A stretch of DNA of 64,000 nt from Ochrobactrum vermis (GTDB taxonomy: Bacteria > Pseudomonadota > Alphaproteobacteria > Rhizobiales > Rhizobiaceae). Shown here in pieces: positions 1-64,000 of this stretch (positions are counted from its first letter, which is position 1; each line of letters opens with the position of its first letter). Under the pieces are notes generated by a model. The model saw only the letters and a list, made by a program, of their open reading frames with translations. It did not search any database and was not told the DNA's origin. The DNA lies in assembly GCF_002975205.1 (NCBI RefSeq), contig NZ_PCOC01000002.1, positions 697,001 to 761,000 on the forward strand, written 5' to 3'. The position numbers and the translations under genes were made by a program.

Positions 1-1237
1 TCGCCAGATAATTGGGTTGAATGACTGGATGATCGAACGGGTTGCTCGAACGCAAGGCGACAGTTCCACGGCTTTCCGGCCGTAACTGGCACACAGATTG
101 GGTGAAGGCAGAGAAAGGGTGCACACCTTCGCCGGGGCTGTCTGCCGACCATGGCTGGATGTGAAACTGAATATCCGGCGTGGCAAGTTCAGGTCGCGTC
201 TTGACAAATCCGAAGACCAGACTGGCGGCCATCGTCATGGGGCCGGTTCTAAACAGCGCATATTCAAGACCAATGGCAGCCTTCTTGAAAAGACTGCGAA
301 CTTCGTCATTGAGTGTCGGCTCGTTGCATTTGAAAACCAGTCGAGCCTGCAGATGATCCTGCAGGTTCTGGCCCACTTCCGGCGCGTCGCGATGGACAGA
401 AATGCCGTGAGCGGCCAGTTGTTCGGCTGGGCCTATGCCAGACAGCATGAGTATCTGCGGTGAGCCGATTGCTCCCGCGCACAAGATGACCTCACGTCTG
501 GCATGAATCGTGCGGCGGGTGCCGTCTGGACGCTGATACTCTACGCCCGTCGCGCGGCTGTTCTGGATGACGACACGCATGATATGGGCATCGGTTTCGA
601 CGGTCAGGTTCTCTCGATGACGGATCGGGCGCAAAAATGCGGCTGCAGAAGAACATCTGCGTCCTTTGTGCATGGTCAGCTGAAAATGCCCCACGCCCTC
701 CTGCGTTGCCCCATTATAATCGGGGTTGTAATTGTAGCCATTCGCGCGGGCTGCATCGATCCACTTTTCGCAGATTGCCCGCTTCAGGCGCGGGTCCGAC
801 ACCTGCAGCTCACCTGTGGTGCCACGGTCTGCGGCGGCCGGGCGATGAAACGTTTCGAAACTCTCGAAAATGGGCCCCACATCCTGCCAGGACCAGCCGG
901 AATTGCCGAACTGTGCCCAGCGATCATAGTCCTCTTTCTGGCCGCGGACGTAAAGCAAACCGTTGAGCGAAGACGAGCCGCCGAGCACCTTGCCCCGAGG
1001 CCAGTTCAGGCTGCGTCCGTTTAATCCTGAATCCGGTTCTGTCTGATAACACCAGTCATAGTTGGGGTCGTGCATCGTGCGAAAATAGCCAACCGGAACG
1101 TGAATCCATGGATTGCTATCCTTGCGGCCGGCTTCCAGCAGGTGAACGGTAACCGAAGGGTCCGCACTGATCCTGTTGGCCGCGATGCAGCCAGCCGAGC
1201 CAGCCCCAACTATGATGTAATCTGCTACTTCATTCAT
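1..1237 (-). CDS. GMC-family FAD oxidoreductase (choline/alcohol dehydrogenase type), 3' end outside window
   Basis: The 412 residues visible start at an ATG at 1237 and read open to the window edge, so the C-terminus is missing; the family is usually 530-560 aa. The N-terminus carries the FAD dinucleotide-binding motif IIVGAGSAGC, followed by the GMC signature region (GGSSSLNGLLYVRG) and GAIGSPQILMLSGIGP, all typical of choline/alcohol/glucose dehydrogenases. The family oxidises an alcohol to an aldehyde or ketone with FAD. It lies 82 bases downstream of the MFS transporter on the same strand, so transporter and enzyme probably form one IclR-controlled operon for uptake and oxidation of an alcohol. 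The substrate cannot be read from the sequence; betaine-aldehyde synthesis is not supported because no betB neighbour is present. Confidence 0.88.
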   Translation of the reverse strand, partial: MNEVADYIIVGAGSAGCIAANRISADPSVTVHLLEAGRKDSNPWIHVPVGYFRTMHDPNYDWCYQTEPDSGLNGRSLNWPRGKVLGGSSSLNGLLYVRGQKEDYDRWAQFGNSGWSWQDVGPIFESFETFHRPAAADRGTTGELQVSDPRLKRAICEKWIDAARANGYNYNPDYNGATQEGVGHFQLTMHKGRRCSSAAAFLRPIRHRENLTVETDAHIMRVVIQNSRATGVEYQRPDGTRRTIHARREVILCAGAIGSPQILMLSGIGPAEQLAAHGISVHRDAPEVGQNLQDHLQARLVFKCNEPTLNDEVRSLFKKAAIGLEYALFRTGPMTMAASLVFGFVKTRPELATPDIQFHIQPWSADSPGEGVHPFSAFTQSVCQLRPESRGTVALRSSNPFDHPVIQPNYLA

Positions 1238-1319
1238 AAAGCACTTCCTCCTGACAGGATCCGTATCGCACGATGGAAACGGATCCCTGTCTTGCTGCCA
1301 CTGCAGCCTGCTGGTTCCG

Positions 1320-2630
1320 CTAGAGCCGTTTTCGCCTGCGCTCGATTGCGACAGCGGATGCCAACGAAATTGCGGCCGCAAAAACCACGTAGACACATAC
1401 CCAGAAAGGATCGTTGTTATTGATGGACATCAGATAGGTGGCGATCATCGGTGTCAGACCGGAAGCGATGATGCCCGAGAACTGATAGACGAAGGATATG
1501 CCCGTATATCTCACCGTCGGATCGAACAGGTCTGCAAACAGGGCCGCTTCCGGCCCGTAGCACATCGGATAGATGATGCCGAAGGGTAGTACGACACCCA
1601 GAATGATCAGCACGGGCTCTCCGGTCGACATGAGCCAGAAAGCCGGAAAAACGCTCAAGCCTAACAGCAATGATCCCCACGCATAGGTAACAGGTCGCCC
1701 GATCCGGTCCGACAGGCGTCCGAACAGCGGAATGAATACGATCATGACCACGGCGGCGGCGCAGACCGTCCACAATGCTGCCGTACGATCAAGCCCGGCA
1801 AAACGGGTCAGATACAGGATCGAGAAAACGGCAAAGATATTGAAGAAAACGCCGTCGATATAACGGGCACCCATGCCGAGAATGACGTTACCCGGATAGC
1901 GTTTGATCATGGTGGTAAAGGGCAAGCCCTGGTCTTGGTTACGAGACGCGGCCTTGGCCTTTTCGAACTCGGGGCTTTCTTGGATGTTCGAACGGACCCA
2001 AGTCCCTAGGAACACCAGAACGATTGACCCGATGAAGGCTGCGCGCCAGCCCCATGCCATGAACTGGTCGTCAGGTAGAAGTGACAGGAGCGCCATGACG
2101 CCTGACGACAGGAACAATCCAAGGGACAGGCCGATCTGTGGCAGGGAAGCGTAGAAACCACGCTTGTCCTTGGGCGCATATTCGTAAGCCATCAGTACTG
2201 CGCCGCCCCATTCGCCTCCAATACCAATGCCTTGAAGTATGCGAAGGAACAAAAGCGCCACGGGTGCCATCAGGCCGATGGTTTGATAGCCGGGCAAAAG
2301 TCCGATGGCGACGGTAGCACCGCCCATCATCAGCAAGCTGACGATCAGCATTGCCTTCCGGCCGATAAGGTCGCCGAAATGACCGAAAACAAGCCCGCCC
2401 AATGGTCGGGCGACAAAACCTACCGCAAAGGTCGCGTAGGCCAGCATGACAGAAACGGTTTCGTTCTCCGATGGAAAATAAAGGTGATTGAAGACGATGC
2501 CTGCCACCACGCCATAGAGAAAAAAATCATACCACTCGATGGTAGAACCGATCAGGCTGGCAAAGACCACTTTCCTGACATCGTTATTCTGGCTGCTGCT
2601 CCTCACAGCATCCACAGTTGTATCCGACAT
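1320..2630 (-). CDS. MFS transporter, metabolite:H+ symporter (MHS) subfamily
   Basis: This 436-aa protein has about 12 hydrophobic segments. The early STIEWYDFFLYG motif and the loop sequences FGHFGDLIGRKAML and GRLSDRIGRPV are characteristic of ProP/ShiA/KgtP-like MHS proton symporters for organic acids and zwitterions. An in-frame start 39 bases further upstream exists, but the ATG at 2630 follows a good AGGAGG-type ribosome site, so it is preferred. The gene is divergent from the IclR gene and upstream of the GMC oxidoreductase. Its substrate is probably the compound oxidised by that enzyme or a related organic acid (inference). Confidence 0.88.
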   Translation of the reverse strand: MSDTTVDAVRSSSQNNDVRKVVFASLIGSTIEWYDFFLYGVVAGIVFNHLYFPSENETVSVMLAYATFAVGFVARPLGGLVFGHFGDLIGRKAMLIVSLLMMGGATVAIGLLPGYQTIGLMAPVALLFLRILQGIGIGGEWGGAVLMAYEYAPKDKRGFYASLPQIGLSLGLFLSSGVMALLSLLPDDQFMAWGWRAAFIGSIVLVFLGTWVRSNIQESPEFEKAKAASRNQDQGLPFTTMIKRYPGNVILGMGARYIDGVFFNIFAVFSILYLTRFAGLDRTAALWTVCAAAVVMIVFIPLFGRLSDRIGRPVTYAWGSLLLGLSVFPAFWLMSTGEPVLIILGVVLPFGIIYPMCYGPEAALFADLFDPTVRYTGISFVYQFSGIIASGLTPMIATYLMSINNNDPFWVCVYVVFAAAISLASAVAIERRRKRL

Positions 2631-2728
2631 GACGCCCTCCTGCGTTTTGACGGTTATGGCCCGATCCACACTCCTCCTGTGGGTCGCGATGTCTTCAGCC
2701 TTGGCGCAAAACGAGTGAGAGTCAATTG

Positions 2729-2755
2729 TTTTTTGAGACGTTATGTCTCAAAAAA
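2729..2755. promoter_or_regulatory. Palindromic operator between MFS and IclR genes
   Basis: Perfect inverted repeat with 11-base arms (TTTTTTGAGAC / GTCTCAAAAAA) and a 5-base spacer GTTAT. It lies in the 221-base divergent gap between the MFS start and the IclR start. IclR regulators commonly bind such palindromes and autoregulate, so this is the likely operator for both directions. Confidence 0.65.
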
Positions 2756-2851
2756 TATCAATACGTTGAAATCGCCGGATATTAAATTCTCTTGGATACG
2801 TGTGGCAGGTGAGGTAAACCACGGGAAATCTCAGTGTGACGTAGTGTTTTC

Positions 2852-3616
2852 ATGAAAAATGAATCCAAGAGCCTGATTGCCAGTCCAAGTATAAGAAACC
2901 TGCAGATTCTTGAGTTGCTGGGCCGTCAAAGACGAGCAATGACGCCTGCCGAATTCATTGATGAACTCAAACTGCCCAAGCCGACAGTTCATCGCCTGCT
3001 TGCCTATCTCGAAGAACAGGGTTTTCTCGCCAAGAACATTGATGGGAAAAGCTATCTGCCCGGGGCTCGCTTCCGCGAGATGGCAATTGGAGCCATGCAT
3101 GCTTCACTGAGCAGTCTTCCGAGCAGAAATGTTCTGGTCTGGCTTAATCAGCAGATCGGCGAAACATGCAATCTGGCTGTTCCCGACAATGATGCGATGA
3201 TTTATGTCGATCGCGTCGAAACGCAGTGGCCGCTCCGCATCGCGCTCCATATTGGCTCACGGGTGCCACTCCACGCCACTGCGGCGGGAAAAGTCACGCT
3301 CAGCCTGCTTTCGGAGGAAGCGTTCGAACGCTATCTCTTCACCGGAGACAAGCAGTCCTTCACCAACAAAACCATTGTCGACACGACGATGCTTCGCGAG
3401 GAAATCGAGCTTGTGAGAGCGCGTGGGTTCGCAACGGATCGGGAAGAGCTCGTCGATGGTATGATTGCTGTTGCGGTGCCGGTCATGGATGCGCGGCACA
3501 ATTTTTGCGCGACCCTGTCGTTCCATGCGCCAACCCAGCGACTGTCCCTGGAACAGGGGCTTACCCATCTTGATGATCTGCGACAGGCAGCGGAAAAACT
3601 CGGCAAGTTTATCTGA
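2852..3616 (+). CDS. IclR-family transcriptional regulator
   Basis: This 254-aa protein has an N-terminal winged helix-turn-helix (residues about 12-75, with KPTVHRLLAYLEEQGFL as recognition region) and a C-terminal IclR effector domain (about 85-254). Conserved family features include IYVDRVE, HATAAGK and the ending region VAVPVMDARHN. It is divergently transcribed from the MFS/GMC operon with a long palindrome between them, so it probably controls that operon and itself. The inducer is unknown. Confidence 0.9.
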   Translation: MKNESKSLIASPSIRNLQILELLGRQRRAMTPAEFIDELKLPKPTVHRLLAYLEEQGFLAKNIDGKSYLPGARFREMAIGAMHASLSSLPSRNVLVWLNQQIGETCNLAVPDNDAMIYVDRVETQWPLRIALHIGSRVPLHATAAGKVTLSLLSEEAFERYLFTGDKQSFTNKTIVDTTMLREEIELVRARGFATDREELVDGMIAVAVPVMDARHNFCATLSFHAPTQRLSLEQGLTHLDDLRQAAEKLGKFI

Positions 3617-3649
3617 CTGGCCGCCGTTGTGTCATCTTGTGGAAGATTG

Positions 3650-3670
3650 ACGGGGCAGCAACTGCCCCGT
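3650..3670. terminator. Hairpin terminator after IclR gene
   Basis: Nine-base perfect stem (ACGGGGCAG / CTGCCCCGT) with a 3-base loop, 34 bases after the IclR stop codon and before the convergent PTS EIIB gene. It lacks a long T run, so termination is likely but not certain. Confidence 0.5.
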
Positions 3671-3779
3671 TCCGCTCAGCCCGTTGAGGCAGGCTCTCGT
3701 GAAAGAGCGTTCACCCAAACCTTAGATCAATTGTGACGAGAGACGCGCGAGCGTCTGCCTTGGGTCTGCCGGGCAGGGC

Positions 3780-4067
3780 CTATTTGCGTAATTCGGCTTC
3801 GATCTGATCGAGAACCTGATCCTTGCCAATACCAGTCAGGAAGGGCAGGCCCTTGATGACGAGCTTGGTCACCGAAGCCGAGATCGGCGTGGTGGAAACG
3901 ATGAAATCTACATTGTCGGCCAACGAGGCAACTTCGGTTGCTTTCGCCTGCTGAGCATTGAAGGTAAGCCCGCGCTTTTTCATTTCTTCGGTCACGGTTG
4001 CATTCACTGCCGTCGATGTCGCTACACCTGTACCGCAAGCGAAGAGAATTGTTTTTATTCTAGCCAT
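3780..4067 (-). CDS. PTS EIIB component, galactitol (Gat) family
   Basis: This 95-aa protein starts at an ATG behind GGAGGAAACC; a TTG four codons upstream sits inside that ribosome site and is rejected. The P-loop ILFACGTGVATST holds the phosphorylated cysteine (Cys11), as in GatB-type EIIB proteins. It accepts phosphate from EIIA and passes it to the polyol as EIIC imports it. It is the last gene of the EIIC-EIIA-EIIB operon on this strand. The actual substrate may be a polyol other than galactitol, because no tagatose-pathway genes lie nearby. Confidence 0.88.
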   Translation of the reverse strand: MARIKTILFACGTGVATSTAVNATVTEEMKKRGLTFNAQQAKATEVASLADNVDFIVSTTPISASVTKLVIKGLPFLTGIGKDQVLDQIEAELRK

Positions 4068-4091
4068 GGTTTCCTCCAATGGTCGTGCATT

Positions 4092-4124
4092 TAGAGCGCG
4101 TTTCGATCTGATTGAATTAGATCG
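4092..4124. repeat. Partial intergenic mosaic (RIME-like) repeat
   Basis: The stretch TAGAGCGCGTTTCGATCTG followed by ATTGAATTAGATCG matches, in inverted orientation, the second module of the longer repeat at 15735-15832. It fills the gap between the EIIA and EIIB genes. Only part of the module is present. Repeats of this kind are dispersed in rhizobial and Brucella genomes. Confidence 0.6.
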
Positions 4125-4127
4125 TCT

Positions 4128-4589
4128 TTATTGCAGCGCGGTTTGAATGTCCTCAAGCGTGCGCGCCGCCTTCAACATGTCGAGTGCATCGGCATCCTGA
4201 ATGGTCGCCATGATCCGCTGCAAGGTCTCAATCTGTTTGTCCTTGTCATTGATGGCAAGCAGAAAGACATATCCAACAGAAACAGCTTCTTCAGGATCTT
4301 CCATATTGGCAAATTCAACTGGCGATTTCAGCGTTGCCAAGGCGATGCCGGCTTTGAGCACATGCTCAGGATCGGTATGCGGCACGGCAACATTCTCGTC
4401 GCGCTCAAGCGGCAATCCGGTCGGCATTGACAACTCGCGGCTTATGACGGCATCGGCATAGCTTGGCTTCACATAGCCAAGCTTTTCCAGCTTTCCCGCC
4501 AGAATCCGGATGATTTCTTCATTGGTTTTTGCGTCGCTCTGAAGCTCGATCGCTTGAGGGTCGAGAAAATCAATCAGACCAGCAGCCAT
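4128..4589 (-). CDS. PTS EIIA component, fructose/mannitol/galactitol family
   Basis: This 153-aa protein is a single EIIA(Fru/Mtl)-type domain. The phosphorylated histidine is His71 in NVAVPHTDPEHV, preceded by the family feature LSMPTGLPLER. It takes phosphate from HPr, probably the HPr-EI fusion encoded about 9 kb away, and passes it to the EIIB encoded next to it. It lies between the EIIC and EIIB genes and is translated from an ATG behind GGAGA. Confidence 0.88.
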   Translation of the reverse strand: MAAGLIDFLDPQAIELQSDAKTNEEIIRILAGKLEKLGYVKPSYADAVISRELSMPTGLPLERDENVAVPHTDPEHVLKAGIALATLKSPVEFANMEDPEEAVSVGYVFLLAINDKDKQIETLQRIMATIQDADALDMLKAARTLEDIQTALQ

Positions 4590-4666
4590 TCCATTCTCCG
4601 TTTAAAGAAGGTCGCACGCCGGTCTCGACGTGCGACTTGTATTTCATGCACCGATCAATGCCACCA

Positions 4667-6076
4667 TTAAGCGGCAATTTCGTCTGCAGGTTCGTCCTCG
4701 GCACCTGCAGCGCGTTCCCATGCCTGCGTATTGCGACGATAGAGCATGAAAAGTGCTGCAATAACAACGGCGATCACCGCGATACCAATAGCACCAAGCC
4801 ACTGGATGGCAGAGATGATGATGTACGGCACCCACAGGAATCCATCGACCACCGAAGTAATCTGCAAGGCGTTTTCAGGCAGCTTGAAGCCCGATGAGAC
4901 TGCAGCACTGGTGAACAATGGTGCAAGCGCATTGGCGACATAGAAGCCGATTGCCAGCGTGATCGTTCCCACGACAACCATGCGGAACACGTTTCCTTTC
5001 AGAAGCGGGGCGGTCATGGCGACGATGAAAGGAATGACGGCAAGATCGGCGAACAGGATCACGCGGTTGCCCGGCAGGATGACCGACAGGATAATCGCAA
5101 TCGGTACCAGAATGAGCGATGATGAAATCGCAGCCGGGTGTCCGATGAGGATTGCCGAGTCGAGGCCGACGAGAAGCTCGCGGTCACCGGTGCGTTTACG
5201 CACGAATTCCTGTGCGGCATCCGAAACTGGCAGCAAGCCTTCCATCAGGATTTTGACCATGCGCGGCAGAAGCAGCATTACGGCTGCAAGCGTCATGCCG
5301 GTGCCCAGAACCTTGGCAAGCACCGTGCCGAAGTCACCCGCATTATAGAATGCGATAAGACCGAGTACGAGACCGATGATCAGCCCCATCACAACCGGCT
5401 CACCAAAAACCCCAAAGCGGCGTTCGATGGTTTCGGTGTTGATGTTGATCTTGTTGATGCCGGGGATGCGGTCCATGATCCAGTTGAGCACGATCGCGAT
5501 TGGCAGGATCTGTGCGGAAGCCAGATGTGGCACCGAAACGCCGGGAATGCCATAGAATTGCTGAACAGCGCGCGCCGACCAGTCCGCGAACAGCAGGGAC
5601 AGAGCGGCAACAAGTGCTGCAACAATAATGCCGTAAGCGATATTATCGGTTGCTGCCACTACCAGCGAACCAACGAAGGCAAAGTGCCAGAAATTCCACA
5701 CATCGACATTCAGTGTTCGTGTCCAGCGCATTAGCAGAAGCGCTATATTGACCAGAATGCCGACCGGAATAACCCACAGGCCCACCGATGAGCCAAAGGC
5801 GATTGCCGCAGCGGAAGGCCAGCCCACGTCAACGATATCGCGCTTGATACCTGTATTGGTGACGATTGCCTGAGCCACTTCACCGATTGAGGTGAACATG
5901 AGGCCGAGCACCAGATTAATACCGATGAAAGCTACGCCGATGGTCACGGCCGCTCGGAAGGCTTTGCCCACTTTTGCGCCAAGCACCACTGCGATGATGA
6001 AGATCACGATAGGCAACAGAACTGTCGCCCCAAGTGTGTCGACTGCCGTTTTTAGTCCGCTCAGAAATGCGTCCAT
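4667..6076 (-). CDS. PTS EIIC component, galactitol (GatC) family
   Basis: This 469-aa polytopic membrane protein has about 10-12 hydrophobic segments. GatC-family features include the EVAQAIVTNTG region after the second segment and the LVGLDSAILIGHPAA region in the C-terminal half. It forms the channel that imports and phosphorylates a polyol together with the EIIA and EIIB encoded downstream. It is the first gene of the operon and is divergent from the DRL-family oxidoreductase; the shared 280-base gap holds two copies of GAACATTTGT. The family also serves galactitol, arabitol and other polyols, so the substrate is open. Confidence 0.88.
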   Translation of the reverse strand: MDAFLSGLKTAVDTLGATVLLPIVIFIIAVVLGAKVGKAFRAAVTIGVAFIGINLVLGLMFTSIGEVAQAIVTNTGIKRDIVDVGWPSAAAIAFGSSVGLWVIPVGILVNIALLLMRWTRTLNVDVWNFWHFAFVGSLVVAATDNIAYGIIVAALVAALSLLFADWSARAVQQFYGIPGVSVPHLASAQILPIAIVLNWIMDRIPGINKININTETIERRFGVFGEPVVMGLIIGLVLGLIAFYNAGDFGTVLAKVLGTGMTLAAVMLLLPRMVKILMEGLLPVSDAAQEFVRKRTGDRELLVGLDSAILIGHPAAISSSLILVPIAIILSVILPGNRVILFADLAVIPFIVAMTAPLLKGNVFRMVVVGTITLAIGFYVANALAPLFTSAAVSSGFKLPENALQITSVVDGFLWVPYIIISAIQWLGAIGIAVIAVVIAALFMLYRRNTQAWERAAGAEDEPADEIAA

Positions 6077-6183
6077 TTATTTCTCCTCCCCCCGGAACAC
6101 TCCCAAAGTGCGCCGAGCTAACAGAACGCCATTATTAGCTCGCACGTATCGACGTTTCAAAAAGTGAATTGTGCGAAACGGCA

Positions 6184-6293
6184 GAACATTTGTATTCTAT
6201 AGCAAACCAAAGTTGAATAACAAGATGGCATTTAAAGGGTGTATCCGACCGAGCTGAAAATGAACACTGGTATTGACTTAAAAACAAATGTTC
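6184..6293. promoter_or_regulatory. Divergent control region with inverted GAACATTTGT sites
   Basis: GAACATTTGT occurs at 6184-6193 and its exact reverse complement ACAAATGTTC at 6284-6293. A weaker copy, GAACACTGGT, starts near 6262. The second site lies just downstream of a TTGACT (6273-6278) that could be the -35 box of the rightward promoter, a position suited to a repressor. A further exact copy lies upstream of gutM at 18153. The likely binder is the SorC-type regulator encoded at 11119-12147 (inference). Confidence 0.55.
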
Positions 6294-6356
6294 ATTAATC
6301 GGTAGGGTAACAGAGGAGACTGCGAGAATTTTTGCAGGGACGTTCAGGAGGAAACG

Positions 6357-7676
6357 ATGGCAACCAATGTGGCGTTGACGGGTCTGGCGCGTGATATGCA
6401 GGCGCGGGCCGATAGTGGGCGACCAATCCGCATCGGACTGATTGGCTCAGGAGAAATGGGCACGGATATCGTCACACGCGTTGCGCATATGCCGGGTATC
6501 GAAGTTGGTGCTATCTCCGAGCTGCGTGTTCCCAATGCTCTGAAGGCTGTCGATATTGCCTTTCAGGAAGAAGGCCATGGCCGCGAGGTTTCGACCGCTT
6601 CCGATCTGACGGCCGCCATGGAAGCGCATAAAGTTGCCGTAACAGACAACGCCAATCTGATCCTCGAGAACGATCTCATCGATGTTGTGATCGATGCAAC
6701 GGGTGTTCCGGCTGTCGGTGCCGAGATCGGCCTGCGCGCTATGGAGCACGGCAAACATCTGGTTATGATGAATGTTGAAGCCGATGTGACAATCGGTGCT
6801 TATCTGAAAGCGGAAGCCGAGCGTCTTGGAGTCACCTATTCGCTGGGTGCTGGTGATGAGCCGTCATCCTGCATGGAGCTGATCGAGTTCGTAACCGCCA
6901 TGGGCCACCCGATTGTGGCCGCAGGCAAGGGCAAGAACAATCCGCTCAATATTGATGCGGTCCCTGATCAATATATGGAAGAAGCCACGCGCCGTAACAT
7001 GAACGTGCGCATGCTGGTGGAATTCGTCGATGGTTCAAAAACCATGGTCGAAATGGCTGCTATTGCGAATGCAACCGGTCTTGTCCCGGATAAGGCCGGC
7101 ATGCACGGCCCTGCTGCAACACTTGACCAGCTCAACAAGACACTGATCCCTGAAAAGGACGGCGGTGTGTTGTCCAAGATTGGTGTGGTTGATTATTCGA
7201 TCGGCAAAGGCGTAGCGCCTGGCGTGTTTGTCGTCGCCGACATGTCGCATCCTCGCATTTCCGAGCGCATGGAAGACCTGAAGATGGGCAAGGGTCCATA
7301 TTTCACGTTCCATCGCCCCTATCACCTGACCTCTCTTGAAGTGCCGCTCACCTGCGCTCGCGTTGTTCTTTACGGCAAGCCGGACATGGTTCCGCTTTCA
7401 AAGCCGGTCGCAGAAGTGGCAGCGGTGGCAAAGAAGGACATGCAGCCGGGCGAAAAGCTCGATGCCATTGGCGAATATTGCTACCGCGCATGGATCATGA
7501 CTTCGGGTGAGGCACGCAGCGCACATGCGATCCCTTGCGGGCTTCTGCAGGGTGGCAGCGTGACCAAGCCGATCAAGAAAGGTGAACTGATCACTTACGA
7601 TAATGCGGCTGTGGCTCCGGGTTCGAAGATTGCCGAACTGCGCGCGCGTCAAGACAAGCTCGTTTACGGAGCGTGA
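6357..7676 (+). CDS. DRL-family oxidoreductase (DXP reductoisomerase-like, SAF-domain)
   Basis: This 439-aa protein has an N-terminal Rossmann domain (GLIGSGEMGTDIV, residues about 24-36), a homoserine-dehydrogenase-like middle part with GAGDEPSSCMELIEF and AGKGKNNPLN, and a C-terminal SAF-like domain (KKDMQPGEKLDAIGEYC...IKKGELITYDNA). This is the layout of DRL, the enzyme known in Brucella to convert 1-deoxyxylulose 5-phosphate to 2-C-methylerythritol 4-phosphate in place of DXR. It starts behind AGGAGGAAACG. It is followed 12 bases later by acetoin-dehydrogenase-like genes and is divergent from a polyol PTS, which argues for a catabolic role, possibly running in the oxidative direction. 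Whether this copy is the biosynthetic DRL or a catabolic paralogue cannot be told from the sequence alone. Confidence 0.72.
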   Translation: MATNVALTGLARDMQARADSGRPIRIGLIGSGEMGTDIVTRVAHMPGIEVGAISELRVPNALKAVDIAFQEEGHGREVSTASDLTAAMEAHKVAVTDNANLILENDLIDVVIDATGVPAVGAEIGLRAMEHGKHLVMMNVEADVTIGAYLKAEAERLGVTYSLGAGDEPSSCMELIEFVTAMGHPIVAAGKGKNNPLNIDAVPDQYMEEATRRNMNVRMLVEFVDGSKTMVEMAAIANATGLVPDKAGMHGPAATLDQLNKTLIPEKDGGVLSKIGVVDYSIGKGVAPGVFVVADMSHPRISERMEDLKMGKGPYFTFHRPYHLTSLEVPLTCARVVLYGKPDMVPLSKPVAEVAAVAKKDMQPGEKLDAIGEYCYRAWIMTSGEARSAHAIPCGLLQGGSVTKPIKKGELITYDNAAVAPGSKIAELRARQDKLVYGA

Positions 7677-7688
7677 GGACAAAACATC

Positions 7689-8726
7689 ATGGTTCAAGCC
7701 AAAAAAATCGAACCGCAGGATACGGGCGACCGTCATAACTTGCCTTATGCCTTCCGCACCTACTCGCCCGATCAGCTGAAAGAAGCGCTGCATAAGATGT
7801 ATCTTATCCGTCGCTTTGAAGAGGGCGCGGAAGAAAGCTACACGCGCGGTCTTATTCACGGAACAATGCATCTTTCCATCGGGCAGGAAGCCAGCGCGAT
7901 GGGAACGTGTCTGCCGCTCAACGACGATGATATGATCACGTCGACCCATCGCGGCCACGGTCATTGCATCGCAAAGGGCGCAGACGTGAAGCGTATGTTT
8001 GCCGAGTTCTTCGGCAAGGAAACAGGCTATTGCAAAGGCCGTGGCGGCTCTATGCATATTGCTGATGTTTCCAAGGGAAACCTTGGAGCGAACGGTATTG
8101 TCGGTGGCGGTATTCCAATTGCGGTCGGTGCCGCCCTTTCCGCCAAGCAGCAGAAAAACGGCAAGGTTGTCGTGTCGTTCTTCGGGGATGGCGCAAACAA
8201 TGAGGGTGCTTTCCACGAAGCTCTCAATATGGCTTCTGTCTGGAAACTGCCTGTGGTTTTCGTTTGTGAAAACAACGGCTACGGCATGTCTACCTCCACC
8301 AAACGCTCGACGGCGGTTGCCAATGTCGCAGACCGTGCATCGGCCTATAACATGCCGGGCGTGATCGTGGACGGTAACAATCTGTCGGAAGTGGCGGAAG
8401 CCGTCAATGAAGCTACCGAACGCGCGCGGCGTGGCGATGGACCAACGCTGATTGAAAGCAAGACGTACCGCATTCGGGGGCATTCCAAGAGCGACCGCAA
8501 TCGCTATCGCACCAAGGAAGAAATCGAGCATTGGCAAAATGATCGCGATCCGATTGCGCATTTCGAGGCCGATTTGAAAGCCTATGGCTTCATCAACGAT
8601 GCCGAGATCGAGGCGATCCGCGCTGAGGTGGAGAAGGAAATCGCCGAGGCGATCGAGTTCGCCAAGAACAGCCCGGCACCCGATCTGACCAACCTGACCC
8701 GCGACGTTTACACGGACGATATTTGA
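7689..8726 (+). CDS. TPP-dependent dehydrogenase E1 alpha subunit, acetoin dehydrogenase (AcoA) type
   Basis: This 345-aa protein matches E1-alpha subunits of acetoin/pyruvate dehydrogenases. It shows the regions [19 protein letters not shown] and the thiamine-diphosphate motif [17 protein letters not shown] ending near ENNGYG. With the beta subunit it decarboxylates or cleaves a 2-oxo or acetoin-like substrate and transfers the two-carbon acyl unit to the lipoyl group of the E2 encoded two genes downstream. The gene order E1alpha-E1beta-E2 with a hydrolase-type E2 points to the acetoin rather than the pyruvate family. The real substrate may be a 1-deoxyketose phosphate (inference from the DRL and PTS neighbours). 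Confidence 0.88.
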
Positions 8727-8728
8727 AC

Positions 8729-9727
8729 ATGGACACGACAATCCGTGAGTTGAGCTATTCGCAAGCTATCCAGGAAGCAATGGCAATTGCCATGGAACGC
8801 GACGACCGCGTATTTCTGATGGGTGAAGATATTGGCGTCTATGGCGGCGCATTTCAGGTGACTGGTGATCTGGTGCATCGCTTCGGTGAAGACCGGGTCA
8901 TGGATACGCCGATTTCAGAACTGGGCGGCGCTGGTGTTGCTGTCGGTGCAGCACTGACCGGTATGCGTCCGATCTTTGAGTTTCAGTTCTCTGACTTTGC
9001 CGCGCTGGCGATGGAACAGATCGTCAATCAGGCCGCAAAAATCCGCTACATGCTTGGGGGGGCAGTTTCGGTGCCGCTGGTGATGCGCTTTCCGGCAGGT
9101 TCTGGAACGGGCGCTGCGGCACAGCACAGCCAAAGCCTTGAGGCATGGCTTGGCCATGTACCGGGCCTCAAAGTTTTGCAGCCTGCGACACCTTATGACG
9201 CCAAGGGCATGTTGCTTGCAGCTGTTGAAGATCCTGATCCGGTTATGATTTTCGAGCACAAGCTGCTCTACAAGACCAAAGGTCCGGTTCCTGAAGGCTT
9301 CTACACTGTGCCCATCGGTAAGGCGGAAGTGGTTCGCGAGGGTCGCGATCTGACCATCGTTGCGACGGCGATCATGGTTCACAAGGCGCTTGATGCGGCT
9401 GCCGAACTTGCCAGGGAAGGCATTGATGTTGAAGTGATCGATCTGCGCACAGTGCGTCCGATTGATCGCGAAACCATCATTAAAAGCGTCAAGAAGACGT
9501 CGAAGCTTCTTTGCGTTTATGAAGCCGTGAAAACCCTTGGCATTGGTGCTGAAATCTCTGCGATCGTGGCGGAAAGTGAGGCCTTCGACTATCTCGATGC
9601 GCCAATCGTCCGTCTAGGCGGCGCCGAAACTCCAATTCCTTATAATCCCGACCTTGAACGCGCGACGGTTCCACAGGTGCCCGATATCCTGAAAAGTGCT
9701 CGTGATCTGGCCAAGGGAGTGCGCTGA
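8729..9727 (+). CDS. TPP-dependent dehydrogenase E1 beta subunit, acetoin dehydrogenase (AcoB) type
   Basis: This 332-aa transketolase-like beta subunit has typical blocks: [53 protein letters not shown] and a C-terminal transketolase domain with [11 protein letters not shown]. The ATG at 8729 lies two bases after the alpha-subunit stop; an in-frame TTG at 8723 overlapping that stop is less likely. The alpha and beta subunits form the E1 heterotetramer. Confidence 0.88.
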
Positions 9728-9729
9728 CC

Positions 9730-11067
9730 ATGGCTGTGGAAGTCATTCTCCCCAAGGTCGATATGGATATGGAGACGGGACAGATTTCGCGATGGTACGC
9801 CAAGGATGGCGATACTGTCACGAAAGGCCAGCTTCTCTTTGAAATCGAGACCGACAAGGCCGCGATGGAAGTCGATGCGCCGGCATCGGGCATCATCGCA
9901 GACATCAGCGCTTCTGAAGGGACAGTTGTGCCAGTTGGTCATACGGTGGCCTGGATTTATGCTGAAGGCGAAGAGCGCAACGGCAAATCGGCTCCTGCCA
10001 TTGAAGAACCGATTGTTGCCGCACCCGTTGAAACGGTCATCGAACCGACAATTTCAAAACAGGCCGAACCCAAGTCCTCCCAAGACGATGATGCGGGTTC
10101 AGCCAACGATGTGCGGGCAACGCCGCTTGCTCGTCGGCTTGCGCGGGAAGCAGGGATTGATCTGACGTCCATTCAGGGTTCAGGCCCGAAGGGCCGCGTG
10201 CAGAAGAAGGACATTGAGGGCAATATCAGCGTCGCGAAGCCGGTAGCTGCGGTGGCCGCTAAATCGCCTGCAAGCAAAGATGCCGAACCTTCGGCTCTTG
10301 GACAGCTCAACGCTGTTTGGTTGCGGGAGGGGGACGCAGGCCGTCTGCCGATTGTCCTGCTTCACGGCTTTGCGGCTGATCTGAATTCGTGGCGTGGATT
10401 GTTTGCCGGGGCATCGCTCGGTCATCCGATCCTGGCAATCGATCTTCCCGGACACGGCAATTCACCACGTGCCGTTCCTGAAAGCATTGATGATATTGCT
10501 GTTGCTGTGGAGACGACGCTGGCATCCCTGGGCGTGACGTCGTGCTTGTTGGCCGGTCACTCCCTCGGCGGAGCTGTCGCGACTGTCACGGCGGCACGCG
10601 GTGTTGTCGATGTACGTTCCTTGCTGCTGATTTCGTCAGGTGGCCTGGGACCGCAGATCAATGGCGCATTTATAAAAGGTCTTGTCGGCGCGAAAAGCGA
10701 AGCCAGTATCGTTCCCTGGCTGAAGCTGCTCGTTACTGACGAGAGCCGTCTGACGAAGCCGTTCATCAACGCAACCGTTGCTCAAGCTTTCGACGCAGAA
10801 CTGCGCAACACGCAGGAAGCGATTGGCGCCCGCTTGTTTGCAGATGGCACGCAGACCTTTGAGGTTCGCTCAAGCATTGCCACGCTTGCGATGCCAGTGC
10901 GGCTTATCTTCGGTGCCGAAGACCGCGTTATCCCGGTTGCCCATGCTCATGGCTTGCCGGGTAAAGTGGGGGTCCACATTTTTGCAGGTTGCGGACATAT
11001 GCCACAAATCGAAGAACGGGCTGCCGTGCTGCAAATTCTTAAAGAGTGTGCTGCCGCAGCCAATTGA
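9730..11067 (+). CDS. Lipoyl E2 with C-terminal alpha/beta hydrolase (AcoC type)
   Basis: This 445-aa protein has three parts. Residues about 1-78 are a lipoyl domain with the lipoylated lysine in ETDKAAMEV. Residues about 130-165 are a peripheral-subunit-binding domain (ATPLARRLAREAGID...GSGPKGRV). Residues about 190-445 are an alpha/beta hydrolase with the nucleophile elbow GHSLGGA and a late GCGHMPQIEE histidine. The usual chloramphenicol-acetyltransferase-like E2 core is absent, as in acetoin dehydrogenase E2 proteins, so the hydrolase fold replaces it. The start is two bases after the E1-beta stop behind AAGGGAG. No E3 (dihydrolipoamide dehydrogenase) gene is in the window, so E3 must be shared. 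Confidence 0.87.
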   Translation: MAVEVILPKVDMDMETGQISRWYAKDGDTVTKGQLLFEIETDKAAMEVDAPASGIIADISASEGTVVPVGHTVAWIYAEGEERNGKSAPAIEEPIVAAPVETVIEPTISKQAEPKSSQDDDAGSANDVRATPLARRLAREAGIDLTSIQGSGPKGRVQKKDIEGNISVAKPVAAVAAKSPASKDAEPSALGQLNAVWLREGDAGRLPIVLLHGFAADLNSWRGLFAGASLGHPILAIDLPGHGNSPRAVPESIDDIAVAVETTLASLGVTSCLLAGHSLGGAVATVTAARGVVDVRSLLLISSGGLGPQINGAFIKGLVGAKSEASIVPWLKLLVTDESRLTKPFINATVAQAFDAELRNTQEAIGARLFADGTQTFEVRSSIATLAMPVRLIFGAEDRVIPVAHAHGLPGKVGVHIFAGCGHMPQIEERAAVLQILKECAAAAN

Positions 11068-11082
11068 TGCGGTAATGAAAAG

Positions 11083-11112
11083 AAAGCACATCGTTTTACG
11101 ACGATGTGCTTT
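11083..11112. terminator. Rho-independent terminator, probably bidirectional
   Basis: Twelve-base perfect stem (AAAGCACATCGT / ACGATGTGCTTT) with a 6-base loop and a following T run. It lies between the convergent E2 and SorC-type regulator genes, and the A run on the other side allows use from both strands. Confidence 0.85.
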
Positions 11113-11118
11113 TTGCTG

Positions 11119-12147
11119 TTACTCTGATTGCGTCTTGTCTTTGAGCATCTGCGCGGCACTTTCCTCATCAGTGATGAGAACTGTCGGCTTCAAAAGCTCG
11201 ACTGCGCCAAGCAGTGCTGCGATCTTCTCTTTGCCGCCTGATGTAAGAATACGCTGCGGCGTCTTCTGAAGGCTCTCGATTTTGGCCGACATAACACGGT
11301 CATGCACCGGATCATCGACGATCTTGCCGCTCTTGTCATAGAAGTGGAACAGCACGTCACCGACAGCACCATTTTCGATGAGCGACAGTTTCTGCGCCTC
11401 ATCGATCAGGCCCACACGATAAGACGTGCTGCTCGCAGTCTGAATATCACCGACGCTGAGTAGAACCATGTCGAGTTCTTCGGCCATGTCCAGCACAGTA
11501 TTCAACCCACAACGCTCGATAAGAGCGATCCGCGTTTCTTTGCTGTCGACCAGTGCGGGGGCGGGGATCAGATAGCCTTCGCCCTGAAAAATCTGCGCAA
11601 ACTGCCAGGCAAATTCCGGTGGGTTTGAGCGACGCGGCTGTACGATGCCGCCGAGTAGAGAGATAACTTTCAAGTCATTGAGCGGGCGTGCACCGATATG
11701 TTGCAAAGTGCTGGAAAGGGTACGCCCCCAGCCCACGCCGATCGTCATGCCGTGCTGCACTTTTTCCGAAAGATAGGCGCCGGTGGCAGCACTGATCGGC
11801 GGAATCGGATCGATGTCGGGCGAAGAGAGCGGCGCGACAATGGCGCGCTCAAGACAGAAGGTCTTCTCAAGCTGAACTTCCAATGATGTCAGACTTGCCA
11901 GCTTGCCTTCGATAGTAATCTTTACTTCATTTCGAGCGCGGGCATCGGCAAGAAGGCGAACGATCGTGACACGGCCGACACCAAGCGCTTCCGCGATGTC
12001 GTTCTGGGTCATCTGCTCGACGTAATACATCCACGCCGCGCGTGTTCTCAACCGGCTTGTACGGTTTTCAGCAGCCACACCTTCCGATCCAATGACGAGG
12101 TCTGTTGCTTCCGGATTTTTCTGCGTCTTCTTGCCGGCTTTTTTCAA
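11119..12147 (-). CDS. SorC/DeoR-type sugar-binding transcriptional regulator
   Basis: This 342-aa protein has an N-terminal helix-turn-helix (residues about 40-75; MTQNDIAEALGVGRVTIVRLLADAR) followed by a SorC-type sugar-phosphate-binding domain with GVGWGRTLSSTLQHI. Such proteins sense phosphorylated sugars or polyols made by a PTS. It starts at a TTG behind GAGGGA; no better ATG precedes the helix-turn-helix. It lies between the DRL/E1/E2 operon and the second PTS operon, and is the most likely reader of the GAACATTTGT sites in front of both. Confidence 0.85.
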   Translation of the reverse strand: MKKAGKKTQKNPEATDLVIGSEGVAAENRTSRLRTRAAWMYYVEQMTQNDIAEALGVGRVTIVRLLADARARNEVKITIEGKLASLTSLEVQLEKTFCLERAIVAPLSSPDIDPIPPISAATGAYLSEKVQHGMTIGVGWGRTLSSTLQHIGARPLNDLKVISLLGGIVQPRRSNPPEFAWQFAQIFQGEGYLIPAPALVDSKETRIALIERCGLNTVLDMAEELDMVLLSVGDIQTASSTSYRVGLIDEAQKLSLIENGAVGDVLFHFYDKSGKIVDDPVHDRVMSAKIESLQKTPQRILTSGGKEKIAALLGAVELLKPTVLITDEESAAQMLKDKTQSE

Positions 12148-12294
12148 AGCTATCCCTCAAATTAATGGCGTATTATTGCACTATAGAAACGCTGTTCTTA
12201 CACCGAAACTATTGCTTTTCCACGCGAAGGCAAACAATAATTCATGTGCTTGGTGCATCCTGTTATGATGGCGCTGTAGTTGAGGAAAATGAAT

Positions 12295-13080
12295 ATGTTA
12301 CGCACTCTTTCGGAAGAAATTGCAGTCAATCTGAAGGACCGCCTGCGCGAGGTTCGATACATGATTCGTCGCAATCGCCATGAAAGTTTGCAGGGCGAGC
12401 AGGCGGCGGTGCGTCCTGGCGAAATCGTATCGCCGGAATTGTTGCTGGGACATGCGGCGAGCATGATGGACAAGGCGCTGACGACGGCTGAAACAATTTC
12501 GATTTCACTGATTTCGTCGAACCCAAATGTGCATAACAGCGCACCGCATGTAAAAAGCCTGTCGGTTTATTTCAGCGCTGGCGCCGAGGGTGTTCGGGCT
12601 TTTCGTAAGGATATGTATTATCTCACGAAGGAAGTACTCCGCCGCCATCAGTTGCAGAATGTGCTGATTCAGGAAGCCACGTTTGTGACGGTCCATGCCA
12701 GGATGGTGCAAAAGCACGGCTCGTTGCTGAAGAGTGTGTTTTCTGCAGAAGCAGGTGAAACGAAAATCGCGGCAACGGCCAAAGCTGTTGCAGCCATGTT
12801 TCTGGAACTGCTTGGCGAAAGGCCTGTGCGATTTATCTCGATGGACGGGCATTGCGACCCTCAGACTCTGCGCAAATTTGAAGCGACTTGCTTTGCGGCA
12901 GTTGGTGTTGCCTGTGGTCTGGCAACTGCAAAAGCGGCAGATCTGGCGGGCGTCGATCCTTTGGAAAGTGCAATTCTGGCACTGGATGCGCGACATGATC
13001 GTCTCATGCAGGCGGCAGAAGACCGCGATCAGGCACAGCTCGAAAGATTGTTCCAGACCTTAATTGCTCATCTTCCGTAA
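12295..13080 (+). CDS. Conserved-looking protein of unknown function in PTS locus
   Basis: I do not recognise this 261-aa protein. It has no obvious signal peptide or membrane segment and looks mostly helical. Visible features are an Arg-rich start (LKDRLREVRYMIRRNR), a ...RFISMDGHCDPQTLRKFEATCFAAVG stretch and a C-terminus rich in Ala, Asp and Arg. The ATG at 12295 is best spaced from the AGGA ribosome site; ATG 12289 and TTG 12280 are alternatives. It is divergent from the SorC regulator (147 bases between) and convergent with the HPr-EI gene, so it may belong to the PTS regulon, but nothing in the sequence gives its job. Confidence 0.7.
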   Translation: MLRTLSEEIAVNLKDRLREVRYMIRRNRHESLQGEQAAVRPGEIVSPELLLGHAASMMDKALTTAETISISLISSNPNVHNSAPHVKSLSVYFSAGAEGVRAFRKDMYYLTKEVLRRHQLQNVLIQEATFVTVHARMVQKHGSLLKSVFSAEAGETKIAATAKAVAAMFLELLGERPVRFISMDGHCDPQTLRKFEATCFAAVGVACGLATAKAADLAGVDPLESAILALDARHDRLMQAAEDRDQAQLERLFQTLIAHLP

Positions 13081-13088
13081 GGAAAAGC

Positions 13089-13106
13089 CCGGATATGGCT
13101 ATCCGG
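13089..13106. terminator. Short hairpin between convergent genes
   Basis: Seven-base stem CCGGATA / TATCCGG with a TGGC loop, in the 55-base gap between the unknown gene and the end of HPr-EI. It has only a weak T stretch, so it is a modest candidate terminator. Confidence 0.4.
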
Positions 13107-13135
13107 ACCTTTAACAGGTGCTTCGCGGGCGAAGT

Positions 13136-15124
13136 CTAACTTCCAAACATATCTGCGATAAGCTTTTTTGCGCGGGGGATTGAAGCCGGACTCATGCTGA
13201 GTTCGGTCAGGCCCATACGCAGGAATTCGCCGATAAGCTCCGGCTTGCCGGCAGCTTCACCGCACATGCCGACCATGATACCTGCTTCTGTCCCCGCTTT
13301 TGCGGTCATCTCGATTGCAGCCATTACGGCTGGGTGGCTGACGTCGTTGAGTTTCGCAACGGTCGGGTTGAGCCGATCCGCAGCCATCACATACTGCGTC
13401 AGATCATTGGTGCCGATGGAAAAGAAGGCTGCTTCTTTTGCGAGTTCTCGGGCAGCGAAAACCGCCGCGGGAGTCTCGATCATCACGCCAAGGTCAAACT
13501 CGGCAAAGGCCTTGCCTTCGGTTTCAAGCTCAGTGATGCAGTCCGCGATAAGATGCTTGGTTGCACGGATTTCTTCAACATCCGAAACCATCGGCAACAT
13601 CACTTTGAGATTGCCGTTGACCGCTGAGCGCAACAGCGCCCGCAACTGCGGCTTGAACACATCCGGGCGGTCCAGACACATGCGAATGCCGCGCCAGCCA
13701 AGGAACGGGTTTTCCTCTTCGGGAAATTCGACGCCGGCAATCGGCTTGTCACCGCCGATATCCAGCGTGCGCACGATAACCGGGTTTGGCGCAAAAGCTT
13801 TCAGAAGTGCCGTATAGGTTTCTGTCTGCATATCTTCGGAAGGCAGGTGAATGTGCTTCATGAAGAGAAGTTCGGTGCGGAAAAGTCCGACCCCCATCGC
13901 ACCGGCTTCGAGTGCTACATCGATCTCTTCCAGCGCACCCATATTGGCTGCGACTTCGATGATTGTTCCGTCGGCCCGACGCGGCGTGATGGAGCGGTAA
14001 GCATCCAGCGTCTGCTTTTCCTGCAATGCTTTGGAAATGCGCGCTTCGATTTCGTTACGGGTTGCGTCATCCGGATCGGAGTGAACGATGCCGAAACTTC
14101 CGTCCACGGCTACGGTTTTGGCATTCTTGAGTTGTTGAACTGCACTTCCAAGGCCAAGAACCGCAGGTATGCCGTGCGTGCGTGCAATGATGGCCACATG
14201 CGATGTCGCGCCGCCATGACCGCAGACGACGCCGCTGATTTTCTTCAGTGGTGCGCGCGCCAGATCCCAGGCGCCGATGTCTTCGGCGATGAGTACGGAG
14301 CCTTCCGGCAGTCCTTCCAGATTGATGTCTTCCTTGCCAAGCAGAGCAAGACAAATCTGGCGGCTGACAGCGTGAACATCATCTGCGCGCGCATTAAGAT
14401 ATGGATCGTCGAGTGCTGCAAATTGACCTGCTACAGTTGAAGCTGCGGCGAGCATTGCGGAAATGCCATCCAGACCGCCGCGAATAAGCGCAAGCGCTTC
14501 GTCAGTCAGACTGTCATCTGCAGCAATATCCTTCAATGCAGCGATGATACCCCTATCAGTGTCGGCGAGATCGCCGCTGGAGAGGGAAGCATCCATGCGT
14601 TGTTGCACTGTTGCGATAGCCGATCTGAAGTGGGCAATCTCCGCGTCTATTTCAGAAGCCGCAAGCTTCCGGCCTAAAGGTTTGATTTCTTCGGGAAAAA
14701 ACGGAAACGCTGTTCCTAAAGAAATACCTTCGCTGGCCCCCACGCCTTTTATCTGACCTGCGGGAAGCGTTATCGTCATTGCAGGCCGAGCATCGGGGGG
14801 AGACGTGGTTTCGACTTGAGGGGCAGCCGTGGGAACAGGGCTAGCCGGTGTGTTGGTTTCTTCGAGGCCAGCCTGTGGGTTTTCCAGATAGCCGATCAGG
14901 GCCTCAATGGCTTCAATCGCGTCTGCCCCATTGGCGCGAACGGTCACTTCATCGAGCTCTTTCACGCCAAGCAGCATCAGTTTGACGGAACTTTTGGCGC
15001 TTACGCTTTTCCCGGCTTTGGCAATTTCGATATCACTTTCAAAACCCTTGGCCAGTTTAACGAAGCGAGTTGCAGGGCGCGCATGCAGCCCTTCGTGCAC
15101 CCGGACGATAGTCGAGCGTTCCAT
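13136..15124 (-). CDS. HPr-Enzyme I fusion (PTS phosphoenolpyruvate-protein phosphotransferase)
   Basis: This 662-aa protein joins an HPr domain (residues 1-90, phosphorylated His14 in GLHARPAT) through a Pro/Thr-rich linker to a complete Enzyme I. The EI part shows GGATSHVAIIART with the phospho-histidine, the FRTELLFM and MIETPAA blocks, SIGTNDLTQY and the GMCGEAAG active-site cysteine motif. It has no N-terminal GAF domain, so it is not the EI-Ntr type common in alphaproteobacteria. It draws phosphate from PEP and probably feeds both EII sets in this locus. It is the last gene of the gutM-EIIC-EIIB-EIIA series, 108 bases after EIIA. Confidence 0.92.
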   Translation of the reverse strand: MERSTIVRVHEGLHARPATRFVKLAKGFESDIEIAKAGKSVSAKSSVKLMLLGVKELDEVTVRANGADAIEAIEALIGYLENPQAGLEETNTPASPVPTAAPQVETTSPPDARPAMTITLPAGQIKGVGASEGISLGTAFPFFPEEIKPLGRKLAASEIDAEIAHFRSAIATVQQRMDASLSSGDLADTDRGIIAALKDIAADDSLTDEALALIRGGLDGISAMLAAASTVAGQFAALDDPYLNARADDVHAVSRQICLALLGKEDINLEGLPEGSVLIAEDIGAWDLARAPLKKISGVVCGHGGATSHVAIIARTHGIPAVLGLGSAVQQLKNAKTVAVDGSFGIVHSDPDDATRNEIEARISKALQEKQTLDAYRSITPRRADGTIIEVAANMGALEEIDVALEAGAMGVGLFRTELLFMKHIHLPSEDMQTETYTALLKAFAPNPVIVRTLDIGGDKPIAGVEFPEEENPFLGWRGIRMCLDRPDVFKPQLRALLRSAVNGNLKVMLPMVSDVEEIRATKHLIADCITELETEGKAFAEFDLGVMIETPAAVFAARELAKEAAFFSIGTNDLTQYVMAADRLNPTVAKLNDVSHPAVMAAIEMTAKAGTEAGIMVGMCGEAAGKPELIGEFLRMGLTELSMSPASIPRAKKLIADMFGS

Positions 15125-15232
15125 TTATGTAAGCCTCAAATCGACATCTGAAACATTCCGACATCGGTGATGTGGAAACCCATTCCAGTTGTCTGTTTTA
15201 ACACGCAAATCCAAATCGATGTGTGGCCAGTC

Positions 15233-15613
15233 TCAGCCGCCGATGGTGATGATCTGCCCTTCTTTGAGAGCAGCGACAAGCTCCTCGCCTGCTATTTCGC
15301 TGGCACAGATTTCACCTGGGCGGTCTGTCGAATCCGCGCCTGTGAATGAAATAACGACATGTCCGATTTCGCGCACTTTCTGCCAGGCACTTTCGCCAAC
15401 CGCGGTGATTTGCGCGTTCAGCGAGCCTATCGTGATCTGTGCTCCAATGGCGGGAGCCGATGCTTCCGGACCTTCTTCCACAACGTGAAGAACAGATACT
15501 TCTGCCAATTCAGGCGGCGACCCGTCGGCAAACAGGATGAGAACGCCGCCTTCGGCGAGATCCGCGACTTCCGGGCCGATCGCGGTGATCCGCGTTTTCA
15601 GATGTATCGACAT
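15233..15613 (-). CDS. PTS EIIA component, glucitol/sorbitol (SrlB/GutB) family
   Basis: This 126-aa protein starts at an ATG behind AAGGA; a longer reading frame extends 40 codons upstream but lacks family similarity. The likely phosphorylated histidine is His43 (VSVLHVVEEG), the same position as in E. coli SrlB, and the C-terminal half shows the family pattern ...VREIGHVVISFTG. It passes phosphate from HPr to the EIIB encoded upstream. It is separated from the EIIB gene by a mosaic repeat. Confidence 0.88.
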   Translation of the reverse strand: MSIHLKTRITAIGPEVADLAEGGVLILFADGSPPELAEVSVLHVVEEGPEASAPAIGAQITIGSLNAQITAVGESAWQKVREIGHVVISFTGADSTDRPGEICASEIAGEELVAALKEGQIITIGG

Positions 15614-15734
15614 AGAAGCGGTCCTTTCTTGGTATGGTCGTTCGATGCTCGGGAAATCGATTGGGGCATCTTGTTGCACATGTTTGGGCGATTGCCTGCC
15701 GCCGCTTTTGCCGCGGCAGGCTGAGAGCTTCAAA

Positions 15735-15832
15735 GCGCATCCCGAAAAGTGTGAAACGGTTTTCGGGTAAGATGCGCGTCCAAAAAGTATCTAGAGCGCC
15801 GATCTGGTTCAATCAGATCGAAACGCGCTCTA
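15735..15832. repeat. Two-module intergenic mosaic (RIME-like) repeat
   Basis: The first module (15735-15777) is a hairpin bounded by GCGCATC and GATGCGC, with CCGAAAA / TTTTCGG inside. The second (15792-15832) is bounded by TAGAGCGC and GCGCTCTA, with CGATCTG / CAGATCG inside. A partial copy of the second module is at 4092-4124. The end of the second module overlaps the stop codon of the glucitol EIIB gene. Such palindromic modules are dispersed between genes in Rhizobiales. Confidence 0.7.
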
Positions 15833-16813
15833 AAGCACGGCGAGGCTGACAAGCCATGCGATCAGAACCGAAAGCGGGCCCATGATCTGACGGCTGATCA
15901 GAACTGCAGGTACACCAATTTCGATGGTCTTGGGCTTGGCTTCTCCGAGCGCCAGACCAACCGGCACGAAGTCGCAACCGACCTGTGTGTTGTAGGCAAA
16001 CAGTGCGGGCAGGGCCATCGCCGGAGCGATTGTTCCGTTTGCGATCTGCGGTCCGATGATTGCCACGCCGACAACCTGCGCGATAACCGCACCCGGTCCG
16101 AGAATTGGCGACAGGAACGGCAAGCCGCAAATTGCGGAAAGCACAAGCAAGCCGACAATGTTATTGGCAAGCGGTCCGAGCGGCTGAGCAAGGATGTCGC
16201 CGATACCCGTGTAGAGGATCAGGCCGATCAACATGGTCACGAATGCCATGAATGGCAGAACGTTACGGATAACCTGATCGATTGTGCGGCGTCCGGCCTG
16301 GAAGAAGATGCCAACCACACGGCCCATCACGCGACCGATGCTGCTGATAAGGCCGACAATGCCGCCTTCGCTTGGTAGTTCTACCGGCGCAGGCGTGTCT
16401 TCTTCAACCGTCGCAGCAGCAGGGGCGGCGGCTGAGCCATCAGCAGGAACGATGTTTTCCGGCTTCACACCCGACACGTAAATGTCTTCGGTAATGAACT
16501 GTGCCAGCGGTCCAGACTGTCCAACCGGCGTGATGTTCACCGTTGGAATACGCTTGCGTGGATAGACGCCGCAACGGGCTGTGCCGCCGCAATCGACAAC
16601 CACGACTGCCATTTCGCTTTCGATCGGCGGCGAGCGGAAACCGTCAACGGCTTCTGCGCCGGTCAGCTCGGCAATCCGGCGCGCAAGCGGATGAATGCCT
16701 CCGCCGGTGACCGATACAACTTTGCTGCGCTGCTCGGTCGGCTGAATGACCAGCGGGCCGCCCCAACCGTTGGAGCCGCGGGAAATCTTAACTGCCTTAT
16801 AGGTCTTCACCAT
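15830..16813 (-). CDS. PTS EIIB component, glucitol/sorbitol (SrlE) family
   Basis: This 327-aa protein has an N-terminal cytosolic EIIB domain with the phosphocysteine motif VVDCGGTARCGVYPRKRIPT, then a membrane half with FFQAGRRTIDQVIRNVLPFMAFV and LGPGAVIAQVVG. The layout and many residues match E. coli SrlE closely as I remember it. It starts behind GGGGAGG. With EIIC (next gene upstream) and EIIA it imports and phosphorylates a hexitol-like polyol. The stop codon lies inside a mosaic repeat, so the extreme C-terminus may have been reshaped. Confidence 0.92.
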   Translation of the reverse strand: MVKTYKAVKISRGSNGWGGPLVIQPTEQRSKVVSVTGGGIHPLARRIAELTGAEAVDGFRSPPIESEMAVVVVDCGGTARCGVYPRKRIPTVNITPVGQSGPLAQFITEDIYVSGVKPENIVPADGSAAAPAAATVEEDTPAPVELPSEGGIVGLISSIGRVMGRVVGIFFQAGRRTIDQVIRNVLPFMAFVTMLIGLILYTGIGDILAQPLGPLANNIVGLLVLSAICGLPFLSPILGPGAVIAQVVGVAIIGPQIANGTIAPAMALPALFAYNTQVGCDFVPVGLALGEAKPKTIEIGVPAVLISRQIMGPLSVLIAWLVSLAVL

Positions 16814-16834
16814 GTCGTCCTCCCCAATTCCCGC

Positions 16835-17620
16835 TTAAAGCTCAATGCCCTGACGCCGCGCCATAATGGCGGTGATGCGTTCAGTAAGCATGCCTTTAAG
16901 GAGGATCACGACGAGACCCACGATGGCGTACCAGATGGCGACGTTGATGTGATAACCTGTTGGAACTGCGCCCTTCTTCTCAAGTTCGAGAAGGGCAACG
17001 AGTACACCACCCCAGACGAAATATTCGCCCGGATTGATATGCGGGAAAAGACCCAGCGGCGGATGGACGTAGGATACAGCTGCATCGTAGAAAGCAGGCT
17101 TGTATTTCTCGTCCAGGAACGAACCGAATGTATAAGCCATCGGGTTGGTCAGGAAGAAGACCGAAAGAACAGGCAGAACCGTGTAGCGGGTGAGCGCAAT
17201 ACGTCCGGCGCTGCGTGCAATACCATGGACGCGCTTTTCACCGACCAATTCGGTTACGGCATAGAAGGCGGTCATCAGCACGACGAGGGTCGGGATGATG
17301 CCCGTTACAAACCCCGCAAAAACTTCGCCGCCCTTCTGGAAAACGCCAATGAAGTGCTTGCCGATTGAGGCAAGCCAGCCGAGCTGTTCTTCCTGCTGAA
17401 CGTTCTGAAGTCGTTCCTTGAACTGATCGACTGTAATTCCGCCGCTGCCAGCATCGCCCGGCGCGGTGGTCGTTGCTTGCGCAAGCTGCAGTAGATCATT
17501 TCCCGCGTGCTCTGCGGCATGTTTGCCATGCAGTGCGGCATCGGAAATCATACTGCCAGCCATATGGATAGATTGCATTGTTACGTCGGCATGTTGTGCC
17601 AACATCGTCACTATCGACAT
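16835..17620 (-). CDS. PTS EIIC component, glucitol/sorbitol (SrlA) family, with N-terminal extension
   Basis: The ATG at 17620 follows GAGGAGG and gives 261 aa, against about 187 aa for E. coli SrlA. The family core starts near residue 90 (IGVFQKGGEVFAGFVTGIIPTL) and continues with EKYKPAFYDAA and GLFPHINPGEYFV. The first 85 or so residues are an extra region rich in Ala, His and Gln (AEHAGNDLLQLAQATTTAP), without clear membrane segments. The gene lies between gutM and the EIIB gene. Confidence 0.9.
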   Translation of the reverse strand: MSIVTMLAQHADVTMQSIHMAGSMISDAALHGKHAAEHAGNDLLQLAQATTTAPGDAGSGGITVDQFKERLQNVQQEEQLGWLASIGKHFIGVFQKGGEVFAGFVTGIIPTLVVLMTAFYAVTELVGEKRVHGIARSAGRIALTRYTVLPVLSVFFLTNPMAYTFGSFLDEKYKPAFYDAAVSYVHPPLGLFPHINPGEYFVWGGVLVALLELEKKGAVPTGYHINVAIWYAIVGLVVILLKGMLTERITAIMARRQGIEL

Positions 17621-17657
17621 TGTTCCTCCTCGATTGCTTGTTTCAGGCAAGCAACTC

Positions 17658-18089
17658 CTATGCTCCCACTGCCTTCAGACCTTCGAGTTCGATCCCATCG
17701 GATTGATCTCTGATGCGACCGATCTGCTCCAGCGCCTGTTGCGCGGCAGCCACCACTTCAGGCGTTCCTTCTCCAATTGCCGGATTGCCCTGTAATTCGC
17801 TGAGGTGCATTCCCTCGAAGCCTTCGCGACGGATGAATTTTGCAAAAACCGTGCGTCCGCTCATCTGCAGGAAGCGTCGCACCACCAGGTCGCGGTCTAC
17901 GACGATCAATACGATGACGCCTTTTCCGAAGCGTGCCCGTATGTGTCCCGCACCAACAAAACCGTCAGAATATTTCGAAGTGATGCCTTTCATCACATCG
18001 GAATAGTGGCGCATCTGGAACCAGACGCCGAGCGACTGAAAGCCCCACAGCAAGGCGAGCGCCAGCAAGGCCCACTGCCAGATAGCCAT
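17658..18089 (-). CDS. gutM: GutM-family glucitol operon activator
   Basis: This 143-aa protein has one N-terminal membrane segment (WALLALALLWGFQSLGVWFQMRHYSDVM) followed by a small basic cytoplasmic part (SDGFVGAGHIRARFGKGVIVLIVVD). This is the GutM/SrlM family named from the E. coli glucitol operon, where it affects operon expression. Here it is the first gene of the second PTS operon, behind GGGAGGAG. The molecular role of the family is poorly understood. Confidence 0.82.
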   Translation of the reverse strand: MAIWQWALLALALLWGFQSLGVWFQMRHYSDVMKGITSKYSDGFVGAGHIRARFGKGVIVLIVVDRDLVVRRFLQMSGRTVFAKFIRREGFEGMHLSELQGNPAIGEGTPEVVAAAQQALEQIGRIRDQSDGIELEGLKAVGA

Positions 18090-18152
18090 AATTGTTCTCC
18101 TCCCAAGAAGGACGAATAGGATATTTCTCTCGTTCGTCTTTCATTAAATAGA

Positions 18153-18162
18153 GAACATTTGT
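18153..18162. promoter_or_regulatory. GAACATTTGT operator copy upstream of gutM
   Basis: Exact copy of the 10-base word found twice in the galactitol-PTS/DRL divergent region, 64 bases upstream of the gutM start. Flanking bases (a T-rich tail TNTT on one side) are also similar. Confidence 0.55.
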
Positions 18163-18273
18163 CTTCTTGAATGTCAATATGTATAATTTTTTCTGCTAAA
18201 CGAAGGCGAATGACGACTGACATCTCGATCGGTTTCGCATAATGTCATTTGCAACCCGGAGGCCGCTCGCACC

Positions 18274-18909
18274 ATGGACTTGCTACTCAGAGAACAAATG
18301 GCATCGATGCCTGATTTGCGTCATCGACTGCGTCAGCTACGTTGGTTCAGGGCGACATTCCGCAAGCATGCCAGTCTGCTGCATGAACTTTATGGCGTTG
18401 AATATGACATCGATGAAAAGAAGCTTACCGAGGCGTTTCTGAACTGGGTGGAGCTGGTCAATCAGAACAAGCGTTTTGCCAAGGTGGACCGCAAAGACTT
18501 CATCACCTTTGCTGCCGGTCTCGTGCTGCGCGAATTGATCCGTTTGTCGCCTGCAAGGGTCGTTTCTCCACCAAAACACGCCACGGGCGATGCTGCCCGT
18601 CTTTATGAGATCGTCAGCTTCTGGCCGGAGGGTTTTCTCTACACCAATTACTGTATCTGTGCGATTGCCGCTGTGCAGGAACAGGAGTTCGGCACGGTAC
18701 CGGATATCGACCAATGTGCCGACGAATTACGCACCTGGTGGTCTTATAAGGAAAACATCTCTGAAATGCCTGGTTATGCGATTGCATTTCTCGATAAGTT
18801 TCTTGGTGGCGAGCCCAACTGGGTCATGCCGGATCTGGCATCGGCGCGTGCAGCAGTGAAGCGCGCTTTGGGTGCTGATAATCCGGTCACAAAAATCAAG
18901 AATGAATAG
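18274..18909 (+). CDS. Conserved-looking protein of unknown function, 211 aa
   Basis: I do not recognise a family. The protein is soluble-looking and helical, with a basic start (RHRLRQLRWFRATFRKH), a central SFWPEGFLYTNYCICAIAAVQEQEFG segment and a Trp-rich stretch (ELRTWWSYKENISEMPGYAIAFLDKFLGGEPNW). Base composition and codon use resemble its neighbours, so it is very likely a real gene. It is divergent from gutM, with 184 bases between them containing the GAACATTTGT site, and may share its control. Confidence 0.75.
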   Translation: MDLLLREQMASMPDLRHRLRQLRWFRATFRKHASLLHELYGVEYDIDEKKLTEAFLNWVELVNQNKRFAKVDRKDFITFAAGLVLRELIRLSPARVVSPPKHATGDAARLYEIVSFWPEGFLYTNYCICAIAAVQEQEFGTVPDIDQCADELRTWWSYKENISEMPGYAIAFLDKFLGGEPNWVMPDLASARAAVKRALGADNPVTKIKNE

Positions 18910-19105
18910 CGGCGGCTTTCGTTTTGGAGCGGCGCTTTCGAATTTGAAGTTTGAAAAGAGTTTCTTTCGAATGGGTATCAAACGCCAAATTCATTCCACT
19001 AGGATATAGCTCAACGACTGCCGCCGCTGACTAATTGGCAAAGACGGTTGCCAAAAAACCATAATTACTCAACAAGGGTTGGAGTTAAACGCTCAGCGTC
19101 AAGAA

Positions 19106-21217
19106 ATGGAACATCACTTGAAACGCATCAAAATTGGCTTGTTTTGTCTTTTTCTGACAGGTGCTTTGCCCGCACATGCTCTCGATACCGGTTCACCAGC
19201 CGTTTTGAAGCCATCGCCGCAGCAAGTGCAGGCCGCCCACCTGACGTCCGAATTTCTCGAGCGGTTTCACTACCGGCCCATTCCGCTGGATGATGCGTTG
19301 TCGGTCCGGATCATGGACCGGTTTATAGACTCGCTGGACCCGGATCGGCTCATCTTCCTGCAGATGGATGTCGACAAGTTCTTGATCGGCAGTAAGGAAA
19401 TCGACGATGCCATTCAACAGCAAGATCTGACCGTTCCGTTCTCCATTTTCAACATCTACCAGCAACGCATCATCGAGCGCATGACATTTGCGCGCAGCCT
19501 GCTCAAACAGAATTTCGATTTCAGTAAGCAGGAAGATTTCTCCATCGTGCGCGACAAGGAACCTTGGCCGCGATCGAATGAAGAAAGCAATGATCTGTGG
19601 CGCAAGCGCGTCAAGAACGACTGGCTGCGCCTGAAGCTGGCCGGTAAGGATGACGCGACTATTCGCAAAACACTCGATAAACGCTACGAGAACTCCATCG
19701 AGCGGACGTATAAGTATAAAAGCGACGATGCCTTTCAGTCATTCATGGCTGCCTATACGACAGCGGTTGATCCCCATACCGATTATTTCGGCGTGAAGGC
19801 TTCAGCCGAATTCGACATTGCAATGAAGCTATCGCTAGTCGGTATCGGTGCCGTGCTTCAGGAAAGAGACGACTACACGACAATCCGCGAGCTCGTTGCC
19901 GGAGGCCCGGCGCAGTCATCGGGTAAGCTTGCCGTGGGCGACCGTATAATCGGTGTCGGTCAGGGCAAAAGCGGTCCGATCAAGGAAGTGATCGGTATGC
20001 GTCTCGATGAGGTTGTGCAAATGATCCGTGGCGACAAGGGGTCAGTCGTGCGCCTCGATATTCTGCCGGCGGATGCCGGCCCCGACGGCAAGCACCACGT
20101 CATCACTCTGGTTCGTGACAAGATCAGTCTCGATAAGCAAGCCGCCAAAAAAACGATCCTTTCGGTGAAGGACGGAGACGTCACACGCAAGATCGGAGTG
20201 ATCACCCTGCCAGCGTTTTATGAAGACATTGCAGCACGGCGAAAGGGCGATAAGAACTACAGGAGTGCCAGCCGTGATGTTGCCAAGCTTATCGCCGAGC
20301 TCAAGCAGGATAAGGTTGATGGCGTTTTGGTTGATCTGCGCAACAATGGCGGCGGTTCGTTAAGCGAGGCGATCGACCTAACGGGTCTGTTTGTTGGAAA
20401 AGGTCCGGTGGTTCAGCAGCGCAATGCAACCGGAGAAGTCAAAGTGGAAAGCGACACTCTTCCGGCTCCGGCCTGGAAGGGACCGCTGGGTGTACTCATC
20501 AATCGCGGCTCAGCTTCTGCTTCCGAGATTTTTGCTGCAGCGATACAGGATTATGGGCGGGGCGTGGTCATCGGTGAACCGAGCTTCGGCAAGGGAACTG
20601 TGCAAACGGTGGTGGATCTTGATGAAGTGGCCAACAATCCTAAACCGGAATATGGCGAGCTTAAATTCACGGTTGCCCAGTTTTTCCGGGTTGATGGCGG
20701 AACGACACAATTGCGCGGTGTGACGCCCGATATCACTCTGCCGGGGCTTTTCGATCTCAAGCTGGTCGGTGAATCGAGCTTCGACAATGCTTTGCCCTGG
20801 TCTCAGGTCAACGCGGCAAAATACAAGTCATCCGATGATATAAAAGCCTTGTTGCCCCGGCTGCAAAACCTGCATGATGAGCGTGTGCAGAAATCTCCCG
20901 AGTTCAAGGACTTTGTGGAAGACGTTGCAACGCTCAAGGCGCAGCGTGACAAAAAGGTTATCTCGCTCAACGAAACAGAACGTCGTAACGAGATGACCGC
21001 TCAGGAAAATCGGGTCAAAGCACGCGGAAAACTCAATGATGGTATCGATGCGGAGGTTGACGACGGTCTGCAGTCGAATGAGCGAAGCTTGAGTGCTGAT
21101 CTAGCTCTTGAGAAAAACCGCAAGAGCGCGACGGATGTCCTGCAGAATGAAGCTGCGGCTATTGTTACCGATTTGGCTGCTTTGCAAGGCAATGCACCTA
21201 AACGCGCCGCCAACTGA
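19106..21217 (+). CDS. prc: Carboxy-terminal processing (tail-specific) protease, S41A
   Basis: The ATG at 19106 gives 703 aa and starts with a clear signal peptide (KIGLFCLFLTGALPAHA); an upstream TTG at 19079 is less convincing. Order of parts: N-terminal Tsp domain (about 30-230, with DPHTDYFGVKASAEF), PDZ domain (VGIGAVLQERDDYTTIRELVAGGPAQSSGKL), then the S41 protease core with RNNGGGSLSEAIDLTGLF, the catalytic serine in RGSASASEIFAAA and the catalytic lysine in GEPSFGKGTVQ, and a C-terminal domain. It is a periplasmic protease that trims or degrades envelope proteins. It looks complete. Confidence 0.95.
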   Translation: MEHHLKRIKIGLFCLFLTGALPAHALDTGSPAVLKPSPQQVQAAHLTSEFLERFHYRPIPLDDALSVRIMDRFIDSLDPDRLIFLQMDVDKFLIGSKEIDDAIQQQDLTVPFSIFNIYQQRIIERMTFARSLLKQNFDFSKQEDFSIVRDKEPWPRSNEESNDLWRKRVKNDWLRLKLAGKDDATIRKTLDKRYENSIERTYKYKSDDAFQSFMAAYTTAVDPHTDYFGVKASAEFDIAMKLSLVGIGAVLQERDDYTTIRELVAGGPAQSSGKLAVGDRIIGVGQGKSGPIKEVIGMRLDEVVQMIRGDKGSVVRLDILPADAGPDGKHHVITLVRDKISLDKQAAKKTILSVKDGDVTRKIGVITLPAFYEDIAARRKGDKNYRSASRDVAKLIAELKQDKVDGVLVDLRNNGGGSLSEAIDLTGLFVGKGPVVQQRNATGEVKVESDTLPAPAWKGPLGVLINRGSASASEIFAAAIQDYGRGVVIGEPSFGKGTVQTVVDLDEVANNPKPEYGELKFTVAQFFRVDGGTTQLRGVTPDITLPGLFDLKLVGESSFDNALPWSQVNAAKYKSSDDIKALLPRLQNLHDERVQKSPEFKDFVEDVATLKAQRDKKVISLNETERRNEMTAQENRVKARGKLNDGIDAEVDDGLQSNERSLSADLALEKNRKSATDVLQNEAAAIVTDLAALQGNAPKRAAN

Positions 21218-21223
21218 TTGAAA

Positions 21224-21298
21224 GCAGGGCATTAGCCCTGCTTATACATTTGAGGCCGGAACGCTAAACTTCGTTCCGGCCTCAAATGTATAAGCAGG
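21224..21298. terminator. Overlapping hairpins after prc: short stem and 27-base perfect inverted repeat
   Basis: A stem GCAGGGC / GCCCTGC (21224-21230, 21235-21241) overlaps the left arm of a perfect 27-base inverted repeat (21237-21263 with 21272-21298, 8-base loop). The two structures cannot form together. They lie just after the prc stop. A terminator is the simplest reading, though the T run after the long stem is weak. Confidence 0.65.
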
Positions 21299-21383
21299 TT
21301 ATTTCGTGCTGCAAATCAACGGTCGCTTCCTTGCTCGTAAATTACTCTGAGTTGCGGTCACAGCCAGTTCGCCTGACGGATAC

Positions 21384-21437
21384 TTGACCAACGCATAGCC
21401 AATCAGCTATACGTTGGTTCATAGCCAATTGGGTATG
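21384..21437 (+). promoter_or_regulatory. Promoter overlapped by two operator-like palindromes for the ArsR gene
   Basis: A -35 box TTGACC (21384) and a -10-like TATACG (21408) are 18 bases apart. Two imperfect palindromes sharing ATAGCCAAT lie at 21395-21410 and 21420-21437 (CATAGCCAATTGGGTATG, 16 of 18 symmetric). The sites cover the -10 region and the expected transcript start, which fits autorepression by the ArsR protein encoded next. Confidence 0.6.
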
Positions 21438-21451
21438 AATTGAGCGAGGCC

Positions 21452-21766
21452 ATGAGAGACGAAGTTTTCAAAGCGTTATCCGATCCGACCAGACGATCGA
21501 TATTCGAGCGTCTTTGTCGAGAGGGCGAGAAGACGGTTACGGTGTTGACCGCAGGAACGAATGTTTCACAACCTGTTGTCTCCAAACATCTCGCCGCTCT
21601 CAAAAGGGCAGGCCTCGTCAGGGATCGTCACGAAGGCCGCCAAAGCCATTACAGAGCGGAATACACCGCATTAGTTCCTCTTATCGATTGGGCGAAAGAG
21701 TTGAACGGTTTTTGGGAACAGAAGTTCGATGCCCTTGAAGACCTGTTGAGGAGGATGGATCAATGA
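21452..21766 (+). CDS. ArsR-family winged-helix repressor
   Basis: This 104-aa protein has the ArsR fold with ALSDPTRRSIFERL and the recognition region VSQPVVSKHLAALKRAGLV. There is no metal-binding cysteine pair, so it is the ArsR subgroup usually linked to SRPBCC/AHSA1 proteins rather than a metal sensor. The ATG at 21452 is chosen over a TTG at 21440. Its stop overlaps the start of the next gene (ATGA), so the two are translationally coupled. Confidence 0.88.
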   Translation: MRDEVFKALSDPTRRSIFERLCREGEKTVTVLTAGTNVSQPVVSKHLAALKRAGLVRDRHEGRQSHYRAEYTALVPLIDWAKELNGFWEQKFDALEDLLRRMDQ

Positions 21767-22194
21767 GCCAGATGTCAATTGATATGCGAACAGTCATAGT
21801 TGAGCGCGAAATGCCTTGTCAGCCCGAAAAGCTCTGGCGCGCGCTAACTGAGCCGCATCTGATCGCGGAATGGTTGATGAATAACGACTTCGCTCCGACT
21901 GTCGGCCATTGTTTCAAACTTCGAGGCGAGTGGGGCGGCGTATTGGATTGTCAAGTTTTGGTTGTCGAGCCGAACAGGCGGTTGTCTTACACTTGGAACC
22001 ATATCCATGAGGACGAAGCATACAATCTCAGAAGTGTCGTGACCCTAATTTTGACACCCACCGCTACCGGGACACATTTGCGGATGGAACAGTCGGGCTT
22101 TTTGCCCGGTCAGAAGCAGGCCTTTCACGGCGCTCAACATGGATGGCGGAGTTTCCTTGAAAAGCTGGATGCGGTAGCCACCAATCTGGACTGA
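21763..22194 (+). CDS. SRPBCC/AHSA1-domain protein
   Basis: This 143-aa protein has the START-like AHSA1 fold: it opens with VEREMPCQPEKLWRALTEPHLIAEWLM and ends with the long helix segment HGAQHGWRSFLEKLDAV. Pairs of an ArsR repressor and an AHSA1-type protein are common in bacteria. The fold binds hydrophobic ligands, but no specific function can be assigned. Confidence 0.85.
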   Translation: MSQMSIDMRTVIVEREMPCQPEKLWRALTEPHLIAEWLMNNDFAPTVGHCFKLRGEWGGVLDCQVLVVEPNRRLSYTWNHIHEDEAYNLRSVVTLILTPTATGTHLRMEQSGFLPGQKQAFHGAQHGWRSFLEKLDAVATNLD

Positions 22195-22291
22195 CTCCAT
22201 TCTTCGTCAGATTGTTGCAAAACATTGCAAGCCTTAGAACAACGGGAGTTCAGCCGGTCCGCTTTGCGAACTCCTCAAGGAGAATCCTCAT

Positions 22292-22495
22292 ATGGTCATA
22301 AATAGATCCATACGCCAAATTCATCGCTGGTTGTCGATCATTTTCACCCTTACCGTGATTGCGAATTTCGTCACCATGGCTTTCAGGGAACCTCCAGCAT
22401 GGGTCGTCTATTCGCCGCTTTTACCACTATTTGTCCTGCTCGCGACTGGGCTGTATCTGTTTATTCTACCTTATATTCTGAGACGAAGTGAGTGA
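22292..22495 (+). CDS. Small two-helix membrane protein, unknown function
   Basis: This 67-aa protein has two likely membrane helices (about residues 13-30 and 38-60) and begins with a basic RSIRQIHRWLS segment. It starts at an ATG behind AAGGAG, 97 bases after the AHSA1 gene, and may be the third gene of that operon. No family function is known to me. Confidence 0.7.
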   Translation: MVINRSIRQIHRWLSIIFTLTVIANFVTMAFREPPAWVVYSPLLPLFVLLATGLYLFILPYILRRSE

Positions 22496-22558
22496 AGCCT
22501 TTCCAGGACCTCGCGCCCCGCCAGAAATAAGGAGCATGCTCCTGGAAACCGAATTCAT

Positions 22559-22669
22559 ACGCACTCAGGTGTCGATGTCGGCATGATCGTGCAGATTTAT
22601 GAAATCATACTGGAAATGGCCGCCAGTGGAGCGGTTATCTTGTGGCGTCAAATCAAAAACCAACACTGA
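22559..22669 (+). pseudogene. Fragment of a sugar ABC transporter ATPase (RbsA/MglA type)
   Basis: The frame starting at 22559 reads THSGVDVGMIVQIYEI then ILEMAASGAVI, which resembles the GVDVG-K-x-x-IYxII-x-x-LAxxGxAVI segment after the second Walker B of RbsA/MglA-type ATPases. Nothing before or after belongs to such a protein, and no start codon context is present. It appears to be a remnant about 30 codons long, abutting the autotransporter remnant. Confidence 0.55.
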
Positions 22670-22998
22670 GTTTTGCGTTGAAGCCATTTTGTTTGGCACC
22701 GGATGCGAACTGCCCATTGTAGGATAGGCCAAGCGTGGCATCCTCGGTCAGTCGGAAATCAAGCCCCCTGGGCGTTGGGGACAGTACCCTCCTGCCATGA
22801 TGCTGCGTTGTCCCAAAACGGCAGTGCGTGGTTTTTCCAGGTTTCGGTGTGAGCCGGAAGCGGAAAACCGAGCGCGGTCGAGATAACAATGGAAGAATGC
22901 CAGAACAGGTGCTTCTTGCGTCGGGAAAACGGCGCACGCAAACGTCTAGTTTTTGAAGTAAGTAGTGCCATTGCTGCCCCAGAGACGCAGCAAGCCAC
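22653..22998 (-). pseudogene. Autotransporter remnant with large internal deletion
   Basis: Reading leftwards, one frame gives a long-signal-peptide-like N-terminus (RRKKHLFWHSSIVISTAL...) and the start of a passenger (WDNAASWQEGTVPNAQG). Near 22770 this stops, and a different frame continues with RLTEDATLGLSYNGQF then ASGAKQNGFNAKLSVGF, ending at 22653. The latter is a typical last strand of an autotransporter beta-barrel ending in Phe. First and last parts of a once long gene are thus joined out of frame, with almost everything between them lost. Confidence 0.7.
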
Positions 22999-23088
22999 TG
23001 CGATGCAGCCTTATATATCAGGAGCCTCTATATTTCCAACAGCTCAAGCGGTCTGTTGATGATAAATGCACAGCAGATCTTGAATTAA

Positions 23089-23264
23089 TAAGTAGTGCTT
23101 CTGTAATGGGCCTTCGTTCGTCAAGTCCCTCATTACCAAAATCTCGTCACCAGGATCATGCTTCTGTCCGTGGTCAACACGAAGGCCGCCACACCACGCC
23201 ATAAGATCAGAACCGGCAGGTCAATCTAGGCGGCGTGATTGCCGAGGCATCACAGCACTACTTA
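23089..23264. repeat. Short terminal inverted repeats around about 175 bases, origin unclear
   Basis: TAAGTAGTGCT at 23089-23099 is repeated as its exact reverse complement at 23254-23264, and TAAGTAGTGC occurs again at 22959-22968. The enclosed sequence has no convincing gene. It could be a miniature element or a remnant of an insertion sequence. The rest of 22999-23341 shows nothing else I can support. Confidence 0.35.
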
Positions 23265-23341
23265 CGACCTTGCCAAGCTCTCGTCCCGGTGACGGGACCT
23301 CGCTGAGACGAAATTACAATTGCTTCGTCGCGATGCTTTAT

Positions 23342-24373
23342 TTATGCCGCGGAGGCTTCTTTGCCCCAACGAAACTCGGTCTCATCCACCCACAGACGAT
23401 GAAGGACAGTCGCAAGCTTGCGGGCAAGCGCGACTTTGGCGCGTTTCATGCCACGCCGCTTTGCCACGTCGACTGCCCATCGCTTCAGTGCCGAGAACCG
23501 GGTGGCGCGGGTCAGCATGATGTGGGCCGCCTCGTAAAGGGCCGTGCGCACCATTGTGTCACCGACCCGGCTGATGCCACCGTCCAGATCCGTCTCGCCG
23601 GACTGGTACTTCTTCGGCATTAATCCGAAGTACGCTCCGACGGTTTGGGATTTTGCAAACCGACCAGGGTCGTCGACCGCCGAGCGATAGGTGATCGCAA
23701 CGAGTGCGCCACCCCCCGGCGTGGTCATCAGTCTCTGGCAGACCCGATCCTGGCGAACGATCTTCAGCATCTCACGATGCATCTTGGTGAACTCGTTCCA
23801 AAGTGCATGCCGGGCATGCAACATAGCACCGATGACTGTCTCCAACACAGGATGTCCGTCGACGAGCTCCAATATCCGTCCTTCAAATCGACCGCGGCTC
23901 ACCTCGCCGACCTTCAGACCATAGCCACGCAAAATGCCTCGAATGCTCAACTCCACGTCACGCAATTTAGCTTGCAGCAGTTTGCGACCGGTCAGAAGCG
24001 CACGGACATCCTGCGAGCCGGGAGACTTCGAATGCACGGAGCGATACCATCCCATCCGCAATAGCTGCGCGATGCCACGCGCATCTTTCCTGTCCGTCTT
24101 GATAATCATCGCCGACAGCGCGGCCTTCACGTGACGGGTCTCCAGCAAAACAACATCAAAGCCAGCTTTCGTCAGACCTTCATACAACCATTGTGACATG
24201 GGGCCTGCTTCCAGGCCGATCCGCTTCAAAGCAAGATCCAGCGATGCAAAGTGTTCGATGAGCGCACCCGGATCGCTCGCCACCTTCGTCTCGCGGATGA
24301 TCTTGCCTGCTGAATCCACCAAACACACACTGCTTGCTTCCAAAGAAACATCAATTCCGGCAAAGTACTCCAT
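23342..24373 (-). mobile_element. IS110-family transposase
   Basis: The ATG at 24373 behind AGGAA gives 343 aa; an upstream start at 24433 is possible. The N-terminal DEDD RuvC-like domain shows AGIDVS, RIGLEAGP and KTDRKDARGIAQLL. The C-terminal transposase_20 domain shows MTTPGGGALVAITYRSAVD, AYFGLMPKKYQSGE and GDTMVRTALYEAA with the serine region of the family. The gene looks intact. No terminal inverted repeats were found, as expected for the family, so the exact ends are not defined. It sits in a patch of gene fragments. Confidence 0.92.
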
Positions 24374-24607
24374 GGCTGTTCCTCGCTTGATGTTTGGGGC
24401 CGACCCGTTCGGACCCCGTTTCAACATCGTCATTCTGAGGGACAGCCACCTATCTCGCTACAATCTCGGAAGAGCCGGCCCATTACGGCATCTAACATCC
24501 GATCTTCGCATTGCCTTGAGTAATCATAGTCGACCATTAATCTCTCACGACAATAGCCGCGATGCACGCCCACCGCGTCTCATCCCAAATGCGAACGCCC
24601 CCCTTAA
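24374..24607 (-). other. Non-coding stretch upstream of the IS110 transposase, candidate bridge-RNA region
   Basis: About 230 bases lie between the transposase start and the end of the giant gene. IS110 elements of the IS110 group carry a structured bridge RNA in the non-coding end before the transposase. The position and length fit, but I could not identify the guide loops or the left end of the element from sequence alone. Confidence 0.35.
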
Positions 24608-27600
24608 TCAGCCCACCGCTTGCAGAGGCAGATAAACGCGATCACCCTTAAAGATCAGGCTTGGGTCGGTAATGTGCCCAAGATTTAAAGCAACGGTTTC
24701 CGACACATCTCTGTTGTTTGTCTTGGCAATAATGACAATGTTGTCGCCAGTGTCCACAACAATGGCCGTATACCCCTGTTGGTCGAGGTCGGGATTGAAG
24801 CGGCCCTGACTGTCCTGGTCGCCCGATGGATGGATGTCGACATAATCTGCGAGTACCCACCCGGTCCTGTCCGTGCCATCTGTCGCGAAACCATCCACCA
24901 AGGCCCATTGATTACCTGCCTTGTCTGTATGGCGTTCACCTGTCTCATCGACCAGCGAACCGGGGTGGAGTGTAGCGAGTTTCTTGCTGTCGACACCCGG
25001 CGCTTCCCTAACGTTAAGTCCGTCCGGCGCGATCACCACCAATTGGGTTTCAGGTTCAGGGTTTTCTTCTGGTTGTTTCTCCGGCTGCTCTATCTCGGGG
25101 GGCTCGCCCGATGGTTCGGTTTTGGTATCGACCGCAGGAATAGAGTTGTCTTCGTCATCTCCAAACAGTTTCGCAAAGGCATTGAAACTGTATATCGCCA
25201 AACCGCCGCCGAACGTGACGCCGAACATCCAACGGTCGGCCGTCGTCAAATCTCCACCCCACCCGGCTTTGCCCATTTTGGGATGCTGTTTTCCCCATAA
25301 CCACCCGGAACCGACACCAAACAACACTCCCGCAGTGGTATTGAGGGGAGCATAATCTCCTTCGGGGATCGAGAGGCCGCTGCCTACGAGATACGATGGC
25401 AGGTGATATTTATCTGTTTTGGTGAATGCGCTTTGTCCGGTACGTGCTTCTCTAAGCGCCTTGGTGCCGAAAGCAACATTGCTGACTGTGAAAAGAGTGT
25501 TTGAGCTAAGGGGCGCTTCGATCGTTGCGGGAATGCCGCCATAGGCCTGGTTGGGCATAAAGCTTAGAGCTGTGATGGCACGTACTGTGCGTCCAAAAGG
25601 ATGGCTTACATCCATCTGTTTGATAGGCAAAGCCAAGAGAACCTGAGTTGCAGCACGTGCGCCGTAACTGCTGGCATGAATCGCGAGCTGAGCATTTGCC
25701 GGAAGAAGCGGCATGACTATGGCAAATGTTCCAGTGCCGACGCCCGTCAACACGAAATCGCCAACACCAGCGGCCCGCATCCTCGCTATTGCCTGTACAG
25801 GACGCGATGCAGGTTTGTAGCCATTGAGCGCTGCTCGGAGATCAGGTTTGATCGCAGCGGTCTGTATTGGTCTGAAGATGGCGTTCTGCGTCGAGGTAAA
25901 TGCTCCAAGTTGCTCCTTGCTCAACCCTGCCATTTGTCCCGGGGTAAATCTGCGCGACTGTCCGGTCGTGAATTCGGGCAATTGTTCGGGTTTGAGGGCG
26001 CCAAGATCTATATGCTTTACCCGCTTTTCCGGAATAGCTCGCAACTGATCGCCAGTCAGAGCCTGCCATTGGTGCTCGTTGAGTGATTTCCAGCCCATTG
26101 GCGACATATTGGTGATTTCATCGCCGGTCAGATTACGCGCAAAGACAAGCTCTTCGAGCATTGATTTGTGTTCTGCGCTCATTTTCTGCTTTGATGTGCC
26201 GGTTATTGCTTCCATCTGGGGAGTGGTCAGTTCCGGGAGTTGTTCAGTTTTTAGCCGTGGAGCAATCAATCCGACGCTGCTTTCGGGCACAGACCGCAAT
26301 TGTGGTCCAGACATCGTGTGTACCTGCCGCGTACTCAACGCACTGAACTGGGCATTGCTCAACCAGCCGAACTGCTGTGGCTCGAGGCCCGAAATGCCAA
26401 GCGAAGGGACGCGCTTCAGTGAAATTGCTCTGATCTGGGGCTCGGTGAGGTTTTTTTGCTGACCCGCCCGATTGAAAGCCTCCCACTGCTTTTGTGTGAG
26501 CCACGGTATCTGTCTGGGTTTCAATGACGAAACATTCAGGCCTGCCATCCGGTTTGTCGGTACGGCCCGGGTTTGGCCCTGTGTCATATATTCCGGCAGG
26601 CCTGCCTGATTGAATGCCTTCCACTGGCCGTTTGTCATGCCCGCCACTTGGCCTTTTGCGGACATCCACGGAACCTGTTTCCCGTCTAGTCCGGCCATAT
26701 CGAGCTGCTTGAACTGCTTCTCCGGAAGCGAGCTGAACTGGGTTTTGGTGAGATATGCCTGTGAGCCTGACTTGTTGAATGTCTTCCATTGCGGACCGGT
26801 GAAAGCTGCGATCTGGCTATTGGTAAGCGACTTGATCTGGTTCTGCGTCAATATTCCAGCATCGATATACCTGACACGAGCTTCCGGGATTCCGCGCATC
26901 TGGTTGCGGGTCAGATAAGGTTGCAAACCGGCCTGCTTGAAGTCGGCCCATTGCTTGGGGGTGAAACCCGCAACTTGATTGGACTTCAACCACGGCACAT
27001 GCCGGGGCTCCAATTGCCCGATGTCGATACTGCGAGGTGCCGTGGCCTGCAGTTGTGTGCGGCTCGGACCGCGGGGCGCGGATGGCTGATGGTTGGACGA
27101 AGCACCACGGATCCATGGCACAACGTAGGCATCTTTGCCGTCCCAGACAATGCTGTGACTTTTGTTGCTATATTGGGGTTCGTCGCCCCGAGGTGTCCAT
27201 CCGCCTTTGGCTGTTACATAGATACTCTCGGGATCGTTTGGAGCTCGACCGAGCACAGTCGCGGTGATTGGTTGCCCGGTTTCGTCGATCAACTGGATCG
27301 TTGTGGGCGCCTTGCCGGATTTGACTCCGGGGGTCTGGTCTGGGGTGCCCGTTGGCCCGGCCCCATCTGGATCGAGAGGCGAGCGATAGGCCGCGTTGGT
27401 AATCGTCGCATCCACTGGCGGCTGTGTTCCGGTTTCTTCGCCGTTGCCGGTCTTGACAGGTCGCATGGCGGCGAAAGATCTGACGCCCATGCCGGTGCCC
27501 ACCACACCTGTTCCCAAACCAGTGATGGCGTTGGTAAATTCCAGCCCTGACATCTTGTCGCCGTTTGTCAGAAGGTCGCTTGCAGTAGCCGCGATCATCG

Positions 27601-30600
27601 GAACGCCGATGGCTGCTGCAGTGCCCTCCAATCCAAGGGCGGCAACATTCATGGCGCGTCCGCTATTGAGATAGGACCGGGCACTGGCCGCATAGGGGGA
27701 GGCCTGAAGATTGAAGGTCCGTCCACCCAGCGTGAAGGTTGAATCCTTCATACGCATTGCGCCGAAATTCGCCTGTAGCGAGCGCCCGAATGACATTTCA
27801 GTGCGCGCCGCCATGCCGAACGTACGCATACTGCTGCCGATGACAGGTAGTGCTGTCATGGCAACGCTAGCTACATTCATCAGTGATTCAGTATCTCCCC
27901 ATTCGCCGCCATGATCCAGATAATCGGCCTGTCTGATGACGGCACGCCCGCCGAGATAAACGCCGCTACCGATTGCGATCGGTGCTGCCACTGGTGCGAG
28001 CGGAGTAAATGACAGGAGGGTTGCGCCGGTGCCCACAAGACCGACGACCGGGTCAATAACCTTGTCCCACGCTGAAACGATACGTGCATCTACAACATCA
28101 AGCGCAATCTGGCCGTCTTCGCCTTCCTTCATTTCCAGATTCTTGGGAATAACCAGCTTGCCGCTGTCATCGAACAGGCGGTTGTTCTCCTGGAAGTCTT
28201 TAACCCCGTCGAACTTCTGACCATTGGCATCAACATATTTCGTATTGCCGGCGCTGTCCTGGACCGCAAACAATGTTGTTTGGCTTGTTTCACCGCTTTC
28301 AGGTACGTAAAAAATCGGTACGGCCTTAACCTTGGGGCTATCGCCGCCAATGTTGTGGATCTCATCGATGATTTTGTCCCGCGCTTCCGCGTCGTCAATT
28401 CCGGCAAGACCTGTAGTTTCACCGATATAGTCGCTCAGTTTTTCGCCAGCGCGCTCTTCAAACTTGTTGTCAAATCCGTTGTCTTGCAGCCCCTGGAACT
28501 GCGGCTGGAAAATACCGCTCAGTGTTTTGTCTTCATCCTTGTCAAGAAGCACACGATCGGCGTCGTCCGTGCCCAACCGCTCAGGCTCCGACAAGAGTAG
28601 TTCCGATCGGTCGACATTGCTTGCAATGTTTTGTTTGACGTCATCCAGCTGATCGCGCTGCTGGTTCAGCATGCCGAGCTGGATTTGCAGGTTGGCAATG
28701 CGTGGATCAACCCAGCGGCCCTCTTTGGGCGCGCCCTGTGTCGGGCTTATCTCGATCCACACCGGTTTGCCGCTGTTCGTAAGGGCGTTGATTTTTTCCA
28801 GGCCCGACAATCCGTCAAGGTTCTCGGCGACTTCAGGAGCGACCTTAACGGTCAATCCATTGCCAAGATCCACTTCTACCGGCGGCTGTCCATCTGACAG
28901 CAGCCCGGCAGGCGGTTCTGCCGTGCCGGGACCATACTGACCGATCGCTTCCTGCACCTTGGCTTCCATGCCCTCTATCTGCTTGTCAATTTCGCCGATG
29001 TTCACATCTACACGCTTGTCGAGCAGAGTATTGACGTTGATCTTTGCCTGCTCATAACCGGCCAGTGGGCCGGGATTGGCAACGCACTGATCGCCGTTTG
29101 AGGTGGGAATGGAATTCGCCTGAAGGTCTCGCCATTGCTGGGCAAGCGGGCCGTTCCGGGCTTCATCACTTGCATTTTTGTCGTCGGGATCGGCGGTGAT
29201 GTCGATCTTGAGAGTCTTGTCCTCGTATTTGATTTCCAGGACAAACTGTCCATCGGCGTTCTGGATGACTTCGGCACTTTTGAACTTGCCGCTGAATTTT
29301 CCACCGGCATCCGTAAACCCGTCTGGATCAAACTGGTGCGGTGCACGCTCCCTTTGCTGTGCTATTGTCTGATTTTCCAGAACTTCGTAATCGGCTTTCC
29401 CGCTCTTTTGCGAATAGTAGGTGGAATAGGCCTCGCTGAGTTGCAGGGCGCCATCAGTCTGGGTCTTGAAGAGTGCAACTTGCGGTTCGACCCAGCGCCA
29501 TTCCGTCCTCACGCTGCCATCGGGCTGTGTGACGTTGACCTGGACGGCTATCGATGTCGCACTTGCAAGTGCATCGATCCCGCCACCGGCGGCGTTGTAG
29601 GCATCCGCGATATCCGGTGCTACCTTGATGGTCTGATCACCGATGGTGATTTCCACCGGCTCTTGGTTTTTTTCCAGCATGCCGGGTGGTGGAGTGTCCG
29701 ACCCGGTTGTAAGAGCCATCATGTCGGCAAGCGCCTGATCACCTGCCTTGTTCTTGACGTCGGCCTGTGCCACGAGGTCGTTGATCTCCGCCCACGCAGC
29801 TTCGCCTTTTTCAACTTCATCCTGGAAGTTGTAATTGCTGTCGGCTGCGACGGCGACCGTATCATTACGGCCGGGATAGTATCCCATGTTGACACGATTA
29901 TTGATCGCCTGGTCGAGAAGCGTCTTGCCTTCCTTGTAGGCGTTATATGCCTCGCCGGCTTTGGTATGGGCATCATGGGCGTCGGTTTGCAGTTGTTTGG
30001 CGTCTTCCAGCGTGCCTTCCGGCTTGACCGCATTCCACTGTAGCCCCAGCGGCTCAAATTTCTCGTTTATGCCAGCCTGGGCTGCTTCGACAGCCTGCTC
30101 GTAGTCGGGATCGAGCAGGTATCGGTTAAGATCGGCATAGTCGCTGCCGATCTGTGCCTTGGTCTCGGTTACTTGAGAAAGGGCAATGCTTTCATCCTGA
30201 AACGCGGCAGCGACATCGGGATGCATCCAGACCCACTGGCCGTTGACGGGGTACGCGATCCATTTTTCGCCTGGCGGGATGCCATATTTGGGCGGATCTC
30301 CAACCGGATCGAGTACGCCATCTCTTTCCGTCGGCGTCGCCGCAATGCCAGGAAGTTTGGGTCCATCAGGATCAGCCGGATTGACGATGCCATGTTCATC
30401 AATCGCATCGTTCTTTGATTGCGTAGCGTCGGTTGCGGCCTTTTCCTGCGCCTCCAGAAACTTGTCCGCGAGCTGGCTTTCGGCGAAGGCCTTGGTAACT
30501 TCCCCTTCCTTCTTTTCAGCGGGATCCGTGCTGTTGGGGTTTGCCTCGATCAAAGACTGCGCCAGTGCAGCCTCCGCACTGCCCTTTTCGAGTGTTATCG

Positions 30601-31777
30601 TGTCACCGGTCTCGTTATCCTTCAGCGTGACGGTACCATCGGTGCCCGTGGTCATGGTGTAACCGTTTGCAGTCACCGTAGTTGTCGTTGTCTCTTTACC
30701 GTCTGCGCCTGGCTGGGTAACCGTTTCTGTTATTCGGCCGTTTTCATCGGTCTTGGTCGTCCTGATTTCACCCGTCTGTGAATTGGTAACAGTTTTGTTC
30801 GTTGCGCCGGTCGCACCGTCCTTGGTTTCAACCGTCGTCACCGTATAGGACGGAGCAACCGGTCCCTGCACGCCTTCGGGAAGGCTGTTGTCGTGAACCT
30901 CCTGGGTGTAGGTTGTTTCATCGCCGGTTTTGCTGTCCGTCAGAGTTATTGAAGTGGTAGTGCCGCTGGTAGTCTCCTTTATGTCGACACCGGCAGCCAG
31001 CAACTCGGCGCGGACCTGATCGGCAGACAATCCACGTTCCTGCGCGATCTCCTCGACCGTTTTTCCATTCTCGATGGCATTTTTTGTATCGGAGACGTTC
31101 TGGTCAGCCGTCTTTACAGTGCCCTTGTCGCCGGGCAGACCCGGAGCCGATTGCTTCGGATCCAGCTCAACCCTTTCTCCGTCCGGACCAGTCACGAAGG
31201 TTTGCGTCGTGCCATCAGGATTGACGGTCGTTTCAACTTTCGTCCCGTTTTCATAACTGGTCTCGGTATGCGTCTCACCACTGCCGAGATCGTCCGTTTC
31301 CGTGGTTGTCGTGACACCGGTCTCGGAGTCGTAGCTGATTTCCTGCTTTTTCTCGCTTTCCGTACGAATTGGCGACGTATCTGCGTCGCCATCGGGCGTG
31401 GTCGTCACCGTGTAATGCGTGCCGTGCTGATAATCGATATTCTCGGTAACGGCACGACCCTGACTGTCGGTAATTGTTGTAACGCGAGTGTCACCATTCT
31501 GGCCTTCGGTGACAACAATCTCCGGGGCTTTTTCTCCGCCAAGTGCAGTCATGACAGCTTCTCGTGTCATGCCTCGTTCCTGTGCGATGGTATCGATGCT
31601 CTTGCCCTTGCCGAGATCGGCATGGATTTCGTTTGCAATCTCCGTGGGTGTTTTCTCGGTCTGCGTGGTAGAGACCGGCTTCACATCCGGCTGCTTTTTC
31701 GCTGGCGGAGGTGGCGGGGGAGGTGGAGGCGGCGGGGGTGGCGGCGGAAACTTCCGAATAATATCAAATATTCGCAT
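24608..31777 (-). CDS. Giant multidomain protein (2389 aa), candidate T3SS-secreted effector
   Basis: The protein starts MRIFDIIRK and then FPPPP with 15 prolines (residues 11-25). Further parts: two copies of a helix-turn-helix-like unit (about 55-80 and 232-262, IAQERG followed by hydrophobic positions); a long Thr/Asp/Gly-rich region; two copies of a module with PVEI/V...VKVAP and W-R-WVEP/DP (about 700 and 960); a hydrophobic Ala/Gly-rich block (about 1230-1440) resembling DUF4781/LWXIA-type proteins; about seven repeats of roughly 45 residues (about 1590-1970, LxxxQ, QWxxF, GLxxYLTxxQ, IPExRV); a second hydrophobic block; an SH3-like domain (about 2240-2310); and a LysM-like end. It lies 286 bases downstream of sctU on the same strand. 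Secretion by the T3SS is inferred from position, not shown. Confidence 0.8.
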   Translation of the reverse strand: MRIFDIIRKFPPPPPPPPPPPPPPPAKKQPDVKPVSTTQTEKTPTEIANEIHADLGKGKSIDTIAQERGMTREAVMTALGGEKAPEIVVTEGQNGDTRVTTITDSQGRAVTENIDYQHGTHYTVTTTPDGDADTSPIRTESEKKQEISYDSETGVTTTTETDDLGSGETHTETSYENGTKVETTVNPDGTTQTFVTGPDGERVELDPKQSAPGLPGDKGTVKTADQNVSDTKNAIENGKTVEEIAQERGLSADQVRAELLAAGVDIKETTSGTTTSITLTDSKTGDETTYTQEVHDNSLPEGVQGPVAPSYTVTTVETKDGATGATNKTVTNSQTGEIRTTKTDENGRITETVTQPGADGKETTTTTVTANGYTMTTGTDGTVTLKDNETGDTITLEKGSAEAALAQSLIEANPNSTDPAEKKEGEVTKAFAESQLADKFLEAQEKAATDATQSKNDAIDEHGIVNPADPDGPKLPGIAATPTERDGVLDPVGDPPKYGIPPGEKWIAYPVNGQWVWMHPDVAAAFQDESIALSQVTETKAQIGSDYADLNRYLLDPDYEQAVEAAQAGINEKFEPLGLQWNAVKPEGTLEDAKQLQTDAHDAHTKAGEAYNAYKEGKTLLDQAINNRVNMGYYPGRNDTVAVAADSNYNFQDEVEKGEAAWAEINDLVAQADVKNKAGDQALADMMALTTGSDTPPPGMLEKNQEPVEITIGDQTIKVAPDIADAYNAAGGGIDALASATSIAVQVNVTQPDGSVRTEWRWVEPQVALFKTQTDGALQLSEAYSTYYSQKSGKADYEVLENQTIAQQRERAPHQFDPDGFTDAGGKFSGKFKSAEVIQNADGQFVLEIKYEDKTLKIDITADPDDKNASDEARNGPLAQQWRDLQANSIPTSNGDQCVANPGPLAGYEQAKINVNTLLDKRVDVNIGEIDKQIEGMEAKVQEAIGQYGPGTAEPPAGLLSDGQPPVEVDLGNGLTVKVAPEVAENLDGLSGLEKINALTNSGKPVWIEISPTQGAPKEGRWVDPRIANLQIQLGMLNQQRDQLDDVKQNIASNVDRSELLLSEPERLGTDDADRVLLDKDEDKTLSGIFQPQFQGLQDNGFDNKFEERAGEKLSDYIGETTGLAGIDDAEARDKIIDEIHNIGGDSPKVKAVPIFYVPESGETSQTTLFAVQDSAGNTKYVDANGQKFDGVKDFQENNRLFDDSGKLVIPKNLEMKEGEDGQIALDVVDARIVSAWDKVIDPVVGLVGTGATLLSFTPLAPVAAPIAIGSGVYLGGRAVIRQADYLDHGGEWGDTESLMNVASVAMTALPVIGSSMRTFGMAARTEMSFGRSLQANFGAMRMKDSTFTLGGRTFNLQASPYAASARSYLNSGRAMNVAALGLEGTAAAIGVPMIAATASDLLTNGDKMSGLEFTNAITGLGTGVVGTGMGVRSFAAMRPVKTGNGEETGTQPPVDATITNAAYRSPLDPDGAGPTGTPDQTPGVKSGKAPTTIQLIDETGQPITATVLGRAPNDPESIYVTAKGGWTPRGDEPQYSNKSHSIVWDGKDAYVVPWIRGASSNHQPSAPRGPSRTQLQATAPRSIDIGQLEPRHVPWLKSNQVAGFTPKQWADFKQAGLQPYLTRNQMRGIPEARVRYIDAGILTQNQIKSLTNSQIAAFTGPQWKTFNKSGSQAYLTKTQFSSLPEKQFKQLDMAGLDGKQVPWMSAKGQVAGMTNGQWKAFNQAGLPEYMTQGQTRAVPTNRMAGLNVSSLKPRQIPWLTQKQWEAFNRAGQQKNLTEPQIRAISLKRVPSLGISGLEPQQFGWLSNAQFSALSTRQVHTMSGPQLRSVPESSVGLIAPRLKTEQLPELTTPQMEAITGTSKQKMSAEHKSMLEELVFARNLTGDEITNMSPMGWKSLNEHQWQALTGDQLRAIPEKRVKHIDLGALKPEQLPEFTTGQSRRFTPGQMAGLSKEQLGAFTSTQNAIFRPIQTAAIKPDLRAALNGYKPASRPVQAIARMRAAGVGDFVLTGVGTGTFAIVMPLLPANAQLAIHASSYGARAATQVLLALPIKQMDVSHPFGRTVRAITALSFMPNQAYGGIPATIEAPLSSNTLFTVSNVAFGTKALREARTGQSAFTKTDKYHLPSYLVGSGLSIPEGDYAPLNTTAGVLFGVGSGWLWGKQHPKMGKAGWGGDLTTADRWMFGVTFGGGLAIYSFNAFAKLFGDDEDNSIPAVDTKTEPSGEPPEIEQPEKQPEENPEPETQLVVIAPDGLNVREAPGVDSKKLATLHPGSLVDETGERHTDKAGNQWALVDGFATDGTDRTGWVLADYVDIHPSGDQDSQGRFNPDLDQQGYTAIVVDTGDNIVIIAKTNNRDVSETVALNLGHITDPSLIFKGDRVYLPLQAVG

Positions 31778-32063
31778 CCAACGTCTCCCAAACTGTAGAT
31801 TTCAGGCCGTTCGCGCATAGCTTCCAATACCTCCGACCGGGTCGGTCTGGATTGGGCAGGGCGCAAAAGCCTCCAACATCCGCATGCTTCTGGAAATATG
31901 GTAAGACGGTGTGGCCAGTCAGCAAAATCCACTTGGATTACGAGAACAACATTTTGATTTTAAAGAGAATATCTCTTCAGTGTCTTTGCTCGTGGCAGTT
32001 CAAGTAACGAGAGCGGAATGATTTTGGTGCAAACGGGTGCCAGCAACGAAACGGTTTTGTCGA

Positions 32064-33113
32064 CTAAACATGATTGAGCGCAACGAGATGAGGCACAACC
32101 AAAGGAAAGAAATCGCTGTGCACATACTGGCCGAGTGTTGAACGATCGAACATGGCCTCGACCAGGCCGATATCTTCGATTACCGGTATCTGCATCCGTC
32201 GCGCAGCTTCCTCCAGTCGCAGGGCGTCCTCATCCGTAGCTTTCCCGGCTATCATCGGCATCGGGGTTTCGTCCTTGACAAAGCGAATGGCGATTGCCCG
32301 CGTGTTGCCTGAGAAGATAAGTGTCGGACCGGCTTTTGCACTTTGATATGGAGTGGAAACTGCTTCCTGTCGTAAACGGTTGAATTCACGTCGAATATAC
32401 GGATCACCCTCGATATCGCGATGCTCGCGCTTGTATTCGCTACGCGTCATTTTCATATCACGACCGAAAAGCCACCGCTGGACGGGAATATCTGCCAGCC
32501 CCAGAAGGACAAAGCTCAGCGCTCCAGTTACTGCAAAGGCAACCAGTGCACCGAAGGCCACCGGAGCAAGGCAGCCGGGCGCGCAGACAGGCGCTTGAAA
32601 GATGGGTGATAGCCAACTGGCGCCAATGGCAATGAAAATGGATGAGAGCAGTGCGACCTTGGTTATTCCCTTGATGAACTCAATGAGATTGCGCAAGGAT
32701 GCCAGACGTTTGAATCCTGTGACCGGGCTAAGCTGACTGAACTGAGGCTTCACGGGCTCGAAGGAGAAAATCAATCCCTTCATCATAATGATGGCTGTGG
32801 GAATGAGAGACAAAAGCATTATCGCCAGGGCTGATCCCATCATGGTCAGGAACAGCCAGAACACCATCATCATTGCCTGTCGGGCCAGCAACTCGAACGG
32901 TTGGCTGCCCGCCAATGCAACGATCTCGATCAACTCCATAAAACGTGCATAGAACCAACCACGAAAGAAATAAAAAAGCCCCAGTACCGCGATAAAAGAT
33001 ACGGCACTCAACAAATCGCGACTGCTGGCTACCTGGCCCCGCTTGCGCGCATCCTTGAGTTTTTTGGCTGACGCAGGAAAACGTTTTTCTTCAGTATCTT
33101 TGTCGGCCATCAC
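32064..33113 (-). CDS. sctU: T3SS export switch protein SctU (YscU/FlhB family), NPTH motif lost
   Basis: This 349-aa protein begins EEKRFPASAKKLKDARKRGQVASSRDL, the classic FlhB/YscU N-terminus, followed by four membrane segments. The cytoplasmic domain has REFNRLRQEA before the switch region and ends with the conserved VEAMFDRSTLGQYV. Where the family has NPTH followed by IAIA, this protein has SGNT followed by RAIAIRF. Both the Asn and the Pro of the autocleavage site are therefore missing. The domain otherwise looks intact. It is the last apparatus gene of the sctD-to-sctU half of the cluster. Confidence 0.92.
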   Translation of the reverse strand: MMADKDTEEKRFPASAKKLKDARKRGQVASSRDLLSAVSFIAVLGLFYFFRGWFYARFMELIEIVALAGSQPFELLARQAMMMVFWLFLTMMGSALAIMLLSLIPTAIIMMKGLIFSFEPVKPQFSQLSPVTGFKRLASLRNLIEFIKGITKVALLSSIFIAIGASWLSPIFQAPVCAPGCLAPVAFGALVAFAVTGALSFVLLGLADIPVQRWLFGRDMKMTRSEYKREHRDIEGDPYIRREFNRLRQEAVSTPYQSAKAGPTLIFSGNTRAIAIRFVKDETPMPMIAGKATDEDALRLEEAARRMQIPVIEDIGLVEAMFDRSTLGQYVHSDFFPLVVPHLVALNHV

Positions 33114-33165
33114 TCAATCGCTTCTGTCCGGATGTTCACTGGAAGCGGAGCACAAATGTGCTGTG

Positions 33166-33597
33166 CTATGGCGTTTGCGGTTCTCTATCTTGAGGTTGTT
33201 CGGGGGCTTCCTCGGTTCCGTAGATATATCGGCGCGCGGCTCGAACCGATGGTGCAGAAGGCGGCGGTCCCATCCGCCGTCCTTCGAGCAGGTCTTTCTC
33301 GCTTTCCACCATGCGCTGAAGATTAAAGGCATTTGCGCAGCCTGGCGGTAGATGCGGCCCGACCTGCGAGACTTTCATGTACCGGGTTCCCGCCGATGTT
33401 GGTTCCTGGTCGGCAGGCGCTGTCAGGCAAGCATTGGGGACCAGAACTGAACCTTGAACGCCCTTGGCACCGTCGCTTTGACCGGTGGGAACATAGCTAT
33501 AATCATTTGAGTGATCCGGTTCTGGCGCAGGTGTTGCACATGCTGAAAGAAGGATAATCGGAAGGATCCTGCCAAGACCGGTTATGTGAAAAGTCAT
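33166..33597 (-). CDS. CpaD-like (Tad pilus) outer-membrane lipoprotein in T3SS cluster
   Basis: The ATG at 33597 follows GAGGAG and gives 143 aa; a GTG at 33612 overlapping the secretin stop is less likely. A signal peptide with lipobox LLSAC marks a lipoprotein. The later part, LPPGCANAFNLQRMVESEKDLL, resembles the conserved GCAxxxNLxxMVxxPxDL block of CpaD-type Tad pilus lipoproteins. It follows the CpaC-like secretin by 11 bases, as cpaD-like genes follow cpaC in Tad loci. A role in secretin assembly or stability is inferred. Confidence 0.7.
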   Translation of the reverse strand: MTFHITGLGRILPIILLSACATPAPEPDHSNDYSYVPTGQSDGAKGVQGSVLVPNACLTAPADQEPTSAGTRYMKVSQVGPHLPPGCANAFNLQRMVESEKDLLEGRRMGPPPSAPSVRAARRYIYGTEEAPEQPQDREPQTP

Positions 33598-33608
33598 CGG
33601 CGTTCTCC

Positions 33609-34955
33609 TCACTTGATTATCAGTCCCATGGACGGTGTATTCTTGGACCGCTGCGGTTTCTTTCGGGCGGGCCGGTCGATCGGGGTCGCCAGATCGCGGC
33701 TGCTCACGGGATTGACGATGTAGGGCGTGATCAAGACCACCAGCTCGGTCTCGCGTTTCTGAAATCGCTCCGAGCGGAACAGACTTCCAAGGATCGGCGT
33801 GTCTCCAAGGACGGGGACTTTCTCCAGATTGCGAGTCATGTTTTGCTGAAACAATCCAGCCAGCGCAAAAGTCTGACCACTCCCCACTTCAACGGTGGTG
33901 TCGACCCTGCGAACGACGAAGCTCGGATAGCTGAAACCGTCAGAGCCCGCAGATGCATTGATGCTGGAGATTTCGCTAACCTCCGGCTTGACATGCATGG
34001 CAATGCGGTTCTTTCCGATAACGGTCGGAGTGAAGTTTAGCGAAACCCCGAAGGGCTTGTATTCTACAGTATAAACACCCTGGCCCTGCGGTACCTGGAT
34101 TGGAATTTCTCCGCCTGCGAGAAAATTGGCAGGCTGTCCGCTGACCGCAGTCAGATTTGGTTCGGCGAGTATTTTCACCAGACCATTGCGTTTGAGTGCT
34201 TCGATCACGACATCAAACTTGAAACCGCCCGATGTGGATCCGCCAGCGCCGAGATTGCCGCCGCCGTCAGGAACGGCATTGTTACCGAATATTCCCAACT
34301 TGAGACCATTCGATTCATATCCGAATTCCCAGTCAATGCCGTAAGATTGCAGTTCACTGCGCGCTACTTCCGCAAAGCGGACGCGAATATTGACTTGCTG
34401 TGACCCTCCGCCCAGAGTCGAATTGTTGATCGGTGGCTGATCGGGAAGGGAAAAGCTGCGGGCAACATTCTCTGTCGCCAGTGCGTCATCGATATTACCG
34501 GCCTGGCCATCCACAATGAGCTGGTTGCCGCTGAACGTCAGATTGGTGGTTGAAGTTGGGGCGGCTGCCTGATTTGCGCGGTTGGCTGCACGGGCATTGT
34601 TGGCCACCACGATCTGGGTCGCCGCCTGTATCTTGCGAGCCCGGGTCATGGCGATAAGGTTGGTTGCGCCGGGTTTCACGCCGTAAACATAGACAACGTC
34701 GGGCGCGACGACCTGTAGTTCAGCGATGGTTGAATCGGCCATGAAAACAGATTCGACAGGTTCGTTGAAACGTATGATACGACCTTGCCCGACAGGCAGA
34801 TCGATAGCTGTTTGTCCCGACAAGCGTAAGGCGTCCTGAGCGTTTGCCGTCCCGCATAGCAACAAAACCACTGTGCCAATGAGCGCCAGAATACGGCAAC
34901 ATGCCTGCCGGAAAACATTTCCAGGACATGGTTGTCGTAATGCGAATTCATCCAT
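33609..34955 (-). CDS. Secretin of CpaC/RcpA (Tad) type serving the T3SS
   Basis: This 448-aa protein has a signal peptide (ALIGTVVLLLCGTANA), an N-terminal pilus-type domain (LSGQTAIDLPVGQGRIIRF...VVYVYGVKPGATNLIAM, residues about 45-125) and a C-terminal secretin pore domain with GGEIPIQVPQGQG and VPVLGDTPILGSLFRS. The pilus-type N-domain and the overall length are those of Tad secretins (CpaC), not of YscC/RhcC2. It lies between sctV and the CpaD-like gene with short gaps, so it is part of the T3SS operon and presumably forms its outer-membrane ring. Confidence 0.88.
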   Translation of the reverse strand: MDEFALRQPCPGNVFRQACCRILALIGTVVLLLCGTANAQDALRLSGQTAIDLPVGQGRIIRFNEPVESVFMADSTIAELQVVAPDVVYVYGVKPGATNLIAMTRARKIQAATQIVVANNARAANRANQAAAPTSTTNLTFSGNQLIVDGQAGNIDDALATENVARSFSLPDQPPINNSTLGGGSQQVNIRVRFAEVARSELQSYGIDWEFGYESNGLKLGIFGNNAVPDGGGNLGAGGSTSGGFKFDVVIEALKRNGLVKILAEPNLTAVSGQPANFLAGGEIPIQVPQGQGVYTVEYKPFGVSLNFTPTVIGKNRIAMHVKPEVSEISSINASAGSDGFSYPSFVVRRVDTTVEVGSGQTFALAGLFQQNMTRNLEKVPVLGDTPILGSLFRSERFQKRETELVVLITPYIVNPVSSRDLATPIDRPARKKPQRSKNTPSMGLIIK

Positions 34956-34981
34956 GTTTTATTGTTCCCACTCTTATTATT

Positions 34982-37114
34982 TCACGCCTGTTGTGAGTGA
35001 CCGACGTCCTGCATACGATTGGTCAATCTGCCTTGAGCGCCATTCCCGGAACTTGATCCGCTAACCGTCCCCAGCGGCTGCACGTTGAATTCAAAGGCTA
35101 ACTCCTGATAGGACAATACCGATATATCGATGCCGTGATGGATGAGCAGGGCACGCAGATGCGGGCGAATATCTGCAGCTGTAATAACGACAGGCGCGGT
35201 TTCGGCCGTCGAGCGTGCGTTCAATTGCTTGATCTGCTGGGCAACACTGCGAAGCGCATCATCGGATAAATCGAGCACCGCGCCTGTGTCCGCATGTCGT
35301 AGTGCATTTCGTACATCGTGTTCGGCGGAGCGTTCAAGAATGAACGCGGCGATAACATGATTGTCATCGGCTGCCCCAAAACTGATCTGTCTTTTCAAAG
35401 CCATGCGGACTTTTTCATTCAGTGCACGCGTCTCCTCGTTTCCTGCCTCGATAAGAGCTTCCAGGATGACGCGAAGGTTGCGTATCGTCACGCCTTCTGC
35501 GACGAGCATTCGCAGAACCTCCAGCACTTTCGTGGTCGGCATTGTCTCCCTCGCCTGTGTCACGAGCTCTGATGAGGTTTTGCTAAGATCTTGCAGGAGA
35601 TGGTTGGTCTCCTGAATGCCGATGAAATGCTGGGAATACATCCTGAAAACAAAACCCAGCAAAGGCCCCACACTATTCCCGAGTGGTCGAAAAGGAATAT
35701 CGGCAGCGGTAAGGAGGGCCTGATGATCCCCGACAACCAGAAACATCTGCCTCTGACCCTGTATCTTTATCAAGGCGTCGCCGGCAATGCCCGCCAGTTC
35801 GAGATGCGCCGGGTCTTCCTCGACAAGAACACAACCGGGCGGAATTTCCATTTCAAGCACCGGCACGTCATCAAGATCGATGCGCAACTGGCGCGGTTTT
35901 AATTTTCTGTCGACAAGCCGGGGAACTGGAGGCACGTCGATGCCAAGTTCACTGCTAAGAAGGCCGCGCGCTTCATTTTGCGACGCTTGCAGCAAATCGG
36001 CGGGCATATCTGTTGCCAGCTCCGTACCAATTCGAATGACAAGCGGTGAATCGTAGACCGGTAAGTGCTCTTCGCTGTCGCCATCGTTGGACACCTGCCT
36101 CAACTGCACCGGTTCGGCGGCCTTCTTAACTTCGTCGGCCTGATTACGTTGCATCGCATAACCGGCCACACCGAGAATAAGGCCGAGCATGATAAATACC
36201 GGCATCGGGAAGCCGGGCACGATCGCCAGAACGAACATGATCAGGCTCGCCATGATCAGGCTTCGCGAATTGCGCAGCAGCTGTGACGTAATCTGGCGAC
36301 CCAGATCGCTACCATTTTCCGAGCTGGCAACGCGTGTAACCATTGTACCGGCAGCAACGGCAACCAGAAGTGCTGGAATCTGAGCCACAAGACCATCACC
36401 CACCGAAAGCAGGGAATATGTCATGCCGGCTTCTGCAAACCCCATTTCGTGCTGCAGAACTCCAACGGCGAGACCACCGATCAGATTGACGAAAATAAAA
36501 ACCATTCCGGCAAGCACGTCGCCTTTAACGAACTTCATGGCACCGTCCATGGCACCGAAGAACTGACTCTCCTGTTCGAGTGTCTGGCGCATCGCGCGTG
36601 CTTGAGCCTGATTGATGTCGCCGTTACGCAATTCGGCATCAATACTCATCTGCTTGCCAGGCAGGGCATCCAGCGTGAACCGTGCTGCGACTTCGGCAAC
36701 TCGTTCGGCACCCTTGGCTATCACCACGAACTGGGCAATCGTAATAATGAAAAATATGATCAGGCCGACAGCTATACTTCCGCCAACCACGAAATTCCCG
36801 AAAGCGGTTACGATTTCACCAGCGTCAGCCTGCAGAAGAATGAGGCGGGTTGTTGTGATGGTGATCGCCAGTCGAAAAAGGGTGGCAATCAGGATCGCGG
36901 AAGGCAGCGCAGAAAACTGGAGGGGCGTGGTTGCATAAAGCGAACTGAGCAGGATGAGGACGCTGAATGCGATGTTAAGCGTGATGAGTCCGTCCACAGC
37001 CCAGGTCGGCAACGGTATAACCATCATGCTGACGGCTACCAGAACCAACACGGCGATCACGATATCGCTGGTGTTGCGTGCTCTCGCGAGGAAGCGGGTT
37101 ATTCTGTTCATCAT
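34982..37114 (-). CDS. sctV: T3SS export gate protein SctV (LcrD/FlhA family)
   Basis: This 710-aa protein has an N-terminal half with eight membrane segments, including the conserved FHIPEP-type loop region (DALPGKQMSIDAELRNGDINQAQARAMRQ), and a C-terminal cytoplasmic domain with LSYQELAFEFNVQPLGTV. It forms the nonameric export gate ring. Its start overlaps the stop of the TPR gene upstream (ATGA), matching the sctX-sctY-sctV order of Yersinia. Confidence 0.95.
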   Translation of the reverse strand: MMNRITRFLARARNTSDIVIAVLVLVAVSMMVIPLPTWAVDGLITLNIAFSVLILLSSLYATTPLQFSALPSAILIATLFRLAITITTTRLILLQADAGEIVTAFGNFVVGGSIAVGLIIFFIITIAQFVVIAKGAERVAEVAARFTLDALPGKQMSIDAELRNGDINQAQARAMRQTLEQESQFFGAMDGAMKFVKGDVLAGMVFIFVNLIGGLAVGVLQHEMGFAEAGMTYSLLSVGDGLVAQIPALLVAVAAGTMVTRVASSENGSDLGRQITSQLLRNSRSLIMASLIMFVLAIVPGFPMPVFIMLGLILGVAGYAMQRNQADEVKKAAEPVQLRQVSNDGDSEEHLPVYDSPLVIRIGTELATDMPADLLQASQNEARGLLSSELGIDVPPVPRLVDRKLKPRQLRIDLDDVPVLEMEIPPGCVLVEEDPAHLELAGIAGDALIKIQGQRQMFLVVGDHQALLTAADIPFRPLGNSVGPLLGFVFRMYSQHFIGIQETNHLLQDLSKTSSELVTQARETMPTTKVLEVLRMLVAEGVTIRNLRVILEALIEAGNEETRALNEKVRMALKRQISFGAADDNHVIAAFILERSAEHDVRNALRHADTGAVLDLSDDALRSVAQQIKQLNARSTAETAPVVITAADIRPHLRALLIHHGIDISVLSYQELAFEFNVQPLGTVSGSSSGNGAQGRLTNRMQDVGHSQQA

Positions 37115-37506
37115 GCCCCGATCTCTGCCCGCATTTTCACAAACAGGTTAAAAGTCTGTCGTGCCTCTTCCTGACGCCCCGCCGCATGAAGAGCGCGGCT
37201 TTTCAGCAGGTGAAGCGCCGGATCATGTCTGTCGCCCAGTGTTTCGAGCCGCGAGATTGTTTCAAGAGCCTTGTCGGCTTCACCATCCAGTGTGAGAAGG
37301 TGACTGAGCGTTCGGAGGACCCCGATATCGTCCGGGGACAACTGGGCTGCAATCAAAAGATAAGCCGCTCCTCGTTTGGCCTGTCCATGACATCCGTAGA
37401 CATAGCCAAGCAGATGTAGCAGCTGAACGGTGTCACGAGGATTTGTCAGTGCTGGTCTCCTCGCGCAGCCGATCGGAAAAACTGTTGTGGCGGCTGATTT
37501 CATCAT
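37111..37506 (-). CDS. sctY: TPR protein, likely SctY (YscY family)
   Basis: This protein of up to 131 aa consists of about three TPR-like helical hairpins (LLHLLGYVYGCHGQAKRGAA, VLRTLSHLLTLDGEADKALE, LHLLKSRALHAAGRQEEAR), which aligns by eye over its whole length with YscY. YscY is a chaperone for SctX and binds SctV. The ATG at 37506 makes a 74-base overlap with the sctX-like gene; a CTG at 37449 preceded by GGAG would give a near-adjacent start and matches the YscY N-terminus better. Start choice is therefore uncertain. Confidence 0.72.
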   Translation of the reverse strand: MMKSAATTVFPIGCARRPALTNPRDTVQLLHLLGYVYGCHGQAKRGAAYLLIAAQLSPDDIGVLRTLSHLLTLDGEADKALETISRLETLGDRHDPALHLLKSRALHAAGRQEEARQTFNLFVKMRAEIGA

Positions 37507-37885
37507 CGATCAATGCGACTGTGAGCGAGCGTAGATTTCCGTTTCCCTCCAGCGGCATCAGACCACCATCGATATATTCGCCGAGCAGTTGGGCTGCATG
37601 CCGGATGATCGAAACATCGGCGATGCGCGGGCGCACGAATTCGGTAAGAATTTCGTTGAGCGTGTCGCTGTTGTGCAGCGACGCGAATGTCATTTCGGAC
37701 TGTGTGGCCTCGCTGGCGTCTGCCTGTGCCGTACCTTGTGCAGTTCTGCGCTTGCGAAGTGCATCAATGGCCTTCAGATCCTGGCGCTCGACTGCTTTCC
37801 CCTGAACGGCGTGGGAGCGCCCGATGTTCCGGATATCGCTTGGCGGGCCTGGGTCAAGGCGGATTGCATCCGTGCGCCGCGTCAT
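37433..37885 (-). CDS. sctX: Likely SctX (YscX family) early T3SS substrate
   Basis: This 150-aa protein has no signal peptide. The N-terminus is polar (RLDPGPPSDIRNIGR) and the C-terminal half is helical (LNEILTEFVRPRIADVSIIRHAAQLL). Size, helical C-terminus and position between sctD and a SctY-like TPR gene fit YscX, which is exported and needed for secretion. Sequence similarity by eye is weak, so the call rests mainly on context. It overlaps the sctD stop by 4 bases. Confidence 0.55.
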   Translation of the reverse strand: MTRRTDAIRLDPGPPSDIRNIGRSHAVQGKAVERQDLKAIDALRKRRTAQGTAQADASEATQSEMTFASLHNSDTLNEILTEFVRPRIADVSIIRHAAQLLGEYIDGGLMPLEGNGNLRSLTVALIDDEISRHNSFSDRLREETSTDKSS

Positions 37886-38799
37886 CGGTAATTCAGAGCA
37901 ATTGTTGCCCCCTCCTTGCTAAGGTGAAGCGACTTCTCGCCAATCTTGCTGATCATCCAGCCATCATCCACATAGGCACCCTCATGATACCGAGTGCCGT
38001 CTCCTGCCAACACGTAGGAATTCGGTCCGAACCAGATGGCTTGTAGTGCAAGGCGAGGGGGCGTGCCGACACCGTTGACGGCGACATTCGAAGTCAGCAC
38101 GATTCTGTCGCCATAGTTCCGATCAAACCAGGACTGTATATCCAGCCAGGCCTCGCTTTTCTCCTTGGCTAACGCGCCTGAAGCCACGAGGCGGTTTTTT
38201 TCGACTGCCAAAGTCACTCCACCGATGCCTGCCTGGTCCAGTTGAGCAGCCAGCAGGCCTTGGGCGACAGCCGGAGTTTCTGCCTTGTCCGGCATGGCGG
38301 CCTGCATCGTGCTGCCGGGGTCAGTGCCGAGATCCGCGCCTACAGGGGAGCTCATCAATGCGTGGGCCGCTAGAGACGCAAAGACGCCGATACAACAGAC
38401 CACAGTCGCGACCGCAGTCGTTGGGCGTTTGAAAAAGCTTTTTGGCTCGGGCTGAGACGGAGCACAGATTACCATCTGTGCATCGCCGACGACGATGTTG
38501 ACAGGTAGTCGGCTTCGATACCCGTGTCCCTCGGCGATGTGATGAGTGTTTACTTCAACATCACCACCGACAGCCTCGATTTCGATGCGGCGACCTGTGG
38601 GCCGCACCAGCACATGACGCGCGGCGATACCCGCGTCCTTCAGAACAATATCAGCTTCAGCGTCGGAACCGATGACGTAAGCTGAACCATCAAGCGAGAT
38701 GGTTGCGCCTTGGTGTAATCCTGCGGCGACGCTCAGTCGAACATTTCCATCCGCAAAGCCGCTACGCCATTTTTCCAGTAAAGCGGGCAGCGCGTGCAT
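37882..38799 (-). CDS. sctD: T3SS inner-membrane ring protein SctD (YscD family, FHA domain)
   Basis: This 305-aa protein has an N-terminal cytoplasmic FHA-like domain (residues about 20-115; VIGSDAEADIVLKDAGIAARHVLV), one membrane segment (TAVATVVCCIGVFASLAAHALM) and a periplasmic part with BON-like folds. This is the SctD layout. It is shorter than YscD (about 420 aa), so it has fewer periplasmic domains. It lies between the small needle-like gene and the sctX-like gene. Confidence 0.85.
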   Translation of the reverse strand: MHALPALLEKWRSGFADGNVRLSVAAGLHQGATISLDGSAYVIGSDAEADIVLKDAGIAARHVLVRPTGRRIEIEAVGGDVEVNTHHIAEGHGYRSRLPVNIVVGDAQMVICAPSQPEPKSFFKRPTTAVATVVCCIGVFASLAAHALMSSPVGADLGTDPGSTMQAAMPDKAETPAVAQGLLAAQLDQAGIGGVTLAVEKNRLVASGALAKEKSEAWLDIQSWFDRNYGDRIVLTSNVAVNGVGTPPRLALQAIWFGPNSYVLAGDGTRYHEGAYVDDGWMISKIGEKSLHLSKEGATIALNYR

Positions 38800-38824
38800 C
38801 GGCTTGTTATCCTCCCGGCAAAAT

Positions 38825-38851
38825 TGCCCGACCGGACCGTCCGGCCGGGCA
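38825..38851 (-). terminator. Intercistronic hairpin between sctF-like gene and sctD
   Basis: Twelve-base arms (TGCCCGACCGGA / TCCGGCCGGGCA) with a 3-base loop and one wobble pair, followed on the minus strand by ATTTTG. It sits between the small needle-like gene and sctD. It may act as a leaky terminator or a 3' stabiliser that lets the small protein be made in excess. Confidence 0.6.
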
Positions 38852-38875
38852 GAATCGTGTCAGGACACGCTCGTA

Positions 38876-39052
38876 TTAGCGACCAGACTGGCCGACCGCA
38901 TCTGCTACACGGTTGCGTGACTGACCCTTGGCTTTGTCGGTTTCGACCGTAAGGTTGAACTTGGTCATTGCGAGCTGAAAGGCTTTCTGCTCTTGCCAGA
39001 AAGATTTCAGTTCGTTCACATTCCCGCCGGTCGTATCATCTACTTGTGTCAC
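38876..39052 (-). CDS. Small T3SS protein, candidate needle subunit SctF
   Basis: This gene starts at a GTG behind AAGGAG and encodes 58 aa, so it is easy to miss. The protein has a polar N-terminus and a helical part (LKSFWQEQKAFQLAMTKFN) ending RNRVADAVGQSGR. Needle and rod subunits are short helical hairpin proteins; because a rod-like SctI is encoded separately at 40736-41371, this is the best needle candidate. It is shorter than usual needles (70-85 aa). The 225 bases upstream (39053-39277) show no other gene. Confidence 0.5.
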   Translation of the reverse strand: MTQVDDTTGGNVNELKSFWQEQKAFQLAMTKFNLTVETDKAKGQSRNRVADAVGQSGR

Positions 39053-39277
39053 TGGGGGTCTCCTTGAGTTCGAACTTCATGCCCGACAGTAACGGCCGGA
39101 CAGGTTCTCAGGTGCAGCGCGATACTAGCTTGGGGTTCCAAGTTCGGAAAATCCATTTGGTTCAGCGTTGGCCAGATGCGCTGGCGGTCGTGAAAACCCG
39201 CCTATTTCGCGATTTTCGTGAGTGGAGCAACGACGTGGGGCGGAAATAATGAACGTAAACCGCGGCCATGGTGGAAG

Positions 39278-39886
39278 TCAAAATTCGCCTGCGACACGTC
39301 GAACGATCCCAGCGCCCAGTTCACGGTGCTCCACTGTGACACGGTCTTTTTCGGGAATTTCATCTGCAAATTTCAGTTTCAGTCGGGCAACGACGATATC
39401 CGATGCGTGTAAGCCCCATCCGTGAAAGCAACCCCATCCATCTGTAACGATCTCGTCCAATGCCAGTTCGACATCGCCAAGCGGTCGGTTCTCCGCCGCA
39501 AGTTCACGGTTTCTGAGTGCGGAGGTGATAACATCTTCGCCGAGAAGGGTCTCGAGGCGGATCGCCTGTCTCCTGTCAATGATACCGGCGATTGCATTTG
39601 CCCGAAAAACGGCACCACTGCGCAGGATGAGTTCACCGAACCTGGCAGAGGGTATCAGCGCGATTGACCGGTCTTCTTCCCCAACCGTTTCCTCCGTAGG
39701 GGAGGGTAGATCGTAATGCGCGATCAAGCGTTGAGACAAGCGCCGCCGCAGGCGATGACTCCTTAAGAGTAGATCGCATTGTGTAAGGGAAATACGATCA
39801 TCAAAGCATGCAGAAAGTTTTTCAGGCACGACATAGTCGGCAGGCTGGTCAAGAAAATTGCGCCATGCTGTGTCGGATTCATCCAT
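39278..39886 (-). CDS. sctK: T3SS sorting-platform protein SctK (YscK family)
   Basis: The ATG at 39886 overlaps the sctJ stop (ATGGATGA) and gives 202 aa; an ATG at 39943 would overlap by 65 bases. The protein shows the SctK opening pattern (FLDQPADYVVPEKLSACF) and the central RLSQRLIAHYDL motif, and has no membrane segment. SctK links the sorting platform to the SctD ring. The order J-K matches Yersinia. Confidence 0.75.
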   Translation of the reverse strand: MDESDTAWRNFLDQPADYVVPEKLSACFDDRISLTQCDLLLRSHRLRRRLSQRLIAHYDLPSPTEETVGEEDRSIALIPSARFGELILRSGAVFRANAIAGIIDRRQAIRLETLLGEDVITSALRNRELAAENRPLGDVELALDEIVTDGWGCFHGWGLHASDIVVARLKLKFADEIPEKDRVTVEHRELGAGIVRRVAGEF

Positions 39887-40700
39887 TTGGCGAAGCCGTT
39901 CTCTTGGACGGAGGCAGAAGCTCACCGATCCTGTATTCTCCATTTTTGCGTCGGCTGATGAGCAGGAATATCCAGATAGCCAATCCTGATATAGCCGCTA
40001 CGAAGGTGCTGATCAGCCAGATCGCTGGCACCACACTGTCCGGATGCAGCCATAGCCCAAGAAAGGATGTGTAACCCTGAACATCCTCGCTGGCGTCTGT
40101 GGGCGCCATGACGGGAACCAGAACCACTGAAACCTTGTCATAGGAAAGGCCCGCGACACCGTTGGCAACAAGCATCTTTACCTGCGGGATCAAGCTGTTC
40201 ATCGGAACGGATGTCTTGTGGCGGATGAACACTGAAGCCGAGGATGGCACCAGATTTTGCCGAAGTGGGTCGTTTTCAGGCAAGACGAGATGTACGCGCG
40301 CGGAAAGCACACCATCGATATCCAGGATTGTCTTGGATAGTTCCTGGCTTAGTCCGTAAATCATGCGAGCCTTTTCCTGAACGGGTGAGGAGATAAGGCC
40401 ATCATTCTTGAAGACGTCGCCAAGGCTTTCAAAACTCTGCTTTGGAAGTCCATTCTCATTGAGAATGGCCATGGCATCTGCAAAACGGTCTTTTGGAACG
40501 GAAACGGTTATCTTGCCGCTTTTACTGTTTTCCCGCTCTGCGGGTATGCCTTTGCGAGCAAGTGCAGCCACGACTTCGTTTGCCTGACGCTGATCGAGAT
40601 CGGTATAAAGCTCGACAGTACAGGCCTGCAGCACCAGAAGTGACATGATGAGGACGAGGGCACGAACCCTGGAGGAAACCATGCGCGCGTTCAAACCCAT
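39879..40700 (-). CDS. sctJ: T3SS inner-ring lipoprotein SctJ (YscJ family)
   Basis: This 273-aa protein has a lipoprotein signal (LVLIMSLLVLQAC) followed by the typical VELYTDLDQRQANEVVAALARKGI opening, a second YscJ subdomain (SARVHLVLPENDPLRQ, VAGLSYDKVSVVLVPV) and a C-terminal membrane segment (WLISTFVAAISGLAIWIFLL). This is the complete SctJ layout of the inner-membrane ring. Confidence 0.94.
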   Translation of the reverse strand: MGLNARMVSSRVRALVLIMSLLVLQACTVELYTDLDQRQANEVVAALARKGIPAERENSKSGKITVSVPKDRFADAMAILNENGLPKQSFESLGDVFKNDGLISSPVQEKARMIYGLSQELSKTILDIDGVLSARVHLVLPENDPLRQNLVPSSASVFIRHKTSVPMNSLIPQVKMLVANGVAGLSYDKVSVVLVPVMAPTDASEDVQGYTSFLGLWLHPDSVVPAIWLISTFVAAISGLAIWIFLLISRRKNGEYRIGELLPPSKRTASPNG

Positions 40701-40735
40701 TGCCTCAACATAAGAGATAAGTGCATGCTGCTCGC

Positions 40736-41371
40736 CTATTGTTGCTTTACCAGGGTATTAACCGATGTGGAGGCAGCGGCGACGCTACTTGTCGCCAGCG
40801 ATGCGCTGAAGCTGGCCCAGGAAATAGAAACGTAACGATCCAGAACGTCGTCCAGACTTGCCAGATCCTGACCACCATTTGAACGGTCGTCTACCCGGTC
40901 ATGTGCAGTCGTGCCTTGGGAGGGGTCTAGCGCTTCTTTTGCCTGCACGGCATTTTTTCCAGCCAGCATATTTTGGGCGTTTTCGACGACGCCAACGAAG
41001 GATTTCACGCCGGAACTCATGAAAGAATTGGGTGACAATGACCGGCCGTCAGAGCCTGCTTTATCAAGATAGTCCAGCAATCGTTCGGACTTGACGTTGG
41101 TTGAGCCATTCAACTCCGGCGACGAGCGATCAGTTCCACGGCTTTGCAAGGTCGTCGTATTGGAAGAAGACGGATCGGCCTGTGCGACCTGCGTTGTCTG
41201 CGTTTCAGTAATTTTTTGGGCTGTCATGCTGGCCTGCTGTTCTTTTAGGCGCAGCGCTGTTTCTGCGTCTGTCAGACCGGCAGGAGAGGCTGCGGCCACA
41301 TTCGAAACGGGGTTCGCAACGGTCAACATCTGTGTCGAAATCAACCCGGATGCGATGGGTGCAACTTGCAT
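40736..41371 (-). CDS. sctI: T3SS inner rod protein SctI (NolB/YscI-like)
   Basis: This 211-aa protein has a low-complexity Ser/Thr/Gln-rich first half and a C-terminal segment (SLATSSVAAASTSVNTLVKQQ) closely like the NTLLKQQ ends of inner rod proteins. It lies directly upstream of sctJ, the place of nolB in rhizobial T3SS loci. It starts behind GAGGAG. It is longer than YscI because of the N-terminal half, like NolB. Confidence 0.78.
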   Translation of the reverse strand: MQVAPIASGLISTQMLTVANPVSNVAAASPAGLTDAETALRLKEQQASMTAQKITETQTTQVAQADPSSSNTTTLQSRGTDRSSPELNGSTNVKSERLLDYLDKAGSDGRSLSPNSFMSSGVKSFVGVVENAQNMLAGKNAVQAKEALDPSQGTTAHDRVDDRSNGGQDLASLDDVLDRYVSISWASFSASLATSSVAAASTSVNTLVKQQ

Positions 41372-41381
41372 GGCGTGCTCC

Positions 41382-42029
41382 TCAATTGACTTTTTCTACA
41401 GTCGGCGAACCGACATCGACTGATTGTGCCTGGGTTTGCCGTCCGCGAAATACACGTACATTCGTGGGAGCGTCGGATACGGTTTCCGCTGTCGTAAACG
41501 TGCCGACGGTTTCCTTGACGAGGGCGATGTAGGCAGGTGGGCCCGATATGGATGCCGCCTTTTGCTCGCGGTCGATCCGAACCGGAAACCGTGGATCGAC
41601 AAGCCCCAGATTATCAAGTCGCTGGCTGATACCATCAAGCGCTCTGTCGTCCATGGCTAGCACTTCGGTGCGGTTTTCGGTCTCGTTGCTGATGTGCAAT
41701 GTGGAACCGTCGAAATACCAGACTAGGCCGTAACGGTTGCAAACCCACTCAAGGAACTCCTTCGCGTTGCCTTGCGGCACACTTGCGGTGACACGTCCTT
41801 TGATTTCAGGGCTCATCTGAGTGGATACCCCGATATTTCGACCGAATTCGGTTAGCGTGTCACGCACTGACTGATCGATAACCATGTACTGGTAAGGACC
41901 CTCGGGCCATTTAGGTTCAGCGGCCCAGCTCATATTGGCCCATGTGAGTACAAGTGCGAAACCAATCCCGAAGGCGGATATAGTCTCCGACCGGCGTTGC
42001 CGAGGGCGATTTCGGTCAGCTTTTCGCAT
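41382..42029 (-). CDS. T3SS secretin N-terminal half (RhcC1-like, SctC N0/N1)
   Basis: This 215-aa protein has an N-terminal signal peptide (FGIGFALVLTWANMSWA) and then two small domains like the N-terminal rings of YscC (YMVIDQSVRDTLTEFGRNIG, VTASVPQGNAKEFLEWVC, YGLVWYFDGSTLHIS). It ends before any pore domain. Split secretins with a separate N-terminal protein (RhcC1) are known in rhizobial systems. Here the matching RhcC2 is missing and the only pore protein in the cluster is the CpaC-like one at 33609-34955. Confidence 0.82.
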   Translation of the reverse strand: MRKADRNRPRQRRSETISAFGIGFALVLTWANMSWAAEPKWPEGPYQYMVIDQSVRDTLTEFGRNIGVSTQMSPEIKGRVTASVPQGNAKEFLEWVCNRYGLVWYFDGSTLHISNETENRTEVLAMDDRALDGISQRLDNLGLVDPRFPVRIDREQKAASISGPPAYIALVKETVGTFTTAETVSDAPTNVRVFRGRQTQAQSVDVGSPTVEKVN

Positions 42030-42176
42030 CTATCCACACAAGATTGAGCTGGGATCATCCATCGATGAAGGATACCGGCTCGACGGCACAACGGAAAATC
42101 CAAATGGAACGGGAGATCGACGAAAACTGCATTATTGATCGCAAGGTTGTTTCGCAGACGGCTTCGGGAGAATGGT

Positions 42177-42863
42177 GTGGTGAAAAAAAACACGGGTGTC
42201 TTCCAGATCGATGCCTGGAGGCGCAGTACAGGGATCACTGCCGTGGTCGTTTGTCTGATCCTCGCGATTACCGCTACAACTCCACTGTGTGCACAAACCG
42301 GGGGGTATGACCCCAGAACCTGGGTTTTTGATGAGGAAGCCAATGTCATGTTGGCGCCTGGAGACCTATTACCCCCAGGTGATCGTGGGTCCGCTGATCG
42401 TAGCAGGGAACCTATACCGAAGCGGATTGTAAACTATTCAGGGTCGGAGCCGACAGGCACCATAATCGTAAATACGACCGCAAAACGGCTCGAACTGGTT
42501 CTGGGGGGCGGAAAGGCAATGCGATATTCTGTGGGGGTGGGACGCGAAGGGCTCAGTTGGTCGGGACGTGATCGGGTATCTGCCAAAAAACAGTGGCCGG
42601 ACTGGCGTCCACCGGCTGAGATGCGGGCACGCGAAAATCTGAAAGGACGTTCGCTACCTGCCTTCGTCCCCGGCGGACACAACAATCCGCTTGGCGCTAG
42701 GGCACTTTATATCGGGTCTACCCTCTATCGGATCCACGGAACAAACCAACCGTGGACCGTGGGCACGGCGACCTCCTCGGGATGTATTCGTTTGACCAAT
42801 GAAGACGTTGTCGACCTCTATGAACGGGTAACGGTTGGTGTCGGTGTCATTGTGCAGAAATGA
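42177..42863 (+). CDS. L,D-transpeptidase (YkuD domain)
   Basis: The best start is one of two adjacent GTG codons at 42177/42180 behind GGGAG (228 aa); a TTG at 42135 is weaker. The protein has an N-terminal membrane anchor or signal (TAVVVCLILAITATTPLCAQ) and a YkuD catalytic motif, HGTNQPWTVGTATSSGCIRL, with the nucleophilic cysteine. These periplasmic enzymes make or edit 3-3 peptidoglycan cross-links or attach proteins to the wall. It is divergent from the secretin N-half gene and is followed by the TadD-like gene, so it may help the secretion machine cross the wall (inference). Confidence 0.88.
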   Translation: MVKKNTGVFQIDAWRRSTGITAVVVCLILAITATTPLCAQTGGYDPRTWVFDEEANVMLAPGDLLPPGDRGSADRSREPIPKRIVNYSGSEPTGTIIVNTTAKRLELVLGGGKAMRYSVGVGREGLSWSGRDRVSAKKQWPDWRPPAEMRARENLKGRSLPAFVPGGHNNPLGARALYIGSTLYRIHGTNQPWTVGTATSSGCIRLTNEDVVDLYERVTVGVGVIVQK

Positions 42864-42919
42864 GCGTTGAAGGCAGAAAAATAAACGCCGCTGGACGCGG
42901 CGGGAAAAAAGAGGGGAAG

Positions 42920-43720
42920 ATGCGGTTTGGTTTAGCAGTGGTTCTGGGGGCTGTCTTGCTGGCAACCGGTTGTCAGACGATCAACGAAAAAACCGTAAAA
43001 AAAAATCCGGAGCCGACGTCTCAATCAGAGCGATTGGCAAAGCTGGCTAAAGACATCGAGGGCCGTGGAGAAGCTGACACAGCCTTGCCTTTATATGCGC
43101 GCGCTGCCGCAATGCCGGAGGCAAGCGCAGCAATCATGGTACAGTCCGGCGACGCCTATTCTCGGGCTGGGCAAGCCGAAGAGGCGATCAGTGCATATAA
43201 GGCGGCTCTGGCCAAGGCGCCTGACAATGGACCGGCATTGCTGGGGATGGGGACTGCGCTGGTTCAGGTCGGTGACTTGTCAGCTGGCGTCAGTGCCCTG
43301 ACCTCTGCCGCACCGGCAGTTGGTACCAGCAGTGCCTATAATCGTCTCGGTGTTGCCTTGACCATGACAGGACAAACACAAAACGCGATTGCAGCTTATC
43401 AAAAGGCACTGAGCATGGCGCCCGCAGATGTCGATATCCAGTCGAACCTGGCGCTGGCTGCCGCTTTGCAGGGCGACGCGTCAACGGTGGAACAGGCAGC
43501 ACATAAGGTCGAAGCCTCGGGAGCTGCCGAGCTTCATCACAAGCGAAACATTGTGCTGGCTTACGGCTTGATCGGTCATGATCAAGAGGTTCGTTCCTCC
43601 ACCCCCGCGGGATTAACCAGCGGTGAAGTCGACAAAATCCTCAAACTGGCAAAAAAAGCGCGTACGAAAGGGTCAGTAACGGCCAAGGCAGCAGCGCTTC
43701 GCGATGTCATGAGCGGATGA
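42920..43720 (+). CDS. TadD-like TPR lipoprotein
   Basis: The ATG at 42920 follows GAGGGGAAG; an upstream start at 42860 overlapping the transpeptidase is rejected. The 266-aa product has a lipobox (LLATGC) and several TPR units (SGDAYSRAGQAEEAISAYKA, LGVALTMTGQTQNAIAAYQKA). TadD-type TPR lipoproteins assist assembly of the Tad secretin. Together with the CpaC-like and CpaD-like proteins it forms a third Tad-like outer-membrane part in this T3SS cluster. Confidence 0.8.
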   Translation: MRFGLAVVLGAVLLATGCQTINEKTVKKNPEPTSQSERLAKLAKDIEGRGEADTALPLYARAAAMPEASAAIMVQSGDAYSRAGQAEEAISAYKAALAKAPDNGPALLGMGTALVQVGDLSAGVSALTSAAPAVGTSSAYNRLGVALTMTGQTQNAIAAYQKALSMAPADVDIQSNLALAAALQGDASTVEQAAHKVEASGAAELHHKRNIVLAYGLIGHDQEVRSSTPAGLTSGEVDKILKLAKKARTKGSVTAKAAALRDVMSG

Positions 43721-44178
43721 GCGCCAGTTCGCAATGGTTGGGCCAGATCGACATATCTGGAAAAATCTGAAGCCGGATGAGTGGATTTCGTCAGCCACGA
43801 TAATAGGGTGCGGATAAGCGCTTAGGCAGAGGAAAAGCAATATCCTCCATCGATCAGGTTACAGGCTTTCAAGTTAGCGTGCACGTTGTTGGGAAACCGG
43901 CCCAGTCGGTCTGTAGAGTCCAAGCCGGTTATCCATATGTCAGTAGTGAAATCAAGCACCAGTATAATCCACTGAATCCACAGGGCAAATACGCTGTTTG
44001 ACTGGTCTGTCCGACTGGTGTTACGAACGTGTCTCCCAATTGGGAGGGAGAACGCGGCGTGGGGGAACAATTCCGAGGCTAGGGAGAGCCGCATGAATTT
44101 TAACGCTGCATATGTTTTCGAAGGACGGTCGCATCGACCTGGACAAGCTTTGACCTTTTTCACCCGTGCGCGGACCGC
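43721..44178. other. Gene-free stretch with a 14-base palindrome
   Basis: No convincing gene is seen here. A perfect palindrome CTCCCAATTGGGAG lies at 44033-44046, about 130 bases upstream of the RpiR-type regulator start and followed by GGGAGAACGC. It may be an operator for that regulator. Confidence 0.4.
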
Positions 44179-45039
44179 ATGGGAAACGCCCGCTTCAGGC
44201 GATGCGTGTCTGTTGAGACCATGCGCGAGTCGTCCGTGACCTCTTCTGGTCGTCGCCCAGTCGAAATGCCTGACATGGCAGGTGAAATTCTCATTTTGCT
44301 GCGTGCTCAGCTCAACGACATGACGCCGCAGATCCAGACCGCTGCGAGATTTATTCTCGACCGGCCGCAAGACGTGATGCTCCTGTCGATGCGAGAACTG
44401 GCAAATGCGGCAGGTGTCTCGCATTCGACGATAATGCGTTTGGCGGAATGGTTGGGGCTTGATGGATATGCCGCACTGCGTGAGGTCTTTATCAGCTCAT
44501 TCCGGGAGGGAACGATTGTCGTAACTGCGGAATCGGGCATGCCGGAGAAAGCAGGCGAAGAGGGGAAGACCCCTGCGTTGATCGCATCCTCGATCAAGGA
44601 TCTGGCGGCTGACAAGGCTCAGGTGCAACTTGCCGATGCGGCACAGCGGCTCATGAAGGCACGGACGATTGTCCTTGTTGGTTCGGCCCAGGAAAGCCCG
44701 GTGATCGGTCACGCAAGGCAACTTTTTCAAGCCCTCGGTTCGCGGGTGCAAATATCTGAACAGTTTCAAGCCGCAGATGCGGTTGAAGAAGATATATGCC
44801 TGCTCGTCATCTCCTTGCGCCCGCATGGCGATGAGCCCAGAGAGGCCATCCGTCTGGCGAGGCAGCTTGGTGTCCCCTCGCTTGCCATAACCGACAGTTC
44901 GAAAGCGCTGGTCGCAAGAATGGCAGATGTGCCGGTCATTTTTCGCCCCGCGTCGATAGCACTTAATATTCCCAGCCTAACCCCCGCCATCGCCGCCATA
45001 GAAGCAATCGCTTCAATCTGGCGACGAAATATGGGGTAA
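44179..45039 (+). CDS. RpiR/MurR-family regulator (HTH plus SIS domain)
   Basis: This protein of up to 286 aa has an N-terminal RpiR helix-turn-helix (LSMRELANAAGVSHSTIMRLAEWLGLDGYAALREVF) and a C-terminal SIS-like sugar-phosphate domain (TIVLVGSAQESPVIGHARQLF, VPSLAITDSS). The first 30 residues are poorly conserved and later ATGs (44221, 44266) are possible starts. It lies between the two halves of the T3SS cluster and converges on a second RpiR regulator 11 bases away. Confidence 0.85.
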   Translation: MGNARFRRCVSVETMRESSVTSSGRRPVEMPDMAGEILILLRAQLNDMTPQIQTAARFILDRPQDVMLLSMRELANAAGVSHSTIMRLAEWLGLDGYAALREVFISSFREGTIVVTAESGMPEKAGEEGKTPALIASSIKDLAADKAQVQLADAAQRLMKARTIVLVGSAQESPVIGHARQLFQALGSRVQISEQFQAADAVEEDICLLVISLRPHGDEPREAIRLARQLGVPSLAITDSSKALVARMADVPVIFRPASIALNIPSLTPAIAAIEAIASIWRRNMG

Positions 45040-45050
45040 GTTCTTGCCGT

Positions 45051-45884
45051 TCACAACGCGATGCCGGGATTAGCCATCAGTGATGCGATTATTTCTACGG
45101 ATGCGATTGTTGCTGCAAGCATCGGAGTGGTCTGCGATATTTGCGAGGGCAGTATGATCACATGGGAAAATCGTGTGATCGACGACGCCGGGCAGTTGGT
45201 AAGTGCAACTATTCGCGCGCCCCGGCGCCCTGCATATCGCGCCGTGTTTGTGACTTGAGGAATTGATGCCCCCATGCACACTGCAAGCATTGCGTCGCGG
45301 GGCCCCAGTGATTTGATCTCTGTCGGCGCGCCTGTTGCTGAATCGAATGAAACAGCCTTGCGCCCGATCGCCTGCATCAGATCTCCGAAACGGTGGGCTA
45401 CGGTAAGCTCCGCCTCGCTGGTCACGCAGATCACGCGATCCGCGTCAGCCAGTATGGTGGCCGCTTCCCCGTAATGCTGGATCCTGTCCTGCAGGCCGCA
45501 ACGCTCCACCTCCGTTGCCAGCCATTCGAGGCTGTCACTGGATGTCTGCTGACCCCAATCATTGTCTGTTGAACCCTCTGTGCCGGTCCAGGTTCCTGCT
45601 TTAATTCCTTCTCTGAAGATCGCACGCAGTGCGTCATAACCATCCAACCCCGTCCATTCTGCCAGACGTACCATTGTGGAGTGAGATACTCCCACCTGTT
45701 TGGCTTGTTTGCGCATTGACGTCAGAGCGACGTCAACCGGATGCGACAGGACGAAACGCGCTGCGGCGCGTAAACCTTGCGGCATGGTTTCCAGTTGCTC
45801 GGTCAGCCGTTCGTTGAAACGTTGAAAGTCATCGCTGATTAAGTCAGCAATTTCCTGTTCGATATCCCTCTGGTGTTTGGGCAT
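45051..45884 (-). CDS. Second RpiR/MurR-family regulator
   Basis: This 277-aa protein has the same layout as its neighbour: a helix-turn-helix part (MRKQAKQVGVSHSTMVRLAEWTGLDGYDALRAIF) and a SIS-like domain (ATILADADRVICVTSEAELTVAHRFG, AMLAVCMGA, ARIVALTNCPAS). The two proteins look like diverged paralogues arranged tail to tail. The family normally senses phosphosugars. Whether they control the flanking T3SS operons is open. The 154 bases before the sctT stop contain no gene. Confidence 0.87.
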   Translation of the reverse strand: MPKHQRDIEQEIADLISDDFQRFNERLTEQLETMPQGLRAAARFVLSHPVDVALTSMRKQAKQVGVSHSTMVRLAEWTGLDGYDALRAIFREGIKAGTWTGTEGSTDNDWGQQTSSDSLEWLATEVERCGLQDRIQHYGEAATILADADRVICVTSEAELTVAHRFGDLMQAIGRKAVSFDSATGAPTEIKSLGPRDAMLAVCMGASIPQVTNTARYAGRRGARIVALTNCPASSITRFSHVIILPSQISQTTPMLAATIASVEIIASLMANPGIAL

Positions 45885-46038
45885 AGAAAATCGAGCTCCT
45901 CCGATTTATGCCCCCTGCCACTTTGCACCACCTTCACTCCTCCTTTCGGTTGTAGGTTAAAGTATTGAGTATTCCCCTTGTTCAGAATTCGTGTTCTGGC
46001 GATCCAGATACCATTCCAGATTGCCCGAATTGAAAGTT

Positions 46039-46851
46039 TCATCGTATATCGACTAGTTCCTCCAGGAGGTTGTTGATCTCACCAAAGAAGGATAACTCGC
46101 CCTTCAGATAGGTGAGCAGAAACGCTGCATAGAGGAGAAGCAGCACCGTGAATGACAATGATTTCACGGCGAGCGACATGGCAAAAATATTGAGATGCGG
46201 TGCCGCGCGCGATACCAGCGCAAGCAGAATATCCGAGAGCAACAGGCCGACAATAAGCGGGAACGCGAGAGCCAGGGCCATGGTAACGATCCGTGTGCAA
46301 AGATTGAGAAAAAGCGTAACGCTCTCGGTGCGAAAGACCGGGGTGAACTGATCGACCGGCCATATGCGATAACTCGTATAGACAATGTCGAGCATCAGCA
46401 ACAATCCGCCCAGCGACAGGAAAATCACGATCATGACGATGCTGAAAAGTGTACCCGTTATACTGGTTTCATGAGTCATCATGGGATCGATAAGCGATCC
46501 CATCGTCACGCCGCGCTGAAGATCCACTATGTCACCTGCTGCTTCTGCTGCCCAGAATGGAAGGCTCATGACAAAGCCGAGCATCGCGCCGAGAAGCATT
46601 TCTTTCATGCCCAGGGCCACCATCATTAACGGGCCCATATTCGTGTCCGTCACGGTCTTGTAAACAAGCGGCATGAGTGGAATGGACAATGCAATGGCCA
46701 CACCATTGCGCAGGAGACCTGCAATACGGGCGCGCGTGAACAGAGCCATCAGGATCATCAGGCCGACCATGCGTGCCATTGCCAGTGCCGCAACCAGGAC
46801 CAGAATATGGACCTGATGGAGCGCTGAAAAGATTCCACCGACCGATGTCAT
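46039..46851 (-). CDS. sctT: T3SS export gate protein SctT (YscT/FliR family)
   Basis: This 270-aa polytopic protein has the SctT pattern: ALAMARMVGLMILMALFTRARIAGLLRNGVAIALS, a mid-protein EMLLGAMLGFVMSLPFWAAEAAGDIVDLQRG and the GLLLSDILLALVSRAAPHLNIFAMSLAVKSL block. It forms the core export gate with SctR and SctS. It overlaps sctS by four bases and is the last gene of the sctL-to-sctT operon. Confidence 0.94.
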   Translation of the reverse strand: MTSVGGIFSALHQVHILVLVAALAMARMVGLMILMALFTRARIAGLLRNGVAIALSIPLMPLVYKTVTDTNMGPLMMVALGMKEMLLGAMLGFVMSLPFWAAEAAGDIVDLQRGVTMGSLIDPMMTHETSITGTLFSIVMIVIFLSLGGLLLMLDIVYTSYRIWPVDQFTPVFRTESVTLFLNLCTRIVTMALALAFPLIVGLLLSDILLALVSRAAPHLNIFAMSLAVKSLSFTVLLLLYAAFLLTYLKGELSFFGEINNLLEELVDIR

Positions 46852-47117
46852 CGCGTTGCCCCCGGAAACTCCTCGAAAGCAACCGTTGCCTGGCGTGCGA
46901 TGTCCTGACCAACTATCGGCCCGAAAATGAGGATCACGACCAGAATGACGACGATCTTGATTGCCTGAGGCAGTGACTGATCTTGAATCTGGGTCAAAGC
47001 CTGAAGGAGGCCGACGATCAATCCAACGACCAGGGCAGCGATGATTACAGGCGCTGATGCATAAAGCACCGATAGTAGTGCTCCCTGAACCCTTGTGAGA
47101 ATGAGATCATCTGTCAT
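46848..47117 (-). CDS. sctS: T3SS export gate protein SctS (YscS/FliQ family)
   Basis: This 89-aa protein has two membrane helices separated by a short loop, with the family block LIVGLLQALTQIQDQSLPQAIKIV. Size and layout are exactly those of FliQ/YscS. It starts nine bases after sctR ends. Confidence 0.93.
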   Translation of the reverse strand: MTDDLILTRVQGALLSVLYASAPVIIAALVVGLIVGLLQALTQIQDQSLPQAIKIVVILVVILIFGPIVGQDIARQATVAFEEFPGATR

Positions 47118-47126
47118 TGCGCCTCT

Positions 47127-47780
47127 TCAGGAATAGCTCAAGATAAGGCCGTGCATCAGGCGCGACCATCCGTCGATTGCGACAAACAGGAACAGTTTCA
47201 GTGGAATGGATATGAGGATCGGTGACACCATGATCATGCCAAGCGTCATGAGGATGTTGGCGACAACCAGATCGATCACGAGAAATGGCAGATAAAGCAG
47301 GAGTCCGATCTCGAATGCACGCGTTAATTCGCTGGCAACGAAAGCAGGTATGAGAATAGACAGGTCATCGTCGCGCACGATGTCTTGCTTGGCGTCGGGC
47401 CATAAACGTTGAGTTGCGCTTTGAAAAAAGCTGCGTTCTTCCGGCTTGGTGAACCGCACAAGCTGGCGTTTGATCGGTTCGCGTACAAGTTCGGCGCTAC
47501 GCATAATGTCGTCCGCCGTTTCGAATTTAGCCTGTCCCTCCACAAGTGTTCTCTGGATTTCTGTCAACATTGGCGTGGTGACAAACACTGTCAGGACAAG
47601 GGCTATTCCGTACAGAACGAGATTTGGCGGCATTTGCTGGATGCCTAGCGCATTACGCACCAGAAACAGCACAACGGATATTTTGAGAAAGCCGGTCATG
47701 GTGACCACTGCCAGGGGCAGGAGACCGACAATTCCGATGACAACAATGAGGGGAAGGATGTTCTGTTGCGCCTCAATCAT
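47127..47780 (-). CDS. sctR: T3SS export gate protein SctR (YscR/FliP family)
   Basis: This 217-aa protein has the FliP signatures TGFLKISVVLFLVRNALGIQQMPPNLVLYGIAL and IPAFVASELTRAFEIGLLLYLPFLVIDLVVANILMTLGM. It ends with LIPLKLFLFVAIDGW-type sequence. It overlaps the end of sctQ by eight bases. Confidence 0.95.
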   Translation of the reverse strand: MIEAQQNILPLIVVIGIVGLLPLAVVTMTGFLKISVVLFLVRNALGIQQMPPNLVLYGIALVLTVFVTTPMLTEIQRTLVEGQAKFETADDIMRSAELVREPIKRQLVRFTKPEERSFFQSATQRLWPDAKQDIVRDDDLSILIPAFVASELTRAFEIGLLLYLPFLVIDLVVANILMTLGMIMVSPILISIPLKLFLFVAIDGWSRLMHGLILSYS

Positions 47781-48870
47781 TGTTGAAGATATTCACAACA
47801 CGGATACCAAGTTTTTCACCCAGCTTTACGAGCTCCCCACGACCGACACGCTTGCCACTTGCAAAGATCGAGACCCCATTGTCGACGGGAGCGTCGAGCG
47901 GGATCAGAGCGCCTGCATCCAGACGCTGGACTTCCGCAAGGGGCAACGCCACACGGCCTGCCTCAAACACCAGAGTTACCGGTATATCGGCCAGGCCTGC
48001 AACGCTGTCGTCATCACCGTTTTCCGTCGTGCGTTCAGTAGCCATGTCGAAATCCCATTCAGATCCGGTTAAAGGAAGGAAGTGATCATTCAAATGCCAG
48101 CCACCGTTGACAGCCGAAACAGGGGCAGCCAATCGGTCGCCGATCAGACAACAGGATCGGCTTGCATGAAGTTCGCTGTCTGCCGGTAGAATGACATCGT
48201 CCCGTTCCAGTTCTTTCATCTCGCGGAGGGTAATGGTGGTTGCGCCGTAGAGAATGCGCAGGGGAACCGGAACCGATGTTGCAAAAAGCGAGGCCGGTTC
48301 TGCCGCCTGATCGAGCAGCGCCGCCAGCTTTTGCGCAAGTTGATCGCTGCCGATGGTCAGTGAGATGCTCATGCCGCAATCGGATCTGGCCGATATGATG
48401 GGCAGTAGCGGATCATCGTGAAAATCGACGTTCCCCCGGACCTCAAGGAATTCAATTCCGCTATTCAGCTTTTGTTCAAGCCAGTTCAATTCGTTATCAA
48501 GAATGGCCTCAAGCAGGAGGGTCAGATCTGCCAACGGCATAGTTTCGAAGCCGGTTGTTGAATCAGACCGTTCTAACCAGTCACCGAATAATGCGGCTGG
48601 GATATGAAGCGCCGCCCAGCCATAGGAGGTTGTTAGGGTAACGGAAACCTCGTGATGTGCGTCTGGCGGATAGTTGGTCGGGCCAAGAGTAAATGTCCGG
48701 TCCATTACTGAAAATGAAACCAGGCTCCGTCGCCGATTAAGCGCGTTAGCCGTATCAATGTGCTGGGTGGGTAGTTCGGGCAAGCCCAAAGGCTCAACGG
48801 TAGGGCGAAGCTTACCGTTGACCTGACTGGTGGTTGCCACCTGTCTTCTGTTTGCCAGCACCGCAACCAT
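47773..48870 (-). CDS. sctQ: T3SS cytoplasmic ring protein SctQ (YscQ/FliN family)
   Basis: This 365-aa protein is variable over most of its length and ends in a SpoA/FliN-like domain (residues about 285-360; IPVTLVFEAGRVALPLAEVQRLDAGALIPL, GKRVGRGELVKLGEKLGIRVVNI). It also has a weaker SpoA-like copy near residues 205-260. SctQ builds the sorting platform under the export gate. It starts directly after the sctO-like stop. Confidence 0.9.
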   Translation of the reverse strand: MVAVLANRRQVATTSQVNGKLRPTVEPLGLPELPTQHIDTANALNRRRSLVSFSVMDRTFTLGPTNYPPDAHHEVSVTLTTSYGWAALHIPAALFGDWLERSDSTTGFETMPLADLTLLLEAILDNELNWLEQKLNSGIEFLEVRGNVDFHDDPLLPIISARSDCGMSISLTIGSDQLAQKLAALLDQAAEPASLFATSVPVPLRILYGATTITLREMKELERDDVILPADSELHASRSCCLIGDRLAAPVSAVNGGWHLNDHFLPLTGSEWDFDMATERTTENGDDDSVAGLADIPVTLVFEAGRVALPLAEVQRLDAGALIPLDAPVDNGVSIFASGKRVGRGELVKLGEKLGIRVVNIFNND

Positions 48871-49338
48871 TCAGACTGGCCACCCGTCATCGTCTGGGGA
48901 CTTGTTCAATCGATCGATCAACTCCTCAAGCTTTGTTTTCGAAGCACAAACCTGTCTGTATCGGCTCTGTTCGATACTCAGTTTTTCCATTGCTTGATCG
49001 AGAGATGATTGTGCCGCGCATTCCTCTTTCCAGTGGTGCTTGCCAGTTGCTGCGGCGTGCTGTTGAAAAGCCTCCAGATATTGCAGCCGGGACGTGTTGA
49101 TGGTTTTACCCGCCATTGTGGCCAGTATCTCTTGCTCCATGATTGCAGCCTCGGCGACGTGTGCAAGGCGAAGTGCCGCCTTTTCGCGTGCCATGGCTTC
49201 CGCCTGTCGAGCCAGCTTTCTGACGCGACCGAGAGTGGCTCCGGCCTTTGTTTCGCGGAACTTACGGATCTCGCGCAGATGCTCGAGAACGGCTTTTTGT
49301 TTGGCGTGATTCAATCCGCTATCCCTCGCATCAGGCAC
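48871..49338 (-). CDS. sctO: T3SS stalk protein SctO-like (YscO/FliJ family)
   Basis: This 155-aa, highly charged, fully helical protein (LEHLREIRKFRETKAGATLGRVRKLARQ, REKAALRLAHVAEAAI) looks like a coiled coil and lies between the ATPase and sctQ, the place of sctO. SctO is the FliJ-like stalk in the ATPase ring. ATG 49338 overlaps the ATPase gene by 28 bases; a TTG at 49314, overlapping its stop and preceded by GAGGG, is an equally good start. Confidence 0.75.
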   Translation of the reverse strand: MPDARDSGLNHAKQKAVLEHLREIRKFRETKAGATLGRVRKLARQAEAMAREKAALRLAHVAEAAIMEQEILATMAGKTINTSRLQYLEAFQQHAAATGKHHWKEECAAQSSLDQAMEKLSIEQSRYRQVCASKTKLEELIDRLNKSPDDDGWPV

Positions 49339-50651
49339 AGGGTTTCTTCGATTGGTGCGCGCATTGGCTGTTTTTGCTGCAGGAAGTCATTGATCTTGTC
49401 GATCTTTGCAATCGCTTCGTCGGTTAGCGCATCGGAACCATGTTCATATTCACCGATGCGTATCAGAAGTTCCACCTCCTGATATCTGGCAAGGAGCCGT
49501 CTAATATGTGCCGCCGCCGCACGATGCTCATCGTCAATCACCTTCGACATCAGACGGCTATTGGAACGCACGACGTCGATGGCGGGAAAATGGTTGCGCT
49601 GGGCAAGATCTGCCGAGAGGAAGATGTGGCCATCCAGCAGCGCCTGAACTTCTTCGACAACAGGATCCTGAGTGCCGTCGCCCTCTATGAGCACGTTGTA
49701 AAGCCCGGTAATCGACCCGGTGGAGCCGGGACCGGCCCGTTCTAGCAAGCGAGGTAGAGCAGCAAAGAAAGAGGGTGGGAAACCGCGTCTGGTGGGAGGC
49801 TCCCCGGCAGCAAGTCCAATTTCACGCTGAGCCCTGGCGAAGCGCGTGATATTGTCGACTGCCAGCAGTACATGTTTACCTTGGTCGCGGAAATACTCGG
49901 CTATGGTTGTGGCAGCATGTGCTGCCTTGACACGTTCTATACCCGAGCGATCAGAAGTGGCTGCGACCACTACACAGCGCTGTCGTGATGCTACACCAAG
50001 ATGGTGCTCCATGAATTCGCGCACTTCCCGGCCGCGTTCCCCGATCAGGGCGACAACGGTGACATCTGCATCGCTGCCTTCGACGATTTCGGCCAGAAGG
50101 AGTGACTTTCCGACACCTGGTGCACCGAACAGACCGACGCGTTGGCCCCGCGCGCAGGTTAGCATCCCGTCAATCGCCCGTACGCCGAAATGGATGGGTT
50201 CCGATATCAACATCCTTTCCATAGGCTCGGGCGCCTGGGCCATGACCGGATAGGAGTGCCAGTCGTAGCCAGGATCCAACGGTGCGCCATCGATGGGATT
50301 GCCCAAAGAATCGATGACCCGACCGAGGAGACCTGGTCCAACACGGATTTGCTGTACATTTCGTGTCGGGATGACCTCTGTAAGATTGGATAGGTTTTGA
50401 ATGTCGCCCAATGGAAGCAAGATAGCGGTGTCGTCCCTTAGCCCAACGACTTCGGCTTTCCCTCGCTGACCTGATTTGGGGTCGACAAGATCACAGATTT
50501 CGCCCATGCGGGCTTCATCGATAGAGGCGCTAATCATCAGGCCAGTGACATCGCGCACCCGACCGCGACTGGGGCGAGAAACCCTGTTTTCGGTAAGTCC
50601 TCCGCGCAGTCGGGGGATGATGGAGGCAAACTTCGTGTCTGTTTCGTTCAT
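49311..50651 (-). CDS. sctN: T3SS ATPase SctN (YscN/FliI family)
   Basis: This 446-aa protein has the Walker A motif GAPGVGKSLLLAEI, the conserved ALIGERGREVREFMEH block and the Walker B region KHVLLAVDNITRFARAQREIGLAAGEPPTRRGFPPS with family-specific PSFFAALPRLLERAG. Length and layout are standard for the hexameric export ATPase. Its start overlaps the sctL stop (ATGA). Confidence 0.96.
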   Translation of the reverse strand: MNETDTKFASIIPRLRGGLTENRVSRPSRGRVRDVTGLMISASIDEARMGEICDLVDPKSGQRGKAEVVGLRDDTAILLPLGDIQNLSNLTEVIPTRNVQQIRVGPGLLGRVIDSLGNPIDGAPLDPGYDWHSYPVMAQAPEPMERMLISEPIHFGVRAIDGMLTCARGQRVGLFGAPGVGKSLLLAEIVEGSDADVTVVALIGERGREVREFMEHHLGVASRQRCVVVAATSDRSGIERVKAAHAATTIAEYFRDQGKHVLLAVDNITRFARAQREIGLAAGEPPTRRGFPPSFFAALPRLLERAGPGSTGSITGLYNVLIEGDGTQDPVVEEVQALLDGHIFLSADLAQRNHFPAIDVVRSNSRLMSKVIDDEHRAAAAHIRRLLARYQEVELLIRIGEYEHGSDALTDEAIAKIDKINDFLQQKQPMRAPIEETLCLMRGIAD

Positions 50652-51274
50652 TCATGCCCCGTTCTGGAAAACGTTGCATCAGGTGTCAGAAGGTTCGTGC
50701 GTATTGCTTCCAACTGTACTCTGAGCGTAGCGTCGATCACGGCCAGATCGGAGGACAGAATACAGGCATCGTCCGCCAGTTCGGGGTCGCCATGTATTTC
50801 AAAGGGCATCTCTTCATTCGCCATCAGGTCGGCCAGTTCACGACGCACTGCCTGTTCCATGGCTGGGTTGACGGCAATCTTCACGTATTTTGAGCGACGC
50901 AGATCCACCAGCGCCTGACGGGCCGTCTGGGCCAGTAGGTTGCCTGTGTCGAATGCGCCAAGCACACGCGTGACGATGTCGAGCGCGAGACTGGTGATTT
51001 CATTCTCCAGGGATCCGAGATATCGATCAACTTTGATGGTGGTGGTCTGAATCAGACGTGTGGCCGCCTTCTGGCCTTCGCTATATCCGTCTTCATAACC
51101 CTGTGCGTAACTGTCGCCATAGGCCTTGCGGGCCGCTGCCTGCTGTTCTTCTGCCGCAGCTTTGGCACTTTGGAGGAGGTTGTACCCCTCCAGCCAGACC
51201 CGTGCTGAAGATGCCTTGATGATGCGCCCCGTTGGGCCATTGGAGAACTTGACGGGGGCGGTGCTCGAAGTCAT
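50648..51274 (-). CDS. sctL: T3SS ATPase regulator SctL (YscL/FliH family)
   Basis: This 208-aa protein has an N-terminal Ala/Gln-rich coiled coil (LLQSAKAAAEEQQAAARKAYGDSYAQGYEDGYSEGQKAATR) and a FliH-like C-terminal domain (ITSLALDIVTRVLGAFDTGNLLAQTARQALVDL, DACILSSDLAVIDATLRVQLEAI). It is the first gene of the sctL-N-O-Q-R-S-T operon. The ribosome site is weak. Confidence 0.9.
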   Translation of the reverse strand: MTSSTAPVKFSNGPTGRIIKASSARVWLEGYNLLQSAKAAAEEQQAAARKAYGDSYAQGYEDGYSEGQKAATRLIQTTTIKVDRYLGSLENEITSLALDIVTRVLGAFDTGNLLAQTARQALVDLRRSKYVKIAVNPAMEQAVRRELADLMANEEMPFEIHGDPELADDACILSSDLAVIDATLRVQLEAIRTNLLTPDATFSRTGHE

Positions 51275-51853
51275 CGATAGCCACCGATTATCCGTGCAAC
51301 GGCCAGCTTCGGATAATCGTCGAAGCGATATGTCCTGCTATGACTTTGTCCAGGTTTCCACATGTGACCGCGCCAGTTTGATTTTCGCGGCCACGATAGC
51401 CCCACAACACGGTGAGGAAAAATCCAAATGGATCGTCTGTATCGCGTGAGAGGACTGGCTCGGGGGATCTGCATAATGATGACAAATGGAATTTCTGCCT
51501 GAGTTCGGCGCAGATGCCCGGAACAGGCGATACCATGACACGACGACCCCGCCGGAACGATGCCCGGCTCTCAGGGCGAAAGTAGCACTTGCCCGTTACG
51601 GTGGCCTTACACAAATAGAGATCAACCACGACTGCAAGGTAGGCGAAGCCTTAGCAGATTCGGATGTTGGCGATGTTCGTCATCCGAGCCTGTGTTTGGA
51701 GCCGTCACGTCGCACTGTCTGTCAAGCATATTATCGATAATGACGGACGGTCTGCCGCCGTAGATGCTCCCGGCGACGGTTATAGCCAATCGGCGCGAAT
51801 TGATTCCATCTGATTTTGTCACACAGAAGCATCGAAAGTCTGAACGCCGTATC
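51275..51853. other. Gene-free stretch upstream of the sctL operon
   Basis: Several short open frames occur but none resembles a protein or has a good ribosome site. The stretch should hold the promoter of the sctL operon; I could not pick a convincing one. Confidence 0.5.
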
Positions 51854-51910
51854 TTGACATGTTTAGGCGTTTCATCATAAATATTCAGAATGCTGTTCTA
51901 TAATGTAGAA
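51854..51910 (+). promoter_or_regulatory. Promoter and TTCTA-N5-TAGAA operator of the ABC/oxidoreductase operon
   Basis: TTGACA (51854-51859) and CATAAA (51876-51881) are 16 bases apart. The palindrome TTCTATAATGTAGAA follows at 51896-51910, where a bound repressor would block initiation. Two more copies lie near 63741 and 63898. The leader up to the first gene is about 240 bases and shows no other gene. Confidence 0.6.
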
Positions 51911-52151
51911 TTGCATGGAGGGGATAAAAATAAATGAGTGAGCCTGTGGAATTGCGCGGCCGGTTATCCGGTGCGGCTGACTTTTTGCACCTCAAATCAG
52001 GGAAGTCGCGAGCCATACATGCCTTGTCAGGGCATTGTTATCTGCGGCGATTTTCTGCGCTTGCAAGCATCAAAGGTTGGTGCGCCAAGCCAGGCTGCGT
52101 CGTTCTTCGCTCAACACCAGATCTACACGTTGCAAATGGAGGCAATGCATC

Positions 52152-53018
52152 ATGACACTAAGCTTTGGTACTTTTTTTTCACTCGGTCGCCCCGTCACTC
52201 TCGCCGCATTTTTGGCTCTTGCCGCTGCGCCGTCGGCCCTGGCTGTCGAGATGATGGGTGAGTGCGAAGTGACTGGTGTGAAAGGCTCCATGCCTTTCAC
52301 ACCAGTCACTGCCGGCCAATTGACGGTACAGGTTAATCTTCCTTCGAACCCTGGCTGGAACAATGGGGATACGCCTGACAAGATCAAGGATGGTTACGAA
52401 TATTGCCTTGGCGCTAACATTGCTCATCGCGCGGGCCTTGATGGTGTGAAGATCGTCAATGTTGCATGGGATGCGCTGGTCGCAGGTCGAACCAAAGATT
52501 TCGACGTGGCGCTTTCGCAGATTTCGATTACGGAACCACGTAAGAAAGTTGTCGATTTTTCGACGCCCTATTTCCACTCTGATTTTGGGATCCTGGTGAA
52601 GAAGGGTACGGTTGTCGACGCAGCCTCCATTAAGAAGATGCGCATCGCCGTGCAACAGTCGACCACTGCCGCTGATTTTGTTTCCAGCAAGCTGCAACCA
52701 GCCGAAGTCAAGGTGTATCAGGATGTAGCCAGCACGGTTACTGCGTTGAGGGCAGGTCAGGTTGATGCCGTGGGTAATGATACCGCTGTTGTACTCGGCT
52801 GGGCAAAGCGCTCAAACGGAGCGCTTGAAGTGCCTGGACAATTTCCGACAGGTGAAACATACGGCGGCCTTTATCCAAAGGGTTCCGATAATGCCGAAAA
52901 GATCAACAAAATCATCGAGTCGTTGATCGGTGATGGGACGGTGAAGTCACTTTCAGCCAAGTATCTCACGCCGGTGCTGGGCGCTGACCCGGCTTCGATC
53001 CCCTACATCAAGATGTAA
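52152..53018 (+). CDS. ABC transporter periplasmic binding protein, polar amino-acid type
   Basis: The ATG at 52152 behind GGAGG gives 288 aa with a signal peptide (PVTLAAFLALAAAPSALA); upstream in-frame starts are rejected. The SBP_bac_3 fold is visible: DGYEYCLGANIAHRAGL, WDALVAGRTKDFDVALSQISITEPRKKVVDFSTPYFHSDFGILV and a C-terminal NKIIESLIGDGTVKSLSAKYL. It delivers an amino-acid-like solute to the permease encoded next. Codons near residues 40-53 form a perfect hairpin (see separate entry). Confidence 0.92.
   Translation: MTLSFGTFFSLGRPVTLAAFLALAAAPSALAVEMMGECEVTGVKGSMPFTPVTAGQLTVQVNLPSNPGWNNGDTPDKIKDGYEYCLGANIAHRAGLDGVKIVNVAWDALVAGRTKDFDVALSQISITEPRKKVVDFSTPYFHSDFGILVKKGTVVDAASIKKMRIAVQQSTTAADFVSSKLQPAEVKVYQDVASTVTALRAGQVDAVGNDTAVVLGWAKRSNGALEVPGQFPTGETYGGLYPKGSDNAEKINKIIESLIGDGTVKSLSAKYLTPVLGADPASIPYIKM
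52268..52310. repeat. Perfect 18-base inverted repeat inside the binding-protein gene
   Basis: AGTGACTGGTGTGAAAGG (52268-52285) is followed after seven bases by its exact reverse complement (52293-52310). It encodes EVTGVKGSMPFTPVTA just after the signal peptide. Confidence 0.8.
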
Positions 53019-53038
53019 TCGCGCGAGGTTTTGAGCTG

Positions 53039-54178
53039 ATGTCCTTCATTACGGATAGCGAAGGAGGCCAGATTTCTGGCCTTCTCAGCGGCAAGCGCCG
53101 CTGGAGTGCTGGCACGCCGCCCAAGGATGTTGCCGGTTGGGTGGCTGCCGCGTTGGGCGCCAGCGTCCTCGTCATTGCCTGTACCTGGAAAACGCTGCTT
53201 GACGTCAGGGCTGCCGCTGTGACGCTGGAAATCGGGGGGCTGTTCGTTGACGCGGTTCTGATGATCTGCGGTCTTGCCGTTTTGCTGCTCTTGCTACCAG
53301 GGCTCAGAAGCCTGCAAAATTCACGCGCTGCAAAAGCGGCGCTTGCGTCGGACAGTATGGTTGATGCCCGGGTGGCCAATGCAGCGTCGCGGGAGAACGC
53401 CTATTATACTTTGGGTGCGGCCGCTGCGGTCGTAGCCGTGATACTACTTGTGCAGTTCGTCATTGCAAATGATCTCGCCGTTGGGCGCACGTTCTTTCTG
53501 CTGCCGCTGATTGGAAGCACGTTTGGGCTGGTCGGCAAGGCATTCTGGGTCAACATCTATATTTTCGTCGTTGCGGAAATCTTTGTTCTCATTTGGGGAC
53601 TGATAGTCGCCGTTGCACGGCTCATGCCAGGCAAAGCATGGCGTCCAATCCGTATGATGGCAACCATCTACACCGACGTATTCCGCGGGTTGCCAGCGAT
53701 CATCAACATCTATCTGATCGGCTTTGGCCTCTCGTTAACAGGGCTGCCTTGGGTCAAAGATCTTTCACAGGAAACCTTTGCCATTATCGCACTGACCTTG
53801 ACGCATGGTGCCTATACTGCCGAAATTTATCGCGCCGGTATTGAGAGTATTCATGGCAGTCAGGTGGCAGCAGCACGCTCGCTGGGGCTCACATATTTCC
53901 AGACGTTGCGATACGTAATCGTACCGCAGGCGGTGCGACGCATCATTCCACCACTCTTGAACGGCTTTATCGGACTGCAGAAAGATACGGCACTGGTTAA
54001 TGTGATCGGCGCTGTCGATGCTTTCAATCAGGCCAAGATTCTGACCAGCAATTACTTCAACCTGTCGCCGGTATCCGGCGTCGCCTTCCTGTTTATCCTG
54101 ATTACCATTCCACAGGCTCGTCTCGTGGACAAGCTGATGGAACGAGACCAGCGCCGCATGCGTGCCGGCGGCAATTGA
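53039..54178 (+). CDS. ABC transporter permease, polar amino-acid type
   Basis: This 379-aa membrane protein is longer than typical GlnP-type permeases because it has extra N-terminal membrane segments (VAAALGASVLVIACTW, AVLMICGLAVLLLLLPGL). The BPD_transp_1 domain is in the second half, with FRGLPAIINIYLIGFG and the EAA loop ESIHGSQVAAARSLGLTYF. It lies between the binding-protein and ATPase genes. Confidence 0.9.
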   Translation: MSFITDSEGGQISGLLSGKRRWSAGTPPKDVAGWVAAALGASVLVIACTWKTLLDVRAAAVTLEIGGLFVDAVLMICGLAVLLLLLPGLRSLQNSRAAKAALASDSMVDARVANAASRENAYYTLGAAAAVVAVILLVQFVIANDLAVGRTFFLLPLIGSTFGLVGKAFWVNIYIFVVAEIFVLIWGLIVAVARLMPGKAWRPIRMMATIYTDVFRGLPAIINIYLIGFGLSLTGLPWVKDLSQETFAIIALTLTHGAYTAEIYRAGIESIHGSQVAAARSLGLTYFQTLRYVIVPQAVRRIIPPLLNGFIGLQKDTALVNVIGAVDAFNQAKILTSNYFNLSPVSGVAFLFILITIPQARLVDKLMERDQRRMRAGGN

Positions 54179-54191
54179 GGGCTTCCGCACA

Positions 54192-54935
54192 ATGGCAATG
54201 ATTGAAATTCGTAACATCCATAAGCAATACGGTCACCACAAGGTGTTCGATGGCCTCAGTCTGAAGGTCGAAGAGCATCAGGTCGTCTGCCTGATCGGCG
54301 CGTCCGGTTGTGGCAAGTCGACCTTGCTGCGAACGATCAACGGACTGGAGGACATACAGTCCGGTGAAATCCGCATATGCGGCGACCGGATTACCGGCCC
54401 TGGTGTTGATGTCAACACGCTAAGACGGGATGTCGGTATCGTTTTCCAGAGCTACAATCTCTTTCCGCATATGACGGTACTTGAGAATGTCACATTGGCG
54501 CCGATCAAGGTGCTGGGTGAGGATCGTGCGGAAGCGGAAGCCAGAGCAATAGCGCTTTTGAAGCGGATCGGTCTCGACCATAAGGCGAAGGAATATCCCG
54601 ACCGTCTTTCTGGCGGGCAGCAGCAGCGCGTTGCTATTGTCCGGGCGATGGCCATGGGGCCGATGGTGTTGCTTCTCGATGAGATCACATCGGCGCTTGA
54701 TCCGGAACTTGTTTCGGAAGTGCTTAATATTGTCCGTGATCTTGCGGCCGAAGGCATGACCATGCTTCTTGCAACACACGAAATGGCATTCGCCCGCGAA
54801 GTTTCCAGCAAGATCTGTTTCCTGGCCGACGGCAAAGTGCATGAAGAAGGTTCGGCGGAAGAAATATTCGGGGATCCGAAGCAGGAGCGCACACGTGCTT
54901 TCCTGCAGCGGATCATCGAAGCCGGACGACTATAG
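54192..54935 (+). CDS. ABC transporter ATP-binding protein, polar amino-acid (GlnQ/HisP) type
   Basis: This 247-aa protein starts at the ATG at 54192, 13 bases after the permease stop, in preference to an overlapping ATG at 54162. Motifs: Walker A GASGCGKSTLLR, Q-loop FQSYNLFPHM, signature LSGGQQQRVAI, Walker B VLLLDEITSALD and the switch histidine in LLATHEMAFAREV. It energises the amino-acid importer. Confidence 0.95.
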   Translation: MAMIEIRNIHKQYGHHKVFDGLSLKVEEHQVVCLIGASGCGKSTLLRTINGLEDIQSGEIRICGDRITGPGVDVNTLRRDVGIVFQSYNLFPHMTVLENVTLAPIKVLGEDRAEAEARAIALLKRIGLDHKAKEYPDRLSGGQQQRVAIVRAMAMGPMVLLLDEITSALDPELVSEVLNIVRDLAAEGMTMLLATHEMAFAREVSSKICFLADGKVHEEGSAEEIFGDPKQERTRAFLQRIIEAGRL

Positions 54936-54989
54936 GCCTCGCTTCAGCCGCTTCCTGTCGAGGCTATGATCCAAGGGAGAGTACATGCC

Positions 54990-57308
54990 ATGAGTAAAAT
55001 CAAGCGAGTACCACATTGCAGCCATTGGGGCGCGTATACGCTCCTTGTGAATGACGGCACCATTGTCGGCGTCGAGCCCTTCGAGTTCGATCCGTCACCG
55101 TCGCCGATCATCAATTCGGTAAAGGAATGGGGCAGCGGCTATCGCCGCGTGCCGCAGCCGCTGGTGCGCGCGGGTTGGCTGGAGAAGCGTGAGAAAAGCG
55201 ATCGCCGCGGACGCGGGTGTGAGAAGTTCATACCTGTGGGATGGAATGAAGCAATCAACCTGATTGCCGAGGAGATACAGCGCGTCTCGCGTGATTTCAG
55301 TAATGAATCGATCTTCGCCGGCTCTTATGGCTGGACGAGTTGCGGACGTTTTCATCATGCACCATCGTTACTCAAACGTATGCTCAATCTGGTCGGTGGT
55401 TTCACCGGGCATGTGGACACCTATTCTACCGCTGCGGGGCCGGTCATCTTGCGGCATACGCTGGGAGATGATGCTGCTGGCGGTGGCCAGGCCAATACGC
55501 TCGATACAATTGCCGAACATACGGAAACATTGGTTGTTTTTGGTGCACTGTCACCGAGAACGGCACAAAGCGAAGCGGGTGGTATCGCAAGTCATTCGCT
55601 CGAGATATATTTGAAGAAAATTGCAGAGCGCGGCGTGAAAGTCATTCTCGTCTCCCCTTTGCGTGACGATATCCCCGATTGGGTCAATGCCGAATGGTGG
55701 CCGATCCGCCCAAACACAGATACTGCTTTGATGATCGGCATAGCGGGAGAGATATTACGGGCGGGCAGACACGACCTGTCGTTTTTACAACGCTGCACCA
55801 GTGGTTCCGAGCGCTTTCTGGCCTATCTGGACGGTGGTAGCGACGGTGTTGTGAAGACCGCCGAGTGGGCGGCGGATATCACGGGCCTCGATAGAAATCA
55901 GATCGTGTCGCTGGCGAAGCAGTTGGTAGACACGCGCTCGATGATAACGGTCAGCTGGAGCCTGCAGCGAGCGCATCATGGCGAGCAACCTTTCTGGGCG
56001 GCGCTGGGGCTTGCGTCACTGATCGGTCAGATCGGACTGCCGGGTGGAGGTGTCGGATATGGATATGCATCTCTCGGTGGTGTTGGCGCTCCGATCAATA
56101 TTGGCAAGTCACCTGCAATCTCGCAACTGACCAAGCCCATTAACAGCTTCATTCCCGTCGCGCGTATTAGTGATATGCTTCTCAATCCAGGGAAGACTTA
56201 CACCTATGAAGGATTGGTGCGGACCTATCCGGATATTCGTCTCGTCTACTGGGCGGGCGGCAATCCCTACCACCATCATCAAGATCTCAACAGGCTCTCT
56301 GAAGCCTGGACACGGCCGGAAACGATTATCGTTCAGGACCCCATGTTTACCGCTACGGCACAGCGGGCTGACATTATTCTTCCGGCAAATACATCTATTG
56401 AACGAAACGACATAGCGGGCAACAGACGATCCGATTTTATCATAGCCATGCACAAGGCGATCGATCCTGTTGGTGATTCAAAATCTGACTTTGATATTTT
56501 CAACGCCATTGCGATGAAGCTGGGTGTAGGCACAGCCTTTAATGAAGGCCATGACGAAATGGGATGGCTGCGGCACCTTTACGATATCAGCCGCGACGAC
56601 GCGCGTGAGCGATTAGGCTTCGACATGCCGGATTTCGATATGTTCTGGGAACAGGGATATGCCCGATGTCCCACTGTGGATCATCACGTATATCTTTCCG
56701 GTTTCCGCGAACACCCTGAAAATCATACCCTCAATACCGAGAGTGGCAAGATCGTGATCGGTAGCGAGACACTCGCTTCACTGAAATATTCCGACTGCCG
56801 CGAACATCCTGCATGGATAGAGCCGGCTGAGTGGCTCGGTTCTGCTCAGGCTGGCAATCAGTTTCATCTTATCTCGCATCAACCGTCGGGACGTCTCCAT
56901 AGCCAACTAGAAACGGGCGAGACGAGCAGGGCACAAAAGCGAAATGGACGGGAGCAAGCCCGTATCAATCCACTTGATGCCTGTGATCTGGGGATAGAAG
57001 ACGGCCAGTCAATACGCCTGTGGAATATGCGAGGTGAATGTCTGGCGACAGCCAGCATTTCGGATGCTGTCCGGCAGGGCGTCGTTGTTCTCCCGACGGG
57101 AGCATGGTTCACCCCTTCCGGGAACAACGGGCTTGAGATTGCAGGAAATCCCAATGTGTTAACGCTCGATATTGGTACATCTCAGTTCGGGCAGGGGTGC
57201 TCAGCACATACCTGTTTGGTCCATGTTGAGTCCTATTTGGGGGACGCGGGGGATGCAATCGAAAAGTATCACGATCAACTCGTGGCCCTATCGGCTGTGG
57301 GCAGATGA
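54990..57308 (+). CDS. Molybdopterin oxidoreductase, BisC/TorA/DMSO-reductase type, cytoplasmic
   Basis: The ATG at 54990 behind GGGAGAG gives 772 aa with no twin-arginine signal, so it is probably cytoplasmic like BisC. Family blocks: SYGWTSCGRFHHA with the likely molybdenum-ligand serine, GVKVILVSPLRDDIPDW, QRAHHGEQPFWAALGLASLIGQIGLPGGG and VQDPMFTATAQRADIILPANTSIERNDI, ending with a molybdopterin-binding domain (INPLDACDLGIEDGQSIRLWN). Members reduce S- or N-oxides (biotin or methionine sulfoxide, TMAO). It follows the ABC genes in one operon, so the imported compound may be its substrate (inference). Confidence 0.9.
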   Translation: MSKIKRVPHCSHWGAYTLLVNDGTIVGVEPFEFDPSPSPIINSVKEWGSGYRRVPQPLVRAGWLEKREKSDRRGRGCEKFIPVGWNEAINLIAEEIQRVSRDFSNESIFAGSYGWTSCGRFHHAPSLLKRMLNLVGGFTGHVDTYSTAAGPVILRHTLGDDAAGGGQANTLDTIAEHTETLVVFGALSPRTAQSEAGGIASHSLEIYLKKIAERGVKVILVSPLRDDIPDWVNAEWWPIRPNTDTALMIGIAGEILRAGRHDLSFLQRCTSGSERFLAYLDGGSDGVVKTAEWAADITGLDRNQIVSLAKQLVDTRSMITVSWSLQRAHHGEQPFWAALGLASLIGQIGLPGGGVGYGYASLGGVGAPINIGKSPAISQLTKPINSFIPVARISDMLLNPGKTYTYEGLVRTYPDIRLVYWAGGNPYHHHQDLNRLSEAWTRPETIIVQDPMFTATAQRADIILPANTSIERNDIAGNRRSDFIIAMHKAIDPVGDSKSDFDIFNAIAMKLGVGTAFNEGHDEMGWLRHLYDISRDDARERLGFDMPDFDMFWEQGYARCPTVDHHVYLSGFREHPENHTLNTESGKIVIGSETLASLKYSDCREHPAWIEPAEWLGSAQAGNQFHLISHQPSGRLHSQLETGETSRAQKRNGREQARINPLDACDLGIEDGQSIRLWNMRGECLATASISDAVRQGVVVLPTGAWFTPSGNNGLEIAGNPNVLTLDIGTSQFGQGCSAHTCLVHVESYLGDAGDAIEKYHDQLVALSAVGR

Positions 57309-57456
57309 TACGAGGATAGTTGAGAGACCAGTCGGGGTTGCTTCTGCTTGAACAGAATTGTCGGAACTTCTCCAGATCTTTGTTTTTACGCATTTCTGAA
57401 CGGAAAATTGCTGCTCGTTTTCCCTTGAGATGCTCCCAACCAGCAAGTGAGGGGTC

Positions 57457-58410
57457 ATGGCCGCTGAGTTCGATGTAAGTGTATGTGGTAGTTATATTCT
57501 GGATATCTGCGGGTTTCCGGTAACCGATATCCCGCCGGGCGGCAGCGTTTCTCTTATCGAAGAAATCAGTATGACCGTCGCGGGAACAGCTGGAGGCACA
57601 GTGGTTCCATGCGCACGCCTGGGTCTTAAATCCCAAGCATTCGGTGCAGTCGGTAATGACGAGAAAGGGAGCTGGGTTCTCAATTCTTTACAAATGGAAA
57701 GTATTGATACGTCGCATATGCTGCGTTTGGACGGCGTGCAAACATCGGCCACGATCCTGCCAATCCGTCCTGATGGTTCGCGACCTGCAATTCACGCACG
57801 CGGTGCCTCCGCTCAATGGGTGATGACACCTGAAGCGCAGGCCGCAGCGATCAAATGCAAGGTTGTACATCTTGGCGGCGTCAATTCGATCATCGCCATG
57901 CAGGGGGAGCCTTCCATCGCACTTCTGAAGTCTGCCAAATCTGCCGGTTGTATTACGACCCTCGACCTGATTTCTGCGCGCAATGATACCTGGGCGCTGG
58001 TTGAGCCGCTGCTTCCATATGTCGATTTTTTCATGCCAAGCATTGATGAGTCGGCCATGATGACAGGCACCGACGATCCCGAGGCTTGCGCCCGTTTCTT
58101 CCTTTCAAAAGGTGCTGGGGCTTGTGCTATCTCGCTTGGCGCAGATGGTTCTTACTTCTTGAATAAGGAAGGACGGCAGTTCGCTCTTCCCGCATTTGCT
58201 GTGAAAGTGAAGGATACATCTGGCTGCGGAGATTCCTATACCGGCGGATTTATCGCCGGATTAGTACGAGACTGGGATGTCGAGGACTGCGCGAAGCTTG
58301 CCACAGCGACATCCGCCATTGTTGCTACCGGGTTGGGCTCGGGTGCGAATCTTGTTTCTTTTGAGAAAACTGTTGAAGCGATGAACTCGTTGCCGGTCTT
58401 GAAACACTGA
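57457..58410 (+). CDS. PfkB-family carbohydrate or nucleoside kinase
   Basis: This 317-aa protein has the PfkB/ribokinase fold: an N-terminal GGTVVPCARLGLKSQAFGAVGNDEKG and the C-terminal signature DTSGCGDSYTGGFIAGL with the catalytic Asp. It starts behind GAGGGG, 148 bases after the oxidoreductase. The phosphate acceptor is unknown. Confidence 0.9.
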   Translation: MAAEFDVSVCGSYILDICGFPVTDIPPGGSVSLIEEISMTVAGTAGGTVVPCARLGLKSQAFGAVGNDEKGSWVLNSLQMESIDTSHMLRLDGVQTSATILPIRPDGSRPAIHARGASAQWVMTPEAQAAAIKCKVVHLGGVNSIIAMQGEPSIALLKSAKSAGCITTLDLISARNDTWALVEPLLPYVDFFMPSIDESAMMTGTDDPEACARFFLSKGAGACAISLGADGSYFLNKEGRQFALPAFAVKVKDTSGCGDSYTGGFIAGLVRDWDVEDCAKLATATSAIVATGLGSGANLVSFEKTVEAMNSLPVLKH

Positions 58411-58436
58411 TCCTACAACAAACTGGAAAATGCGAA

Positions 58437-59183
58437 ATGAACAGGAATGCCATCGTAACCGGCGGAAGCCGCGGTATCGGACGCGCAATAGCTTTGGGGC
58501 TTGCGCAGCGCGGTTTCAATCTCGCGCTTCATGATATGGAGCCACAGAAGGAATATCTTCTTGAAACCGTGAAAGCCGTTGAAGCTCTCGGTCGCCGCTG
58601 TGTGCCGGTTTTCGCAGATGTGAGTGATTTGGCTGAATGTCAGCGGGCGACACAGGAATCCATCGATGCACTTGGCCATATTGACGTGCTGGTCAATAAT
58701 GCCGGCATTCTGAAAATGGCAACGATCGAGGAGATGACGCCTGAACTCTGGGACCAGACCTTTGCGGTTAATACCCGTGGTGTATTTCAGATGACGCAAG
58801 CTGTCATCGCTCATATGAAGAAGCGGCGTTACGGACGTATCGTGAATATCGCTTCGCTGGCCGCCCGGACCGGCGGGCCAGGCCAAGCGCATTATTCAGC
58901 CTCAAAATCCGCTGTCGTCGGGTTTACGCGCGTCTGCTCAATGGAGTTTGCCGGAGATGGAATTACCGTTAATGCTGTTTGTCCGGGCATCATCAAGACC
59001 GAGATGGGAATGAACAATCTGCGGGAGCCCGAAAAGATAGCGTATTTTGAGAAGGTCACAGATGTGCACCGGCTAGGCGAGCCTGAGGATGTCGTCGGAC
59101 CGGTTGCTTTCTTCGCCTCTGACGATTGCGCCTTTGTCACCGGGCAGGCACTCAACGTCGATGGCGGTATTTTCTACAGCTGA
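58437..59183 (+). CDS. Short-chain dehydrogenase/reductase (FabG-like)
   Basis: This 248-aa SDR has the NAD(P) motif TGGSRGIGRAIALGLAQRG, the NNAG motif, and the catalytic Ser-Tyr-Lys in IASLAARTGGPGQAHYSASKSAVVG. The PG motif (CPGIIKTEMG) and the C-terminal GQALNVDGG are typical. It oxidises or reduces a sugar, polyol or hydroxy acid with NAD(P). It is the last gene of the rightward operon, 26 bases after the kinase. Confidence 0.92.
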   Translation: MNRNAIVTGGSRGIGRAIALGLAQRGFNLALHDMEPQKEYLLETVKAVEALGRRCVPVFADVSDLAECQRATQESIDALGHIDVLVNNAGILKMATIEEMTPELWDQTFAVNTRGVFQMTQAVIAHMKKRRYGRIVNIASLAARTGGPGQAHYSASKSAVVGFTRVCSMEFAGDGITVNAVCPGIIKTEMGMNNLREPEKIAYFEKVTDVHRLGEPEDVVGPVAFFASDDCAFVTGQALNVDGGIFYS

Positions 59184-59195
59184 TTGAATATAAAA

Positions 59196-59221
59196 GGGCT
59201 GGCCGTTCTATCGGCCAGCCC
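59196..59221. terminator. Hairpin terminator between convergent operons
   Basis: Ten-base perfect stem GGGCTGGCCG / CGGCCAGCCC with loop TTCTAT. On the minus strand it is followed by TTTTA, so it best terminates the TRAP operon; it also lies 13 bases after the SDR stop. Confidence 0.75.
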
Positions 59222-59242
59222 CTCTACTACCGGTGATGACAG

Positions 59243-60244
59243 CTATTTATTTTCGGCGTATTGCCGCTTGCCGGTCTGAACTGTCTGATAGAGGGTTTGC
59301 GCGGCTGTCGGCAGTGTGGAAAGCAGGCCGCTATGTGTATCGCCTGCCTTGTCTGCCCACCTCTTCTGCTGTTCTTCAGTTAAGAGCACGAACTTGCCAC
59401 CATTGGCTTCGAATTTACCGACTTGTACTTTCTCGTCAGCATCCTGGCGCTGCCGCATCTCATCGGTGGACGGCATTGCTGATTTGAGCAGGTCCTGAAT
59501 CTTAGGCGGTAGTCCGTCATAGACGCGCTTGTTGATGAAAAATCCCTGTTCGTGATGGTACTGATGGGTGGTTACATAATTCTTGGCGAACTGGGCGGCG
59601 GGTGTTGTCACATAGAAGGTGAAGGGCAGGTCGCCACCCTCAACCATACCTTGCTCCAGCCCAGTAAAGAAATCCGGCAGGGAAAGCTGGACGCCGTTGA
59701 CACCGATGTTCTCCCAGAACGCGCGAGCCGATGCTGCGGGCGGGACCCGAAAACGCTGGCTTGCAATATCATCGGGGGTTGTGCAGGTGGACTTGCAGAA
59801 AAGGTTTGACCAGCCAGCATCGCCAAGCCCGATTAGAACCAGCCCATTATCCTCGAAAATTTGTTCAAGTGCAGGACGCACAACGTTATCCGTGGCCCAA
59901 CGGCGTTGTGCGTCATTGTCCCACAGATAGGGCATGGACATCACTGCGACAGGGGGAAGCGATACTGCGGTCGCCGCCAGTCCGCTGGTGCCGATTTCAA
60001 GACGGCCACGGATGACCTGTTGGGTCATTTCCTGATCGTTGGCGACGAGCTGGTACCCGATCTTGTAGTCGTCACCGCTCTGCGCGTTGAAATTGTCGAT
60101 GAATGTCTGGATGATGCCCATCATCATCGAACCTGGCCGCAGTGATCCGGCGATGCGTAGGGTTTCAGTCGCCTGCGCTGTTCCAGTCATTGCGACCGTT
60201 GCGGCCAGAGAGCCAAGCAGCGCGATCCTCGTGATTGTCTGCAT
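59243..60244 (-). CDS. TRAP transporter solute-binding protein (DctP family)
   Basis: This 333-aa protein has a signal peptide (ALLGSLAATVAMTGTAQA) and the DctP pattern, including LEIGTSGLAATAVSLPPVAVMSMPYLWDN and the conserved RFRVPPAASARAFWENIG region with the carboxylate-binding arginine. It delivers an organic acid or sugar acid to the DctQ/DctM membrane proteins encoded upstream. Confidence 0.92.
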   Translation of the reverse strand: MQTITRIALLGSLAATVAMTGTAQATETLRIAGSLRPGSMMMGIIQTFIDNFNAQSGDDYKIGYQLVANDQEMTQQVIRGRLEIGTSGLAATAVSLPPVAVMSMPYLWDNDAQRRWATDNVVRPALEQIFEDNGLVLIGLGDAGWSNLFCKSTCTTPDDIASQRFRVPPAASARAFWENIGVNGVQLSLPDFFTGLEQGMVEGGDLPFTFYVTTPAAQFAKNYVTTHQYHHEQGFFINKRVYDGLPPKIQDLLKSAMPSTDEMRQRQDADEKVQVGKFEANGGKFVLLTEEQQKRWADKAGDTHSGLLSTLPTAAQTLYQTVQTGKRQYAENK

Positions 60245-60319
60245 GTTGTTACCTCCTCCTTTATTATACCTTACGCTGTCCCCAATGACGGTCCGTATTA
60301 TTCTTTTCTTGCAGCAGGT

Positions 60320-61582
60320 TCAGCGGACAAAAAACATGACAATCTGCGGCACATAGGTGGTGATCAGCAGGGGGATCAGCATCAGGATGACGAAAGGCAG
60401 CGCACCGCGTACTATGGTCGAAAAGCTTTCCCTGAAAACGCTCATTGCCACGAATAGATTCATGCCGACTGGAGGCGTGATGTAACCGATCTCCAGATTG
60501 ACCGTAGTAATGACGCCGACATGTACGGGATCGTAGCCCTGGGCCTGCATCAGCGGCAGCAGTAGCGGCGACAGGATCAGAATCGCGGAACCAATGTCCA
60601 TGAAGCAACCCGCAATCAGCAAGATGATGTTCAGTGTTAACCCCGCCGTGATCGGATTGGTGATCCACTGGCTCAACCACTCGACCATCATCTTCGGGAT
60701 GCCTTCATAGTCGAGAATGGTGTTGAAGCTGCCCGCGATGGCGAGAAGTGGCAGAAGCGTGCCGAACAGGCGGATGGATTCCCCCAGCATTTCCGAGAAG
60801 CCTTTCATCGTCAGGTCTCGATAGACCAGCCCTTCGACGATAAGAGCGTAGACGAGTGAAACCACGGCTGCTTCGGTTGCCGTAAAATAGCCGGTATAGA
60901 TACCTCCAAGTAGCAGAACTGGAAGGAACATGGCCGGGCCACCGCGTTTCAGCGCATTCAGGAGACGAGGCAGTGAGAAATTGCCACGAGCCGAGATCGG
61001 GGCGACGATTACGCAATAGATCACGAAGAAGGCCGTCATGAGGATGCCAGGGCCGATGCCACCCATGAAGAGTTTAACAATCGAAGTATCGGTGATGATG
61101 CCGTAGAGCATCATGGGAATTGATGGGGGAATCAGGATGCCGAGTGTCCCGCCTGAACATAGCAGGCCAAGCGACAATTGTTTGGAGTAGCCTTCCTTCA
61201 GCAGCGCCGGATACATGATTGAGCCGATGGCGGCGAGCGTGACGATGGATGAGCCTGAAATAGCTGCGAAAACCGCACAGGCCAGAATTGTCGCCACCGC
61301 AAGACCGCCACGAATATTGGCCGTCAGTTCTATCATGATGTTGATCAGGCGCTGCGCAATGACGCCCTTGCTCATGATGTTGCCCGCAAGGATGAACATG
61401 GGGATCGGCAGAAGCACATCGCGATCAACCGTGAACCACAAATCCTGAATGAAGAATTCGACCGATGAATTGCGCGCTACGAACTGATGTAGACAGATCA
61501 CTGCAAAGGCAAGCATCAGCACCATGGGCTGGCGTAGTATAACGAGGGCCAGACTGCCGCCCGCAATCAAGAAGCCGGTCAT
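60320..61582 (-). CDS. TRAP transporter large permease (DctM family)
   Basis: This 420-aa protein has about 12 membrane segments and DctM features such as DVLLPIPMFILAGNIMSKGVIAQRLI, SGSSIVTLAAIGSIMYPALLKEGY and GILIPPSIPMMLYG. It overlaps the small permease gene by four bases. Confidence 0.93.
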   Translation of the reverse strand: MTGFLIAGGSLALVILRQPMVLMLAFAVICLHQFVARNSSVEFFIQDLWFTVDRDVLLPIPMFILAGNIMSKGVIAQRLINIMIELTANIRGGLAVATILACAVFAAISGSSIVTLAAIGSIMYPALLKEGYSKQLSLGLLCSGGTLGILIPPSIPMMLYGIITDTSIVKLFMGGIGPGILMTAFFVIYCVIVAPISARGNFSLPRLLNALKRGGPAMFLPVLLLGGIYTGYFTATEAAVVSLVYALIVEGLVYRDLTMKGFSEMLGESIRLFGTLLPLLAIAGSFNTILDYEGIPKMMVEWLSQWITNPITAGLTLNIILLIAGCFMDIGSAILILSPLLLPLMQAQGYDPVHVGVITTVNLEIGYITPPVGMNLFVAMSVFRESFSTIVRGALPFVILMLIPLLITTYVPQIVMFFVR

Positions 61583-62133
61583 ATATCGGCACCTCCGTCA
61601 TTCGGCCGTAAGCCGGGAAAGCAACTAAACAGAAAAAACTTGAACGCAGAAAAGCCGAAGGCGACGACAAGCACGCTTTGCACTTTCCAGATGTTGAAGG
61701 GTAGGGTCATGTCCTGCTCGCCGAGCTGGTAGGTGCTGGCGATGAACAAGAAGGACGCATAGGCAAGTCCGAGACACAATATACATGAGATGATGTCGGC
61801 AAGACGTGCGAAGAAGGCGTCGTATCGCGGCGAAATCAGCTTGTCGAGCACGGTGGGACGTAAATGACCGCCATAGGAGATCACATAAGAGAAGCCCATG
61901 ATTCCGGCGACTGCCATGCAATAGACGGCGACACGCTGGGCGCCGAATATGCCTTGGCCGAGAACTTCCCGTCCAAAAATGTCCAGAACCAATGCGATTG
62001 TACCGGCAATGAAGGCAATATAACAGATGATCGTCTCCATTCGCACGACTGCCTTGTAGATGAAGACGATCAGCGCATTCGTCTCCGAGTGAACCAGCGT
62101 TCCTTTGGAGTGCGCGTCTTTGGTTGTTTCCAT
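61579..62133 (-). CDS. TRAP transporter small permease (DctQ family)
   Basis: This 184-aa protein has four membrane helices with the DctQ pattern in the first pair (IICYIAFIAGTIALVLDIFGREVLGQGIFGAQRVAVYCM...GGHLRPTVL). It is first of the three TRAP genes, 98 bases after the aldehyde dehydrogenase on the same strand. Confidence 0.88.
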   Translation of the reverse strand: METTKDAHSKGTLVHSETNALIVFIYKAVVRMETIICYIAFIAGTIALVLDIFGREVLGQGIFGAQRVAVYCMAVAGIMGFSYVISYGGHLRPTVLDKLISPRYDAFFARLADIISCILCLGLAYASFLFIASTYQLGEQDMTLPFNIWKVQSVLVVAFGFSAFKFFLFSCFPGLRPNDGGADI

Positions 62134-62231
62134 GGGCTTGACCTATGCCTGCTGCGCTGCCGTATCCGATTGTCCAGCGAATATTCCGGTCATCAGCGTG
62201 CGTGCTTTGAACAACGATGCTGACGGGATAC

Positions 62232-63668
62232 TCAGTTCATCTGGCTGACAAACTTGGTTTCGAGATAGGCTGCGGTTGCTTCGGAGCCGCCTTCCGTTCC
62301 GTAACCCGAATCTTTAATTCCTCCAAACGGCACTTCAGGCAGTGCAAGGCCGTTGTGATTGATACTTAGCATGCCTGCTTCCATGTCGCGGGTCAGAGCG
62401 TGAGCTGTTCTGGCGGAACTGGTGAAGGCATAGGATGCAAGGCCGAAAGGCAGGCGATTTGCTTCGCCGATAGCATCTTCGTATGATTGGAACCGGTTGA
62501 TGATAGCTACGGGGCCGAAAGGTTCTTCATTCATGATCTTTGCCGAAATGGGAACATTGACCAGCACGGTTGGTTCGAAGAAGTTGCCCTTGTTGCCGAT
62601 CCGCCGTCCGCCCGTCTTCACTTCTCCGCCCTGCTGTACGGCATCGGCTATCAGGTCTTCCATGGCAAGGACGCGCCGTTCATTTGCCAGCGGTCCCATC
62701 TGGATTGCGTCATTGAAACCATTGCCGACGATGATGGCTTTGGCGGCCTTCACGAAGCCGTTGATGAACTGTTCCGCTACTCCTTCCTGTACAAGAAAGC
62801 GCGTTGGAGAGATGCAGATCTGACCGGCGTTTCGAAACTTGGAAGCGGATGTCACGGAGATTGCCTTTTGCAGATCCGCGTCGTCAAAGATGAGGACCGG
62901 CGCGTGTCCGCCCAGTTCCATCGTGACCCGTTTCATATGTAGGCCAGCAAGTGAAGCCAATTCCTTGCCTACGGGAGTAGAGCCGGTGAAGGAGATTTTG
63001 CGAATTGTCGGATGGGGAATTAGATAGGATGATATTTCCGATGCCTTGCCGTTGACAAGATTGACGACGCCAGCGGGGATTCCTGCGTCGGCGAAGGCTC
63101 GCACCAGTTCCGCCGGGGAGGCCGGGGTCTCATGCGGTGCTTTTACGATGATCGAGCAGCCGGTCGCGACCGCCGCTGAAAGCTTTCGAACAGCTTGGTT
63201 GATGGGAAAGTTCCACGGTGTAAAGGCTGCAACCGGTCCAATTGGCTGCTTGATTGCCAGTTGGGACACGTCGCTGTGGCGAGCTGGAATGACCTGGCCA
63301 TAGGTGCGCCGGGCCTCTTCGGCAAACCACTCGATGATGTCCGCTGCACTTAGAACTTCTGCTCTGGACTGTTCCAGTGGCTTGCCCTGCTCGAGCGTCA
63401 TGAGGCGGCCTATATGATCGACCCGCTCTCTCATGAGGCTGGCGGCCTTGCGCATGATTTTCGAACGTTCGAACGGAGACGTTTCCCGCCAGACACGAAA
63501 GCCGCGTTCGGCGGCAACAAGAGCTAGATCAAGATCTTCCTGGCGAGCCTGTGCAATATGGCCGACGATCTCGTTTGTTGCCGGATCGATAAGCGGCATC
63601 GTTTCGCCCTTAAGCGCGTCGCGCCATTCACCGTTGATGAAAAGTTTGATCTTCAGTTCGTTTAGCAT
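62232..63668 (-). CDS. NAD(P)-dependent aldehyde dehydrogenase, succinate-semialdehyde type
   Basis: The ATG at 63668 gives 478 aa; an upstream GTG is less likely. Catalytic residues are visible: Glu in VTMELGGHAPVLIFDDADL and Cys in FRNAGQICISPTRF. The C-terminal KDSGYGTEGGSEATAAYLETKFVSQ is typical of the succinate-semialdehyde (GabD-like) group. It is the first gene of the leftward operon before the TRAP genes and probably oxidises an aldehyde derived from the transported solute. Confidence 0.92.
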   Translation of the reverse strand: MLNELKIKLFINGEWRDALKGETMPLIDPATNEIVGHIAQARQEDLDLALVAAERGFRVWRETSPFERSKIMRKAASLMRERVDHIGRLMTLEQGKPLEQSRAEVLSAADIIEWFAEEARRTYGQVIPARHSDVSQLAIKQPIGPVAAFTPWNFPINQAVRKLSAAVATGCSIIVKAPHETPASPAELVRAFADAGIPAGVVNLVNGKASEISSYLIPHPTIRKISFTGSTPVGKELASLAGLHMKRVTMELGGHAPVLIFDDADLQKAISVTSASKFRNAGQICISPTRFLVQEGVAEQFINGFVKAAKAIIVGNGFNDAIQMGPLANERRVLAMEDLIADAVQQGGEVKTGGRRIGNKGNFFEPTVLVNVPISAKIMNEEPFGPVAIINRFQSYEDAIGEANRLPFGLASYAFTSSARTAHALTRDMEAGMLSINHNGLALPEVPFGGIKDSGYGTEGGSEATAAYLETKFVSQMN

Positions 63669-63740
63669 GGGCACCGCTCGAATATTTTGGCTTTGAGGGT
63701 CTGCGATACTGTTGGCGATATCGCATACGGTTGCTATATG

Positions 63741-63912
63741 TTCTGAAATATAGAACGCTATTCCAAATATTTATTGTATAGGTAGACAACCTTTGTCAAG
63801 CTGGATTGTCGGCAAAACCTATTGTCCGGTTGCGGAGTTGTCATAATGGAATTGACAAGGAAGATATGGCGGCGATAGACTGGAATTCAGAACTGTATTC
63901 TATATTCTAGAA
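63741..63912. promoter_or_regulatory. Divergent promoters with two TTCTA-N5-TAGAA-like operators
   Basis: Copies TTCTGAAATATAGAA (63741-63755) and TTCTATATTCTAGAA (63898-63912) match the operator at 51896. TTGACA on the minus strand (63794-63799) precedes the first, and TTGACA on the plus strand (63852-63857) with GATAGA (63874-63879) precedes the second. Each operator therefore lies just downstream of a promoter facing outwards. Confidence 0.65.
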
Positions 63913-63941
63913 CACTCCCGCAATCTGCAATTCCATTCGGA

Positions 63942-64000
63942 ATGACGATGCGTCTGGGGCAATATATGCAAGGCGCGAGAGAGATCGCGGGACGCGGTTG
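63942..64000 (+). CDS. Start of a divergent gene cut by the window edge
   Basis: An ATG at 63942 (second ATG at 63948) opens a frame reading MTMRLGQYMQGAREIAGRG to the window end, 30 bases after an operator and a candidate promoter. Too little is visible to name a family. Confidence 0.45.
   Translation, partial: MTMRLGQYMQGAREIAGRG

What the first reader, a model, noticed from the sequence alone, without database searches (positions are those of the whole stretch)
3780..18909. Possible catabolic pathway for 2-C-methylerythritol or a related 1-deoxy/methyl-branched polyol
Seen: two polyol-type PTS sets, a dedicated HPr-EI, a DRL-family oxidoreductase and an acetoin-dehydrogenase-like E1/E2 lie together. 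Established: Brucella DRL interconverts 1-deoxyxylulose 5-phosphate (DXP) and methylerythritol 4-phosphate (MEP), and acetoin dehydrogenases cleave a CH3-CO-CHOH-R group. Inference: DXP has exactly that group. PTS-made MEP could be oxidised by DRL in reverse to DXP, and E1/E2 could split DXP to acetyl-CoA and glyceraldehyde 3-phosphate. I know of no described route of this kind. Alternatives are another 1-deoxyketose phosphate, or a biosynthetic DRL that only happens to sit here.
Basis: partly seen in the sequence, partly recalled or inferred. Interest (0 to 1): 0.85.

Follow-up and report, generated by a model that had tools for sequence, protein, structure and literature searches.

The report
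Methylerythritol-eating gene cluster in bacteria
This bacterium appears to carry a widespread but undescribed gene set for eating a methyl-branched sugar alcohol, probably methylerythritol, by running the first step of the isoprenoid pathway backwards and splitting the product into ordinary fuel molecules.

Summary
In detail: 3780-18909 holds a Gat-type PTS, a Gut-type PTS with GutM, an HPr-EI fusion, a SorC regulator and a tight operon DRL-E1alpha-E1beta-E2. The catabolic reading is strongly supported; the exact substrate is unproven. (1) The genome has a second DRL, clearly the orthologue of Brucella's solved DXR-II; the window DRL keeps the tested catalytic residues but has an NAD-type residue pair where the other has NADP-type Arg. 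(2) Of 167 DRLs compared, 105 of 107 beside E1/E2, PTS or kinase+ABC genes have that pair, against 18 of 60 others. (3) The module recurs in Bacillota, Chloroflexota, Actinomycetota and Alphaproteobacteria, including five MVA-using isolates with neither DXR-I nor IspG. (4) Its E1 is a separate subfamily with changed active-site residues. (5) A 14-bp motif occurs exactly twice in the 5.4-Mb genome: in the two divergent promoters of this locus. Best explanation: polyol + PEP -> MEP -> (DRL, NAD+) DXP -> (E1/E2/E3) acetyl-CoA + glyceraldehyde 3-phosphate. Against: seven of 65 checked genomes may rely on such a DRL for isoprenoids; no substrate has been tested.

The parts
3780..4079 (-). Gat-type PTS IIB
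   Evidence: PF02302 / NF007643
4128..4589 (-). Gat-type PTS IIA
   Evidence: PF00359
4667..6076 (-). Gat-type PTS IIC
   Evidence: PF03611, TIGR00827 below its cut-off
6184..6197 (+). operator-like motif GAACATTTGTATTC between gatC and DRL
   Evidence: one of only two exact GAACATTTGTNTTC in the whole genome
6280..6293 (-). second copy of the motif, 1 mismatch
6357..7676 (+). DRL (DXR-II family) oxidoreductase, NAD-type cofactor site, proposed MEP -> DXP
   Evidence: PF21135; 3upl match; residues
7689..8726 (+). E1 alpha of an acyloin/2-oxoacid dehydrogenase-like complex, proposed DXP cleavage
   Evidence: PF00676; own clade and residues
8723..9727 (+). E1 beta
   Evidence: PF02779/PF02780; 59-87% identical to cluster relatives, 37-54% to other E1 beta of the same 15 genomes
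9730..11067 (+). E2, lipoyl + E3-binding + alpha/beta hydrolase (AcoC type)
   Evidence: NF011457 above cut-off; PF00364, PF02817, PF12697
11119..12147 (-). SorC-family sugar-binding regulator
   Evidence: PF04198
12280..13080 (+). unknown protein; similar frames in 2 of the compared loci only
   Evidence: no family; L198, L071
13136..15124 (-). HPr-EI fusion, likely phosphate donor for both PTS
   Evidence: PF00381, PF05524, PF00391, PF02896
15233..15733 (-). Gut-type PTS IIA
   Evidence: PF03829
15830..16813 (-). Gut-type PTS IIB(C)
   Evidence: PF03612, PF07663
16835..17650 (-). Gut-type PTS IIC
   Evidence: PF03608
17658..18089 (-). GutM
   Evidence: PF06923
18153..18166 (+). operator-like motif GAACATTTGTCTTC between gutM and 18274
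18274..18909 (+). conserved protein of the module in Alphaproteobacteria, possibly Fic/Doc-like fold

Best explanation
A catabolic regulon for a methyl-branched polyol, most likely 2-C-methyl-D-erythritol. HPr-EI passes phosphate from PEP to the Gut-type PTS (the Gat-type PTS serving a related polyol or isomer), which imports the polyol as its phosphate (MEP). The DRL oxidises and rearranges MEP with NAD+ to 1-deoxyxylulose 5-phosphate (DXP), the reverse of its biosynthetic sister enzyme. E1 takes the CH3-CO unit of DXP onto thiamine diphosphate, releasing glyceraldehyde 3-phosphate; E2 and an E3 encoded elsewhere pass it on as acetyl-CoA and NADH. A SorC-type regulator probably switches the operons through GAACATTTGTNTTC. 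Shown: the genes, their conservation, the cofactor-site change, the shared motif, the E1 subfamily. Inferred: the polyol, the direction, the E1 substrate, the regulator-motif pairing, the E3.
For: DRL paralogy: C1 copy matches solved Brucella DXR-II at 884.6 bits, window copy at 724.4. K191, K193, T229, E174, F178, R320, Y322 kept; A55-R56 of the C1 copy are E55-L56 here. NAD-type pair in 65 of 65 E1/E2-linked, 30 of 32 PTS-only-linked, 10 of 10 kinase+ABC-linked, 18 of 60 unlinked DRLs; Fisher p about 1e-22, not tree-corrected; on the tree 11 independent pairs, the traits go the same way in 8.2 on average, opposite in 0, median sign-test p 0.008. 10 of 65 checked genomes lack both DXR-I and IspG yet carry a linked DRL; 8 of these 10, among them all 5 isolates, have HMG-CoA reductase; 31 of 65 have DXR-I besides. 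12 E1/E2-linked DRLs have an ABC importer + kinase and no Gut PTS (PfkB confirmed for L075). E1: 61 of 64 cluster rows form one clade apart from 20 paralogues; T59 in 66 of 67 where 15 of 20 paralogues have Phe, H87 in 67 of 67, basic residue at 267 in 67 of 67; these align with human Phe61, Tyr89 and the residue after Ser264, Phe61 and Tyr89 being catalytic-site residues (PMC6168537, passages). PDH E1 makes 1-deoxyxylulose from pyruvate and glyceraldehyde, and aceE mutants raise DXP (PMC3424233, passages). DXR-II with reported activity exists in Finegoldia, where no MEP or MVA genes were found; O. anthropi and M. loti are reported to have additional functional DXR-II paralogues (PMC3847144, parts 1-4 of 8 and passages). 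Motif. Class II FBP aldolase in L077/L078 fits triose phosphate as product. Plants make methylerythritol and its glucosides (PMC11192765, passages).
Against: No growth, induction or enzyme data. Seven of the 65 genomes (G264, G068, G208, G228, G183, G313, G247) have IspG but no DXR-I, and every DRL found in them is NAD-type, so there a linked DRL may make MEP; G247 also has HMG-CoA reductase. 5 of the 10 genomes without DXR-I and IspG are metagenome bins; one of them, G312, has a strong IspD hit (4.4e-68) and no HMG-CoA reductase, so its lack may be incompleteness. 32 PTS-linked DRLs have no E1/E2 within 8 kb, and some sit with transaldolase-type FSA and transketolase or with kinase/MtnA-like/class II aldolase genes, which a DXP product does not need. 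18 of 60 unlinked DRLs are NAD-type too. The PTS parts score as sorbitol/galactitol types. The window E2 has an alpha/beta hydrolase instead of the acyltransferase domain that 53 of 62 cluster E2s have. The DXR equilibrium favours MEP (recalled).
Confidence: 0.62

Rival explanations
1. Same logic, other branched or deoxy polyol: the DRL acts on another 2-C-branched tetritol or on a 1-deoxy-pentitol phosphate, giving another 1-deoxyketose phosphate, which E1/E2 splits to acetyl-CoA and an aldehyde phosphate.
For: Two PTS types share a motif, which suggests more than one substrate; the DRL family diverges widely.
Against: Members of this clade complement a dxr mutant, and O. anthropi and M. loti have additional functional paralogues (PMC3847144), so MEP/DXP chemistry is within reach; catalytic residues unchanged.
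Confidence: 0.18
2. Hydroxy analogue: an apiitol-type polyol phosphate is rearranged by DRL to xylulose 5-phosphate, which goes to transketolase/transaldolase; in E1-linked clusters a glycoloyl-CoA would result.
For: Lig. salivarius cluster DRL-Gut PTS-SorC-FSA-TKT; Domibacillus L149 has FSA and TKT between two DRLs.
Against: FSA/TKT are seen in only a few of the loci, E1/E2 in 65 of 167; E1/E2 of the PDH/acetoin type make acetyl groups (general knowledge).
Confidence: 0.08
3. The DRL is simply a duplicated isoprenoid enzyme that sits by chance beside a polyol PTS and an acetoin dehydrogenase.
For: O. anthropi and M. loti paralogues are able to make MEP (PMC3847144); seven of 65 genomes may depend on such a DRL.
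Against: Conservation over phyla, cofactor switch, genomes without DXR-I and IspG, shared motif.
Confidence: 0.04
4. Ordinary sorbitol/galactitol uptake locus with an acetoin dehydrogenase.
For: NCBIfam scores: SrlE 449.7 bits above cut-off 400, SrlA 188.5 above 150; a Listeria paper reads the gut operon that holds the SAF-domain gene as sorbitol catabolism (PMC11176438, passages).
Against: No sorbitol- or galactitol-phosphate dehydrogenase among the frames annotated in 3780-18909; cluster E1s form their own clade; E1 sits beside DRL in other phyla.
Confidence: 0.04

Closest known systems
DXR-II / DRL of Brucella (PDB 3upl, 3upy)
   Same: Same family, gap-free alignment over 435 residues, named catalytic residues kept
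   Different: Cofactor-site pair A-R is E-L here; in a PTS/E1/E2 operon; a separate closer orthologue of the Brucella enzyme is present on C1
Acetoin dehydrogenase complex (AcoABC)
   Same: E2 is AcoC type (NF011457); E1alpha shares STHRGHGHCIAKG and GANGIVGGG with paralogues L210/L214; expected cleavage of CH3-CO-CHOH-R
   Different: E1 of the clusters is its own clade with T59, Y114, N131 and basic 267; substrate proposed to be phosphorylated. That L210/L214 are AcoA is recalled, not tested
Sorbitol (gut/srl) PTS operon
   Same: GutM, IIC, IIB(C), IIA
   Different: No sorbitol 6-phosphate dehydrogenase found in the stretch; DRL and E1/E2 instead; own HPr-EI
1-deoxyxylulose 5-phosphate synthase
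   Same: Thiamine enzyme acting on the same C2-C3 bond; E1beta is distantly related (TIGR00204 at 72.9 bits, cut-off 466)
   Different: Would run as cleavage with a lipoyl acceptor

Membership tests
DXR-II (DRL) | DRL catalytic domain PF21135 | tested here: met
   227.4 bits against cut-off 27
DXR-II (DRL) | Residues K191, K193, T229, R320, E174, F178, Y322 of the Brucella enzyme | tested here: met
   all present in the window protein (residues from PMC3847144)
DXR-II (DRL) | DXP/MEP interconversion | not testable with these tools
   O. anthropi is reported to have an additional functional paralogue (PMC3847144); that one of its two copies is the window's orthologue is inferred
DXR-II (DRL) | NADP-type end of strand beta2 as in the Brucella enzyme (A55-R56) | tested here: not met
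   E55-L56; a family member, but not of the biosynthetic type
Acetoin dehydrogenase complex | E2 above the curated AcoC cut-off | tested here: met
   427.4 against 307 bits
Acetoin dehydrogenase complex | E1 in the acetoin-type clade | tested here: inconclusive
   61 of 64 cluster E1s are one clade apart from 20 paralogues; no proven AcoA was in the set
Acetoin dehydrogenase complex | activity on acetoin | not testable with these tools
   none
Sorbitol PTS operon | Gut-type IIA, IIBC, IIC, GutM | tested here: met
Sorbitol PTS operon | sorbitol 6-phosphate dehydrogenase in the operon | tested here: not met
   none among the frames annotated in 3780-18909

The most novel reading that the evidence does not exclude
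[quoted passage not shown] Brucella-type isoprenoid DRLs would then be recruits from this catabolic family.
Probability: 0.55. Interest if true: 0.9.

Novelty: new variant of a known kind. Interest (0 to 1): 0.82.

Why it matters
It would give plant-derived methylerythritol and its glucosides a microbial sink, explain why active DXR-II enzymes exist in bacteria without a MEP pathway, add a sugar-phosphate-cleaving member to the pyruvate/acetoin dehydrogenase complexes, and correct annotations such as 'homoserine dehydrogenase', 'SAF domain protein', 'sorbitol PTS' and 'pyruvate dehydrogenase' in many genomes. The two-residue cofactor rule offers a simple way to tell linked, probably catabolic DRLs from biosynthetic ones, which matters because the isoprenoid shortcut has been put forward for antibacterial drug screening (PMC3847144).
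Full report
What is there. The window lies on the second large contig (C2, 2.3 Mb) of a 5.4-Mb genome. Among the 120 listed nearest proteins the closest named ones are from Ochrobactrum and Brucella intermedia. The frames and families of the finding are confirmed. DRL, E1alpha, E1beta and E2 are laid out as one operon on the + strand; the Gat-type PTS runs away from it on the - strand; SorC, HPr-EI and the Gut-type PTS follow on the - strand. No other sugar-phosphate dehydrogenase was seen among the frames annotated in 3780-18909.

Two DRLs. The genome search found two DRL_cat proteins and no DXR-I. The C1 copy matches the solved Brucella enzyme at 884.6 bits and keeps its A-R-R stretch; the window copy matches at 724.4 bits and is 75% identical to the C1 copy. 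The alignment to 3upl is gap-free over 1-435, so numbers agree. The substrate-anchoring residues K191, K193, T229 and the dimer-cavity residues E174, F178, R320, Y322, all named in PMC3847144, are kept. What differs is the end of strand beta2: A55-R56 in the C1 copy, E55-L56 here. In Rossmann enzymes an acidic residue there favours NAD(H), a basic one NADP(H) (general knowledge). The C1 copy is thus the likely isoprenoid enzyme and the window copy a specialised paralogue.

The module elsewhere. DRL followed by E1alpha, E1beta and E2 is conserved in loci of the same family and order, including named Rhizobium and Sinorhizobium plasmids. Rhizobium rhododendri has the complete set, GatCAB + Gut PTS + HPr-EI + SorC + DRL-E1-E2. 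Not every near relative does: the DRL of Phyllobacterium zundukense, 89% identical, sits behind an Rbs-type ABC importer without E1/E2. A scan of genome contigs with a DRL alignment returned 79 loci, the best of a longer, capped list, mainly Bacillota but also Chloroflexota and Actinomycetota. Gut PTS + DRL + E1/E2(/E3) is common among them, for example in Virgibacillus, Lentibacillus, Planococcus, Salibacterium, Marinococcus, Brevibacillus, Thermovorax. Of 167 distinct DRLs, 65 have at least two of E1a/E1b/E2 within 8 kb, 71 have a Gut PTS, 41 have both, and 12 have E1/E2 with ABC importer + kinase but no Gut PTS, as in S. meliloti Rm41, R. sophoriradicis and S. chiapasense. The Priestia plasmid has a Gut PTS, E1/E2/E3, an MFS transporter, DRL and an FGGY kinase. 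The common denominator is: bring in a polyol, phosphorylate it, DRL, E1/E2. Many Bacillota have Gut PTS + DRL without E1/E2 nearby (Listeria, Enterococcus, Bacillus pumilus group).

Cofactor rule. I called a DRL NAD-type if the residues at window positions 55-56 are [DE][LIVM]. NAD-type are 65 of 65 E1/E2-linked, 30 of 32 PTS-only-linked, 10 of 10 kinase+ABC-linked and 18 of 60 unlinked DRLs. Of the two PTS-linked misses, L111 is a tandem neighbour of a linked NAD-type copy and L184 sits by a Gat PTS and FSA. On a tree built without these columns the trait changes 13 times; in 11 independent pairs linkage goes the same way in 8.2 on average and never the opposite way (median p 0.008). DRL L120, beside an IspD-IspF fusion and a GHMP kinase of IspE type, is not NAD-type, as expected for a biosynthetic enzyme.

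Genomes without need for a biosynthetic DRL. I checked 65 genomes (20 unnamed ones, and those of 45 of the 79 genome-contig loci). DXR-I is found in 31, IspG in 54. Ten lack both (homes of L087, L088, L108, L118, L139, L146, L151, L153, L156, L162); all ten carry a linked DRL, and 8 of the ten have HMG-CoA reductase. Five of the ten are isolates (Virgibacillus subterraneus, Lentibacillus halodurans, three Enterococcus) and all five have HMG-CoA reductase; the other five are metagenome bins, of which G312 has a strong IspD hit and no HMG-CoA reductase and may simply be incomplete. The published survey likewise reports working DXR-II in Chloroflexus (MVA only) and Finegoldia (neither pathway found). 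Twenty-four of 65 have IspG but no DXR-I; 17 of them have two or more DRLs. Against the simple split: G264, G068, G208, G228, G183, G313 and G247 have IspG, no DXR-I, and every DRL found in them is NAD-type; in these a linked DRL may serve both ends, or an unseen enzyme does. G247 has HMG-CoA reductase; G264, G068, G208, G228 and G313 do not; G183 was not tested.

The E1. In 15 genomes, cluster E1beta proteins are 59-87% identical to the window's even across phyla, whereas the other E1beta are 37-54%. In a tree of joined E1alpha/E1beta, 61 of 64 cluster rows fall in one clade (SH-aLRT 96), away from all 20 paralogues; L139, L150 and L162 fall outside. Cluster E1alpha has Thr at 59 (66 of 67; Phe in 15 of 20 paralogues), His at 87 (67 of 67; 6 of 20), Tyr at 114 (67 of 67; 3 of 20), Asn at 131 (64 of 67; 0 of 20) and Lys/Arg/His at 267 (67 of 67; at most 2 of 20). 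By the alignment, 59 corresponds to human Phe61, 87 to Tyr89 and 267 to the residue after Ser264 (mature numbering inferred from the chain). PMC6168537 lists Phe61 and Tyr89 among the catalytic-site residues and describes how a phosphate on Ser264 interacts with the active-site His263 (passages). Reading: the pocket became more polar and gained a positive charge at its mouth, as a sugar phosphate would require. This is inference. PDH E1 is known to make 1-deoxyxylulose, and aceE mutants raise DXP in cells (PMC3424233, passages), so the chemistry is within the family's reach.

Regulation. GAACATTTGTNTTC, a pattern taken from the two promoters, occurs nowhere else in the genome (2 places, reversed control 0): 6184 between gatC and DRL and 18153 between gutM and 18274; a 1-mismatch copy lies at 6280. 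The 10-mer GAACATTTGT occurs 3 times in the window where shuffles give 0.13. GAACATTTGT or its complement also precedes gutM in L035 and L037-L040, gatC and gutM in L076, gatC in L068 and, in a 9-base form, the ABC binding-protein gene in L041, L046, L077: 10 of 19 loci looked at. So the two PTS operons and the DRL operon probably form one regulon. In Listeria, gut genes and a SAF-domain gene fall together in a ccpC mutant (PMC11176438, passages); the authors read it as sorbitol use.

Literature. Searches for a described methylerythritol catabolic route found none in the held library. Plants accumulate methylerythritol and its glucosides (PMC11192765, passages), a plausible source for root- and leaf-living bacteria.

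Verdict. A real, conserved and, as far as these searches go, undescribed catabolic module.

Noticed in passing
[not shown]
   Followed up: partly
window 9730-11067: E2 carries an alpha/beta hydrolase in place of the acyltransferase domain; 9 of 62 cluster E2s do so, 53 have the usual domain. Whether such an E2 releases acetyl-CoA or acetate is open.
   Followed up: partly
L151 6488-9474 (Enterococcus): APH-type kinase, MtnA-like IF-2B protein and class II aldolase upstream of DRL-Gut PTS, like a 5-deoxyribose salvage set (recalled).
   Followed up: no
L083 16919-19578 (Ligilactobacillus salivarius): FSA/transaldolase and transketolase follow the DRL-Gut PTS operon, hinting at xylulose 5-phosphate as product in that branch.
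   Followed up: no
L120 7836-11302: IspDF fusion and an IspE-type GHMP kinase directly before a DRL: a clear biosynthetic DRL context.
   Followed up: no
L144 8166-9260: IspG gene shortly before an NAD-type DRL with E1/E2 further on (Paenibacillus thalictri): mixed context.
   Followed up: no
L074 9326-15320 (Phyllobacterium zundukense): DRL 89% identical to the window's behind an Rbs-type ABC importer with no E1/E2 or PTS nearby.
   Followed up: no
L077 21513-24026, L078 21508-24027: Chemotaxis receptor next to the cluster, maybe sensing the polyol.
   Followed up: no
L076 20817-26026; L075 20247-21215: A thiamine synthesis operon and a lipoyl synthase gene sit beside the clusters, fitting E1/E2 cofactors.
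   Followed up: no
window 11083-11114: Inverted repeat followed by a T run between the ends of E2 and sorC, a likely shared terminator (seen in the sequence printed).
   Followed up: no
window 23342-24433: IS110-family transposase downstream of the region.
   Followed up: no
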